Source of the DNA: Thauera propionica
GTDB taxonomy: Bacteria > Pseudomonadota > Gammaproteobacteria > Burkholderiales > Rhodocyclaceae
Assembly: GCF_002245655.1 (NCBI RefSeq)
Contig: NZ_NOIH01000007.1
Location: 1-64,000 of the forward strand
Reading direction: 5' to 3'
DNA length: 64,000 bases
Part shown: positions 1 through 64,000 of the stretch, piece by piece
How the letters are laid out: the number at the start of each line of letters is the position of its first letter
How positions within the stretch are numbered: the stretch's first letter is position 1
Position numbers and translations under genes: made by a program
The notes under the pieces: model-generated
What the model saw: the letters and a program-made list of their open reading frames with translations, nothing else
Databases searched by the model: none
What the model was told of the DNA's origin: nothing

Positions 1-39
1 CTGAAGATCAAGGCCGCCTTCCCCGGAAAGGCGCGATGA
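1..39 (+). CDS. C-terminal end of an unidentified upstream gene
   Basis: In frame 1 the window opens with codons for LKIKAAFPGKAR followed by TGA at 37-39, so a plus-strand gene probably ends here, convergent with mdh. Twelve residues are too few to identify a family. The alternative is that this is intergenic DNA that happens to be open for 36 bases. Confidence 0.35.
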   Translation: MKIKAAFPGKAR

Positions 40-40
40 A

Positions 41-77
41 CCAATAAAAAGGCCACGGGATTTTACCCCCGTGGCCT
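41..77 (-). terminator. Intrinsic terminator of mdh
   Basis: Read on the minus strand, a 9-base-pair stem (GGCCACGGG against CCCGTGGCC, 51-59 and 69-77) is followed directly by TTTTT and then ATTGG. It lies 35 bases beyond the mdh stop. The T-run is on the minus-strand exit side only, so the site should mainly stop mdh transcription. Confidence 0.8.
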
Positions 78-112
78 CTCGCGAAGGCGGCTCGACGCCG
101 CGCTCTCGTCGC

Positions 113-1102
113 TTACTTCAGCATGTCGGCGACGGCCGCGCGCTCTTCCTCGAGTTCCTTCAGGGTGTTGGCGATCTTGCCCTTCGAGTACTCGTCGATT
201 TCAAGGCCCTGGATGATCTTGAATTCGCCGTTCTTGCACTCGCACGGGAAGCCGAACACGACGCCTTCGGGGATGCCGTAGGAACCGTCGGACGGCACGC
301 CCATGGTGACCCAGTCGTCGGAGCCGAGGGCCCAGTCACGCATGTGGTCGATGGCGGCGTTGGCGGCCGACGCAGCCGACGACAGGCCACGGGCCTCGAT
401 GATGGCGGCGCCGCGCTTGCCGACGGTCGGCAGGAACACGTCGTTGTTCCAGGCGTGGTCGTTGATCAGATCCTTGATCGAGTCGCCGTTGGAGGTGCAG
501 AAACGGTAGTCGGCGTACATCGACGGCGAGTGGTTGCCCCACACGACCATCTTCTTCAGGCTCGACACGGAGCGGCCAGACTTCTGGGCCAGCTGGGTCA
601 GGGCGCGGTTGTGGTCCAGACGCAGCATGCCGTGGTAGTTGGCCGGGTTGGTGCGGCCGACCTTGATGGCGGCGGCACGGGCAATATAGGCGTTGGTGTT
701 GCAGGGGTTGCCGACGACCAGCACCTTGACGTTCTCGCTGGCGTTCTCGGCGATCGCCTTGCCCTGAACCGTGAAGATGGCGCCGTTGGCGGTCAGCAGG
801 TCAGCACGCTCCATGCCGGGGCCGCGCGGACGGGCACCGACCAGCAGGCAGTAATCGGCGTCCTTGAAGGCGACGTTCGGATCGTCGGTGGCGACCATGC
901 CGGCCAGCAGCGGGAAGGCGCAGTCGTCCAGTTCCATCATCACGCCCTTCACCGCCTTCTGGGCCTGGGGCAGATCGAGCAATTGCAGGATCACGGGCTG
1001 GTCCTTGCCCAGCATTTCGCCACTGGCGATGCGGAACAGCAGGCTGTAGCCGATCTGGCCGGCGGCGCCGGTGACTGCAACGCGGACGGGGGCTTTGCTC
1101 AT
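113..1102 (-). CDS. mdh: Malate dehydrogenase
   Basis: NAD-dependent malate dehydrogenase (329 aa) interconverts malate and oxaloacetate in the cytosolic TCA cycle. The N-terminus [20 protein letters not shown] carries the Rossmann GxxGxxG loop. The conserved WGNHS motif contains the catalytic histidine, and RLDHNRA lies in the substrate-binding part. The start at 1102 is chosen because GAGGGA precedes it at good spacing and the protein then begins exactly at the dinucleotide fold; the frame stays open upstream to 1246 but that extension (48 residues) has no family character. It is divergent from the GntR regulator and has its own terminator. Confidence 0.97.
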
Positions 1103-1275
1103 GTGGATACTCCCTCTAAAGAAGACGGTCGGTGATGTCGGTATCGAGAATTCGACGCTCGGGTGCGCGCTGGGGAGCTGGCGGCGAATTCCACCGTTTT
1201 CAGTCTCACGGCGCGTGCATCTCGGGCGCGGAGATACTAAGATCAAACCCGTACGGTGTCAAATCATGCAATATA

Positions 1276-1287
1276 TCTTATATAAGA
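1276..1287. promoter_or_regulatory. Palindrome in the mdh/gntR divergent promoter region
   Basis: The 226-base gap between mdh and the GntR gene contains a perfect 12-base palindrome, TCTTATATAAGA, followed at once by a second AAGAC copy (AAGACATAAGAC, 1284-1295). An outer inverted pair GGTGTC (1255-1260) and GACACC (1293-1298) frames it. This AT-rich patch stands out in GC-rich surroundings and is where -10 elements for one or both genes would lie. Autoregulation by the adjacent GntR protein is an inference. Confidence 0.45.
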
Positions 1288-1328
1288 CATAAGACACCGC
1301 GTGGACGATTCCGGATTTTTGTGATCAA

Positions 1329-2066
1329 ATGGCGCGCATGTCACAGGAAGCCCCCACTTTCAGCCCGCTCTACCGGCAGATCAAGGCCTTGATTCTTCAG
1401 GCACTTGAGTCCGGTGAGTGGCGTCCTGGTCAGGCGATTCCGAGCGAGCAGGAGCTGGCAGGCCGCTTCAGTGTTTCGCAGGGAACCGTTCGCAAGGCGA
1501 TTGACGAAATGGCTGCCGAGAACCTGCTCGTGCGCAAGCAGGGCAAAGGTACTTACGTTGCCTCGCACAACGATCCGCGGGCTCTCTTCCGTTTTCTCCG
1601 TCTCGTGCCGATGGATGGTGATCTGTCCCATCCGCAAAGCGTGCCGCTCGACTGCTGGCGCGCTAAGGCAGGGCAGGAGGCGTCGCGCATGCTCGGCATC
1701 GAGCTTGGTGCGCCCATCATCATCGTTCGTCGCCTGCTCAAGTTTGCAAACAAGCCGGTCGTCATCGACGAGATCTATCTGTCGGGTGAGATCTTCCAGG
1801 GTTTGACCGCGGAAGTCCTGCAGGGCTGGAGTGGTTCGCTTTACAGCCTGTTCGAGACCCGCTTCGGGCTGCGCATGATCCGCGCCCAGGAGCGCATCCG
1901 CGCCGTGGCCGCCGACCGCAATGCGAGCGAAGCGCTGAAAGTGGCCGAGGGTACGCCGCTGTTGTCTGTCGAACGCGTCACCTATACATACGGCGACAAG
2001 CCGGTGGAGTGGCGCCGCGGGCTGTATTCGACGGCCGAGCACTTTTATCTGAACGAGTTGAGTTGA
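1329..2066 (+). CDS. GntR-family regulator, HutC-type (UTRA domain)
   Basis: A 245-residue transcription factor. Residues about 12-75 form the GntR winged helix (LYRQIKALIL, then SEQELAGRFSVSQGTVRKAI, then QGKGTYV), and about 95-240 match the UTRA ligand-binding fold typical of the HutC subfamily, ending in the usual ERVTYTYGDKPVEWRRGLY-like segment. It lies between mdh and sdhC, so regulation of TCA genes is likely by position; the ligand cannot be told. Two ATGs (1329 and 1338) are possible and neither has a strong ribosome site. It is followed 26 bases on by the sdh promoter region. Confidence 0.85.
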   Translation: MARMSQEAPTFSPLYRQIKALILQALESGEWRPGQAIPSEQELAGRFSVSQGTVRKAIDEMAAENLLVRKQGKGTYVASHNDPRALFRFLRLVPMDGDLSHPQSVPLDCWRAKAGQEASRMLGIELGAPIIIVRRLLKFANKPVVIDEIYLSGEIFQGLTAEVLQGWSGSLYSLFETRFGLRMIRAQERIRAVAADRNASEALKVAEGTPLLSVERVTYTYGDKPVEWRRGLYSTAEHFYLNELS

Positions 2067-2092
2067 CGTAATGGTGCGCTGCGAGACGGCGC

Positions 2093-2128
2093 TATAATTA
2101 CGAATTACGTATAACGCCGTACGTAATT
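2093..2128. promoter_or_regulatory. sdh promoter with AATTACG operator repeats
   Basis: A consensus -10 hexamer TATAAT (2093-2098) overlaps two head-to-tail copies of AATTACG (2096-2102 and 2103-2109). The second copy is half of a perfect inverted repeat, AATTACGTA (2103-2111) and TACGTAATT (2120-2128), separated by 8 bases. Arms and spacing suit a dimeric repressor that would cover the -10 and start site of sdhCDAB. No good -35 is seen at 16-18 bases. The GntR protein encoded just upstream is the obvious candidate binder, but this is inferred from position. Confidence 0.6.
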
Positions 2129-2177
2129 TTGAAAGTCCGCGGCGAATCTTTCGTCGTGCATGCAGAGGGGAGTCTTC

Positions 2178-2567
2178 ATGTCAGATGTGACTGTGCGCAA
2201 ACCGAGGCCGAAGCACCTGGCCTTGAACCAGATCCGGCTGCCGCTGCCGGGTATCGTGTCGATCCTTCACCGGATCAGCGGGGCAGGCCTGTTCCTGTTG
2301 CTGCCCTTCCTGTTGTTCCTGCTCGATCGCAGCCTCGGCTCGCCCGAGACCTTCGAGACCTTCAGTGCCGTGGTCGGTCATCCGCTTGTCAAGCTGCTGC
2401 TCATCGGTCTGCTGTGGGCCTACATGCACCACTTCTGTGCCGGCATCCGCTTCCTGCTGCTCGACATGCACAAGGGTCTGGAGCTCGAAGCCGCCCGTAA
2501 CTCCTCGCGCATCGTCCTGATCGTGAGCATCGTGCTTACCGTCATCATCGGGGTGAAACTATGGTGA
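2178..2567 (+). CDS. sdhC: Succinate dehydrogenase cytochrome b556 subunit
   Basis: Membrane anchor of complex II (129 aa) that binds haem b and ubiquinone with SdhD. Three transmembrane helices are visible: LFLLLPFLLFLL, LLLIGLLWAYMH and VLIVSIVLTVIIGV. SILHRISG matches the family's quinone-site region, and HHFCAGIRFLLLD carries the haem-ligand histidine. The start at 2178 follows GAGGGGAG at good spacing; the ATG at 2160 would add six residues without a ribosome site. It overlaps sdhD by seven bases. Confidence 0.95.
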   Translation: MSDVTVRKPRPKHLALNQIRLPLPGIVSILHRISGAGLFLLLPFLLFLLDRSLGSPETFETFSAVVGHPLVKLLLIGLLWAYMHHFCAGIRFLLLDMHKGLELEAARNSSRIVLIVSIVLTVIIGVKLW

Positions 2568-2908
2568 AGCGTCAACCTGTCGGCGCGCACTACGGTCTGA
2601 AGGACTGGATTGCGCAGCGTGCCACTGCGGTCTTCATGGCCATCTACACGATCATCTTCGCCGTCTGTGCGCTGGCTCTGCCGGAGTTCAGCTACGAAGC
2701 GTGGTCCGGGCTGTTTTCCGCCGGCCTGTTCCGGTTCCTGAGCTTCCTGTTCTTCCTGTCGCTGTTCTATCACGCCTGGATTGGCGTGCGTGACATCTGG
2801 ATGGACTACGTCAAGCCGACCGGTGTGCGCCTGGCGCTGCACCTCGTCACTCTCTTCCTGCTCGTCGGCTACGCCGGCTGGGCGGCCCAGATTCTTTGGA
2901 GGCTGTAA
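2561..2908 (+). CDS. sdhD: Succinate dehydrogenase membrane anchor subunit
   Basis: Small hydrophobic subunit (115 aa) that completes the haem/quinone membrane domain. It has three transmembrane segments (about 22-42, 52-75 and 90-112). FYHAWIGVRDIWMDYV contains the haem-ligand histidine and the aspartate/tyrosine region near the quinone site. Its start lies inside the 3' end of sdhC (seven-base overlap), so the two are translationally coupled in 1:1 amounts. sdhA follows after two bases. Confidence 0.95.
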   Translation: MVKRQPVGAHYGLKDWIAQRATAVFMAIYTIIFAVCALALPEFSYEAWSGLFSAGLFRFLSFLFFLSLFYHAWIGVRDIWMDYVKPTGVRLALHLVTLFLLVGYAGWAAQILWRL

Positions 2909-2910
2909 GC

Positions 2911-4704
2911 GTGAACGTCGCTAAGCGTACCTTTGATGCAGTCATCGTCGGCGCGGGTGGTGCAGGTCTGCGCGCGGCTCTGCAACTGTCCGAAGCCGGC
3001 CTGAAGACGGCCGTCCTGACCAAGGTCTTCCCGACGCGTTCGCACACGGTTGCGGCGCAGGGTGGCGTGGCCGCCTCGCTCGGCAACTCGACCGAGGACA
3101 ACTGGCACTGGCACATGTACGACACCGTTAAGGGGTCGGACTGGCTGGGTGACCAGGATGCCATCGAGTTCATGTGCAAGAAGGCGAACGAAGTCGTCGT
3201 CGAGCTCGAACACTACGGCATGCCTTTCGATCGTACCGATAACGGCAAGATCTACCAGCGCCCGTTCGGTGGTCACTCGATGAACTACGGCCAGGCGCCG
3301 GTGATGCGCTCCTGTGCTGCTGCCGACCGTACCGGCCACGCCATGCTGCATGCGCTCTACCAGCGCAACGTCCGTGCGAACACGCAGTTCTTCGTCGAGT
3401 GGATGGCGCTGGACCTGATCCGCAACGCCGACGGTGATGTGCTCGGTGTGACCGCGATGGAAATGGAGACCGGCGAGGTCTCGATCTTCCACGCCAAGGC
3501 CACCGTCTTCGCTACCGGCGGTGCCGGCCGTATCTACTATTCCTCGACCAACGCCTTCATCAATACCGGTGACGGCGTGGGCATGGCGGCGCGTGCCGGC
3601 ATCCCGCTGGAAGACATGGAGTTCTGGCAGTTCCACCCGACTGGTGTGGCCGGAGCGGGCGTGCTGATCACCGAGGGTGTCCGCGGTGAGGGCGGCATCC
3701 TGCGCAACGCCTCGGGCGAGCGTTTCATGGAGCGCTATGCGCCGAACCTGAAGGATCTGGCTTCGCGTGACGTCGTCTCGCGCGCGATGACCACCGAGAT
3801 CAACGAAGGTCGCGGTGCCGGTCCGGACAAGGATCACGTGCTGCTGGATATCACTCACCTGTCGCCCGACACGATCATGAAGCGCCTGCCTGGCATTCGC
3901 GAGATCGCGATCCAGTTCGCTGGCGTCGATCCGATCAAGGCGCCGATCCCGGTCGTGCCGACCTGCCACTATCAGATGGGCGGCATCCCGACCAACTACA
4001 AGGGGCAGGTCGTGGTGCCGAAGGACGGCAGCCCGAACACCCCGGTGCAGGGTTTCTACGCGGCCGGCGAATGTGCCTGCGCGTCGGTTCACGGCGCAAA
4101 CCGCCTCGGCACCAACTCGCTTCTCGATCTGCTGGTGTTCGGCAAGTCCGCGGGCGAGACCGTGGTCGAGGACTTCAGGTCCGGTCAGCTGACCCTCAAG
4201 CCGCTGCCCGAGAACGCCGCTGACGTCTCCCTGGCCCGCCTCGCGCGCCTGGAGTCGCAAACCAACGGCGAAAGCGTGTTCGACGTGGGCATGGAAATGC
4301 GCCGCACGATGCAGAAGCACGCGGGCGTGTTCCGTTTCGATCAACTGCTCAAGGAAGGCGTGCAGAAGATCGGCGAGGTCGCCGAGCGTGCCAAGCGTAC
4401 CGAGATCAAGGACAAGTCCAAGGTCTGGAACGTGGCCCGCATGGAAGCGCTCGAACTCGACAACCTGATCGAGGTCGCCCGTGCCACGATGGTGTCGGCC
4501 GAGGCCCGCAAGGAGTCGCGTGGTGCGCACGTGCGCGACGACGCGCCGGATACGCCGGAAAACCCGAACGGCCGTGACGATGCCAACTGGCTCAAGCACA
4601 CCCTGTGGTACAGCGAAGGCAACCGTCTGGATTACAAGCCGGTCAACCTGAAGCCGCTGTCCGACGACGTCGAGCCGATCGCGCTCGCCAAGCGCACCTA
4701 CTGA
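2911..4704 (+). CDS. sdhA: Succinate dehydrogenase flavoprotein subunit
   Basis: Catalytic subunit (597 aa) that oxidises succinate to fumarate through covalent FAD. VIVGAGGAGLRAAL (about 11-24) is the FAD Rossmann loop; RSHTVAAQGG holds the flavin-attachment histidine (H45). The substrate-site segments GVRGEGGILRN, a conserved arginine in RDVVSRAM, and HGANRLGTNSLLDLLVFG are all present. GTG at 2911 is the start: GGAGG sits 8 bases upstream and it lies just after the sdhD stop. The TTG at 2896 is inside sdhD and overlaps that ribosome site. Confidence 0.97.
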   Translation: MNVAKRTFDAVIVGAGGAGLRAALQLSEAGLKTAVLTKVFPTRSHTVAAQGGVAASLGNSTEDNWHWHMYDTVKGSDWLGDQDAIEFMCKKANEVVVELEHYGMPFDRTDNGKIYQRPFGGHSMNYGQAPVMRSCAAADRTGHAMLHALYQRNVRANTQFFVEWMALDLIRNADGDVLGVTAMEMETGEVSIFHAKATVFATGGAGRIYYSSTNAFINTGDGVGMAARAGIPLEDMEFWQFHPTGVAGAGVLITEGVRGEGGILRNASGERFMERYAPNLKDLASRDVVSRAMTTEINEGRGAGPDKDHVLLDITHLSPDTIMKRLPGIREIAIQFAGVDPIKAPIPVVPTCHYQMGGIPTNYKGQVVVPKDGSPNTPVQGFYAAGECACASVHGANRLGTNSLLDLLVFGKSAGETVVEDFRSGQLTLKPLPENAADVSLARLARLESQTNGESVFDVGMEMRRTMQKHAGVFRFDQLLKEGVQKIGEVAERAKRTEIKDKSKVWNVARMEALELDNLIEVARATMVSAEARKESRGAHVRDDAPDTPENPNGRDDANWLKHTLWYSEGNRLDYKPVNLKPLSDDVEPIALAKRTY

Positions 4705-4723
4705 GCGCCCGGGAGAAATACTC

Positions 4724-5434
4724 ATGACCAAGCGTACCGTTCATTTCAAGATCTACCGCTACGATCCGGACAAGGACGAGAAGCCCTACATGCAGGACAT
4801 CTCGGTCGAGCTCGAGGCTTCCGACAAGAAGCTGCTCGACGCCATCGTCCGCCTGCGCGCCAAGGACGATTCGCTGTCGTTCCGCCGCTCCTGCCGCGAA
4901 GGCGTGTGCGGTTCGGACGCAATGAACATCAACGGCAAGAACGGTCTGGCCTGCCTGACCGACATCGACAGCCTGCAGCAGCCGATCACGCTGCGTCCGC
5001 TGCCGGGCTTGCCCGTCATTCGCGACCTGATCGTCGACATGACGCAGTTCTTCAAGCAGTACCACTCGATCAAGCCCTATCTGGTCAACAACGATCCGGC
5101 CCCCGAGCGCGAGCGCCTGCAGACGCCGGAAGACCGCGAGGAACTGAACGGGCTTTACGAGTGCATCCTGTGCGCGTGCTGCTCGACTTCGTGCCCCTCG
5201 TTCTGGTGGAACCCGGACAAGTTCGTCGGTCCGGCCGGCCTGCTGGCTGCGTATCGCTTCCTGGCCGACACCCGCGATCAGGATACGAACGCGCGTCTCG
5301 ACAACCTCGAGGATCCGTATCGCCTGTTCCGTTGCCACTCCATCATGAACTGCGTCGACGTCTGTCCGAAGGGTCTGAACCCGACCCGCGCGATCGGCAA
5401 GATCAAGGACATGATGGTCCGTCGTGCGGTATAA
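4724..5434 (+). CDS. sdhB: Succinate dehydrogenase iron-sulfur subunit
   Basis: Electron-transfer subunit (236 aa) linking SdhA to the membrane quinone. The [2Fe-2S] ligands are C57, C62, D65 and C77; D65 replaces cysteine as in the E. coli enzyme. The C-terminal ferredoxin-like half has C147, C150, C153 and C157 and then C204, C210 and C214, supplying the [4Fe-4S] and [3Fe-4S] clusters. Length is normal. It lies 19 bases after sdhA with a clear GGGAG ribosome site. Confidence 0.97.
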   Translation: MTKRTVHFKIYRYDPDKDEKPYMQDISVELEASDKKLLDAIVRLRAKDDSLSFRRSCREGVCGSDAMNINGKNGLACLTDIDSLQQPITLRPLPGLPVIRDLIVDMTQFFKQYHSIKPYLVNNDPAPERERLQTPEDREELNGLYECILCACCSTSCPSFWWNPDKFVGPAGLLAAYRFLADTRDQDTNARLDNLEDPYRLFRCHSIMNCVDVCPKGLNPTRAIGKIKDMMVRRAV

Positions 5435-5449
5435 GGGCGAGACAGACTT

Positions 5450-5686
5450 ATGAGCATCAACAGGGGGCGTGTGCGCTGGCAGTGCCGTAGGGCGCTGCTC
5501 GAGCTCGATCTCGTGTTCACGCGCTTCCTGGAGCGGCATTTCGATCGTCTCACCGACGATCAGCTGGCGGATCTGGATGACCTGCTGCGCTGCGACGACT
5601 ACGACATCTGGGCGATGGTCAATGGCAGCAAGGCGTGTGAGGTGGACCGCTGGAAGGAGATGGTCGGCCTGCTGCGTCAGACTTGA
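5450..5686 (+). CDS. sdhE: SdhE-type FAD assembly factor
   Basis: A 78-residue all-helical protein of the SdhE/Sdh5 family, which promotes covalent FAD attachment to SdhA. The family layout is clear: RVRWQCRRALLELDL, then FLERHFDRLTDDQLADLDDLL, then CDDYDIWAMV and a C-terminal MVGLL segment. The family's RGxxE motif reads R14-A15-L16-L17-E18, so the glycine is replaced by alanine while the arginine and glutamate are kept. It sits 15 bases after sdhB, in the sdh operon where it would be expected. Confidence 0.88.
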   Translation: MSINRGRVRWQCRRALLELDLVFTRFLERHFDRLTDDQLADLDDLLRCDDYDIWAMVNGSKACEVDRWKEMVGLLRQT

Positions 5687-5746
5687 CGCGGCGGGTACGA
5701 CTGCAACACGACAAGCAGTTAAACCGGCAAGTAGAAGGGACGATCT

Positions 5747-7042
<1,296 letters not shown>

Positions 7043-7083
7043 GAGACGATGGAGAGGGGAGGGAGTTTCCGCCGACTCTGACG

Positions 7084-7122
7084 AAAACGGGGTGGCTGCG
7101 CCTGCGCGGTCATCCCGTTTTT
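7084..7122 (+). terminator. Terminator after gltA
   Basis: AAAACGGGGTG (7084-7094) pairs with CATCCCGTTTT (7111-7121) with one G-T wobble, and the T-run follows. It lies between gltA and sucA and should separate most sdh/gltA transcription from the 2-oxoglutarate dehydrogenase genes. Confidence 0.7.
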
Positions 7123-7203
7123 CCTTAAGGGATCGGATCCAGGTTTCTCCGACCACCGTAATACCCGTAAGCAGGGCAACAGAAAACACAGGTGGCTTTC
7201 ATC

Positions 7204-10056
7204 ATGATGAAGCAACTCGAACAGACATCGCACTTGTTCGGCGCGAACGCGCCGTTCATTGAAGAGCAATACGAGAATTACCTCGCCGATCCGGCCTCGG
7301 TGTCGGAAGAATGGCGTGCCTATTTCGACCAGCTGCAGAACCAGGCGGGTGCCGCCGCGCGCGATGTCGCGCACGGTCCGGTCATCGCCGCCTTCGAGCA
7401 GATGGCCAAGCGCGGACCGGTCCGCACCGTCGTCTCCGGCGGCGGCGAGGACAAGCAGCAGGTTTCGGTGCTGCAGCTGATCAACGCCTATCGTTTCCTC
7501 GGTAACCGCTGGGCCAACCTCGACCCGCTCAAGCGCACCGAGCGTCCGCAGATCGCCGAGCTCGAGCCGTCCTACTACGGCTTCACCGAAGCCGACCTGT
7601 CGAAGAGCTTCAACGTTGGCTCCTTCCACGGCTTCTCGACCGAGCACGCCAGCCTGCGCGAGATCCTCGAAGCACTGCGCCAGACCTATTGCGGCTCGAT
7701 CGGCGCCGAGTACATGTACATGACCGACATCGGTCAGAAGCGCTGGATCCAGAGCCGCCTCGAGAGCGTGCGTGGCACGCCGAAGTTCTCGGCGGAGATG
7801 AAGAAGCGCATCCTCGAGCGCACGACCGCGGCCGAGACGCTCGAACGCTACCTGCACACCCGCTACGTTGGCCAGAAGCGCTTCTCGCTCGAAGGCGGCG
7901 AATCGGCCATCGTCGCGATGGACGAACTGATCCGCGTCGGGGGCAGCCTCGGCGTCAGCGAGACGGTGATCGGCATGGCCCACCGAGGCCGCCTGAACGT
8001 GCTGGTCAATACCCTCGGCAAGTCGCCGTCGATGCTGTTCTCCGAGTTCGAGGGCAAGGCGGCATCCGACCTCAGCGCCGGTGACGTCAAGTACCACATG
8101 GGCTTCTCCAGCGACGTGATGACCCCGGGCGGTCCGATGCACCTGACCCTGGCGTTCAACCCTTCGCACCTCGAGATCATCAACCCCGTTGTCGCCGGTT
8201 CGGTGTATGCGCGCCAGGTTCGTCGCAAGGACGCGAACAAGACCCAGGTGCTGCCGGTGCTCATCCACGGCGATGCGGCTGTCGCTGGCCAGGGTGTGAA
8301 CCAGGAGATGCTGAACTTCTCCCAGACCCGCGGTTATGGCACGGGCGGCACCGTGCACTTCGTCATCAACAACCAGATCGGCTTCACCACCTCCGATCCG
8401 CGTGACTATCGCTCTTCGCTGTATTGCACCGACATCTTCAAGATGGTCGAGGCGCCGATCTTCCACGTGAACGGTGACGATCCCGAAGCGGTCGCCTTCG
8501 TGACCGCGCTGGCGGTCGAGTTCCGTCAGGAATTCAAGAAGGATGTCGTCGTCGACATCGTCTGCTACCGCAAGCTCGGCCACAACGAGCAGGACGAGCC
8601 GATGGTCACGCAGCCGCTGATGTACCGCAAGGTCCAGCAGCATCCGGGCACGCGCAAGCTCTACGCCGACCGCCTGGTCGCCGAGGGCACGCTGAAGTCC
8701 GACGAGCCCGAGAAGATGATCGCCGATTACCGCGAACATCTCGACCGCGGCGAGCTGCTCTACAACCCGGTTCTCTCGGGCCACAATCGCCAGTTCGCAG
8801 CCGACTGGTCGCCCTACCTGAAGCAGTCCTACACCGACGAGTGCGACACCACCGTGCCGGTGCAGGAGATCAAGCGTCTCGCCGGGCGCCTGACCGACAT
8901 TCCGTCCACCTTCACGCTGCATTCGCGCGTCAAGAAGATCATCGACGATCGCGCCGCGATGGGCCGCGGCGAGCTGCCGCTCGACTGGGGCATGGGCGAG
9001 AACCTCGCCTACGCCAGCCTGCTGGCACAGGGCTACGCCGTGCGCATTTCGGGCGAGGACGTCGGCCGTGGCACCTTCTTCCACCGCCACGCCGTCCTGC
9101 ACGACCAGAAGCGCGAGCGCTGGGACGAGGGCAGCTACAAGCCGCTCGAGCATATCCAGGACGGCCAGGCCGGCTTCCAGCTGTTCGACTCGGTGCTGTC
9201 CGAGGAGGCCGTGCTGGCGTTCGAATATGGCTACTCGACGACCGAACCCGATGAGCTCGTCGTCTGGGAAGCACAGTTCGGCGACTTCGTGAACGGCGCC
9301 CAGGTCGTGATCGACCAGTTCATCAGCTCCGGCGAGGCCAAGTGGGGCCGTCTGTCGGGTCTGGTGATGATGCTGCCGCACGGCTACGAAGGGCAGGGTC
9401 CTGAGCATTCCTCGGCCCGTCCCGAGCGCTTCATGAACATGGCCGCCGAGAACAACTGGCAGATCTGCGTTCCGACCACGCCGGCCCAGATCTTCCACCT
9501 GCTGCGCCGCCAGATGATGCGCAAGCTGCGCAAGCCGCTGATCATCATCACGCCGAAGTCGCTGCTGCGTCACAAGGAAGCGATCTCGACCATCGACGAG
9601 CTGGCGAATGGCCGCTTCCAGACCGTGATCCCCGAGGTCGAGAACCTCGACCCGAAGAAGGTCAAGCGCGTCGTCCTGTGCCAGGGCAAGATCTACTACG
9701 AACTGCTGGCCCATCGCCGCGAGAACAAGATCACCGACACCGCGCTGGTCCGCGTCGAGCAGTTGTACCCTTTCCCGGCGGACGACTTCGCCAAGGCGAT
9801 CGAGCAGTTCCCGAACGCCAAGGAAGTGGTCTGGTGCCAGGAAGAGCCGCGCAACCAGGGCGCCTGGTACTGGCTCGCGTCGCGCCAGCATCTGGTCAAC
9901 GTGCTCGGCACCAAGCGTAAGCTCCTGCTGGTCAGCCGTCCGGCCTCGGCCTCGCCCGCGGTTGGCTATTACGCCAAGCACAACCAGCAGCAGAAGGCCA
10001 TCCTCGAGCATGCTTTCGGTCCGATTCAGGACACCACGCCGCAGTCCCCGAACTGA
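7204..10056 (+). CDS. sucA: 2-oxoglutarate dehydrogenase E1 component
   Basis: Thiamine diphosphate-dependent E1 (950 aa) that decarboxylates 2-oxoglutarate and passes the succinyl group to the E2 lipoyl arm. The N-terminal SHLFGANAPFIEEQYENYL segment is the family's E2-binding region. The dehydrogenase core carries MAHRGRLNVLVN, GDAAVAGQGVNQE and INNQIGFTTS, and the C-terminal transketolase-like half carries GEDVGRGTFFHRH and LPHGYEGQGPEHSS. Two adjacent ATGs (7204 and 7207) are possible, with AGGTGG upstream; the GTG at 7192 overlaps that site and is rejected. sucB follows after 24 bases. Confidence 0.96.
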   Translation: MMKQLEQTSHLFGANAPFIEEQYENYLADPASVSEEWRAYFDQLQNQAGAAARDVAHGPVIAAFEQMAKRGPVRTVVSGGGEDKQQVSVLQLINAYRFLGNRWANLDPLKRTERPQIAELEPSYYGFTEADLSKSFNVGSFHGFSTEHASLREILEALRQTYCGSIGAEYMYMTDIGQKRWIQSRLESVRGTPKFSAEMKKRILERTTAAETLERYLHTRYVGQKRFSLEGGESAIVAMDELIRVGGSLGVSETVIGMAHRGRLNVLVNTLGKSPSMLFSEFEGKAASDLSAGDVKYHMGFSSDVMTPGGPMHLTLAFNPSHLEIINPVVAGSVYARQVRRKDANKTQVLPVLIHGDAAVAGQGVNQEMLNFSQTRGYGTGGTVHFVINNQIGFTTSDPRDYRSSLYCTDIFKMVEAPIFHVNGDDPEAVAFVTALAVEFRQEFKKDVVVDIVCYRKLGHNEQDEPMVTQPLMYRKVQQHPGTRKLYADRLVAEGTLKSDEPEKMIADYREHLDRGELLYNPVLSGHNRQFAADWSPYLKQSYTDECDTTVPVQEIKRLAGRLTDIPSTFTLHSRVKKIIDDRAAMGRGELPLDWGMGENLAYASLLAQGYAVRISGEDVGRGTFFHRHAVLHDQKRERWDEGSYKPLEHIQDGQAGFQLFDSVLSEEAVLAFEYGYSTTEPDELVVWEAQFGDFVNGAQVVIDQFISSGEAKWGRLSGLVMMLPHGYEGQGPEHSSARPERFMNMAAENNWQICVPTTPAQIFHLLRRQMMRKLRKPLIIITPKSLLRHKEAISTIDELANGRFQTVIPEVENLDPKKVKRVVLCQGKIYYELLAHRRENKITDTALVRVEQLYPFPADDFAKAIEQFPNAKEVVWCQEEPRNQGAWYWLASRQHLVNVLGTKRKLLLVSRPASASPAVGYYAKHNQQQKAILEHAFGPIQDTTPQSPN

Positions 10057-10080
10057 TAGAACAACTAGGGAGAGAACTCC

Positions 10081-11271
10081 ATGCTGATCGAAGTCAAAGT
10101 ACCGCAGTTGTCCGAATCCGTTTCCGAAGCCACGCTAGTCGCCTGGCACAAGAAGGAAGGTGACGCCGTCTCGCGCGACGAGAACCTCATCGACATCGAG
10201 ACCGACAAGGTCGTGCTCGAAACGCCCGCGCCGGCTGATGGCGTGCTGGTCAAGATCATCAAGACCAATGGCGACACCGTGACCTCGGGTGAGCTGATCG
10301 CGCAGATCGACACCGAAGCCAAGGCCGCGGGCGCGTCCGCCCCGGCCGCCGCACCGGTGCAGGCCGTCACTCCGCCGCCGGCTGCCCCGGCCGCTGCTTC
10401 CGCCGCTGGCGCCGCCAGCCCCGCCGCGCGCAAGATCCTCGACGAGAAGGGCGTCGCGGCCGCCGACGTCGCAGGCTCCGGCCGCGGCGGTCGCGTGACC
10501 AAGGAAGACGCCGTGGCTGCCCAGCCCAAGGCTGCCGCTGCCGCGCCGGCCGTGATCGCGGCTGTTGGCGACCGTGCCGAAGAGCGTGTGCCGATGACCC
10601 GCCTGCGCGCCCGCATCGCCGAGCGCCTGATCCAGTCGAAGAACGAAAACGCCATCCTGACCACGTTCAACGAAGTGAACATGGCGCCCGTCATGGCACT
10701 GCGCAAGCAGTACGGTGACAAGTTCGAGAAGGCGCACGGCGTTCGTCTGGGCTTCATGGGCTTCTTCGTCAAGGCAGCCGTGGCCGCGCTGAAGAAGTTC
10801 CCGATCCTGAACGCCTCGGTCGATGGCAATGACATCGTGTATCACGGCTACATCGACATCGGCATCGCGGTCGGTTCGCCGCGTGGCCTCGTGGTGCCCA
10901 TCCTGCGCAACGCGGAGTCGATGTCGATCGCCGAGATCGAACTCAAGATCGCCGAGTTCGGCCAGAAGGCCAAGGACGGCAAGCTGTCGCTGGAAGACCT
11001 GTCGGGTGGCACGTTCTCGATCTCCAACGGTGGCGTCTTCGGCTCGATGATGTCGACCCCGATCATCAACCCGCCGCAGTCGGCCATTCTCGGCATCCAT
11101 GCCACCAAGGATCGTCCGGTGGTCGAGAACGGTCAGATCGTCATCCGTCCGATCAACTACCTGGCGATGTCCTACGACCACCGCATCATCGACGGTCGCG
11201 AGGCCGTGCTGGGTCTGGTGACCATGAAGGAAGCGCTGGAAGATCCGGCCCGCCTGATCCTCGACGTCTAA
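10081..11271 (+). CDS. sucB: Dihydrolipoamide succinyltransferase (E2)
   Basis: Core acyltransferase of the 2-oxoglutarate dehydrogenase complex (396 aa). Domains in order: a lipoyl domain at 1-77 with the lipoylated lysine K43 in IETDKVVLE; an Ala/Pro linker at about 80-112; the E3/E1-binding domain at about 113-150 ([13 protein letters not shown], then [13 protein letters not shown]); a second linker; and the catalytic domain, ending with SYDHRIIDG where H367 and D371 are the active-site pair. A GGGAGAGA ribosome site precedes the start. Confidence 0.97.
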
Positions 11272-11282
11272 ACGATCCGTGC

Positions 11283-11338
11283 CGGGGCGCGTTCCGTTGC
11301 AAGGCTGTGGCCTGCGCGACGGGTCTGCGCCCCGTTTT
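11283..11338 (+). terminator. Possible attenuator between sucB and lpdA
   Basis: CGGGGCGC (11283-11290) can pair with GCGCCCCG (11327-11334), and TTTT follows. The 36-base loop is longer than usual, so this may be a partial terminator or only a structured leader in front of lpdA. Confidence 0.4.
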
Positions 11339-11355
11339 CCTGTTGGGAGAGATGA

Positions 11356-12780
11356 ATGTCCAAAGAATTCGACGTCCTCGTCATCGGCGGTGGCCCTGGC
11401 GGTTATGTTGCGGCCATCCGTGCGGCGCAGCTCGGCTTCAAGACCGCCTGCTGCGAATCCAACCCCTACGCCGACCCCAAGGGTGAGCCGCGCCTCGGCG
11501 GCACCTGCCTGAACGTCGGCTGCATCCCGTCCAAGGCGCTGCTGCACACTTCGCACCTGTTCGAGGAAGCCGGCCACAGCTTCGAAAGTCAGGGCATCAG
11601 CGTCGGTACGCCGAAGATCGACGTGGCCAAGATGATCGCGCGCAAGAGCGGCATCGTCGACCAGCTCACCGGCGGCATCAAGGGCCTGTTCAAGAAGAAC
11701 AAGGTCACGCTGCTGAACGGCCACGGTTCCTTCGCCGGCAAGGGCGACGCCGGCTGGCACGTCAAGGTCGGTGACGAACTCGTCGTCGCCAAGCAGGTCA
11801 TCGTCGCCACGGGTTCGGCACCGCGCCACCTGCCGGGCATTCCGGTCGACAACAAGATCGTGTGCGACAACGTCGGCGCGCTCGACATCGATGCGGTGCC
11901 GAAGAAGCTCGCCGTGATCGGTGCGGGCGTCATCGGCCTGGAAATGGGGTCGGTGTGGCGCCGCGTGGGTGCGGAAGTGACCGTGCTCGAGGCCATGCCC
12001 GACTTCCTCGCTGCCGCTGACCAGGACGTTGCCAAGGAAGCGCTGAAGGTCTTCACCAAGCAGGGCCTGAAGATCAACCTCGGCGTGCAGATCGGCGAGG
12101 TCAAGATCGGCAAGAAGGGCGTGACCATCGCCTACAAGGACAAGGACGGCGCCGACCAGAAGCTGGAAGCGGACCGCCTGATCGTGTCCGTCGGTCGCGT
12201 GCCCAATACAGAGGGGCTGAATCCCGAGGCTGTCGGCCTGAAGATCACCGAGCGCGGCATGATCGAGGTGGATGACCATTGCCGCACCAATCTGCCCGGC
12301 GTGTGGGCGGTGGGCGACGTGGTGCGCGGCCCGATGCTGGCGCACAAGGCGATGGAAGAGGCGGTGATGGTCGCCGAGCTGATGGCGGGCCAGGCCGGTC
12401 ACTGCAACTTCGACACGATACCCTGGGTCATCTACACCAGCCCGGAGATCGCCTGGATCGGCAAGACCGAGCAGCAGCTCAAGGCCGCCGGCGTGGCCTA
12501 CAAGGTCGGCAAGATCCCCTTCCTCGCCAACGGACGTGCGTTGGGCATGGGCGACCCGACCGGCTTCGTGAAGATGTTGGCCGACGCCAACACCGACCGC
12601 ATCCTCGGCGTGCACATCATCGGCGCCAATGCTTCGGAACTGATCTCCGAGGCTGTGGTGGCGATGGAATTCGCCGGCTGCTCGGAAGACCTCGCGCGCA
12701 TCTGCCACGCGCACCCGACCCTGTCGGAAGTGGTGCACGAGGCCGCGCTGGCCTGCGACAAGCGTCCGCTGCACTTCTGA
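11356..12780 (+). CDS. lpdA: Dihydrolipoamide dehydrogenase (E3)
   Basis: Flavoprotein (474 aa) that reoxidises the E2 lipoyl group and reduces [17 protein letters not shown] (about 8-20) binds [16 protein letters not shown] holds the redox disulfide C51/C56; [15 protein letters not shown] is the NAD-binding loop; [13 protein letters not shown] near the C-terminus contains the active-site His-Glu pair. The start at 11356 is preceded by GGGAGAG. It lies 84 bases after sucB, so it serves as that complex's E3 and could be shared with other dehydrogenases. Confidence 0.97.
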
Positions 12781-12796
12781 CCGACGCCTGAGCCGC

Positions 12797-12844
12797 ACGG
12801 GGTGAGGGAGGAGGGGGCGACCCCTCTCGACTCACCCCGTTTTT
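12797..12844 (+). terminator. Terminator after lpdA
   Basis: A perfect 10-base stem, ACGGGGTGAG (12797-12806) against CTCACCCCGT (12831-12840), is followed by TTTT. It ends the sucAB-lpdA block and resembles the gltA terminator in sequence. Confidence 0.85.
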
Positions 12845-12883
12845 CCGTCAACCCTTCTGTTTCTCGACGAGTCGTTTCGCACC

Positions 12884-13996
12884 ATGCCCCACCGCATCCT
12901 CAACGTGGCCGAGCACGGCATGCTCGATGCCTACGAGGCCGAGCTCAAGGCCCGCGGCTTCACCGCCGACCCCGCGCAACGTGCTGCGGCCAAACGCCTG
13001 CAAACTCTCTACACCGAACTCATCGGCTTCAAGGCTGCGCGCCGCTCCAGGTTGCGCAAGATGTTCGCGCGCCCCGCCCAGCCGCGCAGCGTTTACTTCT
13101 GGGGCGGCGTCGGGCGTGGCAAGAGCTTCCTGATGGACTGCTTCTTCAGTTCGGTGCCGTACAAGCGCAAGCGCCGGGTGCATTTCCATGCCTTCATGCA
13201 GGAAGTGCAGAACGACCTGAAGAACCACAATCACGAACCCGATCCCCTGCAGAAGGTCGCCGACCGCATCGCGGCGGAGACCCGCTTGCTGTGCTTCGAC
13301 GAGTTCCATGTCTCGGACATCGCCGATGCGATGATCCTCGGTCGCCTGCTCGAGGCGCTGTTCGCGCGCGGCGTGATCTTCGTGATGACCACGAACTACC
13401 CGCCCGACGGGCTCTATCCCAACGGCCTGATGCGGGTGAACTTCCTGCCGACGATCGAGTTCATCAAGAAGACCTTCGACGTCATCGAGGTCGACGACGG
13501 TACCGATTACCGCCTGCGCACGCTCGAAGCCCTCGAGATCTACCTGGTGCCGCACGATGCGTCGGCCGAGCGCAAGCTGGAGGACGACTTCGTCCGCCTG
13601 GCTGCCGGCCCGGGCGAGACCGGCGAGGTCGAGATCCTGGAGCGCAAGCTCCCGGTGATCCGCAAGGCGGCGGGCGTGATCTGGTTCGACTTCGAGACCC
13701 TGTGCCGAGGCGCACGTTCGCAGAACGACTACCTGGAGATCGCACGCGAGCACCATACGCTGGTGCTGTCGAACGTGCCGAAGATGCTGCCCGGCAACGC
13801 CGCCGAGGCGCGTCGCTTCACCTGGCTGATCGACGTGCTCTACGACCACCGCGTCAAGCTCATCGTCAGCGCCGAGGTGCCGGCCTACGAGCTGTACGTC
13901 GAAGGGCAGAACGCCCACGAGTTCGTGCGCACCGTCAGTCGCCTGATCGAGATGCGTACGCGCGACTACCTGGCCGAGCCGCACCGGGTGGAATAG
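12884..13996 (+). CDS. zapE: ZapE/AFG1-type cell division ATPase
   Basis: AFG1-like P-loop ATPase (370 aa), related to E. coli ZapE, which acts on the FtsZ ring late in division. Walker A is GGVGRGKS (74-81), preceded by the family's VYFWG; Walker B is LLCFDEFHVSDIADAM; the sensor region is VIFVMTTNYPPDGLYPNGL. The C-terminal segment RFTWLIDVLYDHRVKL is also typical. It has its own space after the lpdA terminator and runs toward gspK, whose stop is only four bases away; no terminator is visible between them. Confidence 0.93.
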   Translation: MPHRILNVAEHGMLDAYEAELKARGFTADPAQRAAAKRLQTLYTELIGFKAARRSRLRKMFARPAQPRSVYFWGGVGRGKSFLMDCFFSSVPYKRKRRVHFHAFMQEVQNDLKNHNHEPDPLQKVADRIAAETRLLCFDEFHVSDIADAMILGRLLEALFARGVIFVMTTNYPPDGLYPNGLMRVNFLPTIEFIKKTFDVIEVDDGTDYRLRTLEALEIYLVPHDASAERKLEDDFVRLAAGPGETGEVEILERKLPVIRKAAGVIWFDFETLCRGARSQNDYLEIAREHHTLVLSNVPKMLPGNAAEARRFTWLIDVLYDHRVKLIVSAEVPAYELYVEGQNAHEFVRTVSRLIEMRTRDYLAEPHRVE

Positions 13997-14000
13997 GGTC

Positions 14001-14732
14001 TTAGCGCGACCTGAGCGACAGTACGTTCACGCGCTCTCCGGTACGGACGAGCAACGCTTCCAGCGTGGAGACCGCGACCCCATACTCCACCACCACGTCG
14101 GCGATGAAGTAGTCACTGGACACGCCGACCCGATCGGCAGCCGGGAGATCCAGCCCCTCGGGCAGGCGCTCACCGAGCGACCGGATGCTCGTGGCGGGCT
14201 CCATCCTCAGCATCCGCGCCACGGCCTGCGCCTGCGCTGGCGTCGATCCAGGGAGGATCACCTGAAGGGACTCTGTCGGCGCGGTGTTGATGTTGACGGG
14301 CACGCGCAAAGGGGCGGGTGTGTCTGGCTGCGGCGTGGCGACGCCGCGTTCGCCTCGCGCGGGCGCACGGAGCATCTCGTTCAGCGCCGCGTCCCCCGAC
14401 GCATCAGTGATCGTCAAGCGGATGCGGGCCCCAGGGTGTGGCGCCGGCTGTTGTGGCTGCGCCCAGGGTTCTCCAAGCCAATCGATACGCGTCGCGCGTG
14501 CGTCGGCATCGAGCGTGATGCGGGCGAGATCGATTGCGCTCAACGCGAGTTGGCGTGCCTGAGCCAGATCCTCCCGATCCGAGGCGAGCTCTATGCGCGC
14601 GTCAAGGCGGGCCAGCATGGTCGTGGCGAGTGCCGCAACGACAGCGACCGCGAGCAACGCGACGATGATCGCCGCGCCTCGCGGTCGCTCGAGATGCCGC
14701 CCCCTGCGGGGTGGCTTGCGTACGACGGGCAT
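14001..14732 (-). CDS. gspK: Type II secretion minor pseudopilin GspK, short form
   Basis: A 243-residue minor pseudopilin of the pseudopilus tip. It has a prepilin-type leader (RPRG then AAIIVALLAVAVVAALATTML; predicted cleavage after G19) and lacks the glutamate at +5, as is usual for GspK. The globular part ends with the C-terminal family pattern containing VNINTAPTESLQVI. GspK is normally about 300-340 residues; here only some 25 residues separate ITDASGDAALNEML from VNINTAP, where the helical insertion domain should be. The start overlaps the phoX stop (TGATG), so translation is coupled. It is displaced from its usual place between gspJ and gspL. Confidence 0.82.
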   Translation of the reverse strand: MPVVRKPPRRGRHLERPRGAAIIVALLAVAVVAALATTMLARLDARIELASDREDLAQARQLALSAIDLARITLDADARATRIDWLGEPWAQPQQPAPHPGARIRLTITDASGDAALNEMLRAPARGERGVATPQPDTPAPLRVPVNINTAPTESLQVILPGSTPAQAQAVARMLRMEPATSIRSLGERLPEGLDLPAADRVGVSSDYFIADVVVEYGVAVSTLEALLVRTGERVNVLSLRSR

Positions 14733-16753
14733 CAGGTACCGATGACGCCGCCGTCCTTCTTGGTGACGATCACGGTCGCCGAACGCGGACGGCCACCGCT
14801 GGCTTCCGGCCACTGGCTGAAGGCGAGCGGGTTGGCTGCGATGAACTGGTCCATCGACTGGCCGGCCGGCGGTGTCGGCGAGTTCGGGTGACCGCTGGCT
14901 TCGCCCGGGTGCTGGACGTTGATGAACATCGTCTTGCCGTCCGGGGTGAAGGTCAGGCCAGTGATCTCGCAGCCGGACGGACCCACCAGGAAGCGCTTGA
15001 TCTCGCCGCTGACCGGGTCGGCACACAGCATCTGGTTGTTGCCCTGGCCGGCATACACGCCGCTATTGCTGTAGCTGCCGTCGGTCTGGATCCACAGGCG
15101 GCCGTCGGCGTCAAAGCCGATGCCGTCAGGGCTGTTGAAGGTATTGTCGGCGGTGATCGCGGCAGAGCCCGAGCGCAGGTCGCTGCGGTCCGGGTAGGCG
15201 ATCGGGTTGCCGGCGACGACGAACAGGTCCCATTCGAAGCGCATCGCAGCGGCATCGTTGCCGGCTTCGCGCCAGCGGATGATCTGGCCGAAACGGTTCT
15301 GCGTGCGCGGGTTGGCGTCGTCGGTGACGCTGCGGCTGCTGTTGTTGGTCAGCGTGCAGTACACCTCGTTGGTGTCCGGATGCACGGTGATCCATTCCGG
15401 ACGGTCCATCTTGGTCGCGCCCACGGCGTCGGCGGCCAGGCGCGTCTTGATCAGCACTTCGGCCTGGTCGGCGAAGCGGCCGTCTGCAGCCAGCGTGGCG
15501 TTGGCGCGCTTGTCCAGCAGCAGCCATTCGCCGGTGCCCATGAAGTCGCCGCTGGCCGCGCCGTCCGAGAACTTCGCCACGTACAGCTTGCCGTTGTCGA
15601 GCAGGCGACGGTTCTGCGCGTCCTTGCCCGGTACGAAGCGGCCGTCGGAGACGAACTTGTAGATGTAGTCGTTCGCCTGGTCATCGCCCATGTAGACGAC
15701 AACGCGACGGTCGCGGGTGAAAGCGTAGGCGCAGTTCTCGTGCTTGATGCGGCCCAGCGCGGTGCGCTTGACCGGCGTCGAACGCGGGTCGTAGGGGTCG
15801 ATCTCGACCACCCAGCCGAAGCGGTTCGACTCGTTCGGCTCCTTGGCGTAGTCGAAGCGCTCGTCGAATTCTTCCCAACGATAGCCGGTGCCGCGTGCGC
15901 TGATGCCGTAGCGACGCATGATTTCATCGCGCGTGTCCGCGCCGCTGGTGGTGCCGAAGTAGCCGTTGAAGTTCTCTTCACAGGTGAGATAGGTGCCCCA
16001 GGGCGTGAAGCCGTTGGCACAGTTGTTCAGCGTGCCGAGCACGCGCTTGCCGCTCGGGTCGGCCTTGGTGCGCATGAGGCTGTGGCCGGCTGCCGGACCG
16101 CTGATCTGCATCGGCGTGTTGCCGGTGATGCGGCGGTTGTACTTCGAGTTGCGGACGATGTCCCACTTGCCCTTGTGCTGGCGCACGTGCAGCACCGAGA
16201 TGCCGTGCGCGTTCTGCGCCTTCAGCACCTTGTCGGCGGTCCACGGCGTCATGAACTCGGCACCGAACAGGTACTCGTAGTTGGTGTACTCGTGGTTCAT
16301 GACCAGCAGGCCTTCCTTGTCCGACTTGCCCCTCAGCGGGAAGAAGTGCATGCCGTCATGGTTGTCGCCGATCTGGCGGGCCTGATCGGCGCCGGTGTTG
16401 GTACCGTCCGGACGCCAGGCCGGCGAGTCGATGAACAGGGGGTCGCCCCAGCGCGCGAAAACCTGGGCCTGGTAGCCCTCGGGGACGACGATGGTATCGG
16501 CGCTCGAGGTGCCAATCGGGGTGAAGCCGATGCGCGGACCTTTCTTCGGACCGTGACCACGGCCATGATCCATGTGCTGATGGGCATGCTTGCCAGCGTT
16601 TGCAGCCAGCGGCGCGGCCAGGAAGGCGGCGGCACCAAGGCCCACGCCGGACTTGAGGAAGCCGCGGCGCGACACGGTGCGGTCGACGATCTGCTGGAAG
16701 TGTTCGTTGTCGGACAGGTTGCTCGGCAGGTCGTCCTGGTCGAAATAGCTCAT
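14732..16753 (-). CDS. phoX: PhoX-family alkaline phosphatase, Tat-exported
   Basis: A 673-residue PhoX (DUF839) phosphatase; the family uses calcium and iron to release phosphate from organic esters outside the cytoplasm. A twin-arginine signal is clear: SRRGFLK (28-34), a hydrophobic stretch, and an ANA cleavage site near 53. Metal-site segments include NHEYTNYEYLFG, NNCANGFTPWGTYLTCEENF and AYAFTRDRRVVVYMGDDQ. The gene lies between gspM and gspK inside the type II secretion operon. Tat export to the periplasm followed by secretion through this machine is the likely route, inferred from position. It is preceded by 149 bases that could hold a separate promoter. Confidence 0.93.
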   Translation of the reverse strand: MSYFDQDDLPSNLSDNEHFQQIVDRTVSRRGFLKSGVGLGAAAFLAAPLAANAGKHAHQHMDHGRGHGPKKGPRIGFTPIGTSSADTIVVPEGYQAQVFARWGDPLFIDSPAWRPDGTNTGADQARQIGDNHDGMHFFPLRGKSDKEGLLVMNHEYTNYEYLFGAEFMTPWTADKVLKAQNAHGISVLHVRQHKGKWDIVRNSKYNRRITGNTPMQISGPAAGHSLMRTKADPSGKRVLGTLNNCANGFTPWGTYLTCEENFNGYFGTTSGADTRDEIMRRYGISARGTGYRWEEFDERFDYAKEPNESNRFGWVVEIDPYDPRSTPVKRTALGRIKHENCAYAFTRDRRVVVYMGDDQANDYIYKFVSDGRFVPGKDAQNRRLLDNGKLYVAKFSDGAASGDFMGTGEWLLLDKRANATLAADGRFADQAEVLIKTRLAADAVGATKMDRPEWITVHPDTNEVYCTLTNNSSRSVTDDANPRTQNRFGQIIRWREAGNDAAAMRFEWDLFVVAGNPIAYPDRSDLRSGSAAITADNTFNSPDGIGFDADGRLWIQTDGSYSNSGVYAGQGNNQMLCADPVSGEIKRFLVGPSGCEITGLTFTPDGKTMFINVQHPGEASGHPNSPTPPAGQSMDQFIAANPLAFSQWPEASGGRPRSATVIVTKKDGGVIGT

Positions 16754-16902
16754 CTACGTGCTCCGTTGAGGGGATGGCTGGGAGCGCGCATTCTTGATAG
16801 CGCAGGTTGCGTAGGGATGAAGACAGCATTGCGCCAATGTTTATCGGATCCAAAACTGCGCGAAGCGATGAAAAACGGCATGAACGATGCATTGCCAGGG
16901 GT

Positions 16903-17415
16903 TCAATCGCTTCTGTGCAGGCGGAGTTGGCCGCTAATGTCATCGGGGCCCTCGCGTGTCCGGACTGCGAGGCCGATCGGCTGAGCGCCGTAGGTCGCAT
17001 GTGCTTCTGCCAGCCAGTCGAGCAGCGCCGTGGCTTCACCGCGTCCTTCGAAGCGGAGCTCGCCGTCGGCAACTCGCACCAGCTCCAGTGACAGTCCGCG
17101 AGTGCCTGCCAGCTCGGCGAGTGCAGGTAGGGCATTGATCGTGCCCGAGGTGGTGCCGGCGTCAGGCGAACGAGCCTGGAGACTCGAGATCTCGGCTGCC
17201 GCGGCAGCGACCGCCTGCTGCTGTGCCTGCAGCCGCGGCAGTGCCTCGCGCAGGCGCGCATGTTCGCGGGCCAAGGACTCTCCGACGGAGACCAGTACCA
17301 AGGCGCTGATCGATGCCAGTCCGATCGCGACCAGGCGCCGCTCCCGCGCAGAAAGGGTCTGCCAGCGATCGGTAAGTACGGGAAGTCGTTGCAGGCGGGA
17401 AAAAACGGCCTTCAT
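16903..17415 (-). CDS. gspM: Type II secretion inner-membrane protein GspM
   Basis: A 170-residue protein with a short basic cytoplasmic N-terminus, one transmembrane helix (about 27-46, RRLVAIGLASISALVLVSV), a periplasmic coiled-coil stretch (about 50-88, rich in Ala, Gln and Leu) and a small ferredoxin-like C-terminal domain. This is the GspM architecture; it pairs with GspL in the inner-membrane platform. It overlaps gspL by four bases. Confidence 0.85.
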   Translation of the reverse strand: MKAVFSRLQRLPVLTDRWQTLSARERRLVAIGLASISALVLVSVGESLAREHARLREALPRLQAQQQAVAAAAAEISSLQARSPDAGTTSGTINALPALAELAGTRGLSLELVRVADGELRFEGRGEATALLDWLAEAHATYGAQPIGLAVRTREGPDDISGQLRLHRSD

Positions 17416-18620
17416 CGATCATCTCCTTGGGCCTGAGTGAGCTCGATCGCCGGCGCGAGGGCCGTGCGCAGCCTGTCGAGTTCTTCCGCGGTTGCGCCGG
17501 CGAACGCCACTGAAAGCCTGCCGGCGCCGAAGTCGAGGGCAGTTACGGATGCGGTCGGAGCCAGATCGTCGCGGGCTTCGGCAAGGCGGCCGAGCAGCGG
17601 CAACAGGTCGGCGTCACCGGCCGCACCGGCGCGGCGGCGCAAGTCTTCGAGTCGGCGGTGCAGTTGCGCCTCGGGCATCACCCGCGGCGTGCCTGGCAGT
17701 GCCGCGGCGAACCGGCTCGCAATGTCTGCGTCAAGCGCATCGATGGCCGAGCGCATGCGCAGGATGTCGGCAAACATGATCCCCGCCAGCGCCAACAACG
17801 CACTGGCGGCAAGGGCCAAGGGCAGCCGGAGGCTGCGTGCGAGGGAGGCACCAGCGGCGCCCACGGAGAATTCGCCATGCAGAAGGTCCGCGGCGGCGTC
17901 AGTCCGCCACCAGGCGTAGCGCTCACAGGCCTGGAGCGTCGCGCTCCCGAGCACAGCCTCGATCCTCGTCACCTCCGCTTCGCAGCCGGGATCGGCGTGC
18001 AGTCGGAGGCGAGGGAAATCCATCTCGTCCCGTCTGCGCGTGCGCAAGGCGTCGTCGACGAAGGGCATGAGCTGGTCGATATCGTCGGGCAGGGCAACTG
18101 GGCCCGCCTCGATCGGGTGCAGCACGGCGAGTCCCGGACGCAGGCAAAGTTGCAGCTCCTGCCGGCCGTCGGCGGTCGTCACGTCGCTCTGCAGTTCGGT
18201 GTAGAGGTGCCGCGGTTCATGGCCCGCCGTGCGCAGAGCGGTCAGCACCGTGCGCAGACGATCGCGTGCGGTGACGATCAGGTCCGCTTGCGAACCGGTC
18301 TCCGCGTCGTGGCGCTGGATCAGCGTGATGTGCTGCGCCTGCGGGGCATCCAGCAGGACGTCCTCCAGGGCGTAGGCGATCAGTCGCGGATCGGTTGCGG
18401 CCTTCCCTTTCGGCAGGGTGACGCGATGCCAGCTGCTCTGGCTGGCACCGAGGACGACGACGAGCGTGGCATCGCCGGGCCATCTGTCGGGCGTGCTGCA
18501 GCCATGCGCGCGGAGCGTGCTGTCGGTCTCGGTCAGGACCCAGTCGGCCTCGGCGTTCGCGGGCCAGTGTTCGTCGATCAGTACGTGCAGGGTCGGTCGG
18601 TGGGCGGATGAAGGACGCAT
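17412..18620 (-). CDS. gspL: Type II secretion inner-membrane protein GspL
   Basis: A 402-residue bitopic protein. Residues 1-250 are the actin-like cytoplasmic domain that docks the GspE ATPase (VVVLGASQSSWHRVTLPKGK, then LIAYALEDVLLDAPQ). A transmembrane helix follows at about 262-282 and then a periplasmic domain that pairs with GspM. It starts 47 bases after gspJ, a wider gap than elsewhere in this operon, exactly where gspK is usually found. Confidence 0.87.
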   Translation of the reverse strand: MRPSSAHRPTLHVLIDEHWPANAEADWVLTETDSTLRAHGCSTPDRWPGDATLVVVLGASQSSWHRVTLPKGKAATDPRLIAYALEDVLLDAPQAQHITLIQRHDAETGSQADLIVTARDRLRTVLTALRTAGHEPRHLYTELQSDVTTADGRQELQLCLRPGLAVLHPIEAGPVALPDDIDQLMPFVDDALRTRRRDEMDFPRLRLHADPGCEAEVTRIEAVLGSATLQACERYAWWRTDAAADLLHGEFSVGAAGASLARSLRLPLALAASALLALAGIMFADILRMRSAIDALDADIASRFAAALPGTPRVMPEAQLHRRLEDLRRRAGAAGDADLLPLLGRLAEARDDLAPTASVTALDFGAGRLSVAFAGATAEELDRLRTALAPAIELTQAQGDDR

Positions 18621-18667
18621 CGGTGGGTCTGTTGAAAGAGGTGTCGTGTTTGAGGGGAACGCACGCT

Positions 18668-19240
18668 TCAGCGCAGGGGCATGAGCCGCATCAGCGGTCC
18701 GATGCCGGTCACGTCGATCGTGAGCTCGATCGCATCGGGGAGCTCCGACGGATCCGTGCCGGCGGGCGGCCAGCTCGTGTACCAGCGGCCACGGTGAATG
18801 AAGCGCCAGGCCAGCCGGTCGACGCCGTCGGCCAGCACCTCGCGCCGTTCCGGGCGAGCATCAGGCCTTGTTCGCAGCAGGCGTCGGTCTTCATGGCGGA
18901 ACTGCACCGGCCGCATTCGGGCATGCACGCGCTCATCGACCAGCAGTTGAAGGACCTGGTGATCGCGCGGGCCGTGAAGGCTCAAGGTCGTTGTTCCTGG
19001 CGGTGGCATGGCTAGCCGGAGCAGATCATGCTCGATCCGGTGCGCGGCATGCTCGAGATCGCGCCAATGCGTGTGTTGGGATTCCAGATGGCGTTCGAGA
19101 TCGCTCATCTGCGCGATGGCGCGATAGCTCAACGCGCCGAGGATGGCAAAGACTGCGAGCGCCACCAGCAGCTCGACCAGCGTCATCCCGCTTGTCGCGG
19201 GGCGGATTGGGCGTGGGGTGTGTGGCCGGCGCATCGGCAT
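18668..19240 (-). CDS. gspJ: Type II secretion minor pseudopilin GspJ
   Basis: A minor pseudopilin (190 aa) of the tip complex with GspI and GspK. The leader ends at G18, and the mature N-terminus MTLVELLVALAVFAIL has the processing-site glutamate at +5. The rest fits the GspJ beta-rich head (RIEHDLLRLAMP, then DGVDRLAWRFI, ending with AIELTIDVTG). It starts three bases after gspI. Confidence 0.9.
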   Translation of the reverse strand: MPMRRPHTPRPIRPATSGMTLVELLVALAVFAILGALSYRAIAQMSDLERHLESQHTHWRDLEHAAHRIEHDLLRLAMPPPGTTTLSLHGPRDHQVLQLLVDERVHARMRPVQFRHEDRRLLRTRPDARPERREVLADGVDRLAWRFIHRGRWYTSWPPAGTDPSELPDAIELTIDVTGIGPLMRLMPLR

Positions 19241-19243
19241 CGC

Positions 19244-19609
19244 TCAGGGCTGAACCAGCACATGGCCGGCCAGGTGCGCGCGTGGGTGCCCGCCTGCGTC
19301 ACGGACCACGATGTCGATGGCCCGCCAGGCCGGTACCGCGGTCGTGGTGACCGTCTGTTCCCAGCGGAAGCGGTAGCGGCCCTGCAGCGCTTCGCCGTCA
19401 CTCCGGCCCAGTGGCGGCGGAACCGGCCGGACGCGCAGCTGCGCGAGTCGGTTCTGCGCCACCCAGCGTGCAAGCGTGCGTTGTGCGAGGGCGTCGCTGG
19501 TGTCGGTTGCCTGCGTGCCAGCGCGCACCGCCGCGCTCAGCGCGACGGCGATGATTGCGAGGGCAATCAGGTTTTCGAGCAGGCTGAAGCCGCGCGTCGC
19601 GGGGTTCAT
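19244..19609 (-). CDS. gspI: Type II secretion minor pseudopilin GspI
   Basis: A 121-residue minor pseudopilin, thought to start pseudopilus tip assembly. The leader is MNPATRG, followed by FSLLENLIALAIIAVALSA with glutamate at +5. Further matches to the family are RTLARWVAQNRLAQLR and the C-terminal ending LAGHVLVQP. The start at 19609 overlaps the gspH stop by four bases (ATGA) and gives the usual short leader; longer readings of this frame run into gspH. Confidence 0.92.
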   Translation of the reverse strand: MNPATRGFSLLENLIALAIIAVALSAAVRAGTQATDTSDALAQRTLARWVAQNRLAQLRVRPVPPPLGRSDGEALQGRYRFRWEQTVTTTAVPAWRAIDIVVRDAGGHPRAHLAGHVLVQP

Positions 19610-20109
19610 GGTCCCATTGTCCCGGCCAGCAGTTCCACGCGGCCATTGCGGTCGCCCAAGGTCGCCCGCCAGCCGCTGGCGTCGGTGAGCTCGAGACGAA
19701 AGGACGGCGAGTCCGGGCCAAGGATGAGCAGCGTCTCCGCCGTGCCGTTTCGCCCCTCGACCTCGAGTGCGGACCAGCGCAGCGCGTCGGGCAGCCGGCG
19801 TTCCGCCAGCACGCTGCTGTCGGACACCTGCTGCCAGCCTCCGGCGGTGTCGCGAGCGAGGAAGCGATAGCCCTGCGGTGTGCGCTCGAGTGCCAGCGGC
19901 TGGCCCCGCGTCCAGGCTCGTTCGGCGGCGAAGACCAGGCGGAGTCGCAGCGCCTCCACCGCGCGATCGCGATCGCGCGACTGCAGCGCGCCGATGCTCA
20001 TGTAGAGCCCTTGCGCCAGCATCGCCAGCAGGGTCAGCACGACCATCACCTCGATGAGCGTGAATCCGCGTTGCGTCCTCGTGCTCAGGCCCTGGATCAC
20101 AGGTTCCAC
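19606..20109 (-). CDS. gspH: Type II secretion minor pseudopilin GspH
   Basis: A 167-residue pseudopilin with a 15-residue leader ending TQRG, then FTLIEVMVVLTLLAMLA (glutamate at +5). The head domain shows the GspH pattern LRLRLVFAAERAWTRGQPLALE and a C-terminal beta region. It overlaps the end of gspG by 13 bases and the start of gspI by four. Confidence 0.9.
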   Translation of the reverse strand: MEPVIQGLSTRTQRGFTLIEVMVVLTLLAMLAQGLYMSIGALQSRDRDRAVEALRLRLVFAAERAWTRGQPLALERTPQGYRFLARDTAGGWQQVSDSSVLAERRLPDALRWSALEVEGRNGTAETLLILGPDSPSFRLELTDASGWRATLGDRNGRVELLAGTMGP

Positions 20110-20576
20110 GAGCCGATGTCGGCTTCGGCGCCTTCGCCACCGGGCTTGCCGTCGGCGCCGAAGCTGAAGACGTCGATTTCGCCCTTAACGCCAGGGTTCA
20201 GGTACTGGTAGGGCGCACCCCAGGGGTCGTTGGGCAGGCGCTCGAGATAGGCCTTCCAGTTTTCCGCCCGCGGCGGGGCGCTGGGCGGTTCGACCAGCGC
20301 CTGCAGGCCCTGCTCGGCCGTGGGGTAGCGACGGTTGTCCAGGCGGTAGAGCTTGAGCGACTGCATCAGCGTGGCGATGTCCTGCCTGGCAGCGACCGCG
20401 CGGGCCTCGTCGGGGCGGCTGAGCACCCGTGGCACCACCAGCGCGGCAAGCACGCCCAGGATGACGATCACCACCATCAGTTCGATCAGTGTGAATCCGC
20501 GGCTGCGGTGGGTGGCACCGGTTGATTGCACGGGACGGCGGAGGAATGGAAAGGCGTCGGCAGGCGGGCAGGTCAT
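20097..20576 (-). CDS. gspG: Type II secretion major pseudopilin GspG
   Basis: The main pseudopilus subunit (159 aa). A 27-residue leader, longer than average, ends SRG before FTLIELMVVIVILGVLAALV with glutamate at +5. The family hallmarks are strong: LYRLDNRRYPTAEQGLQALV, then LPNDPWGAPYQYLNPG and a calcium-loop-like ending FSFGADGKPGGEG then DIGSW. The start at 20576 lies eight bases after gspF. Confidence 0.95.
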   Translation of the reverse strand: MTCPPADAFPFLRRPVQSTGATHRSRGFTLIELMVVIVILGVLAALVVPRVLSRPDEARAVAARQDIATLMQSLKLYRLDNRRYPTAEQGLQALVEPPSAPPRAENWKAYLERLPNDPWGAPYQYLNPGVKGEIDVFSFGADGKPGGEGAEADIGSWNL

Positions 20577-20584
20577 GGCATCTC

Positions 20585-21784
20585 TCAGTTCATCAGGGTG
20601 TTCAGTTCGATGATCGGCTGCATCACCGCGAGCACGATCAGGAGCACCAGGCCGCCCATCAGCAGCAGCAGGGCCGGCTCGAGCAGGCTGGTGAGCGCCG
20701 TAATGCGGTTCTCGACGTCCTGTTGCTGCAGGCGGGCGGCCCGGTCGAGCATTTCGCCGAGGCGCCCTGTGGCCTCGCCGTTGGCGATCATGTGCAGCAA
20801 CAGCGGCGGGAACTGGCGTGCGGCGCCCAGCGCGCGCGCGAGCGACTGGCCTTCGCGCACCTGCTCCGTCGCGCCAGCAACCGCCTCCTGCAGCGGCATC
20901 AGGCTCAGCACCTTGCGGCCCGCATCCAGCGCCTGCAGCAACGCCACGCCGCTGCCGCAAAGGATGGCGAGCGTGCTCGCCAGGCGGGCCGCTTCGAGGT
21001 TGCGCAAGTGGCGCCCGAGCAGCGGCAGCGCCAGCAACCGCGCATGCCAGCGTCGCCGCAGGTCGGGTTGGCGCAATCCGGCCCGTGCGGCCAGCAGCAT
21101 CCCCAGCAGCATCGGCGGCAGCAACCAGCCCCAGTTGCGCAGCACGTCGCTGACCGCGATCAGGCCGCGCGTCAGCGGTGGCAGTGACTGGCTGCCCTGC
21201 TGGAAGACGGTGACCACTTGAGGTACCACGTAGGTCATCAGCCCGGTGACCACCAGCAATGCGACCGCCGCGACGATGGCAGGGTACAGCAGCGCCTGCA
21301 GCGTCTTCTGGCGGAGGCTGCCGCGCCGTTCGAGGTAGCCGCCGAGTTGCTCGAGCACGTCCGCCAGACGCCCGGATCGCTCGCCCGCCGCCACGGACGC
21401 GCGGTAGATCGGCGGAAACTGTGTGGCGAAGGCCTCGAGTGCAGCGCTCAATGCCATGCCGGACATTACCTCGGCGCGCACGCCTGCAAGCAGGCGTCCG
21501 ACATCCTGGTTCTCGGCCTGGTCGATCAGCGCCGTCAGCGACTGCTCCACAGTCAGGCCCGACGCCAGCAGCGTCGCCCACTGCCGCGTCAGCAGTGCCA
21601 ATGCGCCTTCGGCGATGCGCCGCCGGGTGCCACCTTCGCGATGCGCGCTGACCGCGCCGACGTCGAGCGGAAACAGCCCGCGCTCGCGCAACAGGGCGCG
21701 CGCGCTGCGATTGCTGTCGGCCTCGAGCACGCCCTGGATCTCGCGCCCTTGCAGGTCCACGGCCCGATAGTGGAAGGCGCTCAT
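20585..21784 (-). CDS. gspF: Type II secretion platform protein GspF
   Basis: Polytopic inner-membrane protein (399 aa) with two repeated T2SSF domains (about 68-190 and 270-392). Each has a helical cytoplasmic bundle, and transmembrane segments lie near 168-190, 220-240 and 370-395. Typical motifs include LTRQWATLLASGLTVEQSL, GERSGRLADVLEQL and the C-terminal LLLMGGLVLLIVLAVMQPI. It overlaps gspE by four bases. Confidence 0.94.
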   Translation of the reverse strand: MSAFHYRAVDLQGREIQGVLEADSNRSARALLRERGLFPLDVGAVSAHREGGTRRRIAEGALALLTRQWATLLASGLTVEQSLTALIDQAENQDVGRLLAGVRAEVMSGMALSAALEAFATQFPPIYRASVAAGERSGRLADVLEQLGGYLERRGSLRQKTLQALLYPAIVAAVALLVVTGLMTYVVPQVVTVFQQGSQSLPPLTRGLIAVSDVLRNWGWLLPPMLLGMLLAARAGLRQPDLRRRWHARLLALPLLGRHLRNLEAARLASTLAILCGSGVALLQALDAGRKVLSLMPLQEAVAGATEQVREGQSLARALGAARQFPPLLLHMIANGEATGRLGEMLDRAARLQQQDVENRITALTSLLEPALLLLMGGLVLLIVLAVMQPIIELNTLMN

Positions 21785-23256
21785 TCGCGCGTCACCCTCA
21801 ACAGTTCCTCGGGCGAGGTGCTGCCGTCCGCGATCAGGCGCAGACCGTCGTCGCGCAGGCCGCGGGCGCCGGCGGCACGCGCCGCGGCACGCAGCACCGC
21901 TTCGTCGGCGCGATCATGGATCAGTGCCGTCAGTGCGGCATCGACCGTGATCAGTTCGTGGATGCCGGTGCGGCCGGCGTAGCCGGTGTGGGCGCAGGCG
22001 GGGCAGTCGCCGGCGGCCCAGGCGCGCGCCGGCACGTCGGAGCCGAACAGCGCGCGTTCCTCGTCGCCGATCGCGTGCGGGCGGCGGCAGGCCCGGCATA
22101 GGCGCCGCAGCAGGCGCTGTGCCAGGACGCCGCGCAGGCTGGAGGCGAGCAGGAAGGGCTCGATACCCATGTCGACCAGTCGCGTAACGGCCGATGCGGC
22201 GTCGTTGGTGTGCAGCGTGGCCAGCACCAGGTGGCCGGTCAGGCTGGCCTGCACCGCGATCTGCGCGGTCTCGAGGTCGCGGATCTCGCCGATCATGATC
22301 ACGTCCGGGTCCTGGCGCAGGATTGCGCGCAGCGCACGGGCGAAATCGAGCTCGATACGCGGATTGACCTGGGTCTGGCCGATGCCGGGCAGGTCGAATT
22401 CGACCGGATCCTCGACGGTGACGATGTTCAGGCGGCGGGCGTCCATGCCCTGCAGTGCGGCGTACAGGGTGGTGCTCTTTCCCGACCCGGTGGGGCCGGT
22501 CACCAGAACAATGCCGTGCGGCTGGCGCAGCAATGCCTCGAAGCGCGCGCGCGTGTCCTCGGCCATGCCCAGCGACTCCAGCCCGAGACGCGCAGCGCCC
22601 TTGTCGAGCAGGCGCAGCACCAGACGCTCGCCATGCGCGGTGGGCAGCGTCGATACGCGCACATCCACCTGGCGGCCGGCCAGGCGCAGGCCGATGCGGC
22701 CGTCCTGCGGCAGGCGCTTCTCCGAGATGTCGAGGCTGGCCATGATCTTGATGCGCGACACCACCGCCGCGTGCAGCCCGCGGTGCGGTCGGGCGGCATC
22801 GTGCAGCACGCCGTCGCGCCGGAAGCGCACCACCGAGTCTCGTTCGTAGGGCTCGATGTGGACATCCGAGGCGCCGTCGCGCACCGCTTGAGTCAGTAGC
22901 GCGTTGATCATGCGGATGACCGGGGCCTCGTCCTGCGAGGCGAGCAGATCTTCGACCGCGGGCAGCTCGCTCATCAGGGCGCCCAGATCCAGTTCCTGAC
23001 CGATGTCGGCAACGAGTTCGGCAGTGCTGCCGTCCTGGCCGCCATAGTGCTCGGCGAGCTTCGAGTCGAAGCACTCCGCGTCGACGCGGGTCAGCTGCAG
23101 CGGGCGGGCCAGCATGCGGCGCACCTCTGCCAGCGCCGACAGGCTCGCGTCGGGCCGCAGCACCAGCTCGGCCGTGTCCTCGGCCGCGCGCGCGAGCAGC
23201 ACGCCATGCCGGCGTGCGAACGCATAGGGGATCGTCGGGTGCCCGGCTGCGCTCAT
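21781..23256 (-). CDS. gspE: Type II secretion ATPase GspE
   Basis: The hexameric motor ATPase of the system (491 aa). The N-terminal domain (about 1-95) docks GspL; the core has Walker A GPTGSGKS (254-261), the Asp box VEDPVEFDLPG, Walker B MIGEIRD (321-327) and the His box LATLHTNDA. A zinc-binding C-M domain is marked by C387, C390, C418 and C421. ATG at 23256 overlaps the gspD stop by four bases and is preferred to the start 21 codons upstream inside gspD. Confidence 0.95.
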   Translation of the reverse strand: MSAAGHPTIPYAFARRHGVLLARAAEDTAELVLRPDASLSALAEVRRMLARPLQLTRVDAECFDSKLAEHYGGQDGSTAELVADIGQELDLGALMSELPAVEDLLASQDEAPVIRMINALLTQAVRDGASDVHIEPYERDSVVRFRRDGVLHDAARPHRGLHAAVVSRIKIMASLDISEKRLPQDGRIGLRLAGRQVDVRVSTLPTAHGERLVLRLLDKGAARLGLESLGMAEDTRARFEALLRQPHGIVLVTGPTGSGKSTTLYAALQGMDARRLNIVTVEDPVEFDLPGIGQTQVNPRIELDFARALRAILRQDPDVIMIGEIRDLETAQIAVQASLTGHLVLATLHTNDAASAVTRLVDMGIEPFLLASSLRGVLAQRLLRRLCRACRRPHAIGDEERALFGSDVPARAWAAGDCPACAHTGYAGRTGIHELITVDAALTALIHDRADEAVLRAAARAAGARGLRDDGLRLIADGSTSPEELLRVTRE

Positions 23257-25481
23257 TGCCAACCGCGCTCCTCGAGCGGTGCCGGCGCCTGGTCGTCCGC
23301 CGGCGTGCCGGCCATCCATTCGGCCGGTAGTTCGCGCGTGCGTGGTACAGCTGGCGGCGAGGTCCCGAAGGCGGGCAGCTCCGCTGGCGTCCGCTCGCCG
23401 GGCAGCAGCGTGCCGGCGATGCGTTGCTGTTGGCCGACCACGTAGTCGTAGCGCGATGCCGTGAGCCCGGCGTAGCTGTCGGCGTCGCGCAGCACGACCG
23501 GGCGCAGGAAGATCACCAGGTTCGTCTTGGTGCGCTTGCGGCCGTTGTACTTGAACAGGTTGCCGGCCACCGGAATGTCTCCGAGCAGCGGCACCTTTTC
23601 CTCGTCGGCGCTGTAGCTGTCCTCGATCAGGCCGCCAAGCGCGATGATGGCGCCGTCGTCCACCAGCACGGTCGATTCGATCGAGCGCTTGTTGGTGATC
23701 GGCCCGTTGGCGCTGTCTACGCCGCCGACCACGCTCGAGGCCTCATGGTAGATCGCGAGCTTGACCACGCCGCCCTCGGAGACCTGCGGCCGAACGCGCA
23801 GCGTCAACCCGACGTCGCGGCGCTCGATGGTCTGGAATGGATTGACCGCACCGCCGCTGCCGCCGGTGTTTGTGAACTGGCCGGTGACGAAGGGCAGGTT
23901 GCGGCCGATGACGATCTTGGCTTCCTCGTTGTCGAGGGTGACGAGGTTGGGCGTGGACAGGATGTTCGTCTTGCTGTCGCTCTCGAGGAAGCGTGCGAGC
24001 ACCGCGAGGCTGGGCACGGTGCCGATGCCGGGCAGGGTCACCGAACCGGTGCCGATGCCGATGTTGATGCCGTTGCCCGGCAGGGTCGGCGTGCCGGCGG
24101 CGGCGTTGGTCACCAGGGTCTGAAGGTTGTTGCTGCCGCTGCCGAATCCGGTCAGGCCAATGATCGAGGTCGAACCGCGATTGCTCGCGGCGCCCCACTG
24201 CAGGCCCCAGTCGGCCGCACGTTCGGCGGTGATCTCGGCTACCAGTGCCTCGACGTAGACCTGGGCGCGGCGGCGATCGAGCTGCTCGATGACATTGCGC
24301 AGGTTGTTGTAGATGGCGTCCGGCGCCGTGATGATCAGTGCGTTGCTCGCCGCGTCGGCCTGGATCATGCTGCCGGCGGACAGGGCCGTGCCCGGCGGTG
24401 CGGCCGCGAAGGGGGCCGGTGCCGCAGCGGTGGGTGTCTCGCCGGTCGAATCACCCGAGCGGACCGGTGTGGCCGGGGGTGTCGCAGGTGCCGGAACGGC
24501 CATGGCGGCGAGGCCGTTGCCTGCCGCCGGCGCGCTGCCTTCGCTGGCCAGGATGGCACGCAGGGTTTCAGCAACGCGGGTGGCTTCGGCATTGCGCAGA
24601 TAGACCACGCGGATGTTGCCGCCCGCGCCGGGACGGTCGATCGACGCGACCACCTGGCGAACGGCCGCCAGCCGCGACGGGCTGCCTGCACGCACCAGCA
24701 GGCTGTTGCTGTGGGTCTCGGGTACGACGGTTACCTCCTGCAGCGGGTCGGCGGTGCCGCGCCCACCATTGCCCAGCAACCGCATCACGGTTTCGGCCAG
24801 GTCGCGCGCCGCGGCGTGCTGGAGGGGGATGACCAGCAGGTCGCCCTGCGGAACGTCGAGCGAACCGATGATCTGGGCGATGCGCGCCAGATTGTCGGCG
24901 TAGTCGGTCACTACCAGCGTGTTGGTCGCAGGCAGGGCAGATACGGCGTTGTTCGGACTCACCAGCGGCCGGATTGCGGCAACGAGCCCGGCGGCTGACT
25001 CGTGTCGAAGCGAGAACACCTGCGTAACGAGGCCGGTGCCGCGGGGCGTGATGCGACCGGTCGCCACTGGCACTCCGTGCAGCTTGGCATCGGCCTCGGG
25101 CACGACGCGTGTGATGCCGCCCGATTCGACAACGGTGTAGCCCTGCAGGCGCAGCGCGGACAGCAGGATGTCGTAGGTCAGGGTGCGTGGCACCGGTGTG
25201 TTGGTGACGATGTTCAGGCTGCCCTCGACGCGCGGGTCGATGATGAAGTTGCGCCCGGTGATCTGGCCGACAGCCTTGATGACCGAGGTGATCTCGGCAT
25301 TGGCGAAATTCAGTTCGACACGGTCGGGATCCACGTTCGCATGCGCGGGGCCGAGCACGAGCAGCGCTCCCGCCAGCAAGGCAAGCGGCAGCCATCGCCG
25401 TCGATGGCGTGCGGAGAAATGGGGGCATGGGGCCGGGTGATCGGCGGCGCTGCCAAACGGCAAACTGGGGCGGTGGGGCAT
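23253..25481 (-). CDS. gspD: Type II secretion outer-membrane secretin GspD
   Basis: The 742-residue secretin that forms the outer-membrane channel. A signal peptide (basic to about residue 30, then LPLALLAGALLVLGPAHA) is followed by N0 (about 50-125), N1-N3 repeats (about 125-410, with a Pro/Ala-rich insert near 305-350) and the secretin domain (about 415-690, with SKTNILSTPNLVTLDNEEAKI and VPLLGDIPVAGNLF). The tail to 742 is Pro-rich. It begins three bases after gspC. Confidence 0.95.
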   Translation of the reverse strand: MPHRPSLPFGSAADHPAPCPHFSARHRRRWLPLALLAGALLVLGPAHANVDPDRVELNFANAEITSVIKAVGQITGRNFIIDPRVEGSLNIVTNTPVPRTLTYDILLSALRLQGYTVVESGGITRVVPEADAKLHGVPVATGRITPRGTGLVTQVFSLRHESAAGLVAAIRPLVSPNNAVSALPATNTLVVTDYADNLARIAQIIGSLDVPQGDLLVIPLQHAAARDLAETVMRLLGNGGRGTADPLQEVTVVPETHSNSLLVRAGSPSRLAAVRQVVASIDRPGAGGNIRVVYLRNAEATRVAETLRAILASEGSAPAAGNGLAAMAVPAPATPPATPVRSGDSTGETPTAAAPAPFAAAPPGTALSAGSMIQADAASNALIITAPDAIYNNLRNVIEQLDRRRAQVYVEALVAEITAERAADWGLQWGAASNRGSTSIIGLTGFGSGSNNLQTLVTNAAAGTPTLPGNGINIGIGTGSVTLPGIGTVPSLAVLARFLESDSKTNILSTPNLVTLDNEEAKIVIGRNLPFVTGQFTNTGGSGGAVNPFQTIERRDVGLTLRVRPQVSEGGVVKLAIYHEASSVVGGVDSANGPITNKRSIESTVLVDDGAIIALGGLIEDSYSADEEKVPLLGDIPVAGNLFKYNGRKRTKTNLVIFLRPVVLRDADSYAGLTASRYDYVVGQQQRIAGTLLPGERTPAELPAFGTSPPAVPRTRELPAEWMAGTPADDQAPAPLEERGWQ

Positions 25482-25484
25482 CGG

Positions 25485-26012
25485 TCAGTCTTCTTCGGGT
25501 GGTTCCGGGGCGTCGGGGCGCGGGGACAGGCGGCGCTGGGCGCTGGTGTGCAGGGTCAGTTCCAGCCGCTGCGAGCCGGCGCCGAGTTCGACGCGGTCGG
25601 GCAGGATGCGCAGCAGTTGCCAGTCCCGTAACACCGTCTCGCCGATGCGGTGCGACACGCTCTGGCCGCCGTGCTCGAACAGAGCGAAACCCGTCCCGCC
25701 GGCGAACCCGGTGGCGACGCCGACGAGGGCGATGTCCGAAGGTTTGCCGGGGTGGTCGGCGTTGGTGTCCGCTTGGCTGTCCTGATTCGAGAACAGCTGG
25801 CTGTGAGCCACGGCCGTGGCCAGCGCGCGTGGGTCGACGATCTCGCCGGTCGCTGTCGGGTGCGCAGGCTCAGGCAATGGCGCCATCAGTAGCGGGGCGA
25901 GCAGTCCGGTGGCCGCAAGTGCCGCGATGGCAATCGCCCACGCCAGTCCGGTGATGACACTGGCGCGCACGTTGGAGGCGCTGGGCGGAGTGATGAAGCG
26001 GCGGAAGGACAT
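25485..26012 (-). CDS. gspC: Type II secretion protein GspC, short form
   Basis: Bitopic inner-membrane protein (175 aa) that links the platform to GspD. It has a transmembrane helix at about 22-46 and a periplasmic homology region at about 80-150 (IALVGVATGFAGGTGFALFEHGG, read in parts, then LLRILPDRVELGAGSQRLEL). The C-terminal PDZ or coiled-coil domain seen in many GspC proteins is missing, as in some short forms. The start at 26012 is chosen over 26201, whose extra 63 residues have no GspC character. It is the first gene of the operon. Confidence 0.82.
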   Translation of the reverse strand: MSFRRFITPPSASNVRASVITGLAWAIAIAALAATGLLAPLLMAPLPEPAHPTATGEIVDPRALATAVAHSQLFSNQDSQADTNADHPGKPSDIALVGVATGFAGGTGFALFEHGGQSVSHRIGETVLRDWQLLRILPDRVELGAGSQRLELTLHTSAQRRLSPRPDAPEPPEED

Positions 26013-26218
26013 GCTGGGCCGGCTGTCTGATGAAGCCCGCTTTTTACGACAGTAATGTGACGCTTTTTCGAAGCTGTCATGTTTCGTTCGGGTTACAGCT
26101 TGCGCGGCAGGGCGCCGGCCGCGTGTTCGTCCGCGCAGGTGCGGGCAGCGGCCCGAGCACGTACAATCGCGGCCTTCCTCGCCGATGACCAAACCGATCA
26201 CCGAACCGCCGCGGCCCG
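26013..26218. other. Divergent promoter region of gspC and the YoaA-like helicase
   Basis: These 206 bases separate the type II secretion operon from the helicase gene. The part nearest gspC is AT-rich and holds the Pho-box-like site described separately. A TACAAT -10-like hexamer for the plus-strand gene lies at 26162-26167 without a convincing -35. Confidence 0.5.
26046..26063 (-). promoter_or_regulatory. Candidate Pho box upstream of gspC
   Basis: On the minus strand this reads GCGTCACATTACTGTCGT. Against the enterobacterial consensus (two CTGTCAT-like repeats with four A/T-rich bases between) it matches 13 of 18 positions, with an all-A/T linker and a 6/7 second half. It ends 34 bases before the gspC start codon. 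A perfect CTGTCAT half-site occurs close by on the other strand at 26074-26080. Control by PhoB is an inference, supported by phoX lying in this operon. Confidence 0.4.
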
Positions 26219-28180
26219 ATGTCCGACCCCACCCCGATCTTCGCTGCCGACGGCCCGCTCGCCGCTGCCATCCCCGGTTTCCGCGCGCGTCCGCAGCAAA
26301 TCGAGATGGCGCAGAAGATCGCCGAGGCGATCAAGGCCAACCGCATCCTCGTGGCCGAGGCGGGCACCGGTACCGGCAAGACCTTTGCCTACCTGGTGCC
26401 GGCCCTGCTGGCGGGGGGCAAGGTCATCATCTCCACTGGCACCAAGACCCTGCAGGACCAGCTCTTCAACCGCGACCTGCCCACCGTGCGCGCCGCGTTG
26501 AAGGTGCCGGTGACGATCGCGCTGCTGAAGGGCCGTGCCAACTACGTCTGCCATTACCACCTCGAGCGTAACGCCCGCGACGGCCGCTTCCTCACCGCGC
26601 AGGACGCCGCCGACCTGCGCGCCATCACCCGTTTCGCCAAGCTCACGCAGACCGGCGATAAGGCCGAATGCACCGACGTGCGCGAGGACTCGATGGCCTG
26701 GATTGCCGCCACCTCGACGCGCGACAACTGCCTTGGCCAGGACTGCCCCTACAAGGAGGAGTGCTTCGTCATGCAGGCGCGGCGCAACGCGATGGAGGCG
26801 GACGTGGTGGTGGTCAACCATCACCTCTTCTTCGCCGACGTGATGCTGCGCGACGAGGGCATGGGCGAGCTGCTGCCGGCGTGCAACGCGGTGATCTTCG
26901 ACGAGGCCCACCAGCTGCCCGAGACCGCGAGCCTGTTCTTCGGTGACAGCGTGTCCACCGCGCAGGTGCTGGAGCTGGCGCGCGACACCCGCTCCGAGAC
27001 GGTGTCGGCGGCGCGCGACTGCGTGCCGATGATCGACCAGACGCGCAACCTGGAAAAGGCCGCGCGCGACCTGCGCCTCGTGTTCGGGACCGAGAGCGCG
27101 CGGCTGTCGGCCGCGCAGGCTTCCGAGCGCGAGAACTTCGACGCCCAGGTCGAGGCACTGGAAAAGACGCTGGGCGAATTCCACGCCGTGCTGGACACCC
27201 AGGCCGAGCGCTCCGAAGGACTCGCCAATTGCCTGCGCCGCACGGAGGAGATGGCCGAGCGCCTTGCCCGCTGGCGCAATCCGGCCGAAACCGATCTGAT
27301 CCGCTGGGTCGAGGTATTCACCCAGTCGCTGGCGCTCAACGCCACGCCCTTGCATGTGTCGGACGTGTTCAAGCGCCAGCTGGAAGGGCATCCGCGTGCC
27401 TGGGTGTTCACCTCGGCGACGCTGGCGGTGGGCAAGGCCGACTTCGGCCACTACTGCCGCGAGCTCGGCCTGGCGTGGATGGATCCGCCGCCGATGACGG
27501 CCGTGTGGGGCAGCCCCTTCGACTATGCCGAGCAGGCGCTGCTGTATGCGCCGGCCGGCATGCCCGACCCGAACGCGCCCGACTACACCGAGCGCGTCGC
27601 TCGGGTGGCGTTGCCGCTGATCCGCGCCGCCCGGGGCCGCGCCTTCGTGCTGTGCACTTCGCTGCGGGCGATGCGTCGCATCCATGAGCTGATCGTCGAC
27701 GGCCTGCAGCAGAGCGGCGACGAACTGCCGGTGCTGCTGCAGGGCGAAGGCTCGCGCACCGAGCTGCTCGAACGCTTCCGCCGCCTGGGCAATGCGGTGC
27801 TGGTCGCCAGCCAGAGTTTCTGGGAAGGGGTGGACGTGCCGGGCGACGCGCTGTCGCTCGTTGTCATCGACAAGCTTCCCTTCGCGCCGCCCGACGACCC
27901 GGTGCTGGCCGCACGCGTTGAGCACATGCAGAAGCAGGGGCTCAGCCCCTTCGTCCACCACCAGTTGCCGCGCACCGTCATCAACATGAAGCAGGGCGCC
28001 GGCCGGCTGATCCGCACCGAGCGCGACCGCGGCGTGCTGTGCATCTGCGACCCGCGCATGATCGAGAAGTCCTACGGCAAGGTCGTGTGGCGCAGCCTGC
28101 CGCCGATGCGGCGCACCCGCGCCGAGGACGATGCCGTGGCCTTCCTGCAGACCCTGCCGCCGCCGCGGCGCGGCGACTGA
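26219..28180 (+). CDS. yoaA: ATP-dependent Fe-S helicase, YoaA/DinG family
   Basis: An XPD-like superfamily 2 helicase (653 aa) probably acting in DNA repair or replication restart. Walker A is AEAGTGTGKT (46-55) and the DEAH box is at 228-231. Four cysteines, C111, C171, C176 and C182, lie between the Walker motifs where XPD-type helicases bind a [4Fe-4S] cluster. C-terminal motifs include ASQSFWEGVDVPGDAL and KQGAGRLIRTERDRGV. Length and cysteine spacing fit YoaA better than DinG, but without a search the choice between them is not certain. It ends ten bases from the convergent DUF3429 gene. Confidence 0.87.
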   Translation: MSDPTPIFAADGPLAAAIPGFRARPQQIEMAQKIAEAIKANRILVAEAGTGTGKTFAYLVPALLAGGKVIISTGTKTLQDQLFNRDLPTVRAALKVPVTIALLKGRANYVCHYHLERNARDGRFLTAQDAADLRAITRFAKLTQTGDKAECTDVREDSMAWIAATSTRDNCLGQDCPYKEECFVMQARRNAMEADVVVVNHHLFFADVMLRDEGMGELLPACNAVIFDEAHQLPETASLFFGDSVSTAQVLELARDTRSETVSAARDCVPMIDQTRNLEKAARDLRLVFGTESARLSAAQASERENFDAQVEALEKTLGEFHAVLDTQAERSEGLANCLRRTEEMAERLARWRNPAETDLIRWVEVFTQSLALNATPLHVSDVFKRQLEGHPRAWVFTSATLAVGKADFGHYCRELGLAWMDPPPMTAVWGSPFDYAEQALLYAPAGMPDPNAPDYTERVARVALPLIRAARGRAFVLCTSLRAMRRIHELIVDGLQQSGDELPVLLQGEGSRTELLERFRRLGNAVLVASQSFWEGVDVPGDALSLVVIDKLPFAPPDDPVLAARVEHMQKQGLSPFVHHQLPRTVINMKQGAGRLIRTERDRGVLCICDPRMIEKSYGKVVWRSLPPMRRTRAEDDAVAFLQTLPPPRRGD

Positions 28181-28190
28181 GCGTCCCGGC

Positions 28191-28649
28191 TCAGCCGAGC
28201 GGCACGAAGGCGCCGAGGATCAGGCTGAGGGAGGCGACCGTCGTCAACCTTAGACGCAGGGGCAAATACCACGCCGGAAAGGCCATGTGCCGGGCGAGCC
28301 GGCGGTCCAGCAGATAGTGCGCCACGAAGCCGAACACCAGCAGCGCGGCGGCCCCTGCGGGGGCGAGCAGCAGCGCCGGCCAGGCGATCAGGGCGGGCAC
28401 GACGCTCCACACGAGGCAGCGCACGCGCCGGCCCTCTTTCAGCCCCGGTGCGCTCATCGCGAAACCCCAGTGCAGCGCACCGACGAAGCTCAGGATGATC
28501 GCTCCGTAGCCATACAGCGCATCGCTCCAGGTCCAGCCGTGGTGATGATCGAGCAGGCTCGCTGGGGCGAGCACGATGAATGGGATCAGGCCACCGTAGC
28601 CCAGCCAGGCTGCGGCGCGACGGACGGGGTCGTGGGAAGGCGAGTTCAT
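28191..28649 (-). CDS. DUF3429 family membrane protein
   Basis: A 152-residue integral membrane protein with about five hydrophobic segments (near 16-32, 44-62, 80-100, 101-115 and 132-150). The signatures WLGYGGLIPF, YGAIILSFVGALHWGFAM and a central SVVPALIAWPALLL match DUF3429 as I know it. No biochemical role is established. It is divergent from the FAD oxidoreductase and the photolyase genes, and the shared promoter contains a palindrome, so it may belong to the same light or DNA-damage response. Confidence 0.75.
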   Translation of the reverse strand: MNSPSHDPVRRAAAWLGYGGLIPFIVLAPASLLDHHHGWTWSDALYGYGAIILSFVGALHWGFAMSAPGLKEGRRVRCLVWSVVPALIAWPALLLAPAGAAALLVFGFVAHYLLDRRLARHMAFPAWYLPLRLRLTTVASLSLILGAFVPLG

Positions 28650-28718
28650 GGGTGCAAAGGTGTTTGGAGAAGGGGACGGGAGTTCGTTTCTCTCGGAATG
28701 CTAGGCAGGGTATCTGTA

Positions 28719-28733
28719 TTTGTCCAGGACAAA
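28719..28733. promoter_or_regulatory. 15-base palindrome in the promoter of the photolyase cluster
   Basis: TTTGTCCAGGACAAA is a perfect inverted repeat (seven-base arms around one A). Its left arm contains a -35-like TTGTCC, with a -10-like TATTCT at 28741-28746 (15-base spacing). It lies between the divergent DUF3429 and FAD-oxidoreductase genes. A dimeric regulator, possibly of the light-responsive MerR/LitR kind that controls such clusters elsewhere, could bind here; no such regulator is encoded in the window. Confidence 0.6.
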
Positions 28734-28810
28734 CATGGTGTATTCTTGCGCTGGCCGGCGGTTCGCGCCGGTACCAGCTTCCGTGCCCGACTTTCCCCCG
28801 ACACACATTC

Positions 28811-29809
28811 ATGAATCCGAATCCCCGTTACCTCGTGATTGGCGCCGGCCTTGCCGGGCTGTCTGCCGCCCGCATCCTGCGCGAGGCGGGCTTCTCCGTC
28901 ACTGTCGTGGACAAGAGTCGGGGTGTGGGCGGCCGCATGAGCACCCGGCGCAGCGACGGCTGGGTCTGCGATCATGGGGCGCAGTACTTCACCGCGCGGG
29001 ACGCGGGGTTTCGCGCCGAGGTGGCCCGGTGGCAGAAGGCGGGCGCGGCTGCTCTGTGGTCGCCGCGGCTCGTGGTCATGGATTCCGAAGGTGTCCGCGC
29101 GGCGGGAGAGCGTACCGAGCGCTTCGTTGGCGTGCCGAGGATGACCGCGCCGGCCCGCCTCCTTGCGGAAGGACTGCCGGTGCGTTCCGGGGTGACCGTC
29201 ACCGGCCTGCGGCGAGAGGGCGCTGGCTGGCGCGTCGTCTGTGCCGAGCAGGGCGAACTCGATGAGACCTTCGATGGCGTGGTTCTCGCGGTGCCCGCCC
29301 CGCAAGCCGTGCCGCTGCTCGCGCCAGTGTCTCCCAAGCTGGCGACGGCGGCGTCGCGCGCAAGGATGGAGGGCTGCTGGTCCGTGATGCTGCGCTTCGA
29401 CCAGGCGCTCGGCCTGCCTTTCGACGCTGCCTTCGTCAATGACGGCCCCTTGCGCTGGGTGGCCCGTAACAGCGGCAAGCCCGGGCGCGAGGGGCAGGAA
29501 AGCTGGCTCCTGCACGCCAGCGCGGCGTGGAGCGAAGCCAACCTGGAAGCGGATGCCGACACGGTCGCGCAGGCGCTGATCGATGCCTTCATTGCCCTGG
29601 GCGGCGAACTGCCCCAAAGCTGGTCGGCGCACCGCTGGCGCTACGCGATCACCGAATCCGCGGTTGACGGCGGATGCCTGTGGTGTCCCGAACAGGGGCT
29701 TGGCCTGTGTGGCGACTGGCTGAACGGCGGCCGGGTCGAGGGGGCGTGGCTCAGCGGTCGTGCGCTCGGTCGCGAGATGGTTCGCAGCTTCCAGGCCCTG
29801 GCACGGTAA
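28811..29809 (+). CDS. FAD-dependent oxidoreductase, renalase-like
   Basis: A 332-residue flavoprotein. The N-terminus [16 protein letters not shown] is an FAD-binding dinucleotide fold, followed by [16 protein letters not shown] and [11 protein letters not shown], which is the pattern of the renalase-like amine oxidase branch. The C-terminal [21 protein letters not shown] is the second FAD-contact segment. Substrate unknown. Members are often found beside photolyase genes, and here it is the first gene of the photolyase group, 36 bases before the next. Confidence 0.8.
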
Positions 29810-29845
29810 TCGGACGGCAGGGCGGCGAGAAATCAGGGGTAGCGC

Positions 29846-31366
29846 ATGGACTACGGCGTCGTCTGGTTCAAGCGCGATTTCCGCGTCGTCGATCACGCGG
29901 CACTCGCGGCCGCCGCCCGCAGGGGACCGGTGCTGTGCCTGTGCGTGGTCGAGCCCTCGCTGTGGGCGCAGCCCGACGCGGCAACCCAGCACTACCACTT
30001 CATGCTCGAAGGCGCGCGCGAACTGCATGCCGAATTGCGCCGCCTCGGCGGGCGGTTGCACCTCGTCGTCGGCGACATGCCGGCGGTGCTGGACCGGCTG
30101 CACGCACTGGCGCCGTTCTCCACGCTGTATTCCCACGAGGAAACCGGCAACGGCGCCAGCTACGCCCGCGATCGCGCCGTGGCGCGCTGGTGTCGCGAAC
30201 ACGGCGTGCGCTGGCACGAGTTCCCGCAGTTCGGCGTCGTGCGCCGGCTCACGGACCGAGACCGTTGGCAGCCGGCGTGGGAGGCGCATGTCGGCGCACC
30301 GCAGGTGCTCCAGCCCGCGCCCGTCTTCGTCCCCTTGCCGTGGCCGGCCGAGCGCGCGCCGGCTGCCGCCTCGCTCGGGCTGCCGGCGGTGGAGCCGGCG
30401 CTGCGTCAGCGCGGCGGGCGCGAGGCGGCGCTGGCCTGTCTTCACGACTTTCTCGATGTCCGCAGCGGCCATTACCGGGGCGGCATCTCGTCCCCGCTGT
30501 CGGCGCCGACCGCCTGTTCGCGCCTGTCGCCGTATCTCGCGTGGGGCCAGCTCAGCTTGCGTGAGGTGGTGCACGCCACGCGCGAGCGCATCGCCCGCCT
30601 GCCCGAGGGCGACCGCCGCCGCGCCGGCCTGTCGGCCTTCGTCAGCCGGCTCTACTGGCACTGCCACTTCATCCAGAGGCTCGAGAGCGAACCGGCGCTG
30701 GAGTTCGAGAACCTGCATCGCGGCTACGACGGCCTGCGCGAAAACGACTGGAGCCCGGTGCATTTCGAGGCGCTGGTCGCCGGTCGCACGGGCTGGCCGC
30801 TGGTCGATGCCTGCGTGGCGATGCTGCGCGAGACCGGCTGGATCAATTTCCGCATGCGCGCAATGCTGGTTTCGGTCGCCGCCTATCCGCTGTGGCTGCA
30901 CTGGCGGCCGGTGGGCCTGTGGCTGGCGCGGCAGTTCCTCGACTACGAGCCGGGCATCCACTGGAGCCAGATGCAGATGCAGTCGGGCACGACCGGCATC
31001 AACACCACGCGGGTCTACAACCCGATCAAGCAGGCACGCGACCACGATCCGCAAGGCCGCTTCGTGCGGCGCTGGCTGCCGGCCCTGCGCCGCGTGCCGG
31101 ACACCTGGCTGTTCGAACCCTGGCGCATGCCACCGGACCTGCAGGTGCGCTGCGGCGTGCGCGTCGGCGAGGACATTCCTGCGCCGCCGGTCGAGCTCGA
31201 GTCCGCCACCCGCGCGGCCAAGTCCCGCCTGCATGCGCTGCGCGCCCGGCCCGAGGTGCGTGCGGCCAAGGCCGCGATCGTCGAGCGTCACGGTTCGCGC
31301 AAGCGGCCGGCGAGGCGGGGCCGTAGGCCGTCCGGCTCTGCTGGGCAACTGCAATTCGAGTTCTGA
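29846..31366 (+). CDS. Cryptochrome/photolyase family protein
   Basis: A 506-residue member of the photolyase superfamily. The N-terminal alpha/beta domain ([16 protein letters not shown], then [16 protein letters not shown]) would hold the antenna cofactor; the C-terminal helical domain binds FAD ([18 protein letters not shown], then [13 protein letters not shown], then [24 protein letters not shown]). The C-terminal tail is very basic (about 465-500). It differs from the cryptochrome DASH two genes on. Whether it repairs CPD or 6-4 lesions, or only senses light, cannot be told from sequence alone. Confidence 0.85.
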
Positions 31367-31376
31367 GGGAGCCACC

Positions 31377-31544
31377 GTGCGCATGCGCAAGAAATCCGAC
31401 CTGCCCACCAAGCGCTGCGCCTGCTGCGGTCGCCCCTTCACGTGGCGCAAGCGCTGGGAGAAGGACTGGGACGCCGTGCGTTACTGCTCCGAGCGCTGCC
31501 GCCGCGAGCGTCGCGCGGAAGCTCACGGCGAGGAGGTGGGCTGA
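31377..31544 (+). CDS. DUF2256 small zinc-ribbon protein
   Basis: A 55-residue basic protein with two cysteine pairs (CACCGRPF, then [12 protein letters not shown]) around a [10 protein letters not shown] segment, the DUF2256 pattern. Such proteins are common next to photolyase or cryptochrome genes, and zinc binding is likely. The GTG at 31377 has GAGGGA six bases upstream; an ATG two codons later is the alternative. It is one base from the cryptochrome DASH gene. Confidence 0.8.
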
Positions 31545-31545
31545 A

Positions 31546-32886
31546 GTGGCTCTGCGCACGGTGATCTTCTGGTTCCGAAACGACCTGCGCCTGGCCGACA
31601 ACCTCGCGCTGCGCGAAGCCTGCGCACAGGCCGATCGGCTGCTGCTGGTGTTCGTCCACGACTCTGGTGAGGACCAGCCGACGCCCTGGGGCTTCGTTCG
31701 CCGCGGACCGCATCGAAGGGCGTTCCAGGCAACCGCCCTGGCCGCGCTCGACGAAGCCCTGCATGCTCGCGGCAGTCGCCTGCTGCAGTGCGCCGGGGCG
31801 CCGGCGGAGGTGATGGTCGAACTGGCGCGGCGGATTGGCGCAGACACTGTCGTGTGCGAGGACATCCCAGCGCCCGAGGAGCAGGCCGCTGTCGATGCCT
31901 TGCGCGCGGCGGGACTGCGGGTGGAGACCGTGTGGCAGTCCAGCCTGCTCGATCCCGCGACGCTGCCCTTCGAGCCGTCGCGGTTGCCGCCGGTGTTCAC
32001 CGCCTTCCGTCAGGTCGTCGAGGCGGCGGGGTGCGCGCCCGCCGACCCCTTGCCCGCGCCCGTCGTCCTGCCGCCGCTGCCACCAGGGTTCGAGGAGATC
32101 GTTGGAGATTCAGCAACGCCAGGTGAGCACCGGCCTGCGCCATCCGGGCTCTCGGGCCTGTCGGCCGCGCAGGCGGCGCAGGCCTCGTTCCCCTACTGGA
32201 CCCCGGCCTTCGAGGGCGGGGAGCCCGCGGCGCAGGCGCATCTGCAAGGCTATTTCGCGGGCGATCTCGCCCATCGCTACAAGGCCACGCGCAACGGCCT
32301 GATTGGCGCCGACTTCTCCAGCAAGCTTTCGCCCTGGCTGGCACAGGGCGCCTTGTCGCCGCGCAGCATCCTCGCCGCGCTGCGTGCATTCGAGGCGCAA
32401 CACGGTGCGAGCGACGGCAGCTACTGGCTGTGGTTCGAGCTGCTGTGGCGGGACTATTTCCGTTTCCTCCATCTGCAGCACGGGCGGCGCCTGTACCGTG
32501 CGAGCGGCATTGCCGAACATGCCGTGCCGCCCGCCCACGATGCCGCGGCCTTCGCGCGCTGGTGCCGTGGCGAAACCGGGCAGCCGCTGGTCGACGCGGG
32601 CATGCGCGAGCTGGCGGCCACCGGCTACCTGTCCAACCGCCTGCGCCAGGTCGTCGCCAGCTATCAGGTGCACGACCTCGGCTGCGACTGGCGTGCCGGC
32701 GCGGCCTGGTTCGAGGCGCAACTGGTCGATTACGACGTCTGCAGCAACCAGGGCAACTGGTTGTACATCGCCGGGCGCGGCACCGATCCGCGCGGCGGGC
32801 GACGCTTCAATCCGGACAAGCAGGCGCAGGAGCATGATCCGGACGGTGTTTACCGCCGCCTCTGGGGCTGCGAGACCGGCGCCTGA
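31546..32886 (+). CDS. Cryptochrome DASH
   Basis: A 446-residue DASH-type cryptochrome; the family binds FAD and a folate antenna and repairs CPDs in single-stranded DNA. The match rests on VIFWFRNDLRLADNLAL at the start, FPYWTPAFEGGEPAAQAHLQ, KATRNGLIGADFSSKLSPWL, the catalytic-domain block WFELLWRDYFRFL, and the DASH C-terminal run DVCSNQGNWLYIAGRGTDPR followed by FNPDKQAQEHDPDG. GTG start with GGAGG upstream in the previous gene. It ends 29 bases from the convergent last eCIS gene. Confidence 0.93.
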   Translation: MALRTVIFWFRNDLRLADNLALREACAQADRLLLVFVHDSGEDQPTPWGFVRRGPHRRAFQATALAALDEALHARGSRLLQCAGAPAEVMVELARRIGADTVVCEDIPAPEEQAAVDALRAAGLRVETVWQSSLLDPATLPFEPSRLPPVFTAFRQVVEAAGCAPADPLPAPVVLPPLPPGFEEIVGDSATPGEHRPAPSGLSGLSAAQAAQASFPYWTPAFEGGEPAAQAHLQGYFAGDLAHRYKATRNGLIGADFSSKLSPWLAQGALSPRSILAALRAFEAQHGASDGSYWLWFELLWRDYFRFLHLQHGRRLYRASGIAEHAVPPAHDAAAFARWCRGETGQPLVDAGMRELAATGYLSNRLRQVVASYQVHDLGCDWRAGAAWFEAQLVDYDVCSNQGNWLYIAGRGTDPRGGRRFNPDKQAQEHDPDGVYRRLWGCETGA

Positions 32887-32915
32887 CAGGCTGCCGCTGG
32901 CGTCGCGCGGCCAAC

Positions 32916-33410
32916 TCAGAGGCCGTCGAGATCCTTCAGGATCTGCGCCACCGCAAACTCGAATCGCTTCTGCCGGTCGGCGAGTTCCTTGTTGCGCACT
33001 TCGCCGGCCTTCACGATGCTCTGGACGACCTCCGGCAGGGCCGGGTTCTTGTGGATGGCTTCGGCCAGTGCCTTGTCTTCAAGATGGCGCCGGGTTTCCT
33101 CGAGCGCAGTCAGTGCCTGCCGGTTGCGCTCCGCCAGACGCTTGCCATGTGCGTTCAGGGCATCGCGCAACTGGGAGACGATCTGGTCGTCGGGGCTTTC
33201 CAGCTTGCGCGTGGCCTTCGCGCGCAGTTCGGGCAGTACCGGGAGGTTCAGCAGCGTGCCCTGCGGCACCTTGTCGATCTCGGCCAGTTGCGGGTTGGCC
33301 TTCAGGATCGCGTCGACGGCCAACTCGCGCTGGCGTGGGGTCAGCTTGGTGTAGAGCTTGTCGGCGAGGTCGGCGACACTCTTCTCGCCGCGGAAGCTTG
33401 CGATGGCCAT
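32916..33410 (-). CDS. Small helical protein at the end of the eCIS operon
   Basis: Function not recognised (164 aa). The first 60 residues (ADKLYTKLTPRQRELAVDAI, then IDKVPQGTLLNLPVLPEL) look like a small LysM-like fold of the phage tail-X type. Residues 62-164 are highly charged and almost certainly helical, probably coiled coil. It lies 11 bases after the beta-helix gene, so it is probably made with it. It might help attach or fold that protein, which is only an inference from position. It is the last of the 21 genes. Confidence 0.65.
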   Translation of the reverse strand: MAIASFRGEKSVADLADKLYTKLTPRQRELAVDAILKANPQLAEIDKVPQGTLLNLPVLPELRAKATRKLESPDDQIVSQLRDALNAHGKRLAERNRQALTALEETRRHLEDKALAEAIHKNPALPEVVQSIVKAGEVRNKELADRQKRFEFAVAQILKDLDGL

Positions 33411-33421
33411 GAATGTCTCCC

Positions 33422-36400
33422 TCAGAGGCCGATGATGTTGGTCAGGCTGATGTCGGCCGGCACCGGTGCGCCGGACTGCACGCGGATGTTGCCGCTGCTG
33501 GTGTTGCCGATGACGACCGCCTGCTCGCGTTCGGGCAGCAGGTGAAGGGTGTCGGTTTCGTCGGGGCCGCGCAGGTGGTTGTTGCTCGCGTTCAGGCTGC
33601 GTCCGCCGATCTGGCCGATGACAGGCCCGCGGCCACCTTCGCCCAGCGCCTCGCAGTGGTTGTCGGCAAACAGGCAGTAGGCCATTTGCAGGCACTGGAC
33701 CAGGGGGACGGCGCTCTGCTGGCCGCACATGCGGTTGCCGCGGATCGACAGGTTCGAGGGGGCGAGGGCGATCGCCCGCACGCGGTTCGTCGTCAGCAGG
33801 TAGGCGCTTTCTGCCGCGGTGGCCAGGTGCGAGATGCCGTAATGGCTCGACGCCGTGGCCAGTTCCCCGGCCGCACCGCGGGGTTCGATGGCGACCAGCA
33901 GCGCCCACCATTGCGCCATGACCGGCTTCTGGTCCGGGCCGGAGACGCGGTCGAGCGTGTTGTCGTCGATCGCAACGCGGTCGAAGGGCGGCAGCAGCCG
34001 GATCGCGGCGACCGGCCCGCCGATGCGGTCGGGGCCGATGCCGTGAAGGCGGTTGCCGGCGATGCGCAGCTCGCCGATCGCCAGGGCGCGCAGGCCATCA
34101 ACGCCCGGGCTGTTGGCCGCCTCGCGGGCCACGTCGGCGATCAGGTTGTCGAGCACGTCGCCGCGGGTGATGTCCACCAGCTGCACGCCGGCGAAGCCGC
34201 GCTCGGCGTCCTCGAGCAGCAGGCCCAGGCGGCGGAACGCGTTGCCGCGCAGCATCAGGTAGCCGACCGCGCCGCCTTCCTCCATCAGCAGGCCGGCCTG
34301 GCCCGTGGCGTCGATGAGGTTGTCGGCGATCAGGGCGTCCTCCACGCGGTGGCGGATTGCGATGCCGTTGCCACGCATCAGGCTCACGCGGTTGGCGACG
34401 ATGCGCACACGGTCGAGTGCCACCGGGTCCAGCCCTTCCTGCAGTACGATGCCGTTGCGATTGCGGGCGCCCAGACCGGTGATCTCGTTGCGTTCCAGTG
34501 CGAGCCCGTCGATGCCGGCACGCACGCCGTCGCCCATTGTGTACATCACGTTGTCGGCCACGCTGACGGACGAGCCGGGCAGCACGCCGCCGGTCGCGAC
34601 GACGCTGGCATCGGCGCAGAGCAGCATCAGGTTGTGGTCGAGGCGGGTCGTGCCGTAGTGCAGCGTGGTGGCGTCAAAGCTGATGGCGCGCTGGCCGCAC
34701 AGCAGGATGTTGTCGGTGATGCGCAGCTCGGCGCTCAACAGCTGGCTCTGCCGCTCGCGCGCCAGCGTGGCGATGCCGCGTTCGGCGACGATGGCGCAAT
34801 CGCAAACGGCGGCCGCCAGCGCGAAGCCGGACAGGCCGATGCCGACACTGGTGCCGTCGCCCACCGCGACACCGAGCACATTCACATGTTCGATGCGCAG
34901 ATCGACGACATTGTGCGCGGCGATCACCGCGGTCGTGCCCGAATTCCCGCCCGAGCCCAGCGCGCTGAGATTCTCCAGCGCCACGCCGGTGCACGCGCTG
35001 ATGTCGAAGAGGCTGCCCGGTGCCGCGCCGGTCAGCAGTGTCGCCCAGCCCTGGCCGCGGATGCGCAGCGAACGCGCACCGGAGATCGTCAGCGGCGCGG
35101 CGATGCGGAACTCGCCGATGCCCAGGCAGACCGTGCCGCCGTGGTCCTTGATGCTGTCGATGGCCTGCTGGATGGTGGCCGCGCCGCTGTTGTGGCCTTC
35201 GGCGCTGACGCACACGCTACAGTCGCAGCCTTCGCCTTCGTGCAGAGGCGGCCACAGGGTACGGCAGTCATCCTCGCCGGACGGGAAGGTGACGACCGCC
35301 AGGCGCGCATAGTGATGGTGGATGCCCAGCGGGGGCGCGTGGTCGAGGCGCTCGATGCTGGCGTCCACGGTACGGGCGGCGAACACCCAGTGGTCGCCGC
35401 TGCGGAAATGCCCACCGCCGGCGGCCAGGCCGAACTCCACCAGCACGCCGTGTTCGAGGAACAAGCGCGTGCCGGCGGCCGGGATGCGGATCGTGCCGTG
35501 GCTCGCGGCGTTGTCCAGGTCCTGGAACACGGTGCCGTCCTCACGCCGAACCGCGCCGGCCTGGTCCCAGCGCCGGACGCGCGTGTTGCGCTGTGCCTGG
35601 GTGGCGTGCTGCGCATCGGTGGGGAACATGCCCGCCGGCAGCGGCGTGTCGAATTCCAGCGTGCGCGCGGTGTCATCCACGCCACCCGGTACGCGCAGGC
35701 GCCGCATTTCGCCCGGCAGGTTCTTCAGCTCGCGCCAGTCGTCGGTGATCTCCACCCAGTCGCCATCGTTGAAGCGCAGCACATCGTCGCGGCCGACGCT
35801 CTCCACCGTGATGCGGGTGCGTGCGGCGTTGATGTGGGTGACGCGCGAGGCCACGGTGGCGTTGTCGCGCGACCACTTGAAGGTCGCCGTGCCGAGTGCG
35901 CCACCGGCATGCACTTCGACACGATAGAGCTGGTTCTCCAGTCCGAGATAGCCCGCCGCGGGCGGCACCTCGCAGGGGTTGGGGGTGAAGTCCGGCGTGC
36001 CGGTCGTGGTACTCAGGCGTGCGGGCGAGGGCGCGGTGATCGCGGCCCAGCCCGGCACGTCCTCGTCCGCGCTGCTGCAGCCGGCATTGCCGATGTCGGG
36101 CAGCAGCTTCACCTGCCAGACCGTCTGCCGACGGCCGGTGGTGTCGACACCCACCGCCTGCTCGATCAGGTCCGGCGCCTGCACCGCGGTCAGGTCGCGC
36201 TGCCACACGTCGATATAAACCAGATGGCGGCCCTCCGCGGGCAGGGCCGGCGGGTCGGGGTAGTAGGGCTGGGCGGCATAGTCCACTGCCGTACTGCCGG
36301 TGGGCTCCGCCAGGCGGCTGTCCCAGGCGGTTGCGCCGGCGCCGTGGTTCTCTGCCAGCAGGCCGTCGACATAGATGCGCCCGCGCCCGATGGTGAAGCT

Positions 36401-36613
36401 GCCGCCCGTCGCCTGGATCAGGAAACCGTCGGGCGTGGTGCGCGGCACGACCGAGCCGCCGAAGGTGTCGAGCGTGCCGGCCTGCAGGCGGCGGCCAAGC
36501 TGGGCGACCCATTCGTTCCAGTCCGCATCGAGCTGGACGCGGCCCTGCTGCATGATGACGCCCAGGAAGTCGCGGCGGGCGTCGAAGCGGATGCGGCTCA
36601 GATCGAAACTCAT
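33422..36613 (-). CDS. eCIS DUF6519 / right-handed beta-helix protein
   Basis: The largest eCIS protein (1063 aa). Residues 1-430 match the DUF6519 type of phage-tail protein (FDARRDFLGVIMQQGRVQLD, then DADWNEW at the start). A cysteine cluster (GCDCSVCVSAEG) near 465 opens the second part, and ATIQQAIDSIKDHGGTVCLG begins a right-handed parallel beta-helix that runs to about 1000, with repeats such as LDHNLMLLC, LERNEITGL and IVANRVSLM about 20-25 residues apart. Such folds occur in tail spikes and fibres that bind or cut polysaccharide. A surface-binding role is likely but not shown. Confidence 0.8.
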   Translation of the reverse strand: MSFDLSRIRFDARRDFLGVIMQQGRVQLDADWNEWVAQLGRRLQAGTLDTFGGSVVPRTTPDGFLIQATGGSFTIGRGRIYVDGLLAENHGAGATAWDSRLAEPTGSTAVDYAAQPYYPDPPALPAEGRHLVYIDVWQRDLTAVQAPDLIEQAVGVDTTGRRQTVWQVKLLPDIGNAGCSSADEDVPGWAAITAPSPARLSTTTGTPDFTPNPCEVPPAAGYLGLENQLYRVEVHAGGALGTATFKWSRDNATVASRVTHINAARTRITVESVGRDDVLRFNDGDWVEITDDWRELKNLPGEMRRLRVPGGVDDTARTLEFDTPLPAGMFPTDAQHATQAQRNTRVRRWDQAGAVRREDGTVFQDLDNAASHGTIRIPAAGTRLFLEHGVLVEFGLAAGGGHFRSGDHWVFAARTVDASIERLDHAPPLGIHHHYARLAVVTFPSGEDDCRTLWPPLHEGEGCDCSVCVSAEGHNSGAATIQQAIDSIKDHGGTVCLGIGEFRIAAPLTISGARSLRIRGQGWATLLTGAAPGSLFDISACTGVALENLSALGSGGNSGTTAVIAAHNVVDLRIEHVNVLGVAVGDGTSVGIGLSGFALAAAVCDCAIVAERGIATLARERQSQLLSAELRITDNILLCGQRAISFDATTLHYGTTRLDHNLMLLCADASVVATGGVLPGSSVSVADNVMYTMGDGVRAGIDGLALERNEITGLGARNRNGIVLQEGLDPVALDRVRIVANRVSLMRGNGIAIRHRVEDALIADNLIDATGQAGLLMEEGGAVGYLMLRGNAFRRLGLLLEDAERGFAGVQLVDITRGDVLDNLIADVAREAANSPGVDGLRALAIGELRIAGNRLHGIGPDRIGGPVAAIRLLPPFDRVAIDDNTLDRVSGPDQKPVMAQWWALLVAIEPRGAAGELATASSHYGISHLATAAESAYLLTTNRVRAIALAPSNLSIRGNRMCGQQSAVPLVQCLQMAYCLFADNHCEALGEGGRGPVIGQIGGRSLNASNNHLRGPDETDTLHLLPEREQAVVIGNTSSGNIRVQSGAPVPADISLTNIIGL

Positions 36614-36625
36614 GATCGGACTCCG

Positions 36626-38806
36626 TCAGGATTCATGGAACAGGCCGGCGCACAGCCCGACCCGCAGGTATTCAGCCAGCCGGATGCGCAGGTTGGTCTC
36701 GCGCTGCGCGGCGTACAGGTGGTGCAGCGCCCCCATCTCGCCCTCGTCGTCCGCACCGCGGCGGATCTCGGCCGGGGTACGGACGGCAAGCTGGGCGTAG
36801 GCCGGCGTGCCATAGCGACGCGACACGAACTGTGGCGAGATGCGCTGGTCCGCGGCCGAGGCCGGCTGGCAGCGGTAGCGTTGCGGCACGATGGCGTCCA
36901 GCGGCAGCCAGCTGAAGCGGATGCAGCCGGCCTGCTTGCGTGCGGCCCGCACCGGTGCAGGCCAGGTGTCTCCGCTGCCGAGTGCCGCGAACAGGATGCT
37001 GTTGGCGACGAGGCCGACCTCGGCGGTGTGCAGCTTGCCGATCACGCTGCAGGCCGCGAGCGAGAGTTCGGCGCCGGGCGAGGCGTCATCCAGCCCGGCG
37101 AAGGCGACGCGCGCGCGACCGGTGGCATCGATCACGCTGTCGCTGGCGGTGAAGCGGGCGCGCGGATGGGCACGGATGCCACCGACGATGCTGCGGAGGA
37201 GGGTGGTTTCGAGCCCGGCGAGTTCCAGGCGCAGGCTGGCGGTGTCGGGTTGCAGGGGCGTGGCATCCGGCGCCAGGGCGATGCCCGGAACCAGCGTGCA
37301 GTGCAGCAGCGTGAGCCGTGCAAGCGCATTGCCGCCCGCGTCCGGCACCACCAGCGGCGCGCCGGTGACGAGCAGACCGTTGAGGGTGCAGGCGGCATTG
37401 TTTCCGCCGCGGATCGACAGCCCGCCCACCACCAGCACCGGGCGGAAGCCATTGGCGGCGCGGATCTCGATGCTGCCGTTGGCTGCCACGTCGATCGCCA
37501 GTGTCTCGGCGTAGCGGCGGTTGTCGGCGATCTCGACCAGCCCGTTGCCATCGATCTCCGCCAGCGCCGCGGCCAGCGTGGTGTGCTCGGCCGGCACGTG
37601 GGCGACGGGGACGCCGCCCGGCGGTGTCGGCAGGCTGTCGCCGCGCTCGTACTCGCCGCCACCGAGTTCGGCGCTGAAACCTTCGCGCCAGTCGAGGCGG
37701 ACGTCGGCCGGGTCGGGGGCGTCGCCGGGCAGGGCGATACGGCCGAGCTGCGGATCGATCGCGTACACGCCGTCGGGCGGTGGCGTATGGGCCCAGCCGG
37801 CGCCGTCGTCGGCCAGGTTGCAGATGCGGATGCGGTCGCGGTCGATGGCGGTCCCATCCACCCACAGCTGCAGCGCCAGCGCAGGGTTGTCGACGGCTTC
37901 GCCGGCGCTGGGACGGCTGCCATAGTGGCGACCGAGTTCGACCGCGAGGCGACGGCGCGACAGCGGCCAGGGTACGTTGTCCGGGCCGGCGAGGTGGCTG
38001 ATGTCGTCCTCGGCCAGGGGGCGGTTGTAGAGCGGCAGGTCGTGGTTCAGCGGGCTGGCACGGTAGCAGCGCACGCCCGCATGGGCCGCGGGGCTGGCGG
38101 TGTGCGGGAAGGCCTGGATGCGCCACAGGTGCAGGCCGACATTGGGGATGTTGTAGCGCCCGCCGCCGTGCTCGATGCGGCGCACCTCGACCGTGCGCAT
38201 GCTGGTGTCGAAGGGCGTGCCGAGCCACTCCAGGGCGCGCCCGCGGCGCAGGTCCGGCGACTGCAGCGCGTGCGGGCGCGGGTGGTTCATGTACTGGGTG
38301 GCGGCAAGGCGCTGGAAGTACTCGACCGCGCGCGCGTCCCAGCCGGTGACGTCGCGCGCAAGCTGTTCGAGGACCAGCGCCGTGCCCTTGCGCCGGCGCA
38401 ATGCGATCGTGTGCGCCACCTCGGCGCGCGGGCTGGCCACTTTCGGCGCCACGCTGTGCAGGCTTTCGTAGCCGATCAGGTCGCCGATGTAGGGCACGAC
38501 CCAGTCGGCACAGGTCTCGATGAACAGGTCGTCGTAGAGCTGGGCGAGGTTCTCGTCCATCGCGCCGATCTGCTCCGCGAACACGGCGATCAGCGATTCG
38601 AGCGGCCCGCGGGCGGCCTTTTCGTTCAGGGCGGCGAGGCGCTGCCGCTCGTCCGCGCTGGGCGCGGCGAGTTCGGCCAGCGCATTGCGTTCCGTGCGTT
38701 CGGCCACGGTCAGCAGGCTGTCGCCCATCTGCTGCGCCAGTTCGGCGTCGCGGATGCGATGGATTGCGGGGAGCAGCTCGAACAGGCTGCGGGTGTCGAA
38801 GCTCAT
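36626..38806 (-). CDS. eCIS baseplate protein, gpI/Afp12-like
   Basis: A 726-residue protein with the phage tail protein I pattern at its N-terminus: LFELLPAIHRIRDAE, then IGAMDENLAQLYDDLFIETC, then ADWVVPYIGDLIGY. The middle (about 170-420) is a mixed domain. Residues about 420-620 show short repeated strands (SIEIRAANGFRPVLVVGGLS, read as one of several) that suggest a beta-helix or beta-solenoid. In eCIS it would sit at the outer edge of the baseplate wedge and hold fibres. It overlaps the preceding gene by four bases. Confidence 0.82.
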   Translation of the reverse strand: MSFDTRSLFELLPAIHRIRDAELAQQMGDSLLTVAERTERNALAELAAPSADERQRLAALNEKAARGPLESLIAVFAEQIGAMDENLAQLYDDLFIETCADWVVPYIGDLIGYESLHSVAPKVASPRAEVAHTIALRRRKGTALVLEQLARDVTGWDARAVEYFQRLAATQYMNHPRPHALQSPDLRRGRALEWLGTPFDTSMRTVEVRRIEHGGGRYNIPNVGLHLWRIQAFPHTASPAAHAGVRCYRASPLNHDLPLYNRPLAEDDISHLAGPDNVPWPLSRRRLAVELGRHYGSRPSAGEAVDNPALALQLWVDGTAIDRDRIRICNLADDGAGWAHTPPPDGVYAIDPQLGRIALPGDAPDPADVRLDWREGFSAELGGGEYERGDSLPTPPGGVPVAHVPAEHTTLAAALAEIDGNGLVEIADNRRYAETLAIDVAANGSIEIRAANGFRPVLVVGGLSIRGGNNAACTLNGLLVTGAPLVVPDAGGNALARLTLLHCTLVPGIALAPDATPLQPDTASLRLELAGLETTLLRSIVGGIRAHPRARFTASDSVIDATGRARVAFAGLDDASPGAELSLAACSVIGKLHTAEVGLVANSILFAALGSGDTWPAPVRAARKQAGCIRFSWLPLDAIVPQRYRCQPASAADQRISPQFVSRRYGTPAYAQLAVRTPAEIRRGADDEGEMGALHHLYAAQRETNLRIRLAEYLRVGLCAGLFHES

Positions 38807-41613
38807 GGCAGCACCTCCACCTCGAGGCCGTTCGTCGCCAGCGTCAGCAGTTCGGCCGGGGCCGGCACCGCCGTCAGCGAGGGCTGGGGCAGCGTGGCGA
38901 ACAGGCGCGGGTGTTGGGCGGACGGCTGGCCGCTGCGGTGGAGCCGCGCAACATGGGCCGCCTCGACGCCGCGCACGCCTTGTGCCGCGGCCGCGATCTC
39001 GTCGAGCGACACCGTCTGCCCGAAGGCGCGCGCGGCGAAGGCGAAGCGCGCAAGAAGCGCGACGCGCACTGCGGCCACCACCGCCGCGGGTTCGAAGCCG
39101 TCGAGGGCGCGTACCAACACGCGGCAGCGGAAGCGGGCGTCGATGTGGTTCTCCAGGCGCAGGGGCACGAGTGGGTCGCCCCAGGTGCGCAGCGCGTCGA
39201 AGAGGTGACGGTAGGTGTCACTGTCCGCTTCGACCCGAGCGCCGCCGATGCCGGCAATCGTCACGAAAACCCCGCGCGCCGGGCCCGCAGGAATCCACAG
39301 CGCATGCGCCTTGTCGATGCCGGCGAAGGCGCGGGCGAAGTTGGCGTAGTCGGTGATCGACAGCGCGCGATCGAGCGTCAGTACCGTCAGCGGTGCGCTG
39401 TCACGCGCGTGGTCGATCGTCTCGGGGTCCTCGCCGCCGCTGGCCGCTTCGGGGTTGCTCGCTTCGCCGACGCCCAGCGGGCGGCTCAGCAGGGTGGTGA
39501 GCGTGCCCGCGCCGACATTGCCGCCTGCACCGATGCCCTTGCGGTAGCGCACGCGCACATTGGCCGTGCCGCTCGGCAGGCGCGCGCCCTCGATGCCATC
39601 GCCGAACTGGATGTGCGTATGCCCTTCGTCGTCTTCCCAAGTCTCGAAGGCGCGGGCGCCCGCCGACGCGGCGTAGACACTGGCACGTTCGGTCCACAGT
39701 ACGTCGTCCACACGCAAGGCCAGTGTCGACCGCCGTCCGCTCGGCGTGCTGGCGCTGACGTAGGTCAGCGGGGCCTGCGCCAGGCGGAAGCGCTGGTTCG
39801 CATGGCTTGCGTCGCCGTCGCCGAGGATTGCCTCGATGGTTTCGCCATGCGTGGCAGGGGCGACGTTGGCATTGACGCGCAGCGAGGCGCGCGCGAAGAC
39901 GTGCTTCAGCGGTGCCGCCAGTGTCAGCGTGGTGTCGTCGCGGTCGTGCGTGACCGCGGTGGCCGTATCTGCGATCCACGCGATTTCGGCCACGCGTGCG
40001 TCGTCCTTGCGTGCGGGCGCAAGCGCCAGTTCGCTGGCGTTGGCTTCCAGCGTTCCCGCGCGACCGCCGCGGTCCAGCAGGCGCAGACGCAGGCGCGTGG
40101 TGGCACGCCCCAGTTGGGCGACGAAGGTCTCGCCATCGAGTGCGACGGCACTGCCACCGATGAGGCGCGCCGCCGCTGCGAGCATGAACAGTTCGTCGCC
40201 ACCGGACAGCGGCACGGCCGCGCCGTCGTCTGTCGCCAGCACGAGGCTGGCTGCGCCGGCGGCGATGGCGATGCGCTGACGCGTGCCGGATACCGCGATG
40301 GCCTGGCCCGGCTGCAATCCCTCGGCGCGCACGCCCAGGGTGAGCAGCTCGTCCTGCACCGGATGGCGCAGCGGACGGGCGTGGGGAGTGAGGCGTTCGC
40401 TTTGTGCCAGCACCAGCGTACGGCGTAGCGGGAAACGGCTGGCGGTGAGGTTCTCGGCGGTGTCCGGCGTGATGCGGGTGACCTTGCCCGAAATGCCGAA
40501 GGCGTTGCGGCTGCGATGCGCGACCGCACGGACGCGGTAGAGCTCGGTGTAACCCGGCAGGTCCGCGCTGCCTCGTCCGGCCTCGTTCGAAACCAGCGCG
40601 ATCCAGCTGCCGCCGACGATTTTCGGGTTGTCGGTGTCGAGGTCGAGGGCGGCTGGGTCGAGCGCGAAGTTCTTCCAGTTCCAGTGCGCGCTGCTGGTGT
40701 CGATCAACTGCGCGATGTTGGAATCGGCATTGCCGAACAGGTTGGCGTCGGGCGCGTTGTGGCCGAAGAGCGCGGTGCGCTGGCGCAGTGCATGGACCTC
40801 CGCGCCGAGGCTGGCCGGGGTCATCGCCGGGAAGGCGCTGCCGAGCGGATGCGTCCACCGCAGGCGGGTGCGGCCGCCGGCAATGTCGGGCTCGACCGCC
40901 GACAGGACGCGCACGTCCCAGCGCTCGCTGCCCGGGTCGCGCTGGCGCTCCAGGCCGACGATGAGGATCGCGTCGCCCGGCGACAGCCCGGTGGCGACGC
41001 CTTCCAGCCACAGCTCGGTATCGCCGCGCCGGGGCCACCACGCTTCGGTGGTGCGCGCGGGCATCGCGTTCCACTCTGCCCGGGCGCAGATCTCGGCGAT
41101 GGTCTCGAAGGTCTGCGCGGTCTCGCCCTGGCCGGGCACGCTCTGCACCCGGGTGCCGGCCGGAATCGTGGTGGTCGTTGTGGGCGTCTGGGGTGCCCCC
41201 GGCGTGTCCTGCAGGGTGAAGGCGAGATGTGTGCCGGCGGCGACGCCGGGCGCGAGGCGGTAGCCTATGAGTCGCGCCAGTTCGCCCACCGACAGGCGCT
41301 CGGTGGCGGTGCGCAGGTAGTGCTCCTGGGCGATGCGCTCGGTGTAGAACGACAGCACGTCGAGCGAGCTCGCCAGCGCGTCGGCCAGCGCGAGCGTGAA
41401 GTCGCTCGACTCGCGCGTGCCGAGGCCGGCAAGCGCCGGGTAGTCGGCGCTCGACAGCCGGGCCTGGATCGAGGCGAGGAAGTCGCCGTGGCGCCCGGCG
41501 CGGTAACTGATGCTCGGCTGGCCCGGCGGGTTCGCGATGCGTTGCGGCGTGTCGCTGCCCGTGCCGCTGCAGCAGTCACAGCCGGGCAGACGGGAGCGGT
41601 CGGTGCTCATCAT
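38803..41613 (-). CDS. eCIS baseplate wedge protein, second gpJ-like
   Basis: A 936-residue baseplate-J-like wedge protein. The N-terminal part has FTLALADALASSLDVLSFYT, EHYLRTATERLSVGELARLI and GYRLAPGVAAGTHLAF, the pattern of eCIS baseplate assembly proteins. The C-terminal half resembles gpJ/gp6 (HIQFGDGIEGARLPSGTANV, then VRYRKGIGAGGNVGAGTL). A cysteine cluster PGCDCCSG lies at residues 10-17. Two start codons (41613 and 41610) are possible. It overlaps the first J-like gene by four bases; the two probably form a heterodimeric wedge. Confidence 0.85.
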   Translation of the reverse strand: MMSTDRSRLPGCDCCSGTGSDTPQRIANPPGQPSISYRAGRHGDFLASIQARLSSADYPALAGLGTRESSDFTLALADALASSLDVLSFYTERIAQEHYLRTATERLSVGELARLIGYRLAPGVAAGTHLAFTLQDTPGAPQTPTTTTTIPAGTRVQSVPGQGETAQTFETIAEICARAEWNAMPARTTEAWWPRRGDTELWLEGVATGLSPGDAILIVGLERQRDPGSERWDVRVLSAVEPDIAGGRTRLRWTHPLGSAFPAMTPASLGAEVHALRQRTALFGHNAPDANLFGNADSNIAQLIDTSSAHWNWKNFALDPAALDLDTDNPKIVGGSWIALVSNEAGRGSADLPGYTELYRVRAVAHRSRNAFGISGKVTRITPDTAENLTASRFPLRRTLVLAQSERLTPHARPLRHPVQDELLTLGVRAEGLQPGQAIAVSGTRQRIAIAAGAASLVLATDDGAAVPLSGGDELFMLAAAARLIGGSAVALDGETFVAQLGRATTRLRLRLLDRGGRAGTLEANASELALAPARKDDARVAEIAWIADTATAVTHDRDDTTLTLAAPLKHVFARASLRVNANVAPATHGETIEAILGDGDASHANQRFRLAQAPLTYVSASTPSGRRSTLALRVDDVLWTERASVYAASAGARAFETWEDDEGHTHIQFGDGIEGARLPSGTANVRVRYRKGIGAGGNVGAGTLTTLLSRPLGVGEASNPEAASGGEDPETIDHARDSAPLTVLTLDRALSITDYANFARAFAGIDKAHALWIPAGPARGVFVTIAGIGGARVEADSDTYRHLFDALRTWGDPLVPLRLENHIDARFRCRVLVRALDGFEPAAVVAAVRVALLARFAFAARAFGQTVSLDEIAAAAQGVRGVEAAHVARLHRSGQPSAQHPRLFATLPQPSLTAVPAPAELLTLATNGLEVEVLP

Positions 41614-44180
41614 TTGCCTCCGTGCAGGTCGAGCCGCAGCACGCCGTGCTCCGGGAAGTTGGGGTCGTTGGCCAGCCGTGCGATCTCGAGCCGGCCCAGC
41701 GCCATGAAGCCGTCGGCGAGCGGCCGCGGGTCGGCCTGGCCCTGACGCTGGAAGCGCGTGACCTGCACCGAATCCACGCCCGCCACGCTGCGTGCGGCGG
41801 CCTGGATCGGGCCGAGGAAGACGGTCTGCCCGAAGCTGAAGTTGTCCGGATGGAAGAGGCCACGGCGGCCATCGGGCAGGTTGCGGCTACCGAGCGCCTG
41901 CAGCAGGCCGCGCCGCACGTCGCTGCGGAAGTGCGCGCGATTCACGCAGACGAGCAGGTCGAGTTCGAGCGACACGGGAATCGGCTCGTCGATGCGCAGG
42001 TCGTGGCCCGCCATGCGGAAGCGCTCGAGGTGGGCGCGCACGTCGGTGGCGAAGCCGGCATCGACCGCGCGGCCAGCGCGGCGATCGACGGCAATGAACA
42101 CCGTATGCCAGCTGCCGGTCCAGCGCAGCGTGGCCGTGGCGCGCTGCACATCGTCGAGGCGTTCGGTGACTTCCGCATAGTCGGCCGGGGTGACGGCACG
42201 CTGCTGGGTGCGGAAGGCCTGCGGCGCGCCGCGGCGCAGCGCAGCGGCGGTCTCCGGTGCGAGGCCGCCGCGCGCGGGCAGCGGGTTGGTGACCGACCGG
42301 ATGCGACCCTCGCCGGTCACCGCATGGGCGACGCTGTCGGCGCCGACGTTGCCCTGCGGGCCGTTGCCGATGCGGTAGCGTGCGGTGAAGGCCATCCCGC
42401 TGTCGGGCCGGCGACCGTGGACGTCGTCGCCGAAACGCAGGCGGGCGCTGCCATCGTCCTCGGTCTCGAGTACGAAATGGGTATCGGACGCGCGGCTGGC
42501 CAGCAGATCGCGCCTTGCGGTCCACGGCCGACCGCTGTCGTCAGCGAGCTCGATCGCGGGCAGTGCATCGGCCGCCCGCCAACGCACGGCCGCTGCAGCG
42601 GGCGCATCGGGGTCGAAGGTCACCCGCTCGTGGCGGCTGCCGCCGTCATGTGGCACGACGCGCAGCACCGTGCCCTGGTGCGTGACCGGCCCCTCCGCAA
42701 GCTGCGGGCGGAAGCGCGGTGGCAGGGGTTCGGGTTCGATGCGCTGGCAGGCATCGCCCCGGCGTGGCGGATAGTGCAGCCGCGGTGCCGGCACGCGGCC
42801 CAGCTGTTCGCCGGCGATGCTGCGGCCGTGGTCCACCAGCAGGTTGTTGCCGAGCGCGATGCTGACCCCGTCGATCTGCCGGCTGCCGTGGGCGGCGTCG
42901 GTTTCGCTGGAAAGGCAGAGCGAGAAGGGTAGCGCGTCGTCGGCGTGCCAGCGGATCTCGGTGATCTCGCTGCCGTCGAGCGGATCGGTGAGCGGGTCGC
43001 TACCCGCGAACGCCAGCACCACCGTCAGGCGCACCGCGTGGCGGCGGGCGGGGTCGGCATCCTCGGGCAGACCGGTCAGCGGGCCGCAGATCTCCTGGAA
43101 GATCAGCAACTCGCCTGCGGCAAGATCGGGATGGTGGCCGCGCAGGGTTGCCGCCGTGGCGCCGGCCGGCAGGCAGCAGCGGGCATCGCCCCAGGTGTAG
43201 AGCTCGAAGCGGTTGTGTGTCTCGCGCAGGGTCGGTGCGTGCATCGGCTCGAACACCAGCGGTCTGGCCTGCAGCGCGTTGCGTTCCTCGGGCGAGTCCG
43301 CGTCGATGCGAGGCGGTATGCCGGGCACCCGGGTGTAGAAGCGGATGCCGGCTGGCAGTGCGAACGGACCGCCTGCCACGTCCAGATGCAGCCAGCTTCT
43401 GGCGTTGCAGCCTTCGTGCAGTGGATAGTCGACCAGCAGCGCGTGGCGGCGCAGGCTGGTACGGCGGCGCGCGGTGCCCAGGTAGGCTTCGGTGGCGATG
43501 GCGTCGAGCTGGTAGTGCTGCAGGTCGCCAACGTAGGCGATGAGCTCCGCGAGCGTGGTGGCCAGGTCGGCCGGACTGCGGTCGCGCCAGCCGGGGACCG
43601 TGCGGCTCAGGCCGTCGATGAGCAGCCGCCGAAGGCTGGTGTAGTCGCGTGCCAGGTAGTTGAGATCCGGCGCGGGCGGTGCGCCCTGCGGGCAATCGTG
43701 CTGCGGCGCGCAGTCGAAGTCGCTCGGGCATTCGACCTTGAAGCGGAAGTCGATGCTCGACAGGCGCGGGTCGAAACCCGGCAGGGGGTGCTCGCTGGCA
43801 ACACCGAGGACCAGTGCGAGCCGGTAGAGGCTGTGGTCGCCCTCGCTGTTGGTACGCACCAGCAGCACGTGGTCGGCGGCGTCGAGCGTGGTGAAGAAGG
43901 CCTGCTCGGCGGCGTTGGCGGCAGGTGGCGGGGTGTCGGCCGCGGCGACCCACTCGACGCCGACCTCGCGGATGCGTTCGCCGCCGTCGATGCGCAGGTT
44001 GTCGCGCGTGAGGCCGGCCGGCACCGGCTTCAGCAGCCGGATCATCAGTGTGCGCTGGCGCGGGCTGCCGGCCGGTGCGTCGAGATCGAGCACTTCGAGG
44101 TAATCGATGCCGTTCAGCGTGGGGTGCTGGGCGACCGCCGTGCGGCGATTGTCCTCGCAGCAGGTGTAGATCGCGCTCAT
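41610..44180 (-). CDS. eCIS baseplate wedge protein, gpJ/Afp11-like
   Basis: An 856-residue gpJ-like wedge protein. The block DLNYLARDYTSLRRLLIDGL, then DLATTLAELIAYVGDLQHYQ, then RTSLRRHALLVDYPLHEGCN is characteristic. The C-terminal part has the gp6-like strand pattern RFGDDVHGRRPDSGMAFTAR, then IGNGPQGNVGADSVAH, then RAVTPADYAEVTERL. The N-terminus has adjacent cysteines (YTCCEDNRR). It connects the gp25/hub core to the outer baseplate and overlaps the gp25 gene by four bases. Confidence 0.88.
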   Translation of the reverse strand: MSAIYTCCEDNRRTAVAQHPTLNGIDYLEVLDLDAPAGSPRQRTLMIRLLKPVPAGLTRDNLRIDGGERIREVGVEWVAAADTPPPAANAAEQAFFTTLDAADHVLLVRTNSEGDHSLYRLALVLGVASEHPLPGFDPRLSSIDFRFKVECPSDFDCAPQHDCPQGAPPAPDLNYLARDYTSLRRLLIDGLSRTVPGWRDRSPADLATTLAELIAYVGDLQHYQLDAIATEAYLGTARRRTSLRRHALLVDYPLHEGCNARSWLHLDVAGGPFALPAGIRFYTRVPGIPPRIDADSPEERNALQARPLVFEPMHAPTLRETHNRFELYTWGDARCCLPAGATAATLRGHHPDLAAGELLIFQEICGPLTGLPEDADPARRHAVRLTVVLAFAGSDPLTDPLDGSEITEIRWHADDALPFSLCLSSETDAAHGSRQIDGVSIALGNNLLVDHGRSIAGEQLGRVPAPRLHYPPRRGDACQRIEPEPLPPRFRPQLAEGPVTHQGTVLRVVPHDGGSRHERVTFDPDAPAAAAVRWRAADALPAIELADDSGRPWTARRDLLASRASDTHFVLETEDDGSARLRFGDDVHGRRPDSGMAFTARYRIGNGPQGNVGADSVAHAVTGEGRIRSVTNPLPARGGLAPETAAALRRGAPQAFRTQQRAVTPADYAEVTERLDDVQRATATLRWTGSWHTVFIAVDRRAGRAVDAGFATDVRAHLERFRMAGHDLRIDEPIPVSLELDLLVCVNRAHFRSDVRRGLLQALGSRNLPDGRRGLFHPDNFSFGQTVFLGPIQAAARSVAGVDSVQVTRFQRQGQADPRPLADGFMALGRLEIARLANDPNFPEHGVLRLDLHGGK

Positions 44181-44545
44181 GCCTCGCCTCCGCGCTGGAA
44201 GGTCGCCGACTGGCGGCTTTCGTCACGGCGCACCACGTACTGCACCGTCACCGCGAGCCGCGCATCGACCGCGTCGACCGTGACCGACTCGACGGTGATG
44301 AGATCGCCAAGCCACTGCTGCAGGGCGCCGTGTACCAGGAACTGCGTGGTGGCCGCCAGTTCCGGGCTGTTGGGGGCGAACACGAGTTCGCGCAGCCCGC
44401 AGCCGAAGTCCGGGCGCATCACGCGTTCCCCCGGTGCGGTGAACAGCACTTGCTCGATCAGGCCGCGTATCCAGGCATCGGCACCATCGGTGCGCGTGGT
44501 GCCGCGGCCGTCGAACTGGTAGGGGAAGTGCAGGCGGGTGTCCAT
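44177..44545 (-). CDS. eCIS baseplate gp25-like protein (Afp9)
   Basis: A 122-residue gp25/lysozyme-like baseplate core protein, which joins the sheath to the wedge. The segment LIEQVLFTAPGERVMRPDFG, then CGLRELVFAPNS is the hallmark of the family, ending with the paired strands LAVTVQYVVRR. It starts two bases after the PAAR-like gene. Confidence 0.92.
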   Translation of the reverse strand: MDTRLHFPYQFDGRGTTRTDGADAWIRGLIEQVLFTAPGERVMRPDFGCGLRELVFAPNSPELAATTQFLVHGALQQWLGDLITVESVTVDAVDARLAVTVQYVVRRDESRQSATFQRGGEA

Positions 44546-44547
44546 GA

Positions 44548-44868
44548 TCAGCTCCCGATCACGCGTGTCTGCGCCGAAACCGGCAGCAGCGGCGTGCCGT
44601 TGGGGGCGCACAGGGCCTGGCTGTCCATCAGGACCAGCGGCTGGCCGCCGGAGGTGACGCGCAGCGCCGCGACCACCCACTGCGCGCTGATGCAGGGCGA
44701 GGGGCTGCCGGAGACGTTGAACGGGCAGCCGGCCACCACGTAGGGCGCGCTCATCGTCGCCGTCGGCATGCCCCCGACCAGCACCCGCGGGTTGGGCTGG
44801 GTCGGGCTGGCGGTGCCGCCGTGGGCGCACAGCACGCTGGCGCCGGCGTGGAGGAGAGGGCCAGGCAT
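44548..44868 (-). CDS. eCIS PAAR-like spike-tip protein
   Basis: A 106-residue Gly/Pro-rich beta protein. The opening MPGPLLHAGASVLCAHGG and a series of short turns (GGMPTATMSAPYVVAGCPF, then GGQPLVLMDSQALCAPNGTP) follow the pattern of PAAR-type tips, which end in metal-binding His/Cys residues; H7, C14, H16, C48, C59 and C87 are candidates. It follows the gpV-like spike gene by one base, the expected order for a protein that caps the spike. Confidence 0.8.
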   Translation of the reverse strand: MPGPLLHAGASVLCAHGGTASPTQPNPRVLVGGMPTATMSAPYVVAGCPFNVSGSPSPCISAQWVVAALRVTSGGQPLVLMDSQALCAPNGTPLLPVSAQTRVIGS

Positions 44869-44869
44869 G

Positions 44870-45379
44870 CTAGGTCACCATCAATGCGCCGTTGTTGATC
44901 GTCACGCTGGGCCCCAGCAGCGTGATCGAGGCGCCCTTGCCGTTCTGGATGTAGATGCCGGTGTCGTTCACGATCAGCGTCGCCCCGGTGGCGCTCTTGA
45001 GCATGATGCCGCCGGTGGGGCCGGGGAGGTCGGAGATGGTCAGGCCGTTCTGCAGCGGCGTCTGGAAGGTGATCGCCGGCAGGCCCGGCGGCGTCGCCAG
45101 CGCCAGTGCAGGGATCTCGGCGGCGCTGCCCCAGAAGCAGCCGACCCAGATCGGAAATTCCGGGTTGCCCTGCTCGAACTCGATCCATACGCCGGAACCG
45201 ATCACCGGCAGGGCGACCATGCCGTTCTGCAGCCCGGCGATCGGCACACAGGGCATGGCCCACGACGCCGGCGCCAGCCCGGCGACATCCGGCACCTGGA
45301 CCTGCAGCCGGCCCTGCTGCATCGGGTCGATGTTGTTGAGCACCATGCCCCGGTACTTGCCGTAATAGCGTTCGCTCAT
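44870..45379 (-). CDS. eCIS baseplate spike protein, gpV/gp5 OB-fold
   Basis: A 169-residue spike protein equal to the OB-fold and needle part of VgrG/Afp8. YRGMVLNNIDPMQQGRLQVQ, then PVIGSGVWIEFEQGNPEFPIWVG (read in parts) and a beta-prism-like C-terminus (GGIMLKSATGATLIVNDTGIY) are typical. Hub domain and spike are encoded separately here, with a four-base overlap, rather than as one VgrG-like chain. Confidence 0.88.
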   Translation of the reverse strand: MSERYYGKYRGMVLNNIDPMQQGRLQVQVPDVAGLAPASWAMPCVPIAGLQNGMVALPVIGSGVWIEFEQGNPEFPIWVGCFWGSAAEIPALALATPPGLPAITFQTPLQNGLTISDLPGPTGGIMLKSATGATLIVNDTGIYIQNGKGASITLLGPSVTINNGALMVT

Positions 45380-46515
45380 GTCGGCACCCTCGGCGTGATG
45401 GAGATCAGCCCGTTGCGCGTCAGCTCGAAGCTCTGGCGGAACTGGCCGCGGCGGATCGTGCTGGTGACGCTGCTCACGTAGTACAGCCCGTCGTAGGCGA
45501 TGCCCGCGCCACGCACCCCCACCAGCCGGCGCGCCTTCAGCATGCGGCCATAGCGCAGCACGTCGAGTGCGCCGCGTCCGCTCACCGCGTCCTGCGAGTT
45601 CTTGGCCTCCGCCAGACCGGCCGAGATGGCCTGCATCGGGTTCATCTTGGCCGTCTGCTTCATCATCTTCAGGTGTGCCAGGGGCGCCGGCAGCAGGCCG
45701 AGGGGGGGCTGCAGCGGATTCAGGTTCGGGATCGGGATGGGGATCGGCGCCCGTGTGGCGGCGTTCTGGATGAAAACGACCGGGAGCACGCCCTTGGTCG
45801 GATCAAAGCTGAAGTTCAGCGACTCGACGTTGGTGTGCGCATCCATGTCGACGTTGAGCGCGGGCTGGGGCGGACCGACCTTGATCTCCGGGCCGAAGTA
45901 GGCCACGTTGGTCATCGGCACCTCGCCCGGCTCGATGTAGAACACGTGGCCGATCTCGTCGGCGAGTTCGCGCAGGTAGGCGAGGTCGGTGCCCTGCTGC
46001 GCGGGGATGCGTTCGATCGGGATCGGCACGTCGGGGAACAGGGCCGGGATCGGCAGCGGGATGATGCCGAACGCGGCGTACTTGGCACAGATCAGCGCCA
46101 CCCGTGCCTCGATCGGCATCGCCGGGTAGGGCAGGCCGCTGAAGTCGATCAGGTCCATGACCTTGGTGAGATCCTCGCCGGTCACGGTGATGCTGCCCGG
46201 CTGGCCGTCCTGGCCGGACTGGACCTCGACATGGGTGACGACGCCGTCGAACAGCGGCTGCGGCCGACCGTTCAGCGTCACGATCAGCACCACGCGCAGC
46301 GGCGGCGTGCCCAGGCTGGTGTTCTGCCCCACGGCGACGAGGAAGATTGTGTTCAGCGCGGACTTGCTGTGGACGCGAAAGCGCAGCTGGAAGCCGCTCA
46401 CCGAGCCGGCGGCATGCGTGACCGTCGCCTCGTCGAACGCGTCGATCAGCGCCGCAGGGACCGGCACGGGAACGATCGGGCCCATCAGCAGGCTCAGGTG
46501 CAGGGCGCTAGACAT
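45376..46515 (-). CDS. eCIS baseplate hub protein, gpD/VgrG N-terminal-like
   Basis: A 379-residue phage late control D-like hub protein. Recognisable parts are FDGVVTHVEVQSGQDGQPGS, VTGEDLTKVMDLIDFSGLPY, AQQGTDLAYLRELADEIGHV and the ending AYDGLYYVSSVTSTIRRGQF. Residues about 270-315 carry a proline-rich insertion (PIPIPIPNLNPLQPPLGLLP). It would form the trimeric hub under the spike. The start at 46515 overlaps the LysM-like gene by eight bases. Confidence 0.87.
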   Translation of the reverse strand: MSSALHLSLLMGPIVPVPVPAALIDAFDEATVTHAAGSVSGFQLRFRVHSKSALNTIFLVAVGQNTSLGTPPLRVVLIVTLNGRPQPLFDGVVTHVEVQSGQDGQPGSITVTGEDLTKVMDLIDFSGLPYPAMPIEARVALICAKYAAFGIIPLPIPALFPDVPIPIERIPAQQGTDLAYLRELADEIGHVFYIEPGEVPMTNVAYFGPEIKVGPPQPALNVDMDAHTNVESLNFSFDPTKGVLPVVFIQNAATRAPIPIPIPNLNPLQPPLGLLPAPLAHLKMMKQTAKMNPMQAISAGLAEAKNSQDAVSGRGALDVLRYGRMLKARRLVGVRGAGIAYDGLYYVSSVTSTIRRGQFRQSFELTRNGLISITPRVPT

Positions 46516-46870
46516 CCGTGCCTCCCGGTATGCCTGCGGGCAGGGTGATGCGGATGCGGCGGCCGAGCGTGGTGGTGAGCTCGTCCGGGCGCATCGCGCC
46601 GTTGCCGTCGCACAGGCGCCAGTACTGCTCGGCGTCGCCGAGGTAGCCGGCGGCGAGGTTGTCCACCCGGTCGCCGACGGCCACGGTGTGATGTTGCAGC
46701 GTGGCGAAATGCTCGGGCGGCGGGATGAAGCGGCGGCGCACATAGGTGACGGGCTCGCCGTCCGGCCCCGTCCATTGCGCGGTGTCGAGGCCGTGGTAGC
46801 GGCTGTCGGGGACGAACGCGGGCGAGGTCAGCGCGTTGGCCTGCATGAAGGTTTTCAGCGGATCGCTCAT
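46508..46870 (-). CDS. eCIS LysM-like small baseplate protein
   Basis: A 120-residue protein. The C-terminal half (VAVGDRVDNLAAGYLGDAEQ, then YWRLCDGNGAMRPDEL, then GRRIRITLP) has the spacing of a LysM or phage tail-X module, with the N-terminal half unlike anything I recognise. In Afp/PVC a LysM module is fused to the end of Cis7. Here it appears as a separate gene after the Cis7-like one, with a four-base overlap. Confidence 0.75.
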   Translation of the reverse strand: MSDPLKTFMQANALTSPAFVPDSRYHGLDTAQWTGPDGEPVTYVRRRFIPPPEHFATLQHHTVAVGDRVDNLAAGYLGDAEQYWRLCDGNGAMRPDELTTTLGRRIRITLPAGIPGGTDV

Positions 46871-47520
46871 GGCAGTCCTCCTATCCCGAGGGCATCGAAG
46901 CCGAAGGTGGCGGCCTTGCCCGCCAGCCGTTCGCGCGACTGCAGGTAGGCCATGAACAGGCCGCCGCCCTTGTGATCGAAGCCGAGATCGTCCACCGACA
47001 GGCTGCGCAGGCCGAGGGTCACGGTGGCGTTGATCGGGTTGAGCAAGGGGTCGAAGGCCTCCTCGACGATGGAGAAATCGGTGACGCGCACCGGCACGAT
47101 GCGCTTGGCGCCCCACACGAACAGCACCAGCGCCGACTCCATCGGCGCGATCTCGAGCGTGCCCGCGGCGGCCAGCGCGCGTGAGGCGAGCAGATCGCCG
47201 GCCGCCGGATTGACGAGCCCTTCGAGCACCGCCAGTTGCGGCGCGATGCCAGCCTCGACGGTGGTGGCGTGACGATCGGGAAACTCGAGCTGGTCGGCTG
47301 CGTCGATCTCGGCCTCGATGCGGAAGGTCTCGACCGCCGGACCACGCAGGCGCAGCGCCTCGGCGCGGTCAACCGGCTCGCCCATGCCCTGCATCTGCAG
47401 GCTGCGGGTGAGTTTTTCCGGGTTGTATTGCAGCGCGATCACGCGCCGGACCTGGGCCGACTTCGGATCGACCAGCACCAGCCCGGCCTTGACCACGCGC
47501 GGGGATGAGGACAGGGTCAT
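46867..47520 (-). CDS. eCIS Cis7-like baseplate/tube adaptor
   Basis: A 217-residue protein with the Cis7/Afp7 N-terminal pattern: VIALQYNPEKLTRSLQ, then a strand-rich core and MESALVLFVWGAKRIVPVRV, then INATVTLGLRSLSV. Members link the tube end to the spike hub. Compared with Afp7 it lacks the C-terminal LysM part, which the next gene probably supplies. The start at 47520 overlaps the YkgJ-like gene by four bases. Confidence 0.82.
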   Translation of the reverse strand: MTLSSSPRVVKAGLVLVDPKSAQVRRVIALQYNPEKLTRSLQMQGMGEPVDRAEALRLRGPAVETFRIEAEIDAADQLEFPDRHATTVEAGIAPQLAVLEGLVNPAAGDLLASRALAAAGTLEIAPMESALVLFVWGAKRIVPVRVTDFSIVEEAFDPLLNPINATVTLGLRSLSVDDLGFDHKGGGLFMAYLQSRERLAGKAATFGFDALGIGGLP

Positions 47521-48218
47521 GGCGCGGCATCCTCGTTGTTGCCGACGTCGTCGGCTTCGGCCGGAGGCTGCGGAATAAAATGCATGCGCACCGCCTCGGC
47601 GCGGGGGCGGGTGGCCGTGTCCAGATGGGCGGCGATCCATTCCGTGTTCAACACCCGGCCTTCGAAGTCGCTCCAGATGCGCTCGTCGTGCGCGCAGCTG
47701 TAGCGTCGGCAGACGCCGGGGCGATGTGCATAGACGCCGCAGGCCCGGGTCTCGGCATCGTGGTGGACACAGTGGCCGTCCTCGCGCTTGCGGATGAAGT
47801 AGGGCTGGCCGAGATCCCAGCGAACCTGACCGGCCTCGATCTCCGGCACGCTCAGTGCGAAATTCAGGCGGCAGCACACGGCCTGGCAGATCGGCAGGCG
47901 GCTTTCGCAGTCGACGCTGACCTCGGGGGCCGGTGCAGCGTCGTCCGCGTCGACACGGATGCGCGTGCCAGGGCCGAGCTGTTCGCCACGCGCGTGCAGT
48001 TCGTCGTCCGCCCGCGCCATCGCCGTCGCGAGTTCTTCGGCATCGATGATCCCGCGCGCGAGCAGGGTATCGGCGAGGCCATGCACGATGGCCTGCAGCT
48101 CGGCCAGGCGTGCGGCGTTCTCGCCCAGCGCGGTGTGGGTGAAGAGACTGCCGCGCTCGAGCTGGGTGCCAAGCTCGGCGAGCGCCGTGGGGAGCGAGAG
48201 GGGCGTGGGTGCGTTCAT
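47517..48218 (-). CDS. YkgJ-type cysteine-cluster protein inside the eCIS operon
   Basis: A 233-residue protein. Residues 1-100 are helical and not recognised; 104-180 hold the YkgJ-type cluster C104, C111, C115, C116, C150, C160, C170 and C175 (ICQAVCCRLNF, then GHCVHHDAETRACGVYAHRP, then CRRYSC), which probably binds zinc or an Fe-S centre. It is not a known structural part of contractile injection systems. Its place between the DUF4157/HEAT genes and Cis7 suggests an accessory role such as cargo modification or loading, as inference. Four-base overlaps on both sides. Confidence 0.75.
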   Translation of the reverse strand: MNAPTPLSLPTALAELGTQLERGSLFTHTALGENAARLAELQAIVHGLADTLLARGIIDAEELATAMARADDELHARGEQLGPGTRIRVDADDAAPAPEVSVDCESRLPICQAVCCRLNFALSVPEIEAGQVRWDLGQPYFIRKREDGHCVHHDAETRACGVYAHRPGVCRRYSCAHDERIWSDFEGRVLNTEWIAAHLDTATRPRAEAVRMHFIPQPPAEADDVGNNEDAAP

Positions 48219-48631
48219 GGCGAAGCTCTGCTGCCTTCCCTGTCGAGCCATGCCCGCCAGGCTGCGAGGCTGCGCTCGCGCGCGTCCTCGTCCGCGTTCC
48301 AGTCGTAGCTGCCCTGGGCGGCCCACAATGCGCGGAAGCGGTCCTCGCCATCGGTTGTGGAAAAGCCGCGTCCCGGCACGAAACCCATCTCCGCCATCAG
48401 AATGCCCTCGAAGACGCGCTGGGCGTGCAGGCGGGTTTCTGCCTTGGATGAGGCCATCAGGTTCAGCAGTCCGGGCAAGGCGGGGCGGCCGATCGTGACG
48501 AGCTCGTTTGCGGCTGGTGTGTGGTCGACGTGCAGTTCGTCCGGGGCCTCGTCGATGCGCTTCAGCAACTCGGCAACGCGCACCGCTGCTGGGCGAGGGG
48601 CTGTGCTGTCGTGGTGGGTGCTCGCGTTCAT
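48215..48631 (-). CDS. HEAT-like protein downstream of the DUF4157 gene
   Basis: A 138-residue protein with no family I can name. Residues 43-82 (LVTIGRPALPGLLNLM, then TRLHAQRVFEGIL) fit one HEAT-like helical repeat, and the C-terminus (residues 86-133) is rich in Trp and charged residues. It begins 11 bases after the DUF4157 gene, so it might be a chaperone or a self-protection factor for that protein; no direct evidence. The start at 48631 is chosen because it is the first ATG after the DUF4157 stop. Confidence 0.65.
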   Translation of the reverse strand: MNASTHHDSTAPRPAAVRVAELLKRIDEAPDELHVDHTPAANELVTIGRPALPGLLNLMASSKAETRLHAQRVFEGILMAEMGFVPGRGFSTTDGEDRFRALWAAQGSYDWNADEDARERSLAAWRAWLDREGSRASP

Positions 48632-48642
48632 CAGCGCCCCCT

Positions 48643-49821
48643 CTACTTGGTGGGCCCGGTCGATGCGCCCGGATTCTTGTAGAACTCGTTGAAGGCGGAC
48701 ACGGCGCGGACGAAGGTGCGCGACGGCCCGCGATAAGCCTTCGCATGTTCGTTGGTGACCTTGCCCTTGGCGGGATCGCTGATCGTGAAGCCCCAGCGCA
48801 GCGTCGCGAAGATGTAGCCGGTATCCGTCCCCTTGGCGGCAGTCTCGAACGTGAAGCGGCGTTTGCCCGAGGAGCCGGGGTAGTCCCACAAGGAGGCTTC
48901 CTTGACGGTCTTGCCTTGCTTGCTGCCGTCCTGGCTACTGGCAGCGTTCGGCCAGTAATCGCGGTAGTAGGGCGAGACGGCCGGATCCGCCTTCGATGTC
49001 CTCGGGTTCGCGAGTGCAGCCGAGTGGTCGACGAAGAAGCCGGATCGGAATCCACTGCCTTTCGTGGCCTTCGTCATCATCTTGTTGCGGTCCGCCTCGT
49101 CGCCGGTCCATTGGTATTCCTTCCCGGTTTCCAGGTTCTGGTCGCGAACCACCTGCAGCAGGCGGATGTTCTTCGAGTCCGGCGCCTTGTCGCTGGCGGT
49201 GAACTCGATTGTGCCGCTCATGCCGTTCTTGGCGCCGGGATGGGATTCGGTCTTGAGGTTGACGTCGAAGTGGCCGTCCTTGACCGTGTGCTTGCCCTTG
49301 AGGTCGCGCTGTATATGCGGTGCCACTGAGCGCTGGATGCGCGCGGGTGACGACGGCCCCAGCACGCGGTCGCGCAGCGCCAGCGATGGCGAGGGCCGGT
49401 GGCCGAGGTGCTCTGCCAGCGTATGCGCCTCGCGCTCGGCGGCGTCGTCGGGATGGCTGACGCTCAGGGCATCGCTCGGGTGGACCTCGCCGGCGCCCTG
49501 CTGCGCCGTGTGGATCGCCTCGTGTGCCAGCAGTTGCTGGCGTTCGTCCGGTGGCAGCGCCGGGACCTCGCGACCCAGATGGACGTCGCGGCCCACTGTG
49601 TAGGCGCGCGCGCCGAGCGCCTCGGCGGCAGCGGCCGAGGCGGGGCCGGCATGGATGCGGACGTGGCCGAAATCGTGGCCGAAGCGCGCCTGCATGCGAT
49701 GCTGCAATGCGTTCGGCATCGATTCTGCAGATTCGCTGGCGGCGCGCTCGAGCAGGTTGGCGGGCGAGGGGACGGTGGCCGTGTGGTCCTGCATGGTTTG
49801 GGCGGGGGCGTGGTGCTTCAT
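48643..49821 (-). CDS. DUF4157 protein, candidate eCIS cargo
   Basis: A 392-residue protein. Residues about 36-135 are the DUF4157 domain, found widely at the N-terminus of eCIS-linked cargo. They carry the metallopeptidase-like H100-E101-A102-I103-H104 and a downstream glutamate-rich AEREAH (about 128-133). A short RIQRSVAPHIQRD linker follows, and residues about 176-392 form a separate domain of unknown function with aromatic and Gly-rich motifs (QWTGDEADRNKMM, FFVDHSAAL, VSPYYRDYWPN, FATLRWGFTISDP). It is coupled to the preceding small gene by a four-base overlap. Cargo status is inferred from the domain and the operon. Confidence 0.85.
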   Translation of the reverse strand: MKHHAPAQTMQDHTATVPSPANLLERAASESAESMPNALQHRMQARFGHDFGHVRIHAGPASAAAAEALGARAYTVGRDVHLGREVPALPPDERQQLLAHEAIHTAQQGAGEVHPSDALSVSHPDDAAEREAHTLAEHLGHRPSPSLALRDRVLGPSSPARIQRSVAPHIQRDLKGKHTVKDGHFDVNLKTESHPGAKNGMSGTIEFTASDKAPDSKNIRLLQVVRDQNLETGKEYQWTGDEADRNKMMTKATKGSGFRSGFFVDHSAALANPRTSKADPAVSPYYRDYWPNAASSQDGSKQGKTVKEASLWDYPGSSGKRRFTFETAAKGTDTGYIFATLRWGFTISDPAKGKVTNEHAKAYRGPSRTFVRAVSAFNEFYKNPGASTGPTK

Positions 49822-50077
49822 GATTTCACTCCGCGCAGAATCGGGCCGGCGAGCGCGCGGCCGAGTGTTTCGGGCGGGGCGCTGCGGGTGATCCGCAGCG
49901 GTGGGGCCTTGATGCGACTGCGGCCGACGATCCCGCGCAGTGCGGCAAGGGCGTCGGCTTCGCCGTTCGTTCCGAGCTGGCGCTGCAGTTCTTCCTGCAG
50001 GGCACTGACCAGTGCCTCGGCGTCCTTCGGGTCGATGCCGTGCAGGACCAGACGGTCGATGTGGAGCACAAGCCGGC

Positions 50078-50081
<4 letters not shown>
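49818..50081 (-). CDS. Small conserved-looking eCIS protein
   Basis: Function not recognised (87 aa). The N-terminus SRLVLHIDRLVLHGIDPKDA, then LVSALQEELQRQL suggests a strand-helix unit; the rest is basic with GxxxxRALAGPIL near the end. It overlaps both the AAA+ ATPase gene and the DUF4157 gene by four bases, so translation is tied to both. Possible adaptor between the ATPase and cargo or tube parts, as inference only. Confidence 0.65.
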
Positions 50082-52011
<1,930 letters not shown>

Positions 52012-52015
<4 letters not shown>

Positions 52016-53322
52016 GTGATTGTCAGCCGAAGGTCGAGGAAGCGGGGTGGCACGACGCCGTGGTCGATGATCGGGCTGTCGATGCCATCGACGCGCAGCC
52101 GCACGAGATGCGCGCCGGTCTCGGCATTGTCGATGACGAAGTCGAGGGTGGCGGTCGGCGCGGTGTAGGCCTGAGGGGCGAGTTCGCGCTGGCCGACGAT
52201 GAGCGTGGCGCGCTGCCCGGCGCGCAGCTCGGGCGTGAAAGTGATGGTGACGAGGACATCGCCCGCCGGGTTGCGTGCCACGGTTTGCGGCAGGTTGGTG
52301 ATGTCCGGGGCGAGGGTGAAGCCGAGGCGATTGCTGTCACGCGGGCGCGGCTCGCCCGCGCGCACGAGCCGCGCGCGTGCTTCATAGACACCGACCGGGA
52401 AATCGGCCGCGCGCGATGCGGGGATGCTGAACACCATGCGCCCGGATTCACTGGCGCCACTTGCCGGCAAGGTCTCCGCCACGGCGAAGCGTTCGCTGGC
52501 GAGCAGCACTTCGCGTGCGCTGCCATCCAGGTGATGGCCCTGCAGGGTGACGGCCTCGCCCAGTCGCGCCGCGGGCTGGCCGGCGGCCGGCAGCACGGCC
52601 TCGATTGCGGGCAGCGGCGGGACGAGATCGGGGGTCACCACCACGCCGCGTTCGCGCCCGGAAATCGGGTCGCGCTCGCCGCGTGTCAGCACCGGCAGCG
52701 GCGCGCGCGTAGACCGGGTCGCTTCGATCAGTACCACCGAAACCTGGTAGGCGGCGCTGGGCCGAAAACTCGACTGTGTCGCCGACCACAGGCGCGACAC
52801 CTCCTCGGTGTCGATCGTCAGCGGCGTGATGCGCAACATCTCGAGCTGGTCGGCCAGGCCGCAGTCGGACAGTGCCCGCAGCGCCGGCGGCAGCAACACG
52901 CCGACGTCGGGCGAGGGCGTCAGCGCGGCACGGATCATCTCGCGCGTGAGGACCGGGAACTCGTGCAGCAACTGCATTGCGTAGCCCAGCAGGATCTCCG
53001 CGTGCAAGTCGCCACCACTGTAGGCAGAAAGCAGGTAGTTGAGGTCGAGCGCCAGTGGCGGGTTGCCGACCCGATGGCGTCCGTCCGGATCGTGGGCCGG
53101 GAGGCCGGCGTTGCGCCAGGCAGCGTTGGGTGCGACGCGATACAGGAACAGGTTGAGCTGGCTCGACTCGGCACCGTCGGCCGGCACGACGCGATCCGGT
53201 GCGCGTACGCTTACCGTGACCGTGTTGCCGATCAGTCCCGCCACGTTGTGGTTGACCAGTCCATCGTTGAGCCGGTCGCGCAGCACGGCGGTGACCCCGG
53301 CGATGGCGAGCGCGGTGCTCAT
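52012..53322 (-). CDS. eCIS DUF4255 protein (Afp16-like tube terminator)
   Basis: A 436-residue protein. Residues 1-190 are the DUF4255 domain of Pvc16/Afp16 tail terminators: AIAGVTAVLRDRLNDGLV, then LNLFLYRVAPNAAWRNAGLP, then LALDLNYLLSAY, then EILLGYAMQLLHEFPVLT. From about 235 to the end there are two or more Ig/TIG-like beta domains (AVTLQGHHLDGSAREVLLAS, then DITNLPQTVARNPAG). Afp16 alone caps the tube; the beta extension is extra and could decorate the far end of the particle or bind a surface. Confidence 0.88.
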
Positions 53323-54122
53323 GTGCCACCCCGGTTGCGGCGGTCGAGGTAGTCCTGGAGCGACATCGGCGCCGTGGCGGCGCGCTCGCGGGCCCTGGGG
53401 GTGGCCGCTTCCTGCACCGCCGTCACCTCGATGCGGCCGATGTGGATGTGGATCTCGTCAGTGGCCGCCGGACCAGCCTGACCGGGTTGCGGGCGAGCAT
53501 CGAATGCAGACGACGCGCCTGGCAAGCGCAATCCGCCGCCACGCGCCGGTTTCGGTGGCGCAGGCGCGATGCGCGACCACGGCCCGGCGCCAGGCGCGAC
53601 GCCTGAAGCGGGCAGCGACGCCGGGTCCGAGACCTCCGGCAATGGTGCGGCAGGCCGGGCAGTCGCTTGCCCGCTCGACTCGCGGCGTGGCGACCGAGCA
53701 CCGGGTGACTGCGCTGGGGCGTCTGCAGTCTCTGTTGAACGTCCGGGCTTACGCGCGATGGGGCCCAGCAAGGGGGCGGGAAGGCCCTGCGGGAGGTTGG
53801 TGACCGACGCTGCAAGGCTGCCGGACGCATCACTTTCGGAAGCGGCAACGGATTCCCGTCGGCCCGTGTTTGCGGCGGGGCGGGCAAACGAGGCTTGCGG
53901 TGCGGCGATCGTCGTCGCGCCGGCCGTCCGTGCGTGTCCGGCTGTTTCGGCGCTGGCCGAAACAGCACGCGCTCCATAAGAAGCGTCCGCAGTTTCCTCT
54001 GGCGTCGCCAGTGCCGGCGGCGCGTGGAAGGGCAGGCGTGCGGGCGCATGCAGGCGTGGTTCGCGCGTCCCGCTGGCCCGCCTTGCCAGCCGGCTGAAGA
54101 GCCCTCCGCCCGATCCGCTCAT
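53319..54122 (-). CDS. Disordered Pro/Ala-rich eCIS protein
   Basis: A 267-residue protein with no known domain. Residues 1-215 are low-complexity (Ala, Pro, Ser, Gly, Arg) and probably unfolded. The last 50 residues hold a strand-like motif (DEIHIHIGRIEVTAVQEA, about 220-237) and a C-terminal helix (SLQDYLDRRNRGGT). A long flexible arm plus a short structured end suits an anchor or scaffold, and it is the only candidate seen for a length ruler, which is a weak guess. Four-base overlaps with both neighbours. Confidence 0.65.
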   Translation of the reverse strand: MSGSGGGLFSRLARRASGTREPRLHAPARLPFHAPPALATPEETADASYGARAVSASAETAGHARTAGATTIAAPQASFARPAANTGRRESVAASESDASGSLAASVTNLPQGLPAPLLGPIARKPGRSTETADAPAQSPGARSPRRESSGQATARPAAPLPEVSDPASLPASGVAPGAGPWSRIAPAPPKPARGGGLRLPGASSAFDARPQPGQAGPAATDEIHIHIGRIEVTAVQEAATPRARERAATAPMSLQDYLDRRNRGGT

Positions 54123-54826
54123 GGCGTCACCCGTGCGAGGTAGGCGGCCCTTCGCAGGTCACCGAGGGCGAGGATCTCCTCCTCGCGCCAGCCGTAGCTG
54201 CTCGCCAGCAGATGAACCTCGTCGAGCAGCCTGCTGGCATGGGCTTCGATCTCCTCCCACAGGTAGCTGGCGATGTCGAAGGCGGCCTCGCCCGCATGCC
54301 CGCAGGCGGGACACCGGTAGCCCACCGCCAGGTCGGCCCAGGGATCGGCTGCTTCGATGGCATGCTCCGCATGCACCAGCAGCTGGTCGAGCATCGCGTT
54401 GTCCGCTGTCAGTCGCGCGTCCCCGGCGACACAGCCGAGGAGCAACTGGCGCGAGGCTTCGTCAGCGTCCGGGCAGTCGGCCAGCGCGGCCAGCTGGCGC
54501 GTACCGGGGCAGCGGAAGCGATGTCCCTCGACCTCGATCACATCGGGAACCGGCGTCATGGCCGGCAGTTGCGCAAGGTCGAGCTCGAAGCTCATGCGTT
54601 CCCCGCACGCCGGACAGTCGGTCCAGGCCGGGATCGCAGCGCCGAAACAGTCGCGCCGCAGCCGCATCAGCGCGGCATTGCAGGCGCCCAGCGGCGCATC
54701 GGCAAGCGCGTCGGGCGCCAGCCCCGGCTCGGCCACCGCGAACAGCAGCAGTGCGCGGTCCAGCGGATGACGCCGAGCGCCATGCTCCCAGACCGACAGC
54801 AGTTGTGCGGCGCTCAGGGCGGGCAT
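54119..54826 (-). CDS. eCIS zinc-ribbon protein, T4 baseplate-chaperone-like
   Basis: A 235-residue helical protein with two CPACG knuckles (C71/C74 and C172/C175) that probably bind one zinc. The pattern AAQLLSVWEHGARRHPLDRA at the start and the central TDCPACGERMSFELDLAQLP resemble proteins annotated in other clusters as T4-like baseplate hub assembly chaperones. It sits right after the tube gene (eight bases). It is more likely an assembly factor than a particle component. Confidence 0.7.
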   Translation of the reverse strand: MPALSAAQLLSVWEHGARRHPLDRALLLFAVAEPGLAPDALADAPLGACNAALMRLRRDCFGAAIPAWTDCPACGERMSFELDLAQLPAMTPVPDVIEVEGHRFRCPGTRQLAALADCPDADEASRQLLLGCVAGDARLTADNAMLDQLLVHAEHAIEAADPWADLAVGYRCPACGHAGEAAFDIASYLWEEIEAHASRLLDEVHLLASSYGWREEEILALGDLRRAAYLARVTP

Positions 54827-54834
54827 GGTGATGC

Positions 54835-55359
54835 TCAGGCCGGTTCGTTGAAGCTGGGCTCGGTCGGTTCGCCGACCTCGTAGTCGCGCTCCCAGCCCTC
54901 GTTCTCGAGCTTGATCGTCTGGATCGCGACCGCGTTGGCGTTGGCATCGAGATCGGGCAGGGCTTGGTACTCCGAAACCCAGCAGCGATACACCTTGTAG
55001 GCGATCGCCAGCTGGCCGGCTTCGTTGTAGACCTCGATGATCAGGTCCTTGCGGAAGTCCTTGAGCGAGACTTCCGCACCGAGGCCGGAACCGAAGTTCC
55101 ACACCTTGTTCGCCCACTGCTCGAACTCGCGGTCGTGGGTGACGCCGCGTTCTAGGGTGATCGCATCGAAGCGGGTACGGCCCGGCGACTTGCGCGAGGT
55201 CGAAGGGTCGCCGCCCTCGCGGTGTTCGACCAGTTCGGTGCTGCGCTTGAGGGCGCCCACCTTGCTGATGCCGGCGACGTAGCGACCATCCCATTTGACG
55301 CGGAATTTGAAGTTCTTGTAGGGATCGAAGCGCTGCGCGTTGACGCTGAACTGTGCCAT
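54835..55359 (-). CDS. eCIS inner tube protein (gp19/Hcp-like)
   Basis: A 174-residue T4 gp19-like tube protein, which stacks as hexamers to form the inner tube. The N-terminal FDPYKNFKFRVKWDGRYVAG, then KVGALKRSTELVEHREGGDP, then ITLERGVTHDREFEQWANKV are typical, as is the late segment YKVYRCWVSEYQALPDLDAN. It is the only tube gene in the operon, whereas Afp and PVC have two kinds. It lies 12 bases after the sheath gene. Confidence 0.93.
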   Translation of the reverse strand: MAQFSVNAQRFDPYKNFKFRVKWDGRYVAGISKVGALKRSTELVEHREGGDPSTSRKSPGRTRFDAITLERGVTHDREFEQWANKVWNFGSGLGAEVSLKDFRKDLIIEVYNEAGQLAIAYKVYRCWVSEYQALPDLDANANAVAIQTIKLENEGWERDYEVGEPTEPSFNEPA

Positions 55360-55371
55360 GACGGTCTCTCC

Positions 55372-56931
55372 TTAGGCTTCGATCTGTCCGGCCATCTGCT
55401 GGATCTTGATGACGACGAACTCGGCCGGCTTGAGCGGCGCGAAGCCGACCAGGATGTTCACGACGCCGCGGTCGATGTCGTTCTGGGTGGTGGTTTCGGC
55501 GTCGCACTTGACGAAGTAGGCGTCGCGCGGGCTGCTGCCCTGGAAGGCTCCCTGGCGGAACAGGTCCTGCATGAAGGCGCCGATGTTGAGCCGGATCTGT
55601 GCCCACAGCGGCGAATCGTTCGGCTCGAACACGACCCACTGCGTGCCGCGGAACAGGCTTTCCTCGATGTACAGCGCCAGCCGGCGGACCGGCAGGTACT
55701 TCCATTCCGACGCCAGTGCATCGGCGCCGGCCAGCGTGCGTGCGCCCCACAACAGGTGGCCGGTGACCGGGAAACTGCGCAGGCAGTTGAGTCCGACCGG
55801 ATTGAGCACGCCGTTCTGCGCGTCGGTCATGGTGTAGGTGAAACCCTGCACCCCGGAGAACGAGGCCGCGAGGCCGGCCGGCGCCTTCCACACGCCGCGC
55901 TGGCCGTCGGTGCGGGCGATGATGCCGGCGACCGCACCGCAGGGCGCGAAGTCGGCGAGGCGGTTCTCGCTGAGCGGGTCGGGCATGCGCAGGCGCGGGA
56001 AGTAGGCTGCGGCGTTGATCGCATCGTCGTTGCCGATCGTGGCGCGCAGGCCGTTGACGCCGGTTTCGGCGGTCGCGATCGCGGTGCTCGCGTTCGCGGT
56101 CCATGCGGCTGGCGCATCGATGATCAGCATCGCGCGCCGTTCCTGGCAGTAGGCGGCGGCAGTCGCCCAGGTCGCGGCCACCAGGTCGGCGTCGAACGAG
56201 GGCGGCGGAATGCACAGCAGGTTGAAGAGGTCCGCCGCCTCGAGCGCGTACAGCCCGGTGCGCGCGTCGCGGTCACCGGCGATCTGGGTGTCGATGATGG
56301 CGCCGCCGTCGGTAGCGGTGGTGGTGGCGTTCGCCGTGCCATCGACCGGACTCTCGTCGGCCGGGGCGGATGTCCTTACCCTGACGAGGGCGGACTGCGC
56401 CTTCAGCACCGTATCCACGAAGCGCGCGCTGCCCGGGCTGACGGAGACGTTGCGGAACGGTTCCGAGGCGACCACGGTGGTGCCGCCGGCGCGGTCGAGT
56501 TCCTCCACCGTCAGGTTGAACAGCAGCGTGTCCGACGTGTCTCGGGTGAGATGGTCGACCCGCGCCCGCAGGCGATTGCCCCAGGTGCCGGGGCTCGCGG
56601 CCTCGAGTACCAGGTTGCCGGAGGTGGTCGCCAGCGTGATCGTCGCGGTGTCGGTGTCGGCATCGCCATTGAACACGCGCACGATCAGCGCATCACGGCC
56701 ACCGTGCTGGAAGAAGTGACTGACCGCGTAGGACATCGTGCTCGAACGCGACAGCCCGCCAAACAGGCGGCTGTACTCGGCGAAACTCTGTACGCGGATG
56801 GCGCGGTCGACCTCTCCGCGCAGGGCGCGACCGATGAAGGCGGTAATCGATGTGGCGACACCGGTGATCGTGCGTACGCCACTCGGAATCTCCTCGATAT
56901 AGATCCCGGGGTAACTCAGGACTGACGGCAT
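55372..56931 (-). CDS. eCIS contractile sheath protein
   Basis: A 519-residue sheath subunit. The start SVLSYPGIYIEEIPSGVRTI and TGVATSITAFIGRA are the usual N-terminal arm of phage-tail sheaths; the C-terminal third is highly typical (WKYLPVRRLALYIEESLFRG, then FVVFEPNDSPLW-like, then IGAFMQDLFRQGAFQG, then LKPAEFVVIKIQQ). A variable domain fills about 100-230. It is the only sheath gene, where Afp has three. ATG at 56931 gives the usual N-terminus; the upstream ATG at 56955 adds eight residues. First gene of the operon. Confidence 0.95.
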   Translation of the reverse strand: MPSVLSYPGIYIEEIPSGVRTITGVATSITAFIGRALRGEVDRAIRVQSFAEYSRLFGGLSRSSTMSYAVSHFFQHGGRDALIVRVFNGDADTDTATITLATTSGNLVLEAASPGTWGNRLRARVDHLTRDTSDTLLFNLTVEELDRAGGTTVVASEPFRNVSVSPGSARFVDTVLKAQSALVRVRTSAPADESPVDGTANATTTATDGGAIIDTQIAGDRDARTGLYALEAADLFNLLCIPPPSFDADLVAATWATAAAYCQERRAMLIIDAPAAWTANASTAIATAETGVNGLRATIGNDDAINAAAYFPRLRMPDPLSENRLADFAPCGAVAGIIARTDGQRGVWKAPAGLAASFSGVQGFTYTMTDAQNGVLNPVGLNCLRSFPVTGHLLWGARTLAGADALASEWKYLPVRRLALYIEESLFRGTQWVVFEPNDSPLWAQIRLNIGAFMQDLFRQGAFQGSSPRDAYFVKCDAETTTQNDIDRGVVNILVGFAPLKPAEFVVIKIQQMAGQIEA

Positions 56932-57169
56932 GGACGCTACTCCTCGGCTGTGCATGGCCGGGCGGAGCCGCGTGCCTCAAGGAATCGGGCGCGTTGGCGG
57001 GGCCGGCCTCGAAACACCCCGATCGATCCCGACTGCGGCGATGGCCGCTGCTCTTGCGGGTCGTACGGGGAACCAGCATGGGGTGCCGTTCCTGCAGGTC
57101 GAGCGGGAGAAACAGGACCTCATGCGCGGTGCTGCTGCTCGACTGCCCGATGGGGCCGTCAGTGCTACC

Positions 57170-57197
57170 AATCTAGATCACGTCATTACGAATGCAA
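57170..57197 (-). promoter_or_regulatory. Candidate sigma-70 promoter for the eCIS operon
   Basis: On the minus strand TTGCAT (57197-57192) and TAGATT (57175-57170) are separated by 16 bases. The expected start of transcription would give a leader of about 230 bases before the sheath gene. No closer candidate stands out. Confidence 0.35.
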
Positions 57198-57203
57198 ATG
57201 CGG

Positions 57204-57232
57204 TTGCACTTATGTCGATGGATTAGTAATTC
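57204..57232 (+). promoter_or_regulatory. Candidate promoter for the diguanylate cyclase
   Basis: TTGCAC (57204-57209) and TAATTC (57227-57232) are spaced 17 bases apart. It is back-to-back with the candidate eCIS promoter (six bases between the -35 elements), so one regulator could affect both. Confidence 0.35.
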
Positions 57233-57259
57233 AAGGTGCTGCCCGGACCGCAAATGCCT

Positions 57260-57280
57260 GGATCGCTATCCTGGCGATCC
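57260..57280. repeat. Inverted repeat ahead of the diguanylate cyclase
   Basis: GGATCGC and GCGATCC form a perfect seven-base inverted repeat with a seven-base spacer, just downstream of the candidate cyclase promoter. It could be an operator or a leader hairpin; there is no T-run, so it is not a terminator. Confidence 0.4.
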
Positions 57281-57345
57281 CCGTCGCGGCCAACCTCCGC
57301 AGGGGCTGTTAAGCTCCTGCACTTTGAACTCGGGGCCGCGTGGCA

Positions 57346-58605
57346 ATGAGTACCTCACAACTGCAATTGTTCCAGTCGGCAGTCATGCAGTCCTGGAATG
57401 CGATCGTCATCACCGACGCAGACCTGGCGGCGGGGTGCTGCGTGGAGATCGCCAATCCGGCGTTCTGCGCAATGACGGGCTATTCGCTGGACGAGTTGCG
57501 GGGCCGGCCCCTGAAGATGCTCCAGGGGCCGGACACCGATCCTGCGGTGATCGACCATCTTCGTGCCTGCCTGCGGGAGGCCCGGTTCTTCGAGGGCACC
57601 ACGACCAACTACCGCAAGGACGGCTCGAGCTACATCGTGCGCTGGAACATCTCGCCTGTCCGCGACGACGATGGCGTGCTGACGCATTTCATCTCGGTGC
57701 AGCAGGACATCTCGGAGCACGTGCGCACCGAGCGTGAGAATCGTCTGCTCGCCCGCGCGCTCGATGCCACCAGCGACCCGGTGTTACTGACGGACGCGCA
57801 GGCGCGGATCATCTTTGCCAACACCGCTTTCGTCGAGGTGACAGGGTATCCGGCCAGCGAAATCCGCGGTAGGACGCCCGCGCTGTTCAAGTCGGGTGCG
57901 CATGATGACGCCTTCTATGCCGGCCTGCGCAGTTCGCTCGCCAGCGGGCAGGATTTCCGCGCAACCTTCATCAACCGGCGCCGCGACGGCTCGTTGTATC
58001 ACGCGGAACAGAGCATCTCGCCGATCTGTGACGAAGCCGGACGTATCACGCATTACGTCAGCGTAAGCAAGGACATCTCGCAACGGGTCGACATGGAACA
58101 GGCGCTTCGTGACGCAGCGACGCGCGACAAGCTGACAGGCCTCTATAACCGTCACCGTGGCGAGCAACTGCTCGAGGAGGCGGCGGCAGAGGCGCGCACG
58201 GGTGGTGGCCCACTGACGGTCATCGTGTGCGATGTCGATCATTTCAAGCAGGTCAACGACCGCTTTGGCCACCCTGCCGGTGACCGCATTCTGATTGAGG
58301 TTTCCGGCATCCTGCGCCAGTCCGTTCGCGGCCGCGATGCGGTGATCCGCTGGGGGGGCGAGGAGTTCGTGATCGTGCTCGACGCTTGTCCGCAGGCCGC
58401 GGCGATCGATCTTGCGGAACGGATCCGTGTGCGCATCGCCGCTCACCGGGATGTCGAGGTCGGCAGGGTCACACTGTCGCTGGGGCTCGCCACACTGGCG
58501 CCCGCCGAATCGACAGACGAACTGATCGCGCGCGCCGATGCCGCGCTCTACCAGGCCAAGCGGGGTGGGCGCGACCGGCTCTGCGTCGCCGAGTCGCGTG
58601 GTTGA
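57346..58605 (+). CDS. PAS-PAS-GGDEF diguanylate cyclase
   Basis: A soluble 419-residue signalling enzyme that should make cyclic di-GMP. PAS1 (about 10-125) is LOV-like (ANPAFCAMTGYSLDELRGRP, then LQGPDTDP, then NYRKDGSSY), but the flavin-bonding cysteine position is L56. PAS2 covers about 138-250. The GGDEF domain (255-415) has CDVDHFKQVNDRFGHPAGD, the active-site GGEEF at 337-341, and an RxxD inhibitory site at 328-331 five residues before it. ATG at 57346 is preferred over the GTG at 57340. The gene is divergent from the eCIS operon. Confidence 0.93.
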   Translation: MSTSQLQLFQSAVMQSWNAIVITDADLAAGCCVEIANPAFCAMTGYSLDELRGRPLKMLQGPDTDPAVIDHLRACLREARFFEGTTTNYRKDGSSYIVRWNISPVRDDDGVLTHFISVQQDISEHVRTERENRLLARALDATSDPVLLTDAQARIIFANTAFVEVTGYPASEIRGRTPALFKSGAHDDAFYAGLRSSLASGQDFRATFINRRRDGSLYHAEQSISPICDEAGRITHYVSVSKDISQRVDMEQALRDAATRDKLTGLYNRHRGEQLLEEAAAEARTGGGPLTVIVCDVDHFKQVNDRFGHPAGDRILIEVSGILRQSVRGRDAVIRWGGEEFVIVLDACPQAAAIDLAERIRVRIAAHRDVEVGRVTLSLGLATLAPAESTDELIARADAALYQAKRGGRDRLCVAESRG

Positions 58606-58747
58606 GAAGGGTCATGGGTCGTTGGCGTGGGCACTGCGTGATGGTGTGGAGGGCCTGGCCAGTCGATGTCCGTACAGCCTGCGCCGGCGAAGGGCCGCTG
58701 TTGTATCCTTCGGCTTTGTCACACGCGGCAGTGGCCCCGTACTTTCG

Positions 58748-59242
58748 ATGAACGTCTTTGGTTTCGCCGGCTGGTCCGGTTCGGGAAAGACCACCCTGGT
58801 CGAACGGCTGATCCCCGAGTTCACGGCGCGCGGCCTGCGCGTCTCCGTTATCAAGCACGCGCATCACGGCTTTGACCTCGACAAACCGGGCAAGGACTCG
58901 TGGCGCCATCGCGAGGCAGGGGCGACCCAGGTGCTGATGCTGTCCAACGACCGCTGGGTGCTGATGCACGAGCTGCGCGGCGCTCCCGAGCCGACGCTTG
59001 AGGAGCAGTTGCACCTGCTCGAACCCTGCGACCTGGTGCTGATCGAAGGCTACAAGGCTGCCGCGGTGCCCAAGATCGAGATCCACCGGCCATCCCACGG
59101 CAAGCCGCCGTTGTGGCCCGAGAATCCGCACGTGGTGGCGGTGGCGAGCGATGCCGAGCTCGATTGCCCGCTGCCCCGACTCCCGCTCAACGAGCCGGCC
59201 GTCATCGCCGGCTTCATCCTCGACTATCTGGATGCCCAATGA
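58748..59242 (+). CDS. mobB: Molybdopterin-guanine dinucleotide biosynthesis protein MobB
   Basis: A 164-residue GTP-binding adaptor that assists MobA in making the guanine dinucleotide form of the molybdenum cofactor. Walker A GWSGSGKTT is at residues 8-16; VIKHAHHGFDLDKPGKDS and CDLVLIEGYK are family motifs. The start at 58748 places the P-loop at the proper distance from the N-terminus. 142 bases separate it from the cyclase gene. It overlaps moeA by four bases. Confidence 0.93.
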   Translation: MNVFGFAGWSGSGKTTLVERLIPEFTARGLRVSVIKHAHHGFDLDKPGKDSWRHREAGATQVLMLSNDRWVLMHELRGAPEPTLEEQLHLLEPCDLVLIEGYKAAAVPKIEIHRPSHGKPPLWPENPHVVAVASDAELDCPLPRLPLNEPAVIAGFILDYLDAQ

Positions 59243-60444
59243 ACGGCAACATGCTTTCCTTTGACGAGGCCTACGAGAAACTGCTCGGCTTCGTCCGTCC
59301 GGTCCGCGAGATCGAGAACGTCGACACCATGGTGGCTGCTGGCCGGGTGCTTGCCGTTGCGCTGCACTCGACGATCAACCAGCCGCCGATGGACAACTCG
59401 GCCATGGACGGCTACGCGCTGCGCGCGGCCGACGTGCCGGCAGCGGGCACCCGCCTGCCGGTGAGCCAGCGCATTCCGGCCGGCAGCGTCGGTCATGCGC
59501 TGCAGCCGGGCACGGCGGCGCGCATTTTCACTGGTGCGCCCCTGCCGCCGGGTGCCGACACGGTGGTGATGCAGGAGTTGTGCGAGCACGACGGCGAGGA
59601 TGTGGTGATCGACACCGTGCCGACGCCGGGCGAGGCCGTGCGCCGAATGGGCGAGGACATCGCCGAGGGCGAGGAAGTGTTGCCTTCCGGGCTGCGCCTG
59701 ACGCCGCAGGCGGTGGCGCTGGCGGCCTCGGTGGGCGCTGCTCAGCTTCCCGTGTATCGCCGCCTCAAGGTGGCCGTGTTTTCCACCGGCAGCGAACTCG
59801 TGATGCCGGGCGAACCCCTGCCGCCGGGCGGCATCTATAACTCCAACCGCTTCATGCTGCGCGCGCTGCTTGCGGGGCTGGGCTGCGAGGTCGAGGACTT
59901 CGGCATCGTGCCTGACCGCCTCGACCAGACGCGCGATGTGCTGCGTCGCGCGGCCGAAGGCCACGACCTGATCCTGACCAGCGGCGGCGTGTCGGTCGGC
60001 GAGGAAGACCACGTCAAACCGGCGGTCGAGGCCGAAGGTAGCCTGGACATGTGGAAGATCGCGATGAAACCCGGCAAGCCGCTGGCCTACGGTCGCGTGC
60101 ATGGTGCTGCCTTCATCGGTCTGCCCGGCAATCCGGTGTCGAGCTTCGTCACATTCCTGTTGATGGTGCGGCCCTTCCTGCTGGCGACGCAGGGCGTCAG
60201 TGAGGTGGCGCCGCCATCGCTGATGCTGCGCGCCGATTTCGACTGGCCCCGGCCAGACCGCCGGCGCGAGTTCCTGCGTGCGCGCATGAATGCGCAGGGC
60301 GGCGTGGAGCTTTTTGCCAACCAGGGTTCGGCAGCGCTCAACTCCACAGTGTGGGCCAACGGACTGGTCGACATTCCGGCGGGGACACCGGTGGCGCGGG
60401 GCGAGTTGGTGCGCTTCCTGCCATATGGCGACTTGCTGCACTGA
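59239..60444 (+). CDS. moeA: Molybdopterin molybdenumtransferase MoeA
   Basis: Inserts molybdenum into molybdopterin (401 aa). Family motifs are PPMDNSAMDGYALRAADV near 50, GTAARIFTGAPLPPGADTVV, FSTGSELVMPG, PPGGIYNSNRFMLRALL, LTSGGVSVGEEDHVK and MKPGKPLAYGRV then GLPGNPVSSFV. The ATG at 59239 overlaps the mobB stop (ATGA). A few residues shorter start (MLSFDEAYEK) is possible. Confidence 0.95.
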   Translation: MNGNMLSFDEAYEKLLGFVRPVREIENVDTMVAAGRVLAVALHSTINQPPMDNSAMDGYALRAADVPAAGTRLPVSQRIPAGSVGHALQPGTAARIFTGAPLPPGADTVVMQELCEHDGEDVVIDTVPTPGEAVRRMGEDIAEGEEVLPSGLRLTPQAVALAASVGAAQLPVYRRLKVAVFSTGSELVMPGEPLPPGGIYNSNRFMLRALLAGLGCEVEDFGIVPDRLDQTRDVLRRAAEGHDLILTSGGVSVGEEDHVKPAVEAEGSLDMWKIAMKPGKPLAYGRVHGAAFIGLPGNPVSSFVTFLLMVRPFLLATQGVSEVAPPSLMLRADFDWPRPDRRREFLRARMNAQGGVELFANQGSAALNSTVWANGLVDIPAGTPVARGELVRFLPYGDLLH

Positions 60445-60463
60445 TCGCGAGAGGACAGAGAGA

Positions 60464-60718
60464 ATGACTGTGAAAGTGTTGTATTTCGCCAGCCTGCGCG
60501 AAGCGCTGGGCCGGCCCGCCGAAGAGCTCGCCTTGCCTACCGGCGTGGCAACCGTCGGCGCCCTGCGTGCGCATCTGGCGGCACGTGGCGAGGGCTGGCA
60601 GGCGCTGGGCGAGGGGCGCAACGTGCGCGCGGCGGTCAACCAGCGCATGGCCGGTGCCGATGCGGCGGTGGCGAGCGGGGACGAAGTCGCCTTCTTCCCG
60701 CCGGTGACGGGGGGCTGA
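60464..60718 (+). CDS. moaD: Molybdopterin synthase sulfur carrier MoaD
   Basis: An 84-residue ubiquitin-like small subunit of molybdopterin synthase. It begins VKVLYFASLREALG and ends in the essential Gly-Gly (FFPPVTGG), whose C-terminus carries the thiocarboxylate. AGAGAGA precedes the start. It is three bases before moaE. Confidence 0.95.
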   Translation: MTVKVLYFASLREALGRPAEELALPTGVATVGALRAHLAARGEGWQALGEGRNVRAAVNQRMAGADAAVASGDEVAFFPPVTGG

Positions 60719-60721
60719 GCC

Positions 60722-61204
60722 GTGGCGCAAGCGCTTCCCTTCGTTGCCAGCGTCAGCGTGCAAGAGGCCGATTTCGATGTGGGGGGCGAGATCGCCGCAC
60801 TGAGCGAGGGGCGGCGCGACGTGGGCGCCATCGCCAGTTTCGTCGGGCTCGTGCGTGATCTCAACGACGGCAGCGGTGTCTCGGCGATGACGCTCGAGCA
60901 CTATCCGGGCATGACCGAAAAGGCGCTGGAGGAGATCGTGGAGCAGGCCCGTCAGCGCTGGTCGCTGCAGGGCGTGCGGGTGATCCACCGCTTCGGTCGG
61001 CTCGAGCCGGCGAATCGCATCGTCTTTGTCGGCGTTGCCAGTCCGCATCGGGGCGAAGCCTTCGCTGCGTGCGAGTTCATCATGGACTACCTGAAGACCC
61101 GGGCACCATTCTGGAAACGCGAGGAAACGCCCGAAGGCGCGCGGTGGGTCGATGCGCGCGAGAGCGACGATTCGGCGGCCGCCCGTTGGCAGCGCGGGGA
61201 CTAG
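60722..61204 (+). CDS. moaE: Molybdopterin synthase large subunit MoaE
   Basis: The catalytic subunit (160 aa) that with MoaD converts cyclic pyranopterin to molybdopterin. VGAIASFVGLVRDLNDG, MTLEHYPGMTEKALEEI, VRVIHRFGRLEPANRIVFVG and CEFIMDYLKTRAPFWKREE are the usual blocks; the last contains the active-site lysine region. GTG start, immediately after moaD. A bidirectional terminator follows. Confidence 0.95.
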   Translation: MAQALPFVASVSVQEADFDVGGEIAALSEGRRDVGAIASFVGLVRDLNDGSGVSAMTLEHYPGMTEKALEEIVEQARQRWSLQGVRVIHRFGRLEPANRIVFVGVASPHRGEAFAACEFIMDYLKTRAPFWKREETPEGARWVDARESDDSAAARWQRGD

Positions 61205-61221
61205 CGAATCGGACAGGACCC

Positions 61222-61252
61222 AAAAAAAACGGCGCCGTGCGGCGCCGTTTTT
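61222..61252. terminator. Bidirectional terminator between moaE and the phasin gene
   Basis: ACGGCGCC (61229-61236) pairs with GGCGCCGT (61241-61248) around a four-base loop, with a run of A on the left and of T on the right. It would stop moaE on the plus strand and the phasin gene on the minus strand. Confidence 0.9.
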
Positions 61253-61269
61253 CATGCTGACCCGAGGGC

Positions 61270-61773
61270 TTACTTGCGGCCCTTCGGCTGTTGGCCAAGC
61301 GCCTGGAAGGCCTCGGTGGAGGCACGCGTCATTTGCTCGAAGGCGGCGCGCGTGGTGTCCATCGCCGTCTGCATCGCGCCCAGGGCGTTCTGATCGGCGA
61401 TCGGCATGCCCTTGAACATCTTCTGCATGGCGTCAAACATGTCGTGGCTACCGCTCGTGAGTTGCTCGCCAACCAGCTTGCCGAAGGCCGCCTGGGTGGA
61501 TGTCGTGATCTCGGCGATCTCGCGGGCGCAAGCCAGCATCTTCTCGGTCGTGGCCTGTGCGTAGTGAGCACGCAGGTCCATCATGTCCTTCGGGTCCTTG
61601 GCCGAGGACAGCGCCTTGGCGTTCTGCACGCCTTCCTCGAACAGGCTCTTCGCAGTGGAAACCTGGATTTCCATGATGCGCTGCGAGTTCTCGATCGAAA
61701 GCTGGGCGAGACGCATGGCGGCCTCGAGATTCTTCTTCTGAAGTTCGTTGAACTGATCCTGCTTCGTAGCCAT
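61270..61773 (-). CDS. Phasin family protein
   Basis: A 167-residue helical protein that coats polyhydroxyalkanoate granules. The N-terminal QFNELQKKNLEAAMRLAQLS, then ENSQRIMEIQVSTAKSLFEE, then AREIAEITTSTQAAFGKLV fit the proteobacterial phasin family. The start at 61773 has GAGGGTG upstream; the frame continues to 61821 without family character. It is transcribed alone, ending in the shared terminator. Confidence 0.9.
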   Translation of the reverse strand: MATKQDQFNELQKKNLEAAMRLAQLSIENSQRIMEIQVSTAKSLFEEGVQNAKALSSAKDPKDMMDLRAHYAQATTEKMLACAREIAEITTSTQAAFGKLVGEQLTSGSHDMFDAMQKMFKGMPIADQNALGAMQTAMDTTRAAFEQMTRASTEAFQALGQQPKGRK

Positions 61774-62009
61774 ACACACCCTCCGCTCGCGATCTGAATT
61801 GTCTGGGAATCCGTGAGGCACCCGGCACTTCGTCTGGTGGATGCCGAAATCATACGACCTTGTCGTCGTTCGGGAAGCCTCGATGACGACAATAGCACAG
61901 CCATCCTTCAGTCGCGCGCAAACCGCGGATTCGACTGGATAACCGGCGTGATATGTTGCACTGCAGCAACAGTTTGACGAAATGCGTCAGACCGCACACG
62001 GCGAAGCAT
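61774..62009. other. Intergenic region upstream of the phasin gene
   Basis: About 236 bases that must hold the phasin promoter on the minus strand. One clear inverted repeat at 61954-61971 is described separately. No terminator for the TPM genes that run toward it is evident. Confidence 0.4.
61954..61971. promoter_or_regulatory. TGC-rich inverted repeat, possible PhaR site
   Basis: TGTTGC and GCAACA form a perfect inverted repeat around ACTGCA, roughly 180 bases upstream of the phasin start. It resembles the TGC-rich sites (CTGC, 3-4 bases, GCAG) reported for PhaR, a repressor of phasin genes. The binding is inferred from gene context. Confidence 0.35.
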
Positions 62010-62549
62010 TCAGCGGGTCTGCGGGCGGTTGGGAAGATCCTTGTCGGACCGTGTCGATTCGTCCGCCGATTCGCGTGGGAAATGCTGCGCCAGTACTGCG
62101 TGCGCCTCCCCGATTGCCGCGTTCAGTCCGTCCTCGAGTCGGCCGTCTCGCAGGTGAGTGAGGGCTTGCTCGATCGTGGTGAGCCAGTCATCTGTCGAGA
62201 CGTGTTTGCTCAGGCCGCGGTCAGCGAGGATGTCGATCTCATGCTCGGCCAGCAGCACGTAGATCAGCACGCCGTTGTTGTGCTCCGTGTCCCAGACGCG
62301 CTGTTTGCCGAACATTGTCAGGGCACGGTCAGCGATCACCGCCTCGATCGGTTCGCCGCGGCCCAGGTGGCGCCACAGGTAGCGCAAGGGCAGGCTGGCC
62401 TCGACGCACACGCAGATCTGGCCACAGTGCAGGCGCTCGCTTTCGGTGATGCGTCGCTCGATGCGGTCGAGCCCGTCCTTGCCAAGCGCGCGTTCGGCAT
62501 CGCGTGCGTCGAGCCAGAGGTGGCGCAGCAGGCGCATGAGCTTGCTCAT
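62010..62549 (-). CDS. TPM domain protein, second of two
   Basis: A 179-residue protein with a TPM (TLP18.3/Psb32/MOLO-1) domain at about 25-160: RIERRITESERLHCGQICVC, then VIADRALTMFGKQRVWDTEH, then NNGVLIYVLLAEHEIDILAD. It has no signal peptide or obvious membrane helix; the tail after 160 is hydrophilic. The gene starts immediately after the stop of the previous TPM gene, so the two and LemA form one unit. Function unknown. Confidence 0.83.
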   Translation of the reverse strand: MSKLMRLLRHLWLDARDAERALGKDGLDRIERRITESERLHCGQICVCVEASLPLRYLWRHLGRGEPIEAVIADRALTMFGKQRVWDTEHNNGVLIYVLLAEHEIDILADRGLSKHVSTDDWLTTIEQALTHLRDGRLEDGLNAAIGEAHAVLAQHFPRESADESTRSDKDLPNRPQTR

Positions 62550-63512
62550 TCACCACCTTCCCGAGGCGCCGCCGCCACCGAAACTGCCGCCTCTGCCCGA
62601 GCGAAAACCTCCGCTGGAACCCAAGCCGCCCGAGCGGCCGCCGCCCCAGATCACGGGGCCGCTACCCCGATGGAATCCGCCGGGGCCACCGCGGCCGCCG
62701 CCGCTGCCGATGCCGAGCACCAGAACGAAGACGAGCGCGGCGATGCCGGCACCGATGCCCAGCAGCAGGCTACCAGTGAGCAGCTTGACGATGAAGCCGG
62801 TGGCTCCGCCCGTCAGTGCCGAGCCGAGCTTGCGTCCGAACAGTCCGATCAGGAAGGAACCCGCAACCGGGATTGCGACGAAGAGAAATGCGCCGAGATC
62901 CTGCAGGCCCAGTTCGTCCGTGGCGCCAGCGCGGGCGGCCGGTAGCGGCAGGTCCTCGCCGCGGATGAGGCGCATCAGGCCATCGACCCCGGCCATCAGG
63001 CCGCCGGCGAAATCCCCTTGGCGAAAAGCGGGCGTGATCAGTCCGTCGATGATCCGGTAGGCGGCAAGGTCCGGCACGGCGCCTTCGAGTGCGCGCGCGA
63101 CCTCGATGCGTACGCGCCGATCATCCTTGGCAACGACGACCAGGATCCCGTCGCCGACCTCCTTGCGGCCGATCTTCCAGCTGTCGGCGACACGGTAGGC
63201 GTAGGCGGCGATGTCCTCGGGCGCCGTGGTCCGTACCAGCAACACCACGATCTGGCTGCCGCGTTCCTGCTCGAATGCCGCGAGCCGATGCTCGAGTTCG
63301 CTGATCGCCTGTGCGCTCAGGGTGGCGCTGGTGTCGATCACCCGTGCCGTGAGCGCCGGCACCGGCTGCACCGCCTGGGCCAGCAGAATGGACGGAAAGA
63401 GTGCGGCGAGCGCGAAGGCGACGAGCCAGCGCGCGAGCGGGCCGAGCCATGCGGCAGGCGCCGACGCAGCGGCTTTCCCTGCGGAGGGATATGACGGGAG
63501 CGGTCCTGTCAT
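62550..63512 (-). CDS. TPM domain membrane protein, first of two
   Basis: A 320-residue protein with a signal peptide or N-terminal anchor (about 28-46), an extracytoplasmic TPM domain (about 55-180: VIDTSATLSAQAISELEHRL, then GSQIVVLLVRTT, then VGDGILVVVAKDDRRVRIEV), two or more transmembrane helices at about 205-275, and a Gly/Ser/Arg-rich tail with GGGG repeats. This matches the YgcG-like family next to lemA. ATG at 63512 gives 13 bases between genes; the ATG at 63584 lies inside lemA. Confidence 0.85.
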   Translation of the reverse strand: MTGPLPSYPSAGKAAASAPAAWLGPLARWLVAFALAALFPSILLAQAVQPVPALTARVIDTSATLSAQAISELEHRLAAFEQERGSQIVVLLVRTTAPEDIAAYAYRVADSWKIGRKEVGDGILVVVAKDDRRVRIEVARALEGAVPDLAAYRIIDGLITPAFRQGDFAGGLMAGVDGLMRLIRGEDLPLPAARAGATDELGLQDLGAFLFVAIPVAGSFLIGLFGRKLGSALTGGATGFIVKLLTGSLLLGIGAGIAALVFVLVLGIGSGGGRGGPGGFHRGSGPVIWGGGRSGGLGSSGGFRSGRGGSFGGGGASGRW

Positions 63513-63525
63513 GTCGCCGAGGCGT

Positions 63526-64000
63526 TCAGCGTGCGCCCTGACCGCCGAAATCGACCTTGGGCGGGGATGCGATCTCGGCTTCATTCGTCACCGTGAAGCT
63601 GGCTTTCGGCTGGTAACTGAAGACCATGGCCGTCAGGTTGGTCGGGAAGCTGCGTGCCAGCACGTTGTACTGCTGCACGGCCTCGATGTACTTGTTTCGT
63701 GCCACGGTGACACGATTTTCGGTGCCTTCGAGCTGGACACGCAGGTCCTGGAAGCCCTGGTTCGTCTTGAGGTTCGGATAGTTCTCGGACACCGCCAGCA
63801 GACGCGAAAGCGCGCTGCCAAGTTGCCCCTGCACCTGCTGGAAGCGCTCCATGGCCTGTGGGTCGTTCAGCATCTCGGGAGTGACCTGGATGGCGGTGGC
63901 GCGCGAACGGGCCTCGATGACGCGGCTCAGTGTCTCCTGTTCGAAGTTCGCCTCGCCCTTGACGGTTTCGACGAGGTTGGGAATGAGGTCCGCGCGACGC
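63526..64000 (-). CDS. lemA: LemA family protein, C-terminal part
   Basis: The visible 157 residues are the C-terminal portion of a LemA-like coiled-coil protein; the start is beyond the window. RRADLIPNLVETVKGEANFE, then QVQGQLGSALSRLLAVSENY, then NLKTNQGFQDLRVQLEGTEN and RYNKYIEAV-like ARNKYIEAVQQYN, with LARSFPTNLTAMVF, are diagnostic. LemA proteins are membrane-anchored by an N-terminal helix (not seen here), and usually sit in front of TPM genes as they do here. Confidence 0.9.
   Translation of the reverse strand, partial: RRADLIPNLVETVKGEANFEQETLSRVIEARSRATAIQVTPEMLNDPQAMERFQQVQGQLGSALSRLLAVSENYPNLKTNQGFQDLRVQLEGTENRVTVARNKYIEAVQQYNVLARSFPTNLTAMVFSYQPKASFTVTNEAEIASPPKVDFGGQGAR

What the first reader, a model, noticed from the sequence alone, without database searches (positions are those of the whole stretch)
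32916..56931. Complete 21-gene extracellular contractile injection system in a single operon
The sequence shows, in one direction and with 12 four-base start/stop overlaps, a sheath, tube, AAA+ ATPase, DUF4255 terminator, Cis7, hub, spike, PAAR-like tip, gp25, two J-like wedges, gpI and a fibre-like protein. No capsid, terminase, portal, lysis or integrase genes and no T6SS membrane-complex genes are present. From family knowledge this is an Afp/PVC-like eCIS. Gene order differs from Afp/PVC: the ATPase, terminator and cargo lie between the tube and baseplate genes.
Basis: partly seen in the sequence, partly recalled or inferred. Interest (0 to 1): 0.75.

Follow-up and report, generated by a model that had tools for sequence, protein, structure and literature searches.

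The report
Phage-tail-derived injection machine, known lineage
The bacterium carries one intact operon for a spring-loaded, phage-tail-like injection needle; it appears to belong to a lineage already described in print, but it shows that this lineage kept the phage's gene order and a phage-type assembly helper beside a partner protein that we did not find described.

Summary
In detail: 21 consecutive minus-strand genes (32916-56931), all open, encode a contractile injection system (CIS). I count 11, not 12, four-base overlaps, plus one of eight bases. One of 28 other genomes of the genus (G017) has the same operon in the same place, intact and under purifying selection. No phage head or T6SS membrane gene was found.

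The interpretation needs correcting. The sheath does not group with Afp/PVC. It falls in a supported clade spanning many phyla that fits the published description of the Streptomyces davawensis CIS group. The 'different' gene order is that clade's normal order (38 of 39 loci) and is collinear with a contractile phage tail, the cap-ATPase-cargo block sitting where the phage has its tape-measure-like gene. The fibre has the published eBAP5 (DUF6519) anchor. 'Extracellular' is plausible (fibre, no dedicated membrane protein) but unproven.

New details: a T4 gp26-like hub-assembly chaperone in 53 of 53 relatives with this sheath type; next to it a low-complexity protein with a conserved C-terminal IGR(I/V/L)EV motif (47 of 54 loci), my candidate length ruler; and a rare cargo cassette (DUF4157 protein, HEAT protein, CxxCxxCC protein). 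A new member of a known kind.

The parts
55372..56931 (-). sheath, 519 aa (single copy in the genome)
   Evidence: PF17482 5.9e-11; PDB best 9ezm 5.1e-78, CISSc 8bky 1.7e-72 over the full length; one match in own genome; 99% aa in G017
54835..55359 (-). inner tube, 174 aa (only one tube gene of this type)
   Evidence: PF06841 2.1e-45; TIGR02241 1.5e-44, CIS1/CIS5 families far below their cut-offs; 100% aa in G017
54119..54826 (-). T4 gp26-like baseplate hub-assembly chaperone with two CxxC pairs, 235 aa
   Evidence: PF12322 25.0 bits, cut-off 24.5; Cys 71, 74, 172, 175 invariant in 52 sequences; AF2 pLDDT 95.0; BFVD matches to phage gp26-like hub-assembly proteins, best 2.8e-6; no PDB match
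53319..54122 (-). 267-aa low-complexity protein ending in the conserved IGRIEV ... SLQDYL tail; candidate length ruler
   Evidence: no family match; motif ORF in this slot in 48 of 54 loci by regex, 47 after dropping L020 as spurious
52012..53322 (-). cap / tail terminator (Pvc16_N), 436 aa
   Evidence: PF14065 1.6e-47
50078..52015 (-). AAA+ ATPase (Cis15-like) with winged-helix domain, 645 aa
   Evidence: PF00004 1.1e-26, PF22977 7.8e-14; up to 61% identity in named genomes
49818..50069 (-). small 83-aa protein after the ATPase; function unknown
   Evidence: HHH_5 E 0.04 only; best-match ORF in 16 of 80 loci
48643..49821 (-). cargo/effector candidate: eCIS_core (DUF4157, HEAIH motif) plus 220-aa C-terminal domain, 392 aa
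   Evidence: PF13699 1.3e-23; only eCIS_core protein found in the genome; no PDB match
48215..48631 (-). 138-aa partner of the cargo; its L050 homologue is a HEAT-repeat protein
   Evidence: HEAT_2 2.2e-10 in L050; no family match for the window's own copy
47517..48218 (-). CxxCxxCC (YkgJ-type cysteine cluster) protein, 233 aa, part of the cargo cassette
   Evidence: PF03692 8.5e-7; 47% identity to the L050 homologue
46867..47520 (-). Cis7-type tube/hub adaptor, 217 aa
   Evidence: PF19266 in 26 of 28 homologues
46508..46870 (-). LysM/gp53-like baseplate protein, 120 aa
   Evidence: phrog_7145 baseplate wedge 0.0023; Phage_tail_X in 10 of 27, LysM in 3 of 27
45376..46515 (-). baseplate hub, 379 aa, separate from the spike
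   Evidence: profile of 31 homologues hits VgrG chains 9rce 1.2e-10 and 7aef 2e-5
44870..45379 (-). spike (gpV-like OB domain), 169 aa
   Evidence: PF04717 1e-19
44548..44868 (-). PAAR-like / DUF4280 spike tip, 106 aa
   Evidence: DUF4280 0.0071, PAAR 0.036
44177..44545 (-). gp25 wedge, 122 aa
   Evidence: PF04965 3.1e-18
41610..44180 (-). J-like wedge 1, 856 aa
   Evidence: TIGR02243 2.9e-77; CISSc Cis11 chain 9gtp 1.6e-7
38803..41613 (-). J-like wedge 2, 936 aa
   Evidence: TIGR02243 1.1e-58
36626..38806 (-). gpI/Tail_P2_I-like fibre adaptor, 726 aa
   Evidence: TIGR02242 0.0051, Tail_P2_I 0.077; no PDB match
33422..36613 (-). fibre: DUF6519 (eBAP5) anchor plus right-handed beta-helix, 1063 aa
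   Evidence: PF20129 2.1e-34, Beta_helix 0.02; eBAP5 = DUF6519 in PMC12923769; no PDB match
32916..33410 (-). 164-aa last gene, gpX/LysM-like N-terminal part plus predicted helical part; function unknown
   Evidence: PF05489 3.3e-5, phrog_46 baseplate hub 1.1e-5

Best explanation
A working contractile injection system of the broad, multi-phylum lineage whose only experimentally studied member that I found in print is that of Streptomyces davawensis. Shown by sequence: a single intact operon with sheath, tube, cap, ATPase, separate hub and spike, tip, wedges, fibre adaptor and fibre, in the gene order of a contractile phage tail, with the cap, ATPase and cargo genes standing where the phage has its tape-measure-like gene. 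Inferred working: the hub and spike are put together in the cytoplasm with help of the gp26-like chaperone; tube and sheath polymerise on the baseplate to a length set by an internal ruler (best candidate: the 267-aa IGRIEV protein) and are closed by the Pvc16-type cap; the AAA+ ATPase helps to load the DUF4157 cargo into the tube; particles are set free by an unknown route (no lysis gene seen in the scanned neighbourhood); the DUF6519 beta-helix fibre binds a target surface, the baseplate opens, the sheath contracts and the tube carries the cargo through the target's envelope. Likelihood: CIS of this lineage 0.95; acts on other cells after release 0.55; acts on the producer or stays inside 0.35.
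For: Families and coordinates. Sheath clade 96/97 with 52 loci of many phyla plus L084, L085, L109. Order kept: 38 of 39 loci with 8 or more of 13 core genes, 52 of 53 for sheath-tube-gp26-cap-ATPase, 40 of 40 for ATPase-Cis7-LysM-hub. Same operon in G017, no internal stop in any of 21 genes, dN/dS 0 to 0.50. Nine profiles hit nine collinear genes of Streptomyces phage GiJojo, whose gene in the cargo slot is a 1056-aa tail protein with a partial tape-measure match (phrog_991 5.9e-11). Fibre anchor described as eBAP5. Only two hydropathy peaks over 1.8, in the fibre and in J2. DUF4157 proteins were shown inside AlgoCIS tubes and bound to the spike complex in Streptomyces (passages of PMC8894135, PMC11126660, PMC13277306).
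Against: No experiment. The S. davawensis sequence itself was not held, so lineage membership rests on the published description, not on a tree with that sequence. The nearest studied relatives in the wider superfamily are cytoplasmic or contact-dependent. No release gene was found. Hub, gpI, PAAR and LysM calls are weak for the window's own proteins taken singly. The tree uses 187 columns and its deep forks are unresolved.
Confidence: 0.8

Rival explanations
1. A cytoplasmic, self-acting CIS: particles stay in the producer and under stress fire inside it, as described for S. coelicolor and S. davawensis.
For: The two Streptomyces systems act on the producer (passages). No lysis gene seen. The best full-length PDB match of the sheath is CISSc (8bky, 1.7e-72).
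Against: The operon has a DUF6519 fibre and a gpI-like adaptor; the CISSc clusters lack a conventional fibre. The window sheath is not in the CISSc group. No membrane protein like CisA in the operon.
Confidence: 0.3
2. A membrane-anchored, contact-dependent system in the manner of the haloarchaeal clade IIa CIS.
For: Sheath 9ezm (E 5.1e-78) has the best E-value in the PDB search; that system is described as a T6SS mode of action (PMC11566945, passages).
Against: 9ezm falls outside the window's clade on the sheath tree, though its own place is weakly supported (81/30). No IcmF in the genome and no dedicated membrane protein in the operon.
Confidence: 0.08
3. A defective or remnant prophage tail.
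For: Nine operon profiles hit a phage tail cluster in the same order.
Against: No head, packaging, lysis or integrase family among 40 of 60 scanned genes; cap, ATPase and cargo genes have no hit among the phage's 19 tested proteins; all 21 frames open in two species under purifying selection; the best phage sheath covers only 40% of the query at 37% identity.
Confidence: 0.02

Closest known systems
Streptomyces davawensis CIS group with Tme effector (PMC11126660; passages seen)
   Same: Sheath clade spanning Proteobacteria, Chloroflexota and Actinobacteria apart from CISSc; DUF4157 gene immediately upstream of the baseplate genes. In my set, 10 of 12 Streptomycetaceae loci carry a DUF4157-like ORF of 2184-2443 aa in that slot.
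   Different: The window's cargo is only 392 aa, without the tape-measure-like or membrane parts described for Tme, and comes with a HEAT and a CxxCxxCC gene; the window has a DUF6519 fibre. Direct comparison with the S. davawensis sequence was not possible.
eBAP5 (DUF6519) eCIS subtype (PMC12923769; passages and section 7)
   Same: DUF6519 fibre anchor next to a Tail_P2_I-like gene at the end of the baseplate genes.
   Different: Host is a proteobacterium while eBAP5 correlates with Actinobacteriota in that paper (it also says that all eBAPs occur in some Pseudomonadota).
Afp / PVC (clade Ia)
   Same: Same core parts: sheath, tube, cap, AAA+ ATPase, spike, wedges, fibre.
   Different: One sheath and one tube gene; hub and spike separate; ATPase, cap and cargo between tube and baseplate genes; sheath outside the Afp3/Pvc2 group. 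The Afp/PVC gene order is recalled.
S. coelicolor CISSc (IId; PMC10066040, PMC12237407; passages)
   Same: Sheath alignable end to end (8bky), single sheath.
   Different: Different sheath group; CISSc has two tube genes, a VgrG-like spike, no conventional fibre and a membrane protein CisA.
Tail of Streptomyces phage GiJojo (PP725410.1)
   Same: Sheath, tube, gp26-like, Cis7-like, LysM-like, hub, spike, gp25 and J genes in the same order.
   Different: A free phage with a 1056-aa tape-measure-like gene where the CIS has cap, ATPase and cargo; terminator gene lies before the sheath.

Membership tests
CIS / eCIS superfamily (as defined by Geller et al. and Chen et al.) | Linked sheath, tube, spike, gp25, J-like baseplate and AAA+ genes | tested here: met
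CIS / eCIS superfamily | eCIS marker domains Pvc16_N and DUF4157/eCIS_core | tested here: met
   1.6e-47 and 1.3e-23
CIS / eCIS superfamily | No phage head genes and no T6SS membrane complex nearby | tested here: met
   40 of 60 window genes scanned; IcmF-related 0 in own genome, control rings in E. coli
CIS / eCIS superfamily | Particles released and acting outside the cell | not testable with these tools
   needs microscopy and fractionation
Afp/PVC clade Ia | Sheath groups with Afp and Pvc sheaths | tested here: not met
   Afp3, Pvc2 and 9qgl form a 100/100 group apart from the window's clade
Afp/PVC clade Ia | Three sheath paralogues | tested here: not met
   one sheath in the genome
CISSc-type IId | Sheath groups with S. 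coelicolor 8bky | tested here: not met
   8bky groups with L008 and L035 (95/73), window in another clade (96/97)
S. davawensis (Tme) CIS group | Sheath clade mixing Proteobacteria, Chloroflexota, Actinobacteria, distant from CISSc | tested here: inconclusive
   such a clade holds the window, but the S. davawensis sheath was not among the rows
S. davawensis (Tme) CIS group | Large tme-like DUF4157 gene upstream of the baseplate genes | tested here: not met
   window cargo is 392 aa in that slot; relatives in the clade range from empty slots (4 of 45) to over 2,000 aa
eBAP5 subtype | DUF6519 at the N-terminus of the fibre | tested here: met
   PF20129 2.1e-34 in two stretches
eBAP5 subtype | Afp8/VgrG phylogeny places the locus in the eBAP5 branch | not tested
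   their alignment was not held
T4 gp26 family (for the 235-aa gene) | Fold and profile match to gp26-like hub-assembly proteins | tested here: met
   PF12322 just over cut-off; 31 BFVD matches at E 0.001 or better, several named as hub-assembly proteins; no tblastn match in 50,697 phage records at E 0.01; profile hits GiJojo gp82 (3.9e-14 in a search of 19 proteins)
Phage tape measure proteins (for the 267-aa gene) | Recognisable sequence homology | tested here: not met
   no Pfam, NCBIfam or PHROG match; a single-sequence profile of the window's copy finds nothing in GiJojo
Phage tape measure proteins (for the 267-aa gene) | Length sets tail length | not testable with these tools
   needs mutants and microscopy

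The most novel reading that the evidence does not exclude
This CIS lineage builds its tail the phage way with a dedicated assembly pair that we did not find described for CIS: a T4 gp26-like hub-assembly chaperone (never expected in the finished particle) and a low-complexity protein with the conserved tail h.h.IGR(I/V/L)(E/D)V.A ... SL.(D/E)YL, which has taken over the length-ruler job of the lost tape measure, while the vacated tape-measure slot in the operon became the loading dock (cap, ATPase, DUF4157 cargo). Because the cargo in that slot ranges from nothing to over 2,000 aa while the pair is nearly constant, length would be uncoupled from cargo.
Probability: 0.3. Interest if true: 0.6.

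Novelty: new member of a known kind. Interest (0 to 1): 0.4.

Why it matters
As a locus it is one more member of a widespread and mostly unstudied CIS lineage, in a proteobacterium where no Streptomyces-type life cycle can explain it. If the phage-order reading is right, the lineage shows how a phage tail operon was turned into a delivery machine: the place of the tape measure was given to the cap, the ATPase and the cargo. The gp26-like chaperone and the IGRIEV protein are specific, testable candidates for assembly and length control in CIS clusters that lack an Afp14-type ruler.

Tried and rejected
Afp/PVC membership: rejected on the sheath tree. Prophage and T6SS: rejected. CISSc/IId membership: expected at first from the PDB search and from the presence of Streptomyces loci, rejected by the tree.

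Cargo C-terminal domain: no PDB match for the whole protein; AlphaFold2 with two sequences gave pLDDT 38, useless, not interpreted. Distant relatives: L050 at about 60% identity; L093 (G124), where it stands between eCIS_core and OmpA; a weak profile hit in L043 (3.5e-6). In one search, 3 of 300 genomes of the order matched (own, G124, G247); the G247 match (1.2e-4) was not found again by the profile and I count it as chance. Profile of the domain in 398 genomes of the phylum: own genome only. CxxCxxCC profile: 8 of 398, only the own genome over the full length; the best other (G427, 3.4e-23) covers the cysteine part only, in an ORF without CIS genes in its 2.5-kb locus.

IGRIEV protein: an earlier, stricter count gave 18 of 53, because of a narrow search stretch and pattern; the recount is 48 of 54, with L020 dropped by me as a chance hit, so 47; none found in L007, L016, L025, L044, L062, L075. 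Motif hits also in L010 and L022, whose loci show no gp26-like gene.

Host name: not determined; kinship of named loci is not told. Search of L091 on the wrong strand gave nothing, repeated on the right strand.
Full report
1. The observation. Twenty-one adjacent ORFs on the minus strand run from 56931 to 32916 with gaps of 12 bases at most. The sheath is the only one found in the 3.93-Mb genome, as is the eCIS_core protein.

2. It is intact and kept. Of 28 other genomes of the genus, one (G017) has this sheath (99% identity), 14 have only a different CIS sheath (41-44% identity over part of it) and 13 none; several are incomplete. In G017 the whole operon lies in the same place with no internal stop in any of the 21 genes and dN/dS between 0 and 0.50. 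The highest ratios are those of the tip (0.50), the IGRIEV protein (0.46), the LysM-like protein (0.45) and the gp26-like protein (0.43); the sheath is 0.10, the tube 0. Synonymous divergence of the operon genes (0.03-0.25) is lower than that of most of seven flanking genes (0.16-0.68), so recombination or transfer between the two species, or codon constraint, is possible. In G008 and G005 the left flank (DUF3429, oxidoreductase, two photolyases) is syntenic and no operon protein matches in the 18 kb fetched: the operon is gained or lost as a block. The one other CIS of the genus that I looked at (G001, 20 kb) has cap, two sheath genes, spike, gp25 and J in another arrangement.

3. Lineage. 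A tree of 73 sheath domains (187 columns) puts the window in a clade of 56 rows (96/97), nearest to Comamonadaceae G21597-S1, Hydrogenophaga aromaticivorans and a betaproteobacterial MAG. The clade mixes Pseudomonadota, Actinomycetota, Cyanobacteriota, Chloroflexota, Bacteroidota, archaea and others. Afp3, Pvc2 and 9qgl (100/100), three cyanobacterial sheaths (99/99), CISSc 8bky with L008 and L035 (95/73) and 9ezm lie outside. 9ezm is named once in the H. borinquense paper (PMC11566945; the count was seen, not the passage). Deep forks are unresolved and the phage row is a long branch. Nagakubo et al. 2024 (PMC11126660, passages) describe the S. davawensis CIS as part of a clade with Proteobacteria and Chloroflexota, distant from CISSc, with a very large DUF4157 effector (Tme) directly upstream of the baseplate genes. 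In my set 10 of 12 Streptomycetaceae loci have a 2184-2443-aa DUF4157-like ORF exactly there. I therefore think that the clade is the same, but that sequence was not held and this is an inference. A subtype name (IIb, IIc ...) was not tested.

4. Gene order. Among 80 loci found through the ATPase (a best-80 list, so biased to near relatives of this protein), 39 hold at least 8 of 13 core genes and 38 of these keep the window's order; sheath-tube-gp26-cap-ATPase 52 of 53; ATPase-Cis7-LysM-hub 40 of 40. The exceptions are L016 (spike before hub) and L069 (ATPase before cap). An eCIS_core-like ORF lies between ATPase and Cis7 in 38 of 46.

5. Why this order: it is a phage tail. Profiles of the operon proteins were run against 19 proteins of Streptomyces phage GiJojo, chosen because its sheath was the best phage match. 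Nine consecutive roles match in order: sheath gp80, tube gp81, gp26-like gp82 (3.9e-14), Cis7 gp85 (7.7e-5), LysM gp86, hub gp87 (2.2e-7), spike gp88, gp25 gp89, J gp90; gpI matches gp92 weakly (7.7e-4); cap, ATPase, PAAR, cargo genes, fibre and the IGRIEV protein match nothing (E-values are for a database of 19 proteins, and one phage only was compared). Between gp82 and gp85 the phage has gp83 (65 aa) and gp84 (1056 aa). PHROG calls gp84 a minor tail protein (1.8e-215), with a partial tape-measure match (5.9e-11). In the CIS this slot holds IGRIEV protein, cap, ATPase and cargo. Nagakubo et al. already proposed that Tme-type effectors derive from tape measures; the collinearity here fits that and extends it to the whole block.

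6. The gp26-like protein. Fifty-two homologues share four invariant cysteines in two CxxC pairs. The AlphaFold2 model is confident (pLDDT 95.0, pTM 0.90), has no PDB relative and matches 31 viral models at E 0.001 or better, several named T4-like hub-assembly proteins or gp26 (best 2.8e-6, TM-scores mostly 0.4-0.6). Pfam agrees, barely over its cut-off. It is present in 53 of 53 loci with a clade-type sheath in view (52 placed on the tree, plus L042, too partial to place), in the neighbouring row L086, and in the phage; among five genome-contig loci outside the clade there are only two weak partial matches.

7. The IGRIEV protein. Directly after it, 47 of 54 loci have an ORF of mostly 250-450 aa (outliers up to 1091; stop-to-stop lengths), rich in A, P, S, G, T and Q (39-64%), ending in h.h.IGR(I/V/L)(E/D)V.A, a proline-rich spacer and (S/T)L..YL. 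The stricter pattern occurs in 31 of 17131 ORFs of the 80 loci: 30 in this slot, one more in L010. I found no family for it and no paper holding 'IGRIEV'; one search listed no paper that pairs gp26 with eCIS. Its place after the chaperone, its near-constant presence and the absence of an Afp14-type gene make it my candidate ruler. Support from the cargo slot: it ranges from 146-337 bases without an ORF of 150 aa or more (L037, L066, L069, L075; 4 of 45) to over 9 kb; all four keep the gp26-like gene, three of the four the IGRIEV ORF. Against: no homology to tape measures, no coiled coil, composition unlike known rulers. A cap adaptor or cargo-loading factor is as open.

8. Cargo. The window's slot is compact (2558 bases; 9 of 45 loci are smaller, median 5379). 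The DUF4157 protein, the 138-aa protein and the CxxCxxCC protein occur together in the window, in G017 and, among the 80 loci, only in L050 (Chromatiales MAG). The L050 partner is a HEAT-repeat protein. The partners may be a chaperone, immunity or maturation proteins; there is no evidence to choose. A toxic activity of the cargo is inferred from the family only (PMC8213781, PMC11297309; passages).

9. Extracellular or not. For: the DUF6519 fibre, which PMC12923769 names eBAP5 and takes as a sign of outside targets; no dedicated membrane protein (hydropathy peaks over 1.8 only in fibre and J2). Against: no release gene seen, and the relatives studied so far work inside or on the producer or by contact. 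I give 0.55 for action on other cells.

10. Verdict. Real, intact and not a phage remnant; a new member of a known kind.

Noticed in passing
53319-54122 and L002-L081: Low-complexity protein with a conserved C-terminal IGR(I/V/L)(E/D)V...SL.DYL tail next to the gp26-like gene in bacteria and archaea; no family in Pfam, NCBIfam or PHROGs.
   Followed up: partly
L112 (G001:C1:1778001-1798000): Other members of the same genus carry a different CIS with two sheath genes, whose larger sheath type (L091 as example) is closest to CISSc in the PDB.
   Followed up: partly
55372-56931, 44870-46515: Sheath, tube, hub, spike and LysM-like genes have dS of 0.03-0.05 between the two species, against 0.16-0.68 in flanking genes: recent exchange or codon constraint.
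   Followed up: no
57385-58605: A PAS-PAS-GGDEF gene stands divergent to the operon across 453 bases; in G017 the similarity between the two genomes ends inside it.
   Followed up: no
L093:322-2157: A DUF4157 protein in which the cargo's C-terminal domain is followed by an OmpA domain, in another genome of the order.
   Followed up: partly
49818-50069: A small ORF after the ATPase recurs as best match in 16 of 80 loci, function unknown.
   Followed up: no
17412-26012: A type II secretion gene cluster (GspC, D, E, F, G, L types) beside an alkaline phosphatase PhoX gene; its small genes diverge strongly between the two species.
   Followed up: no
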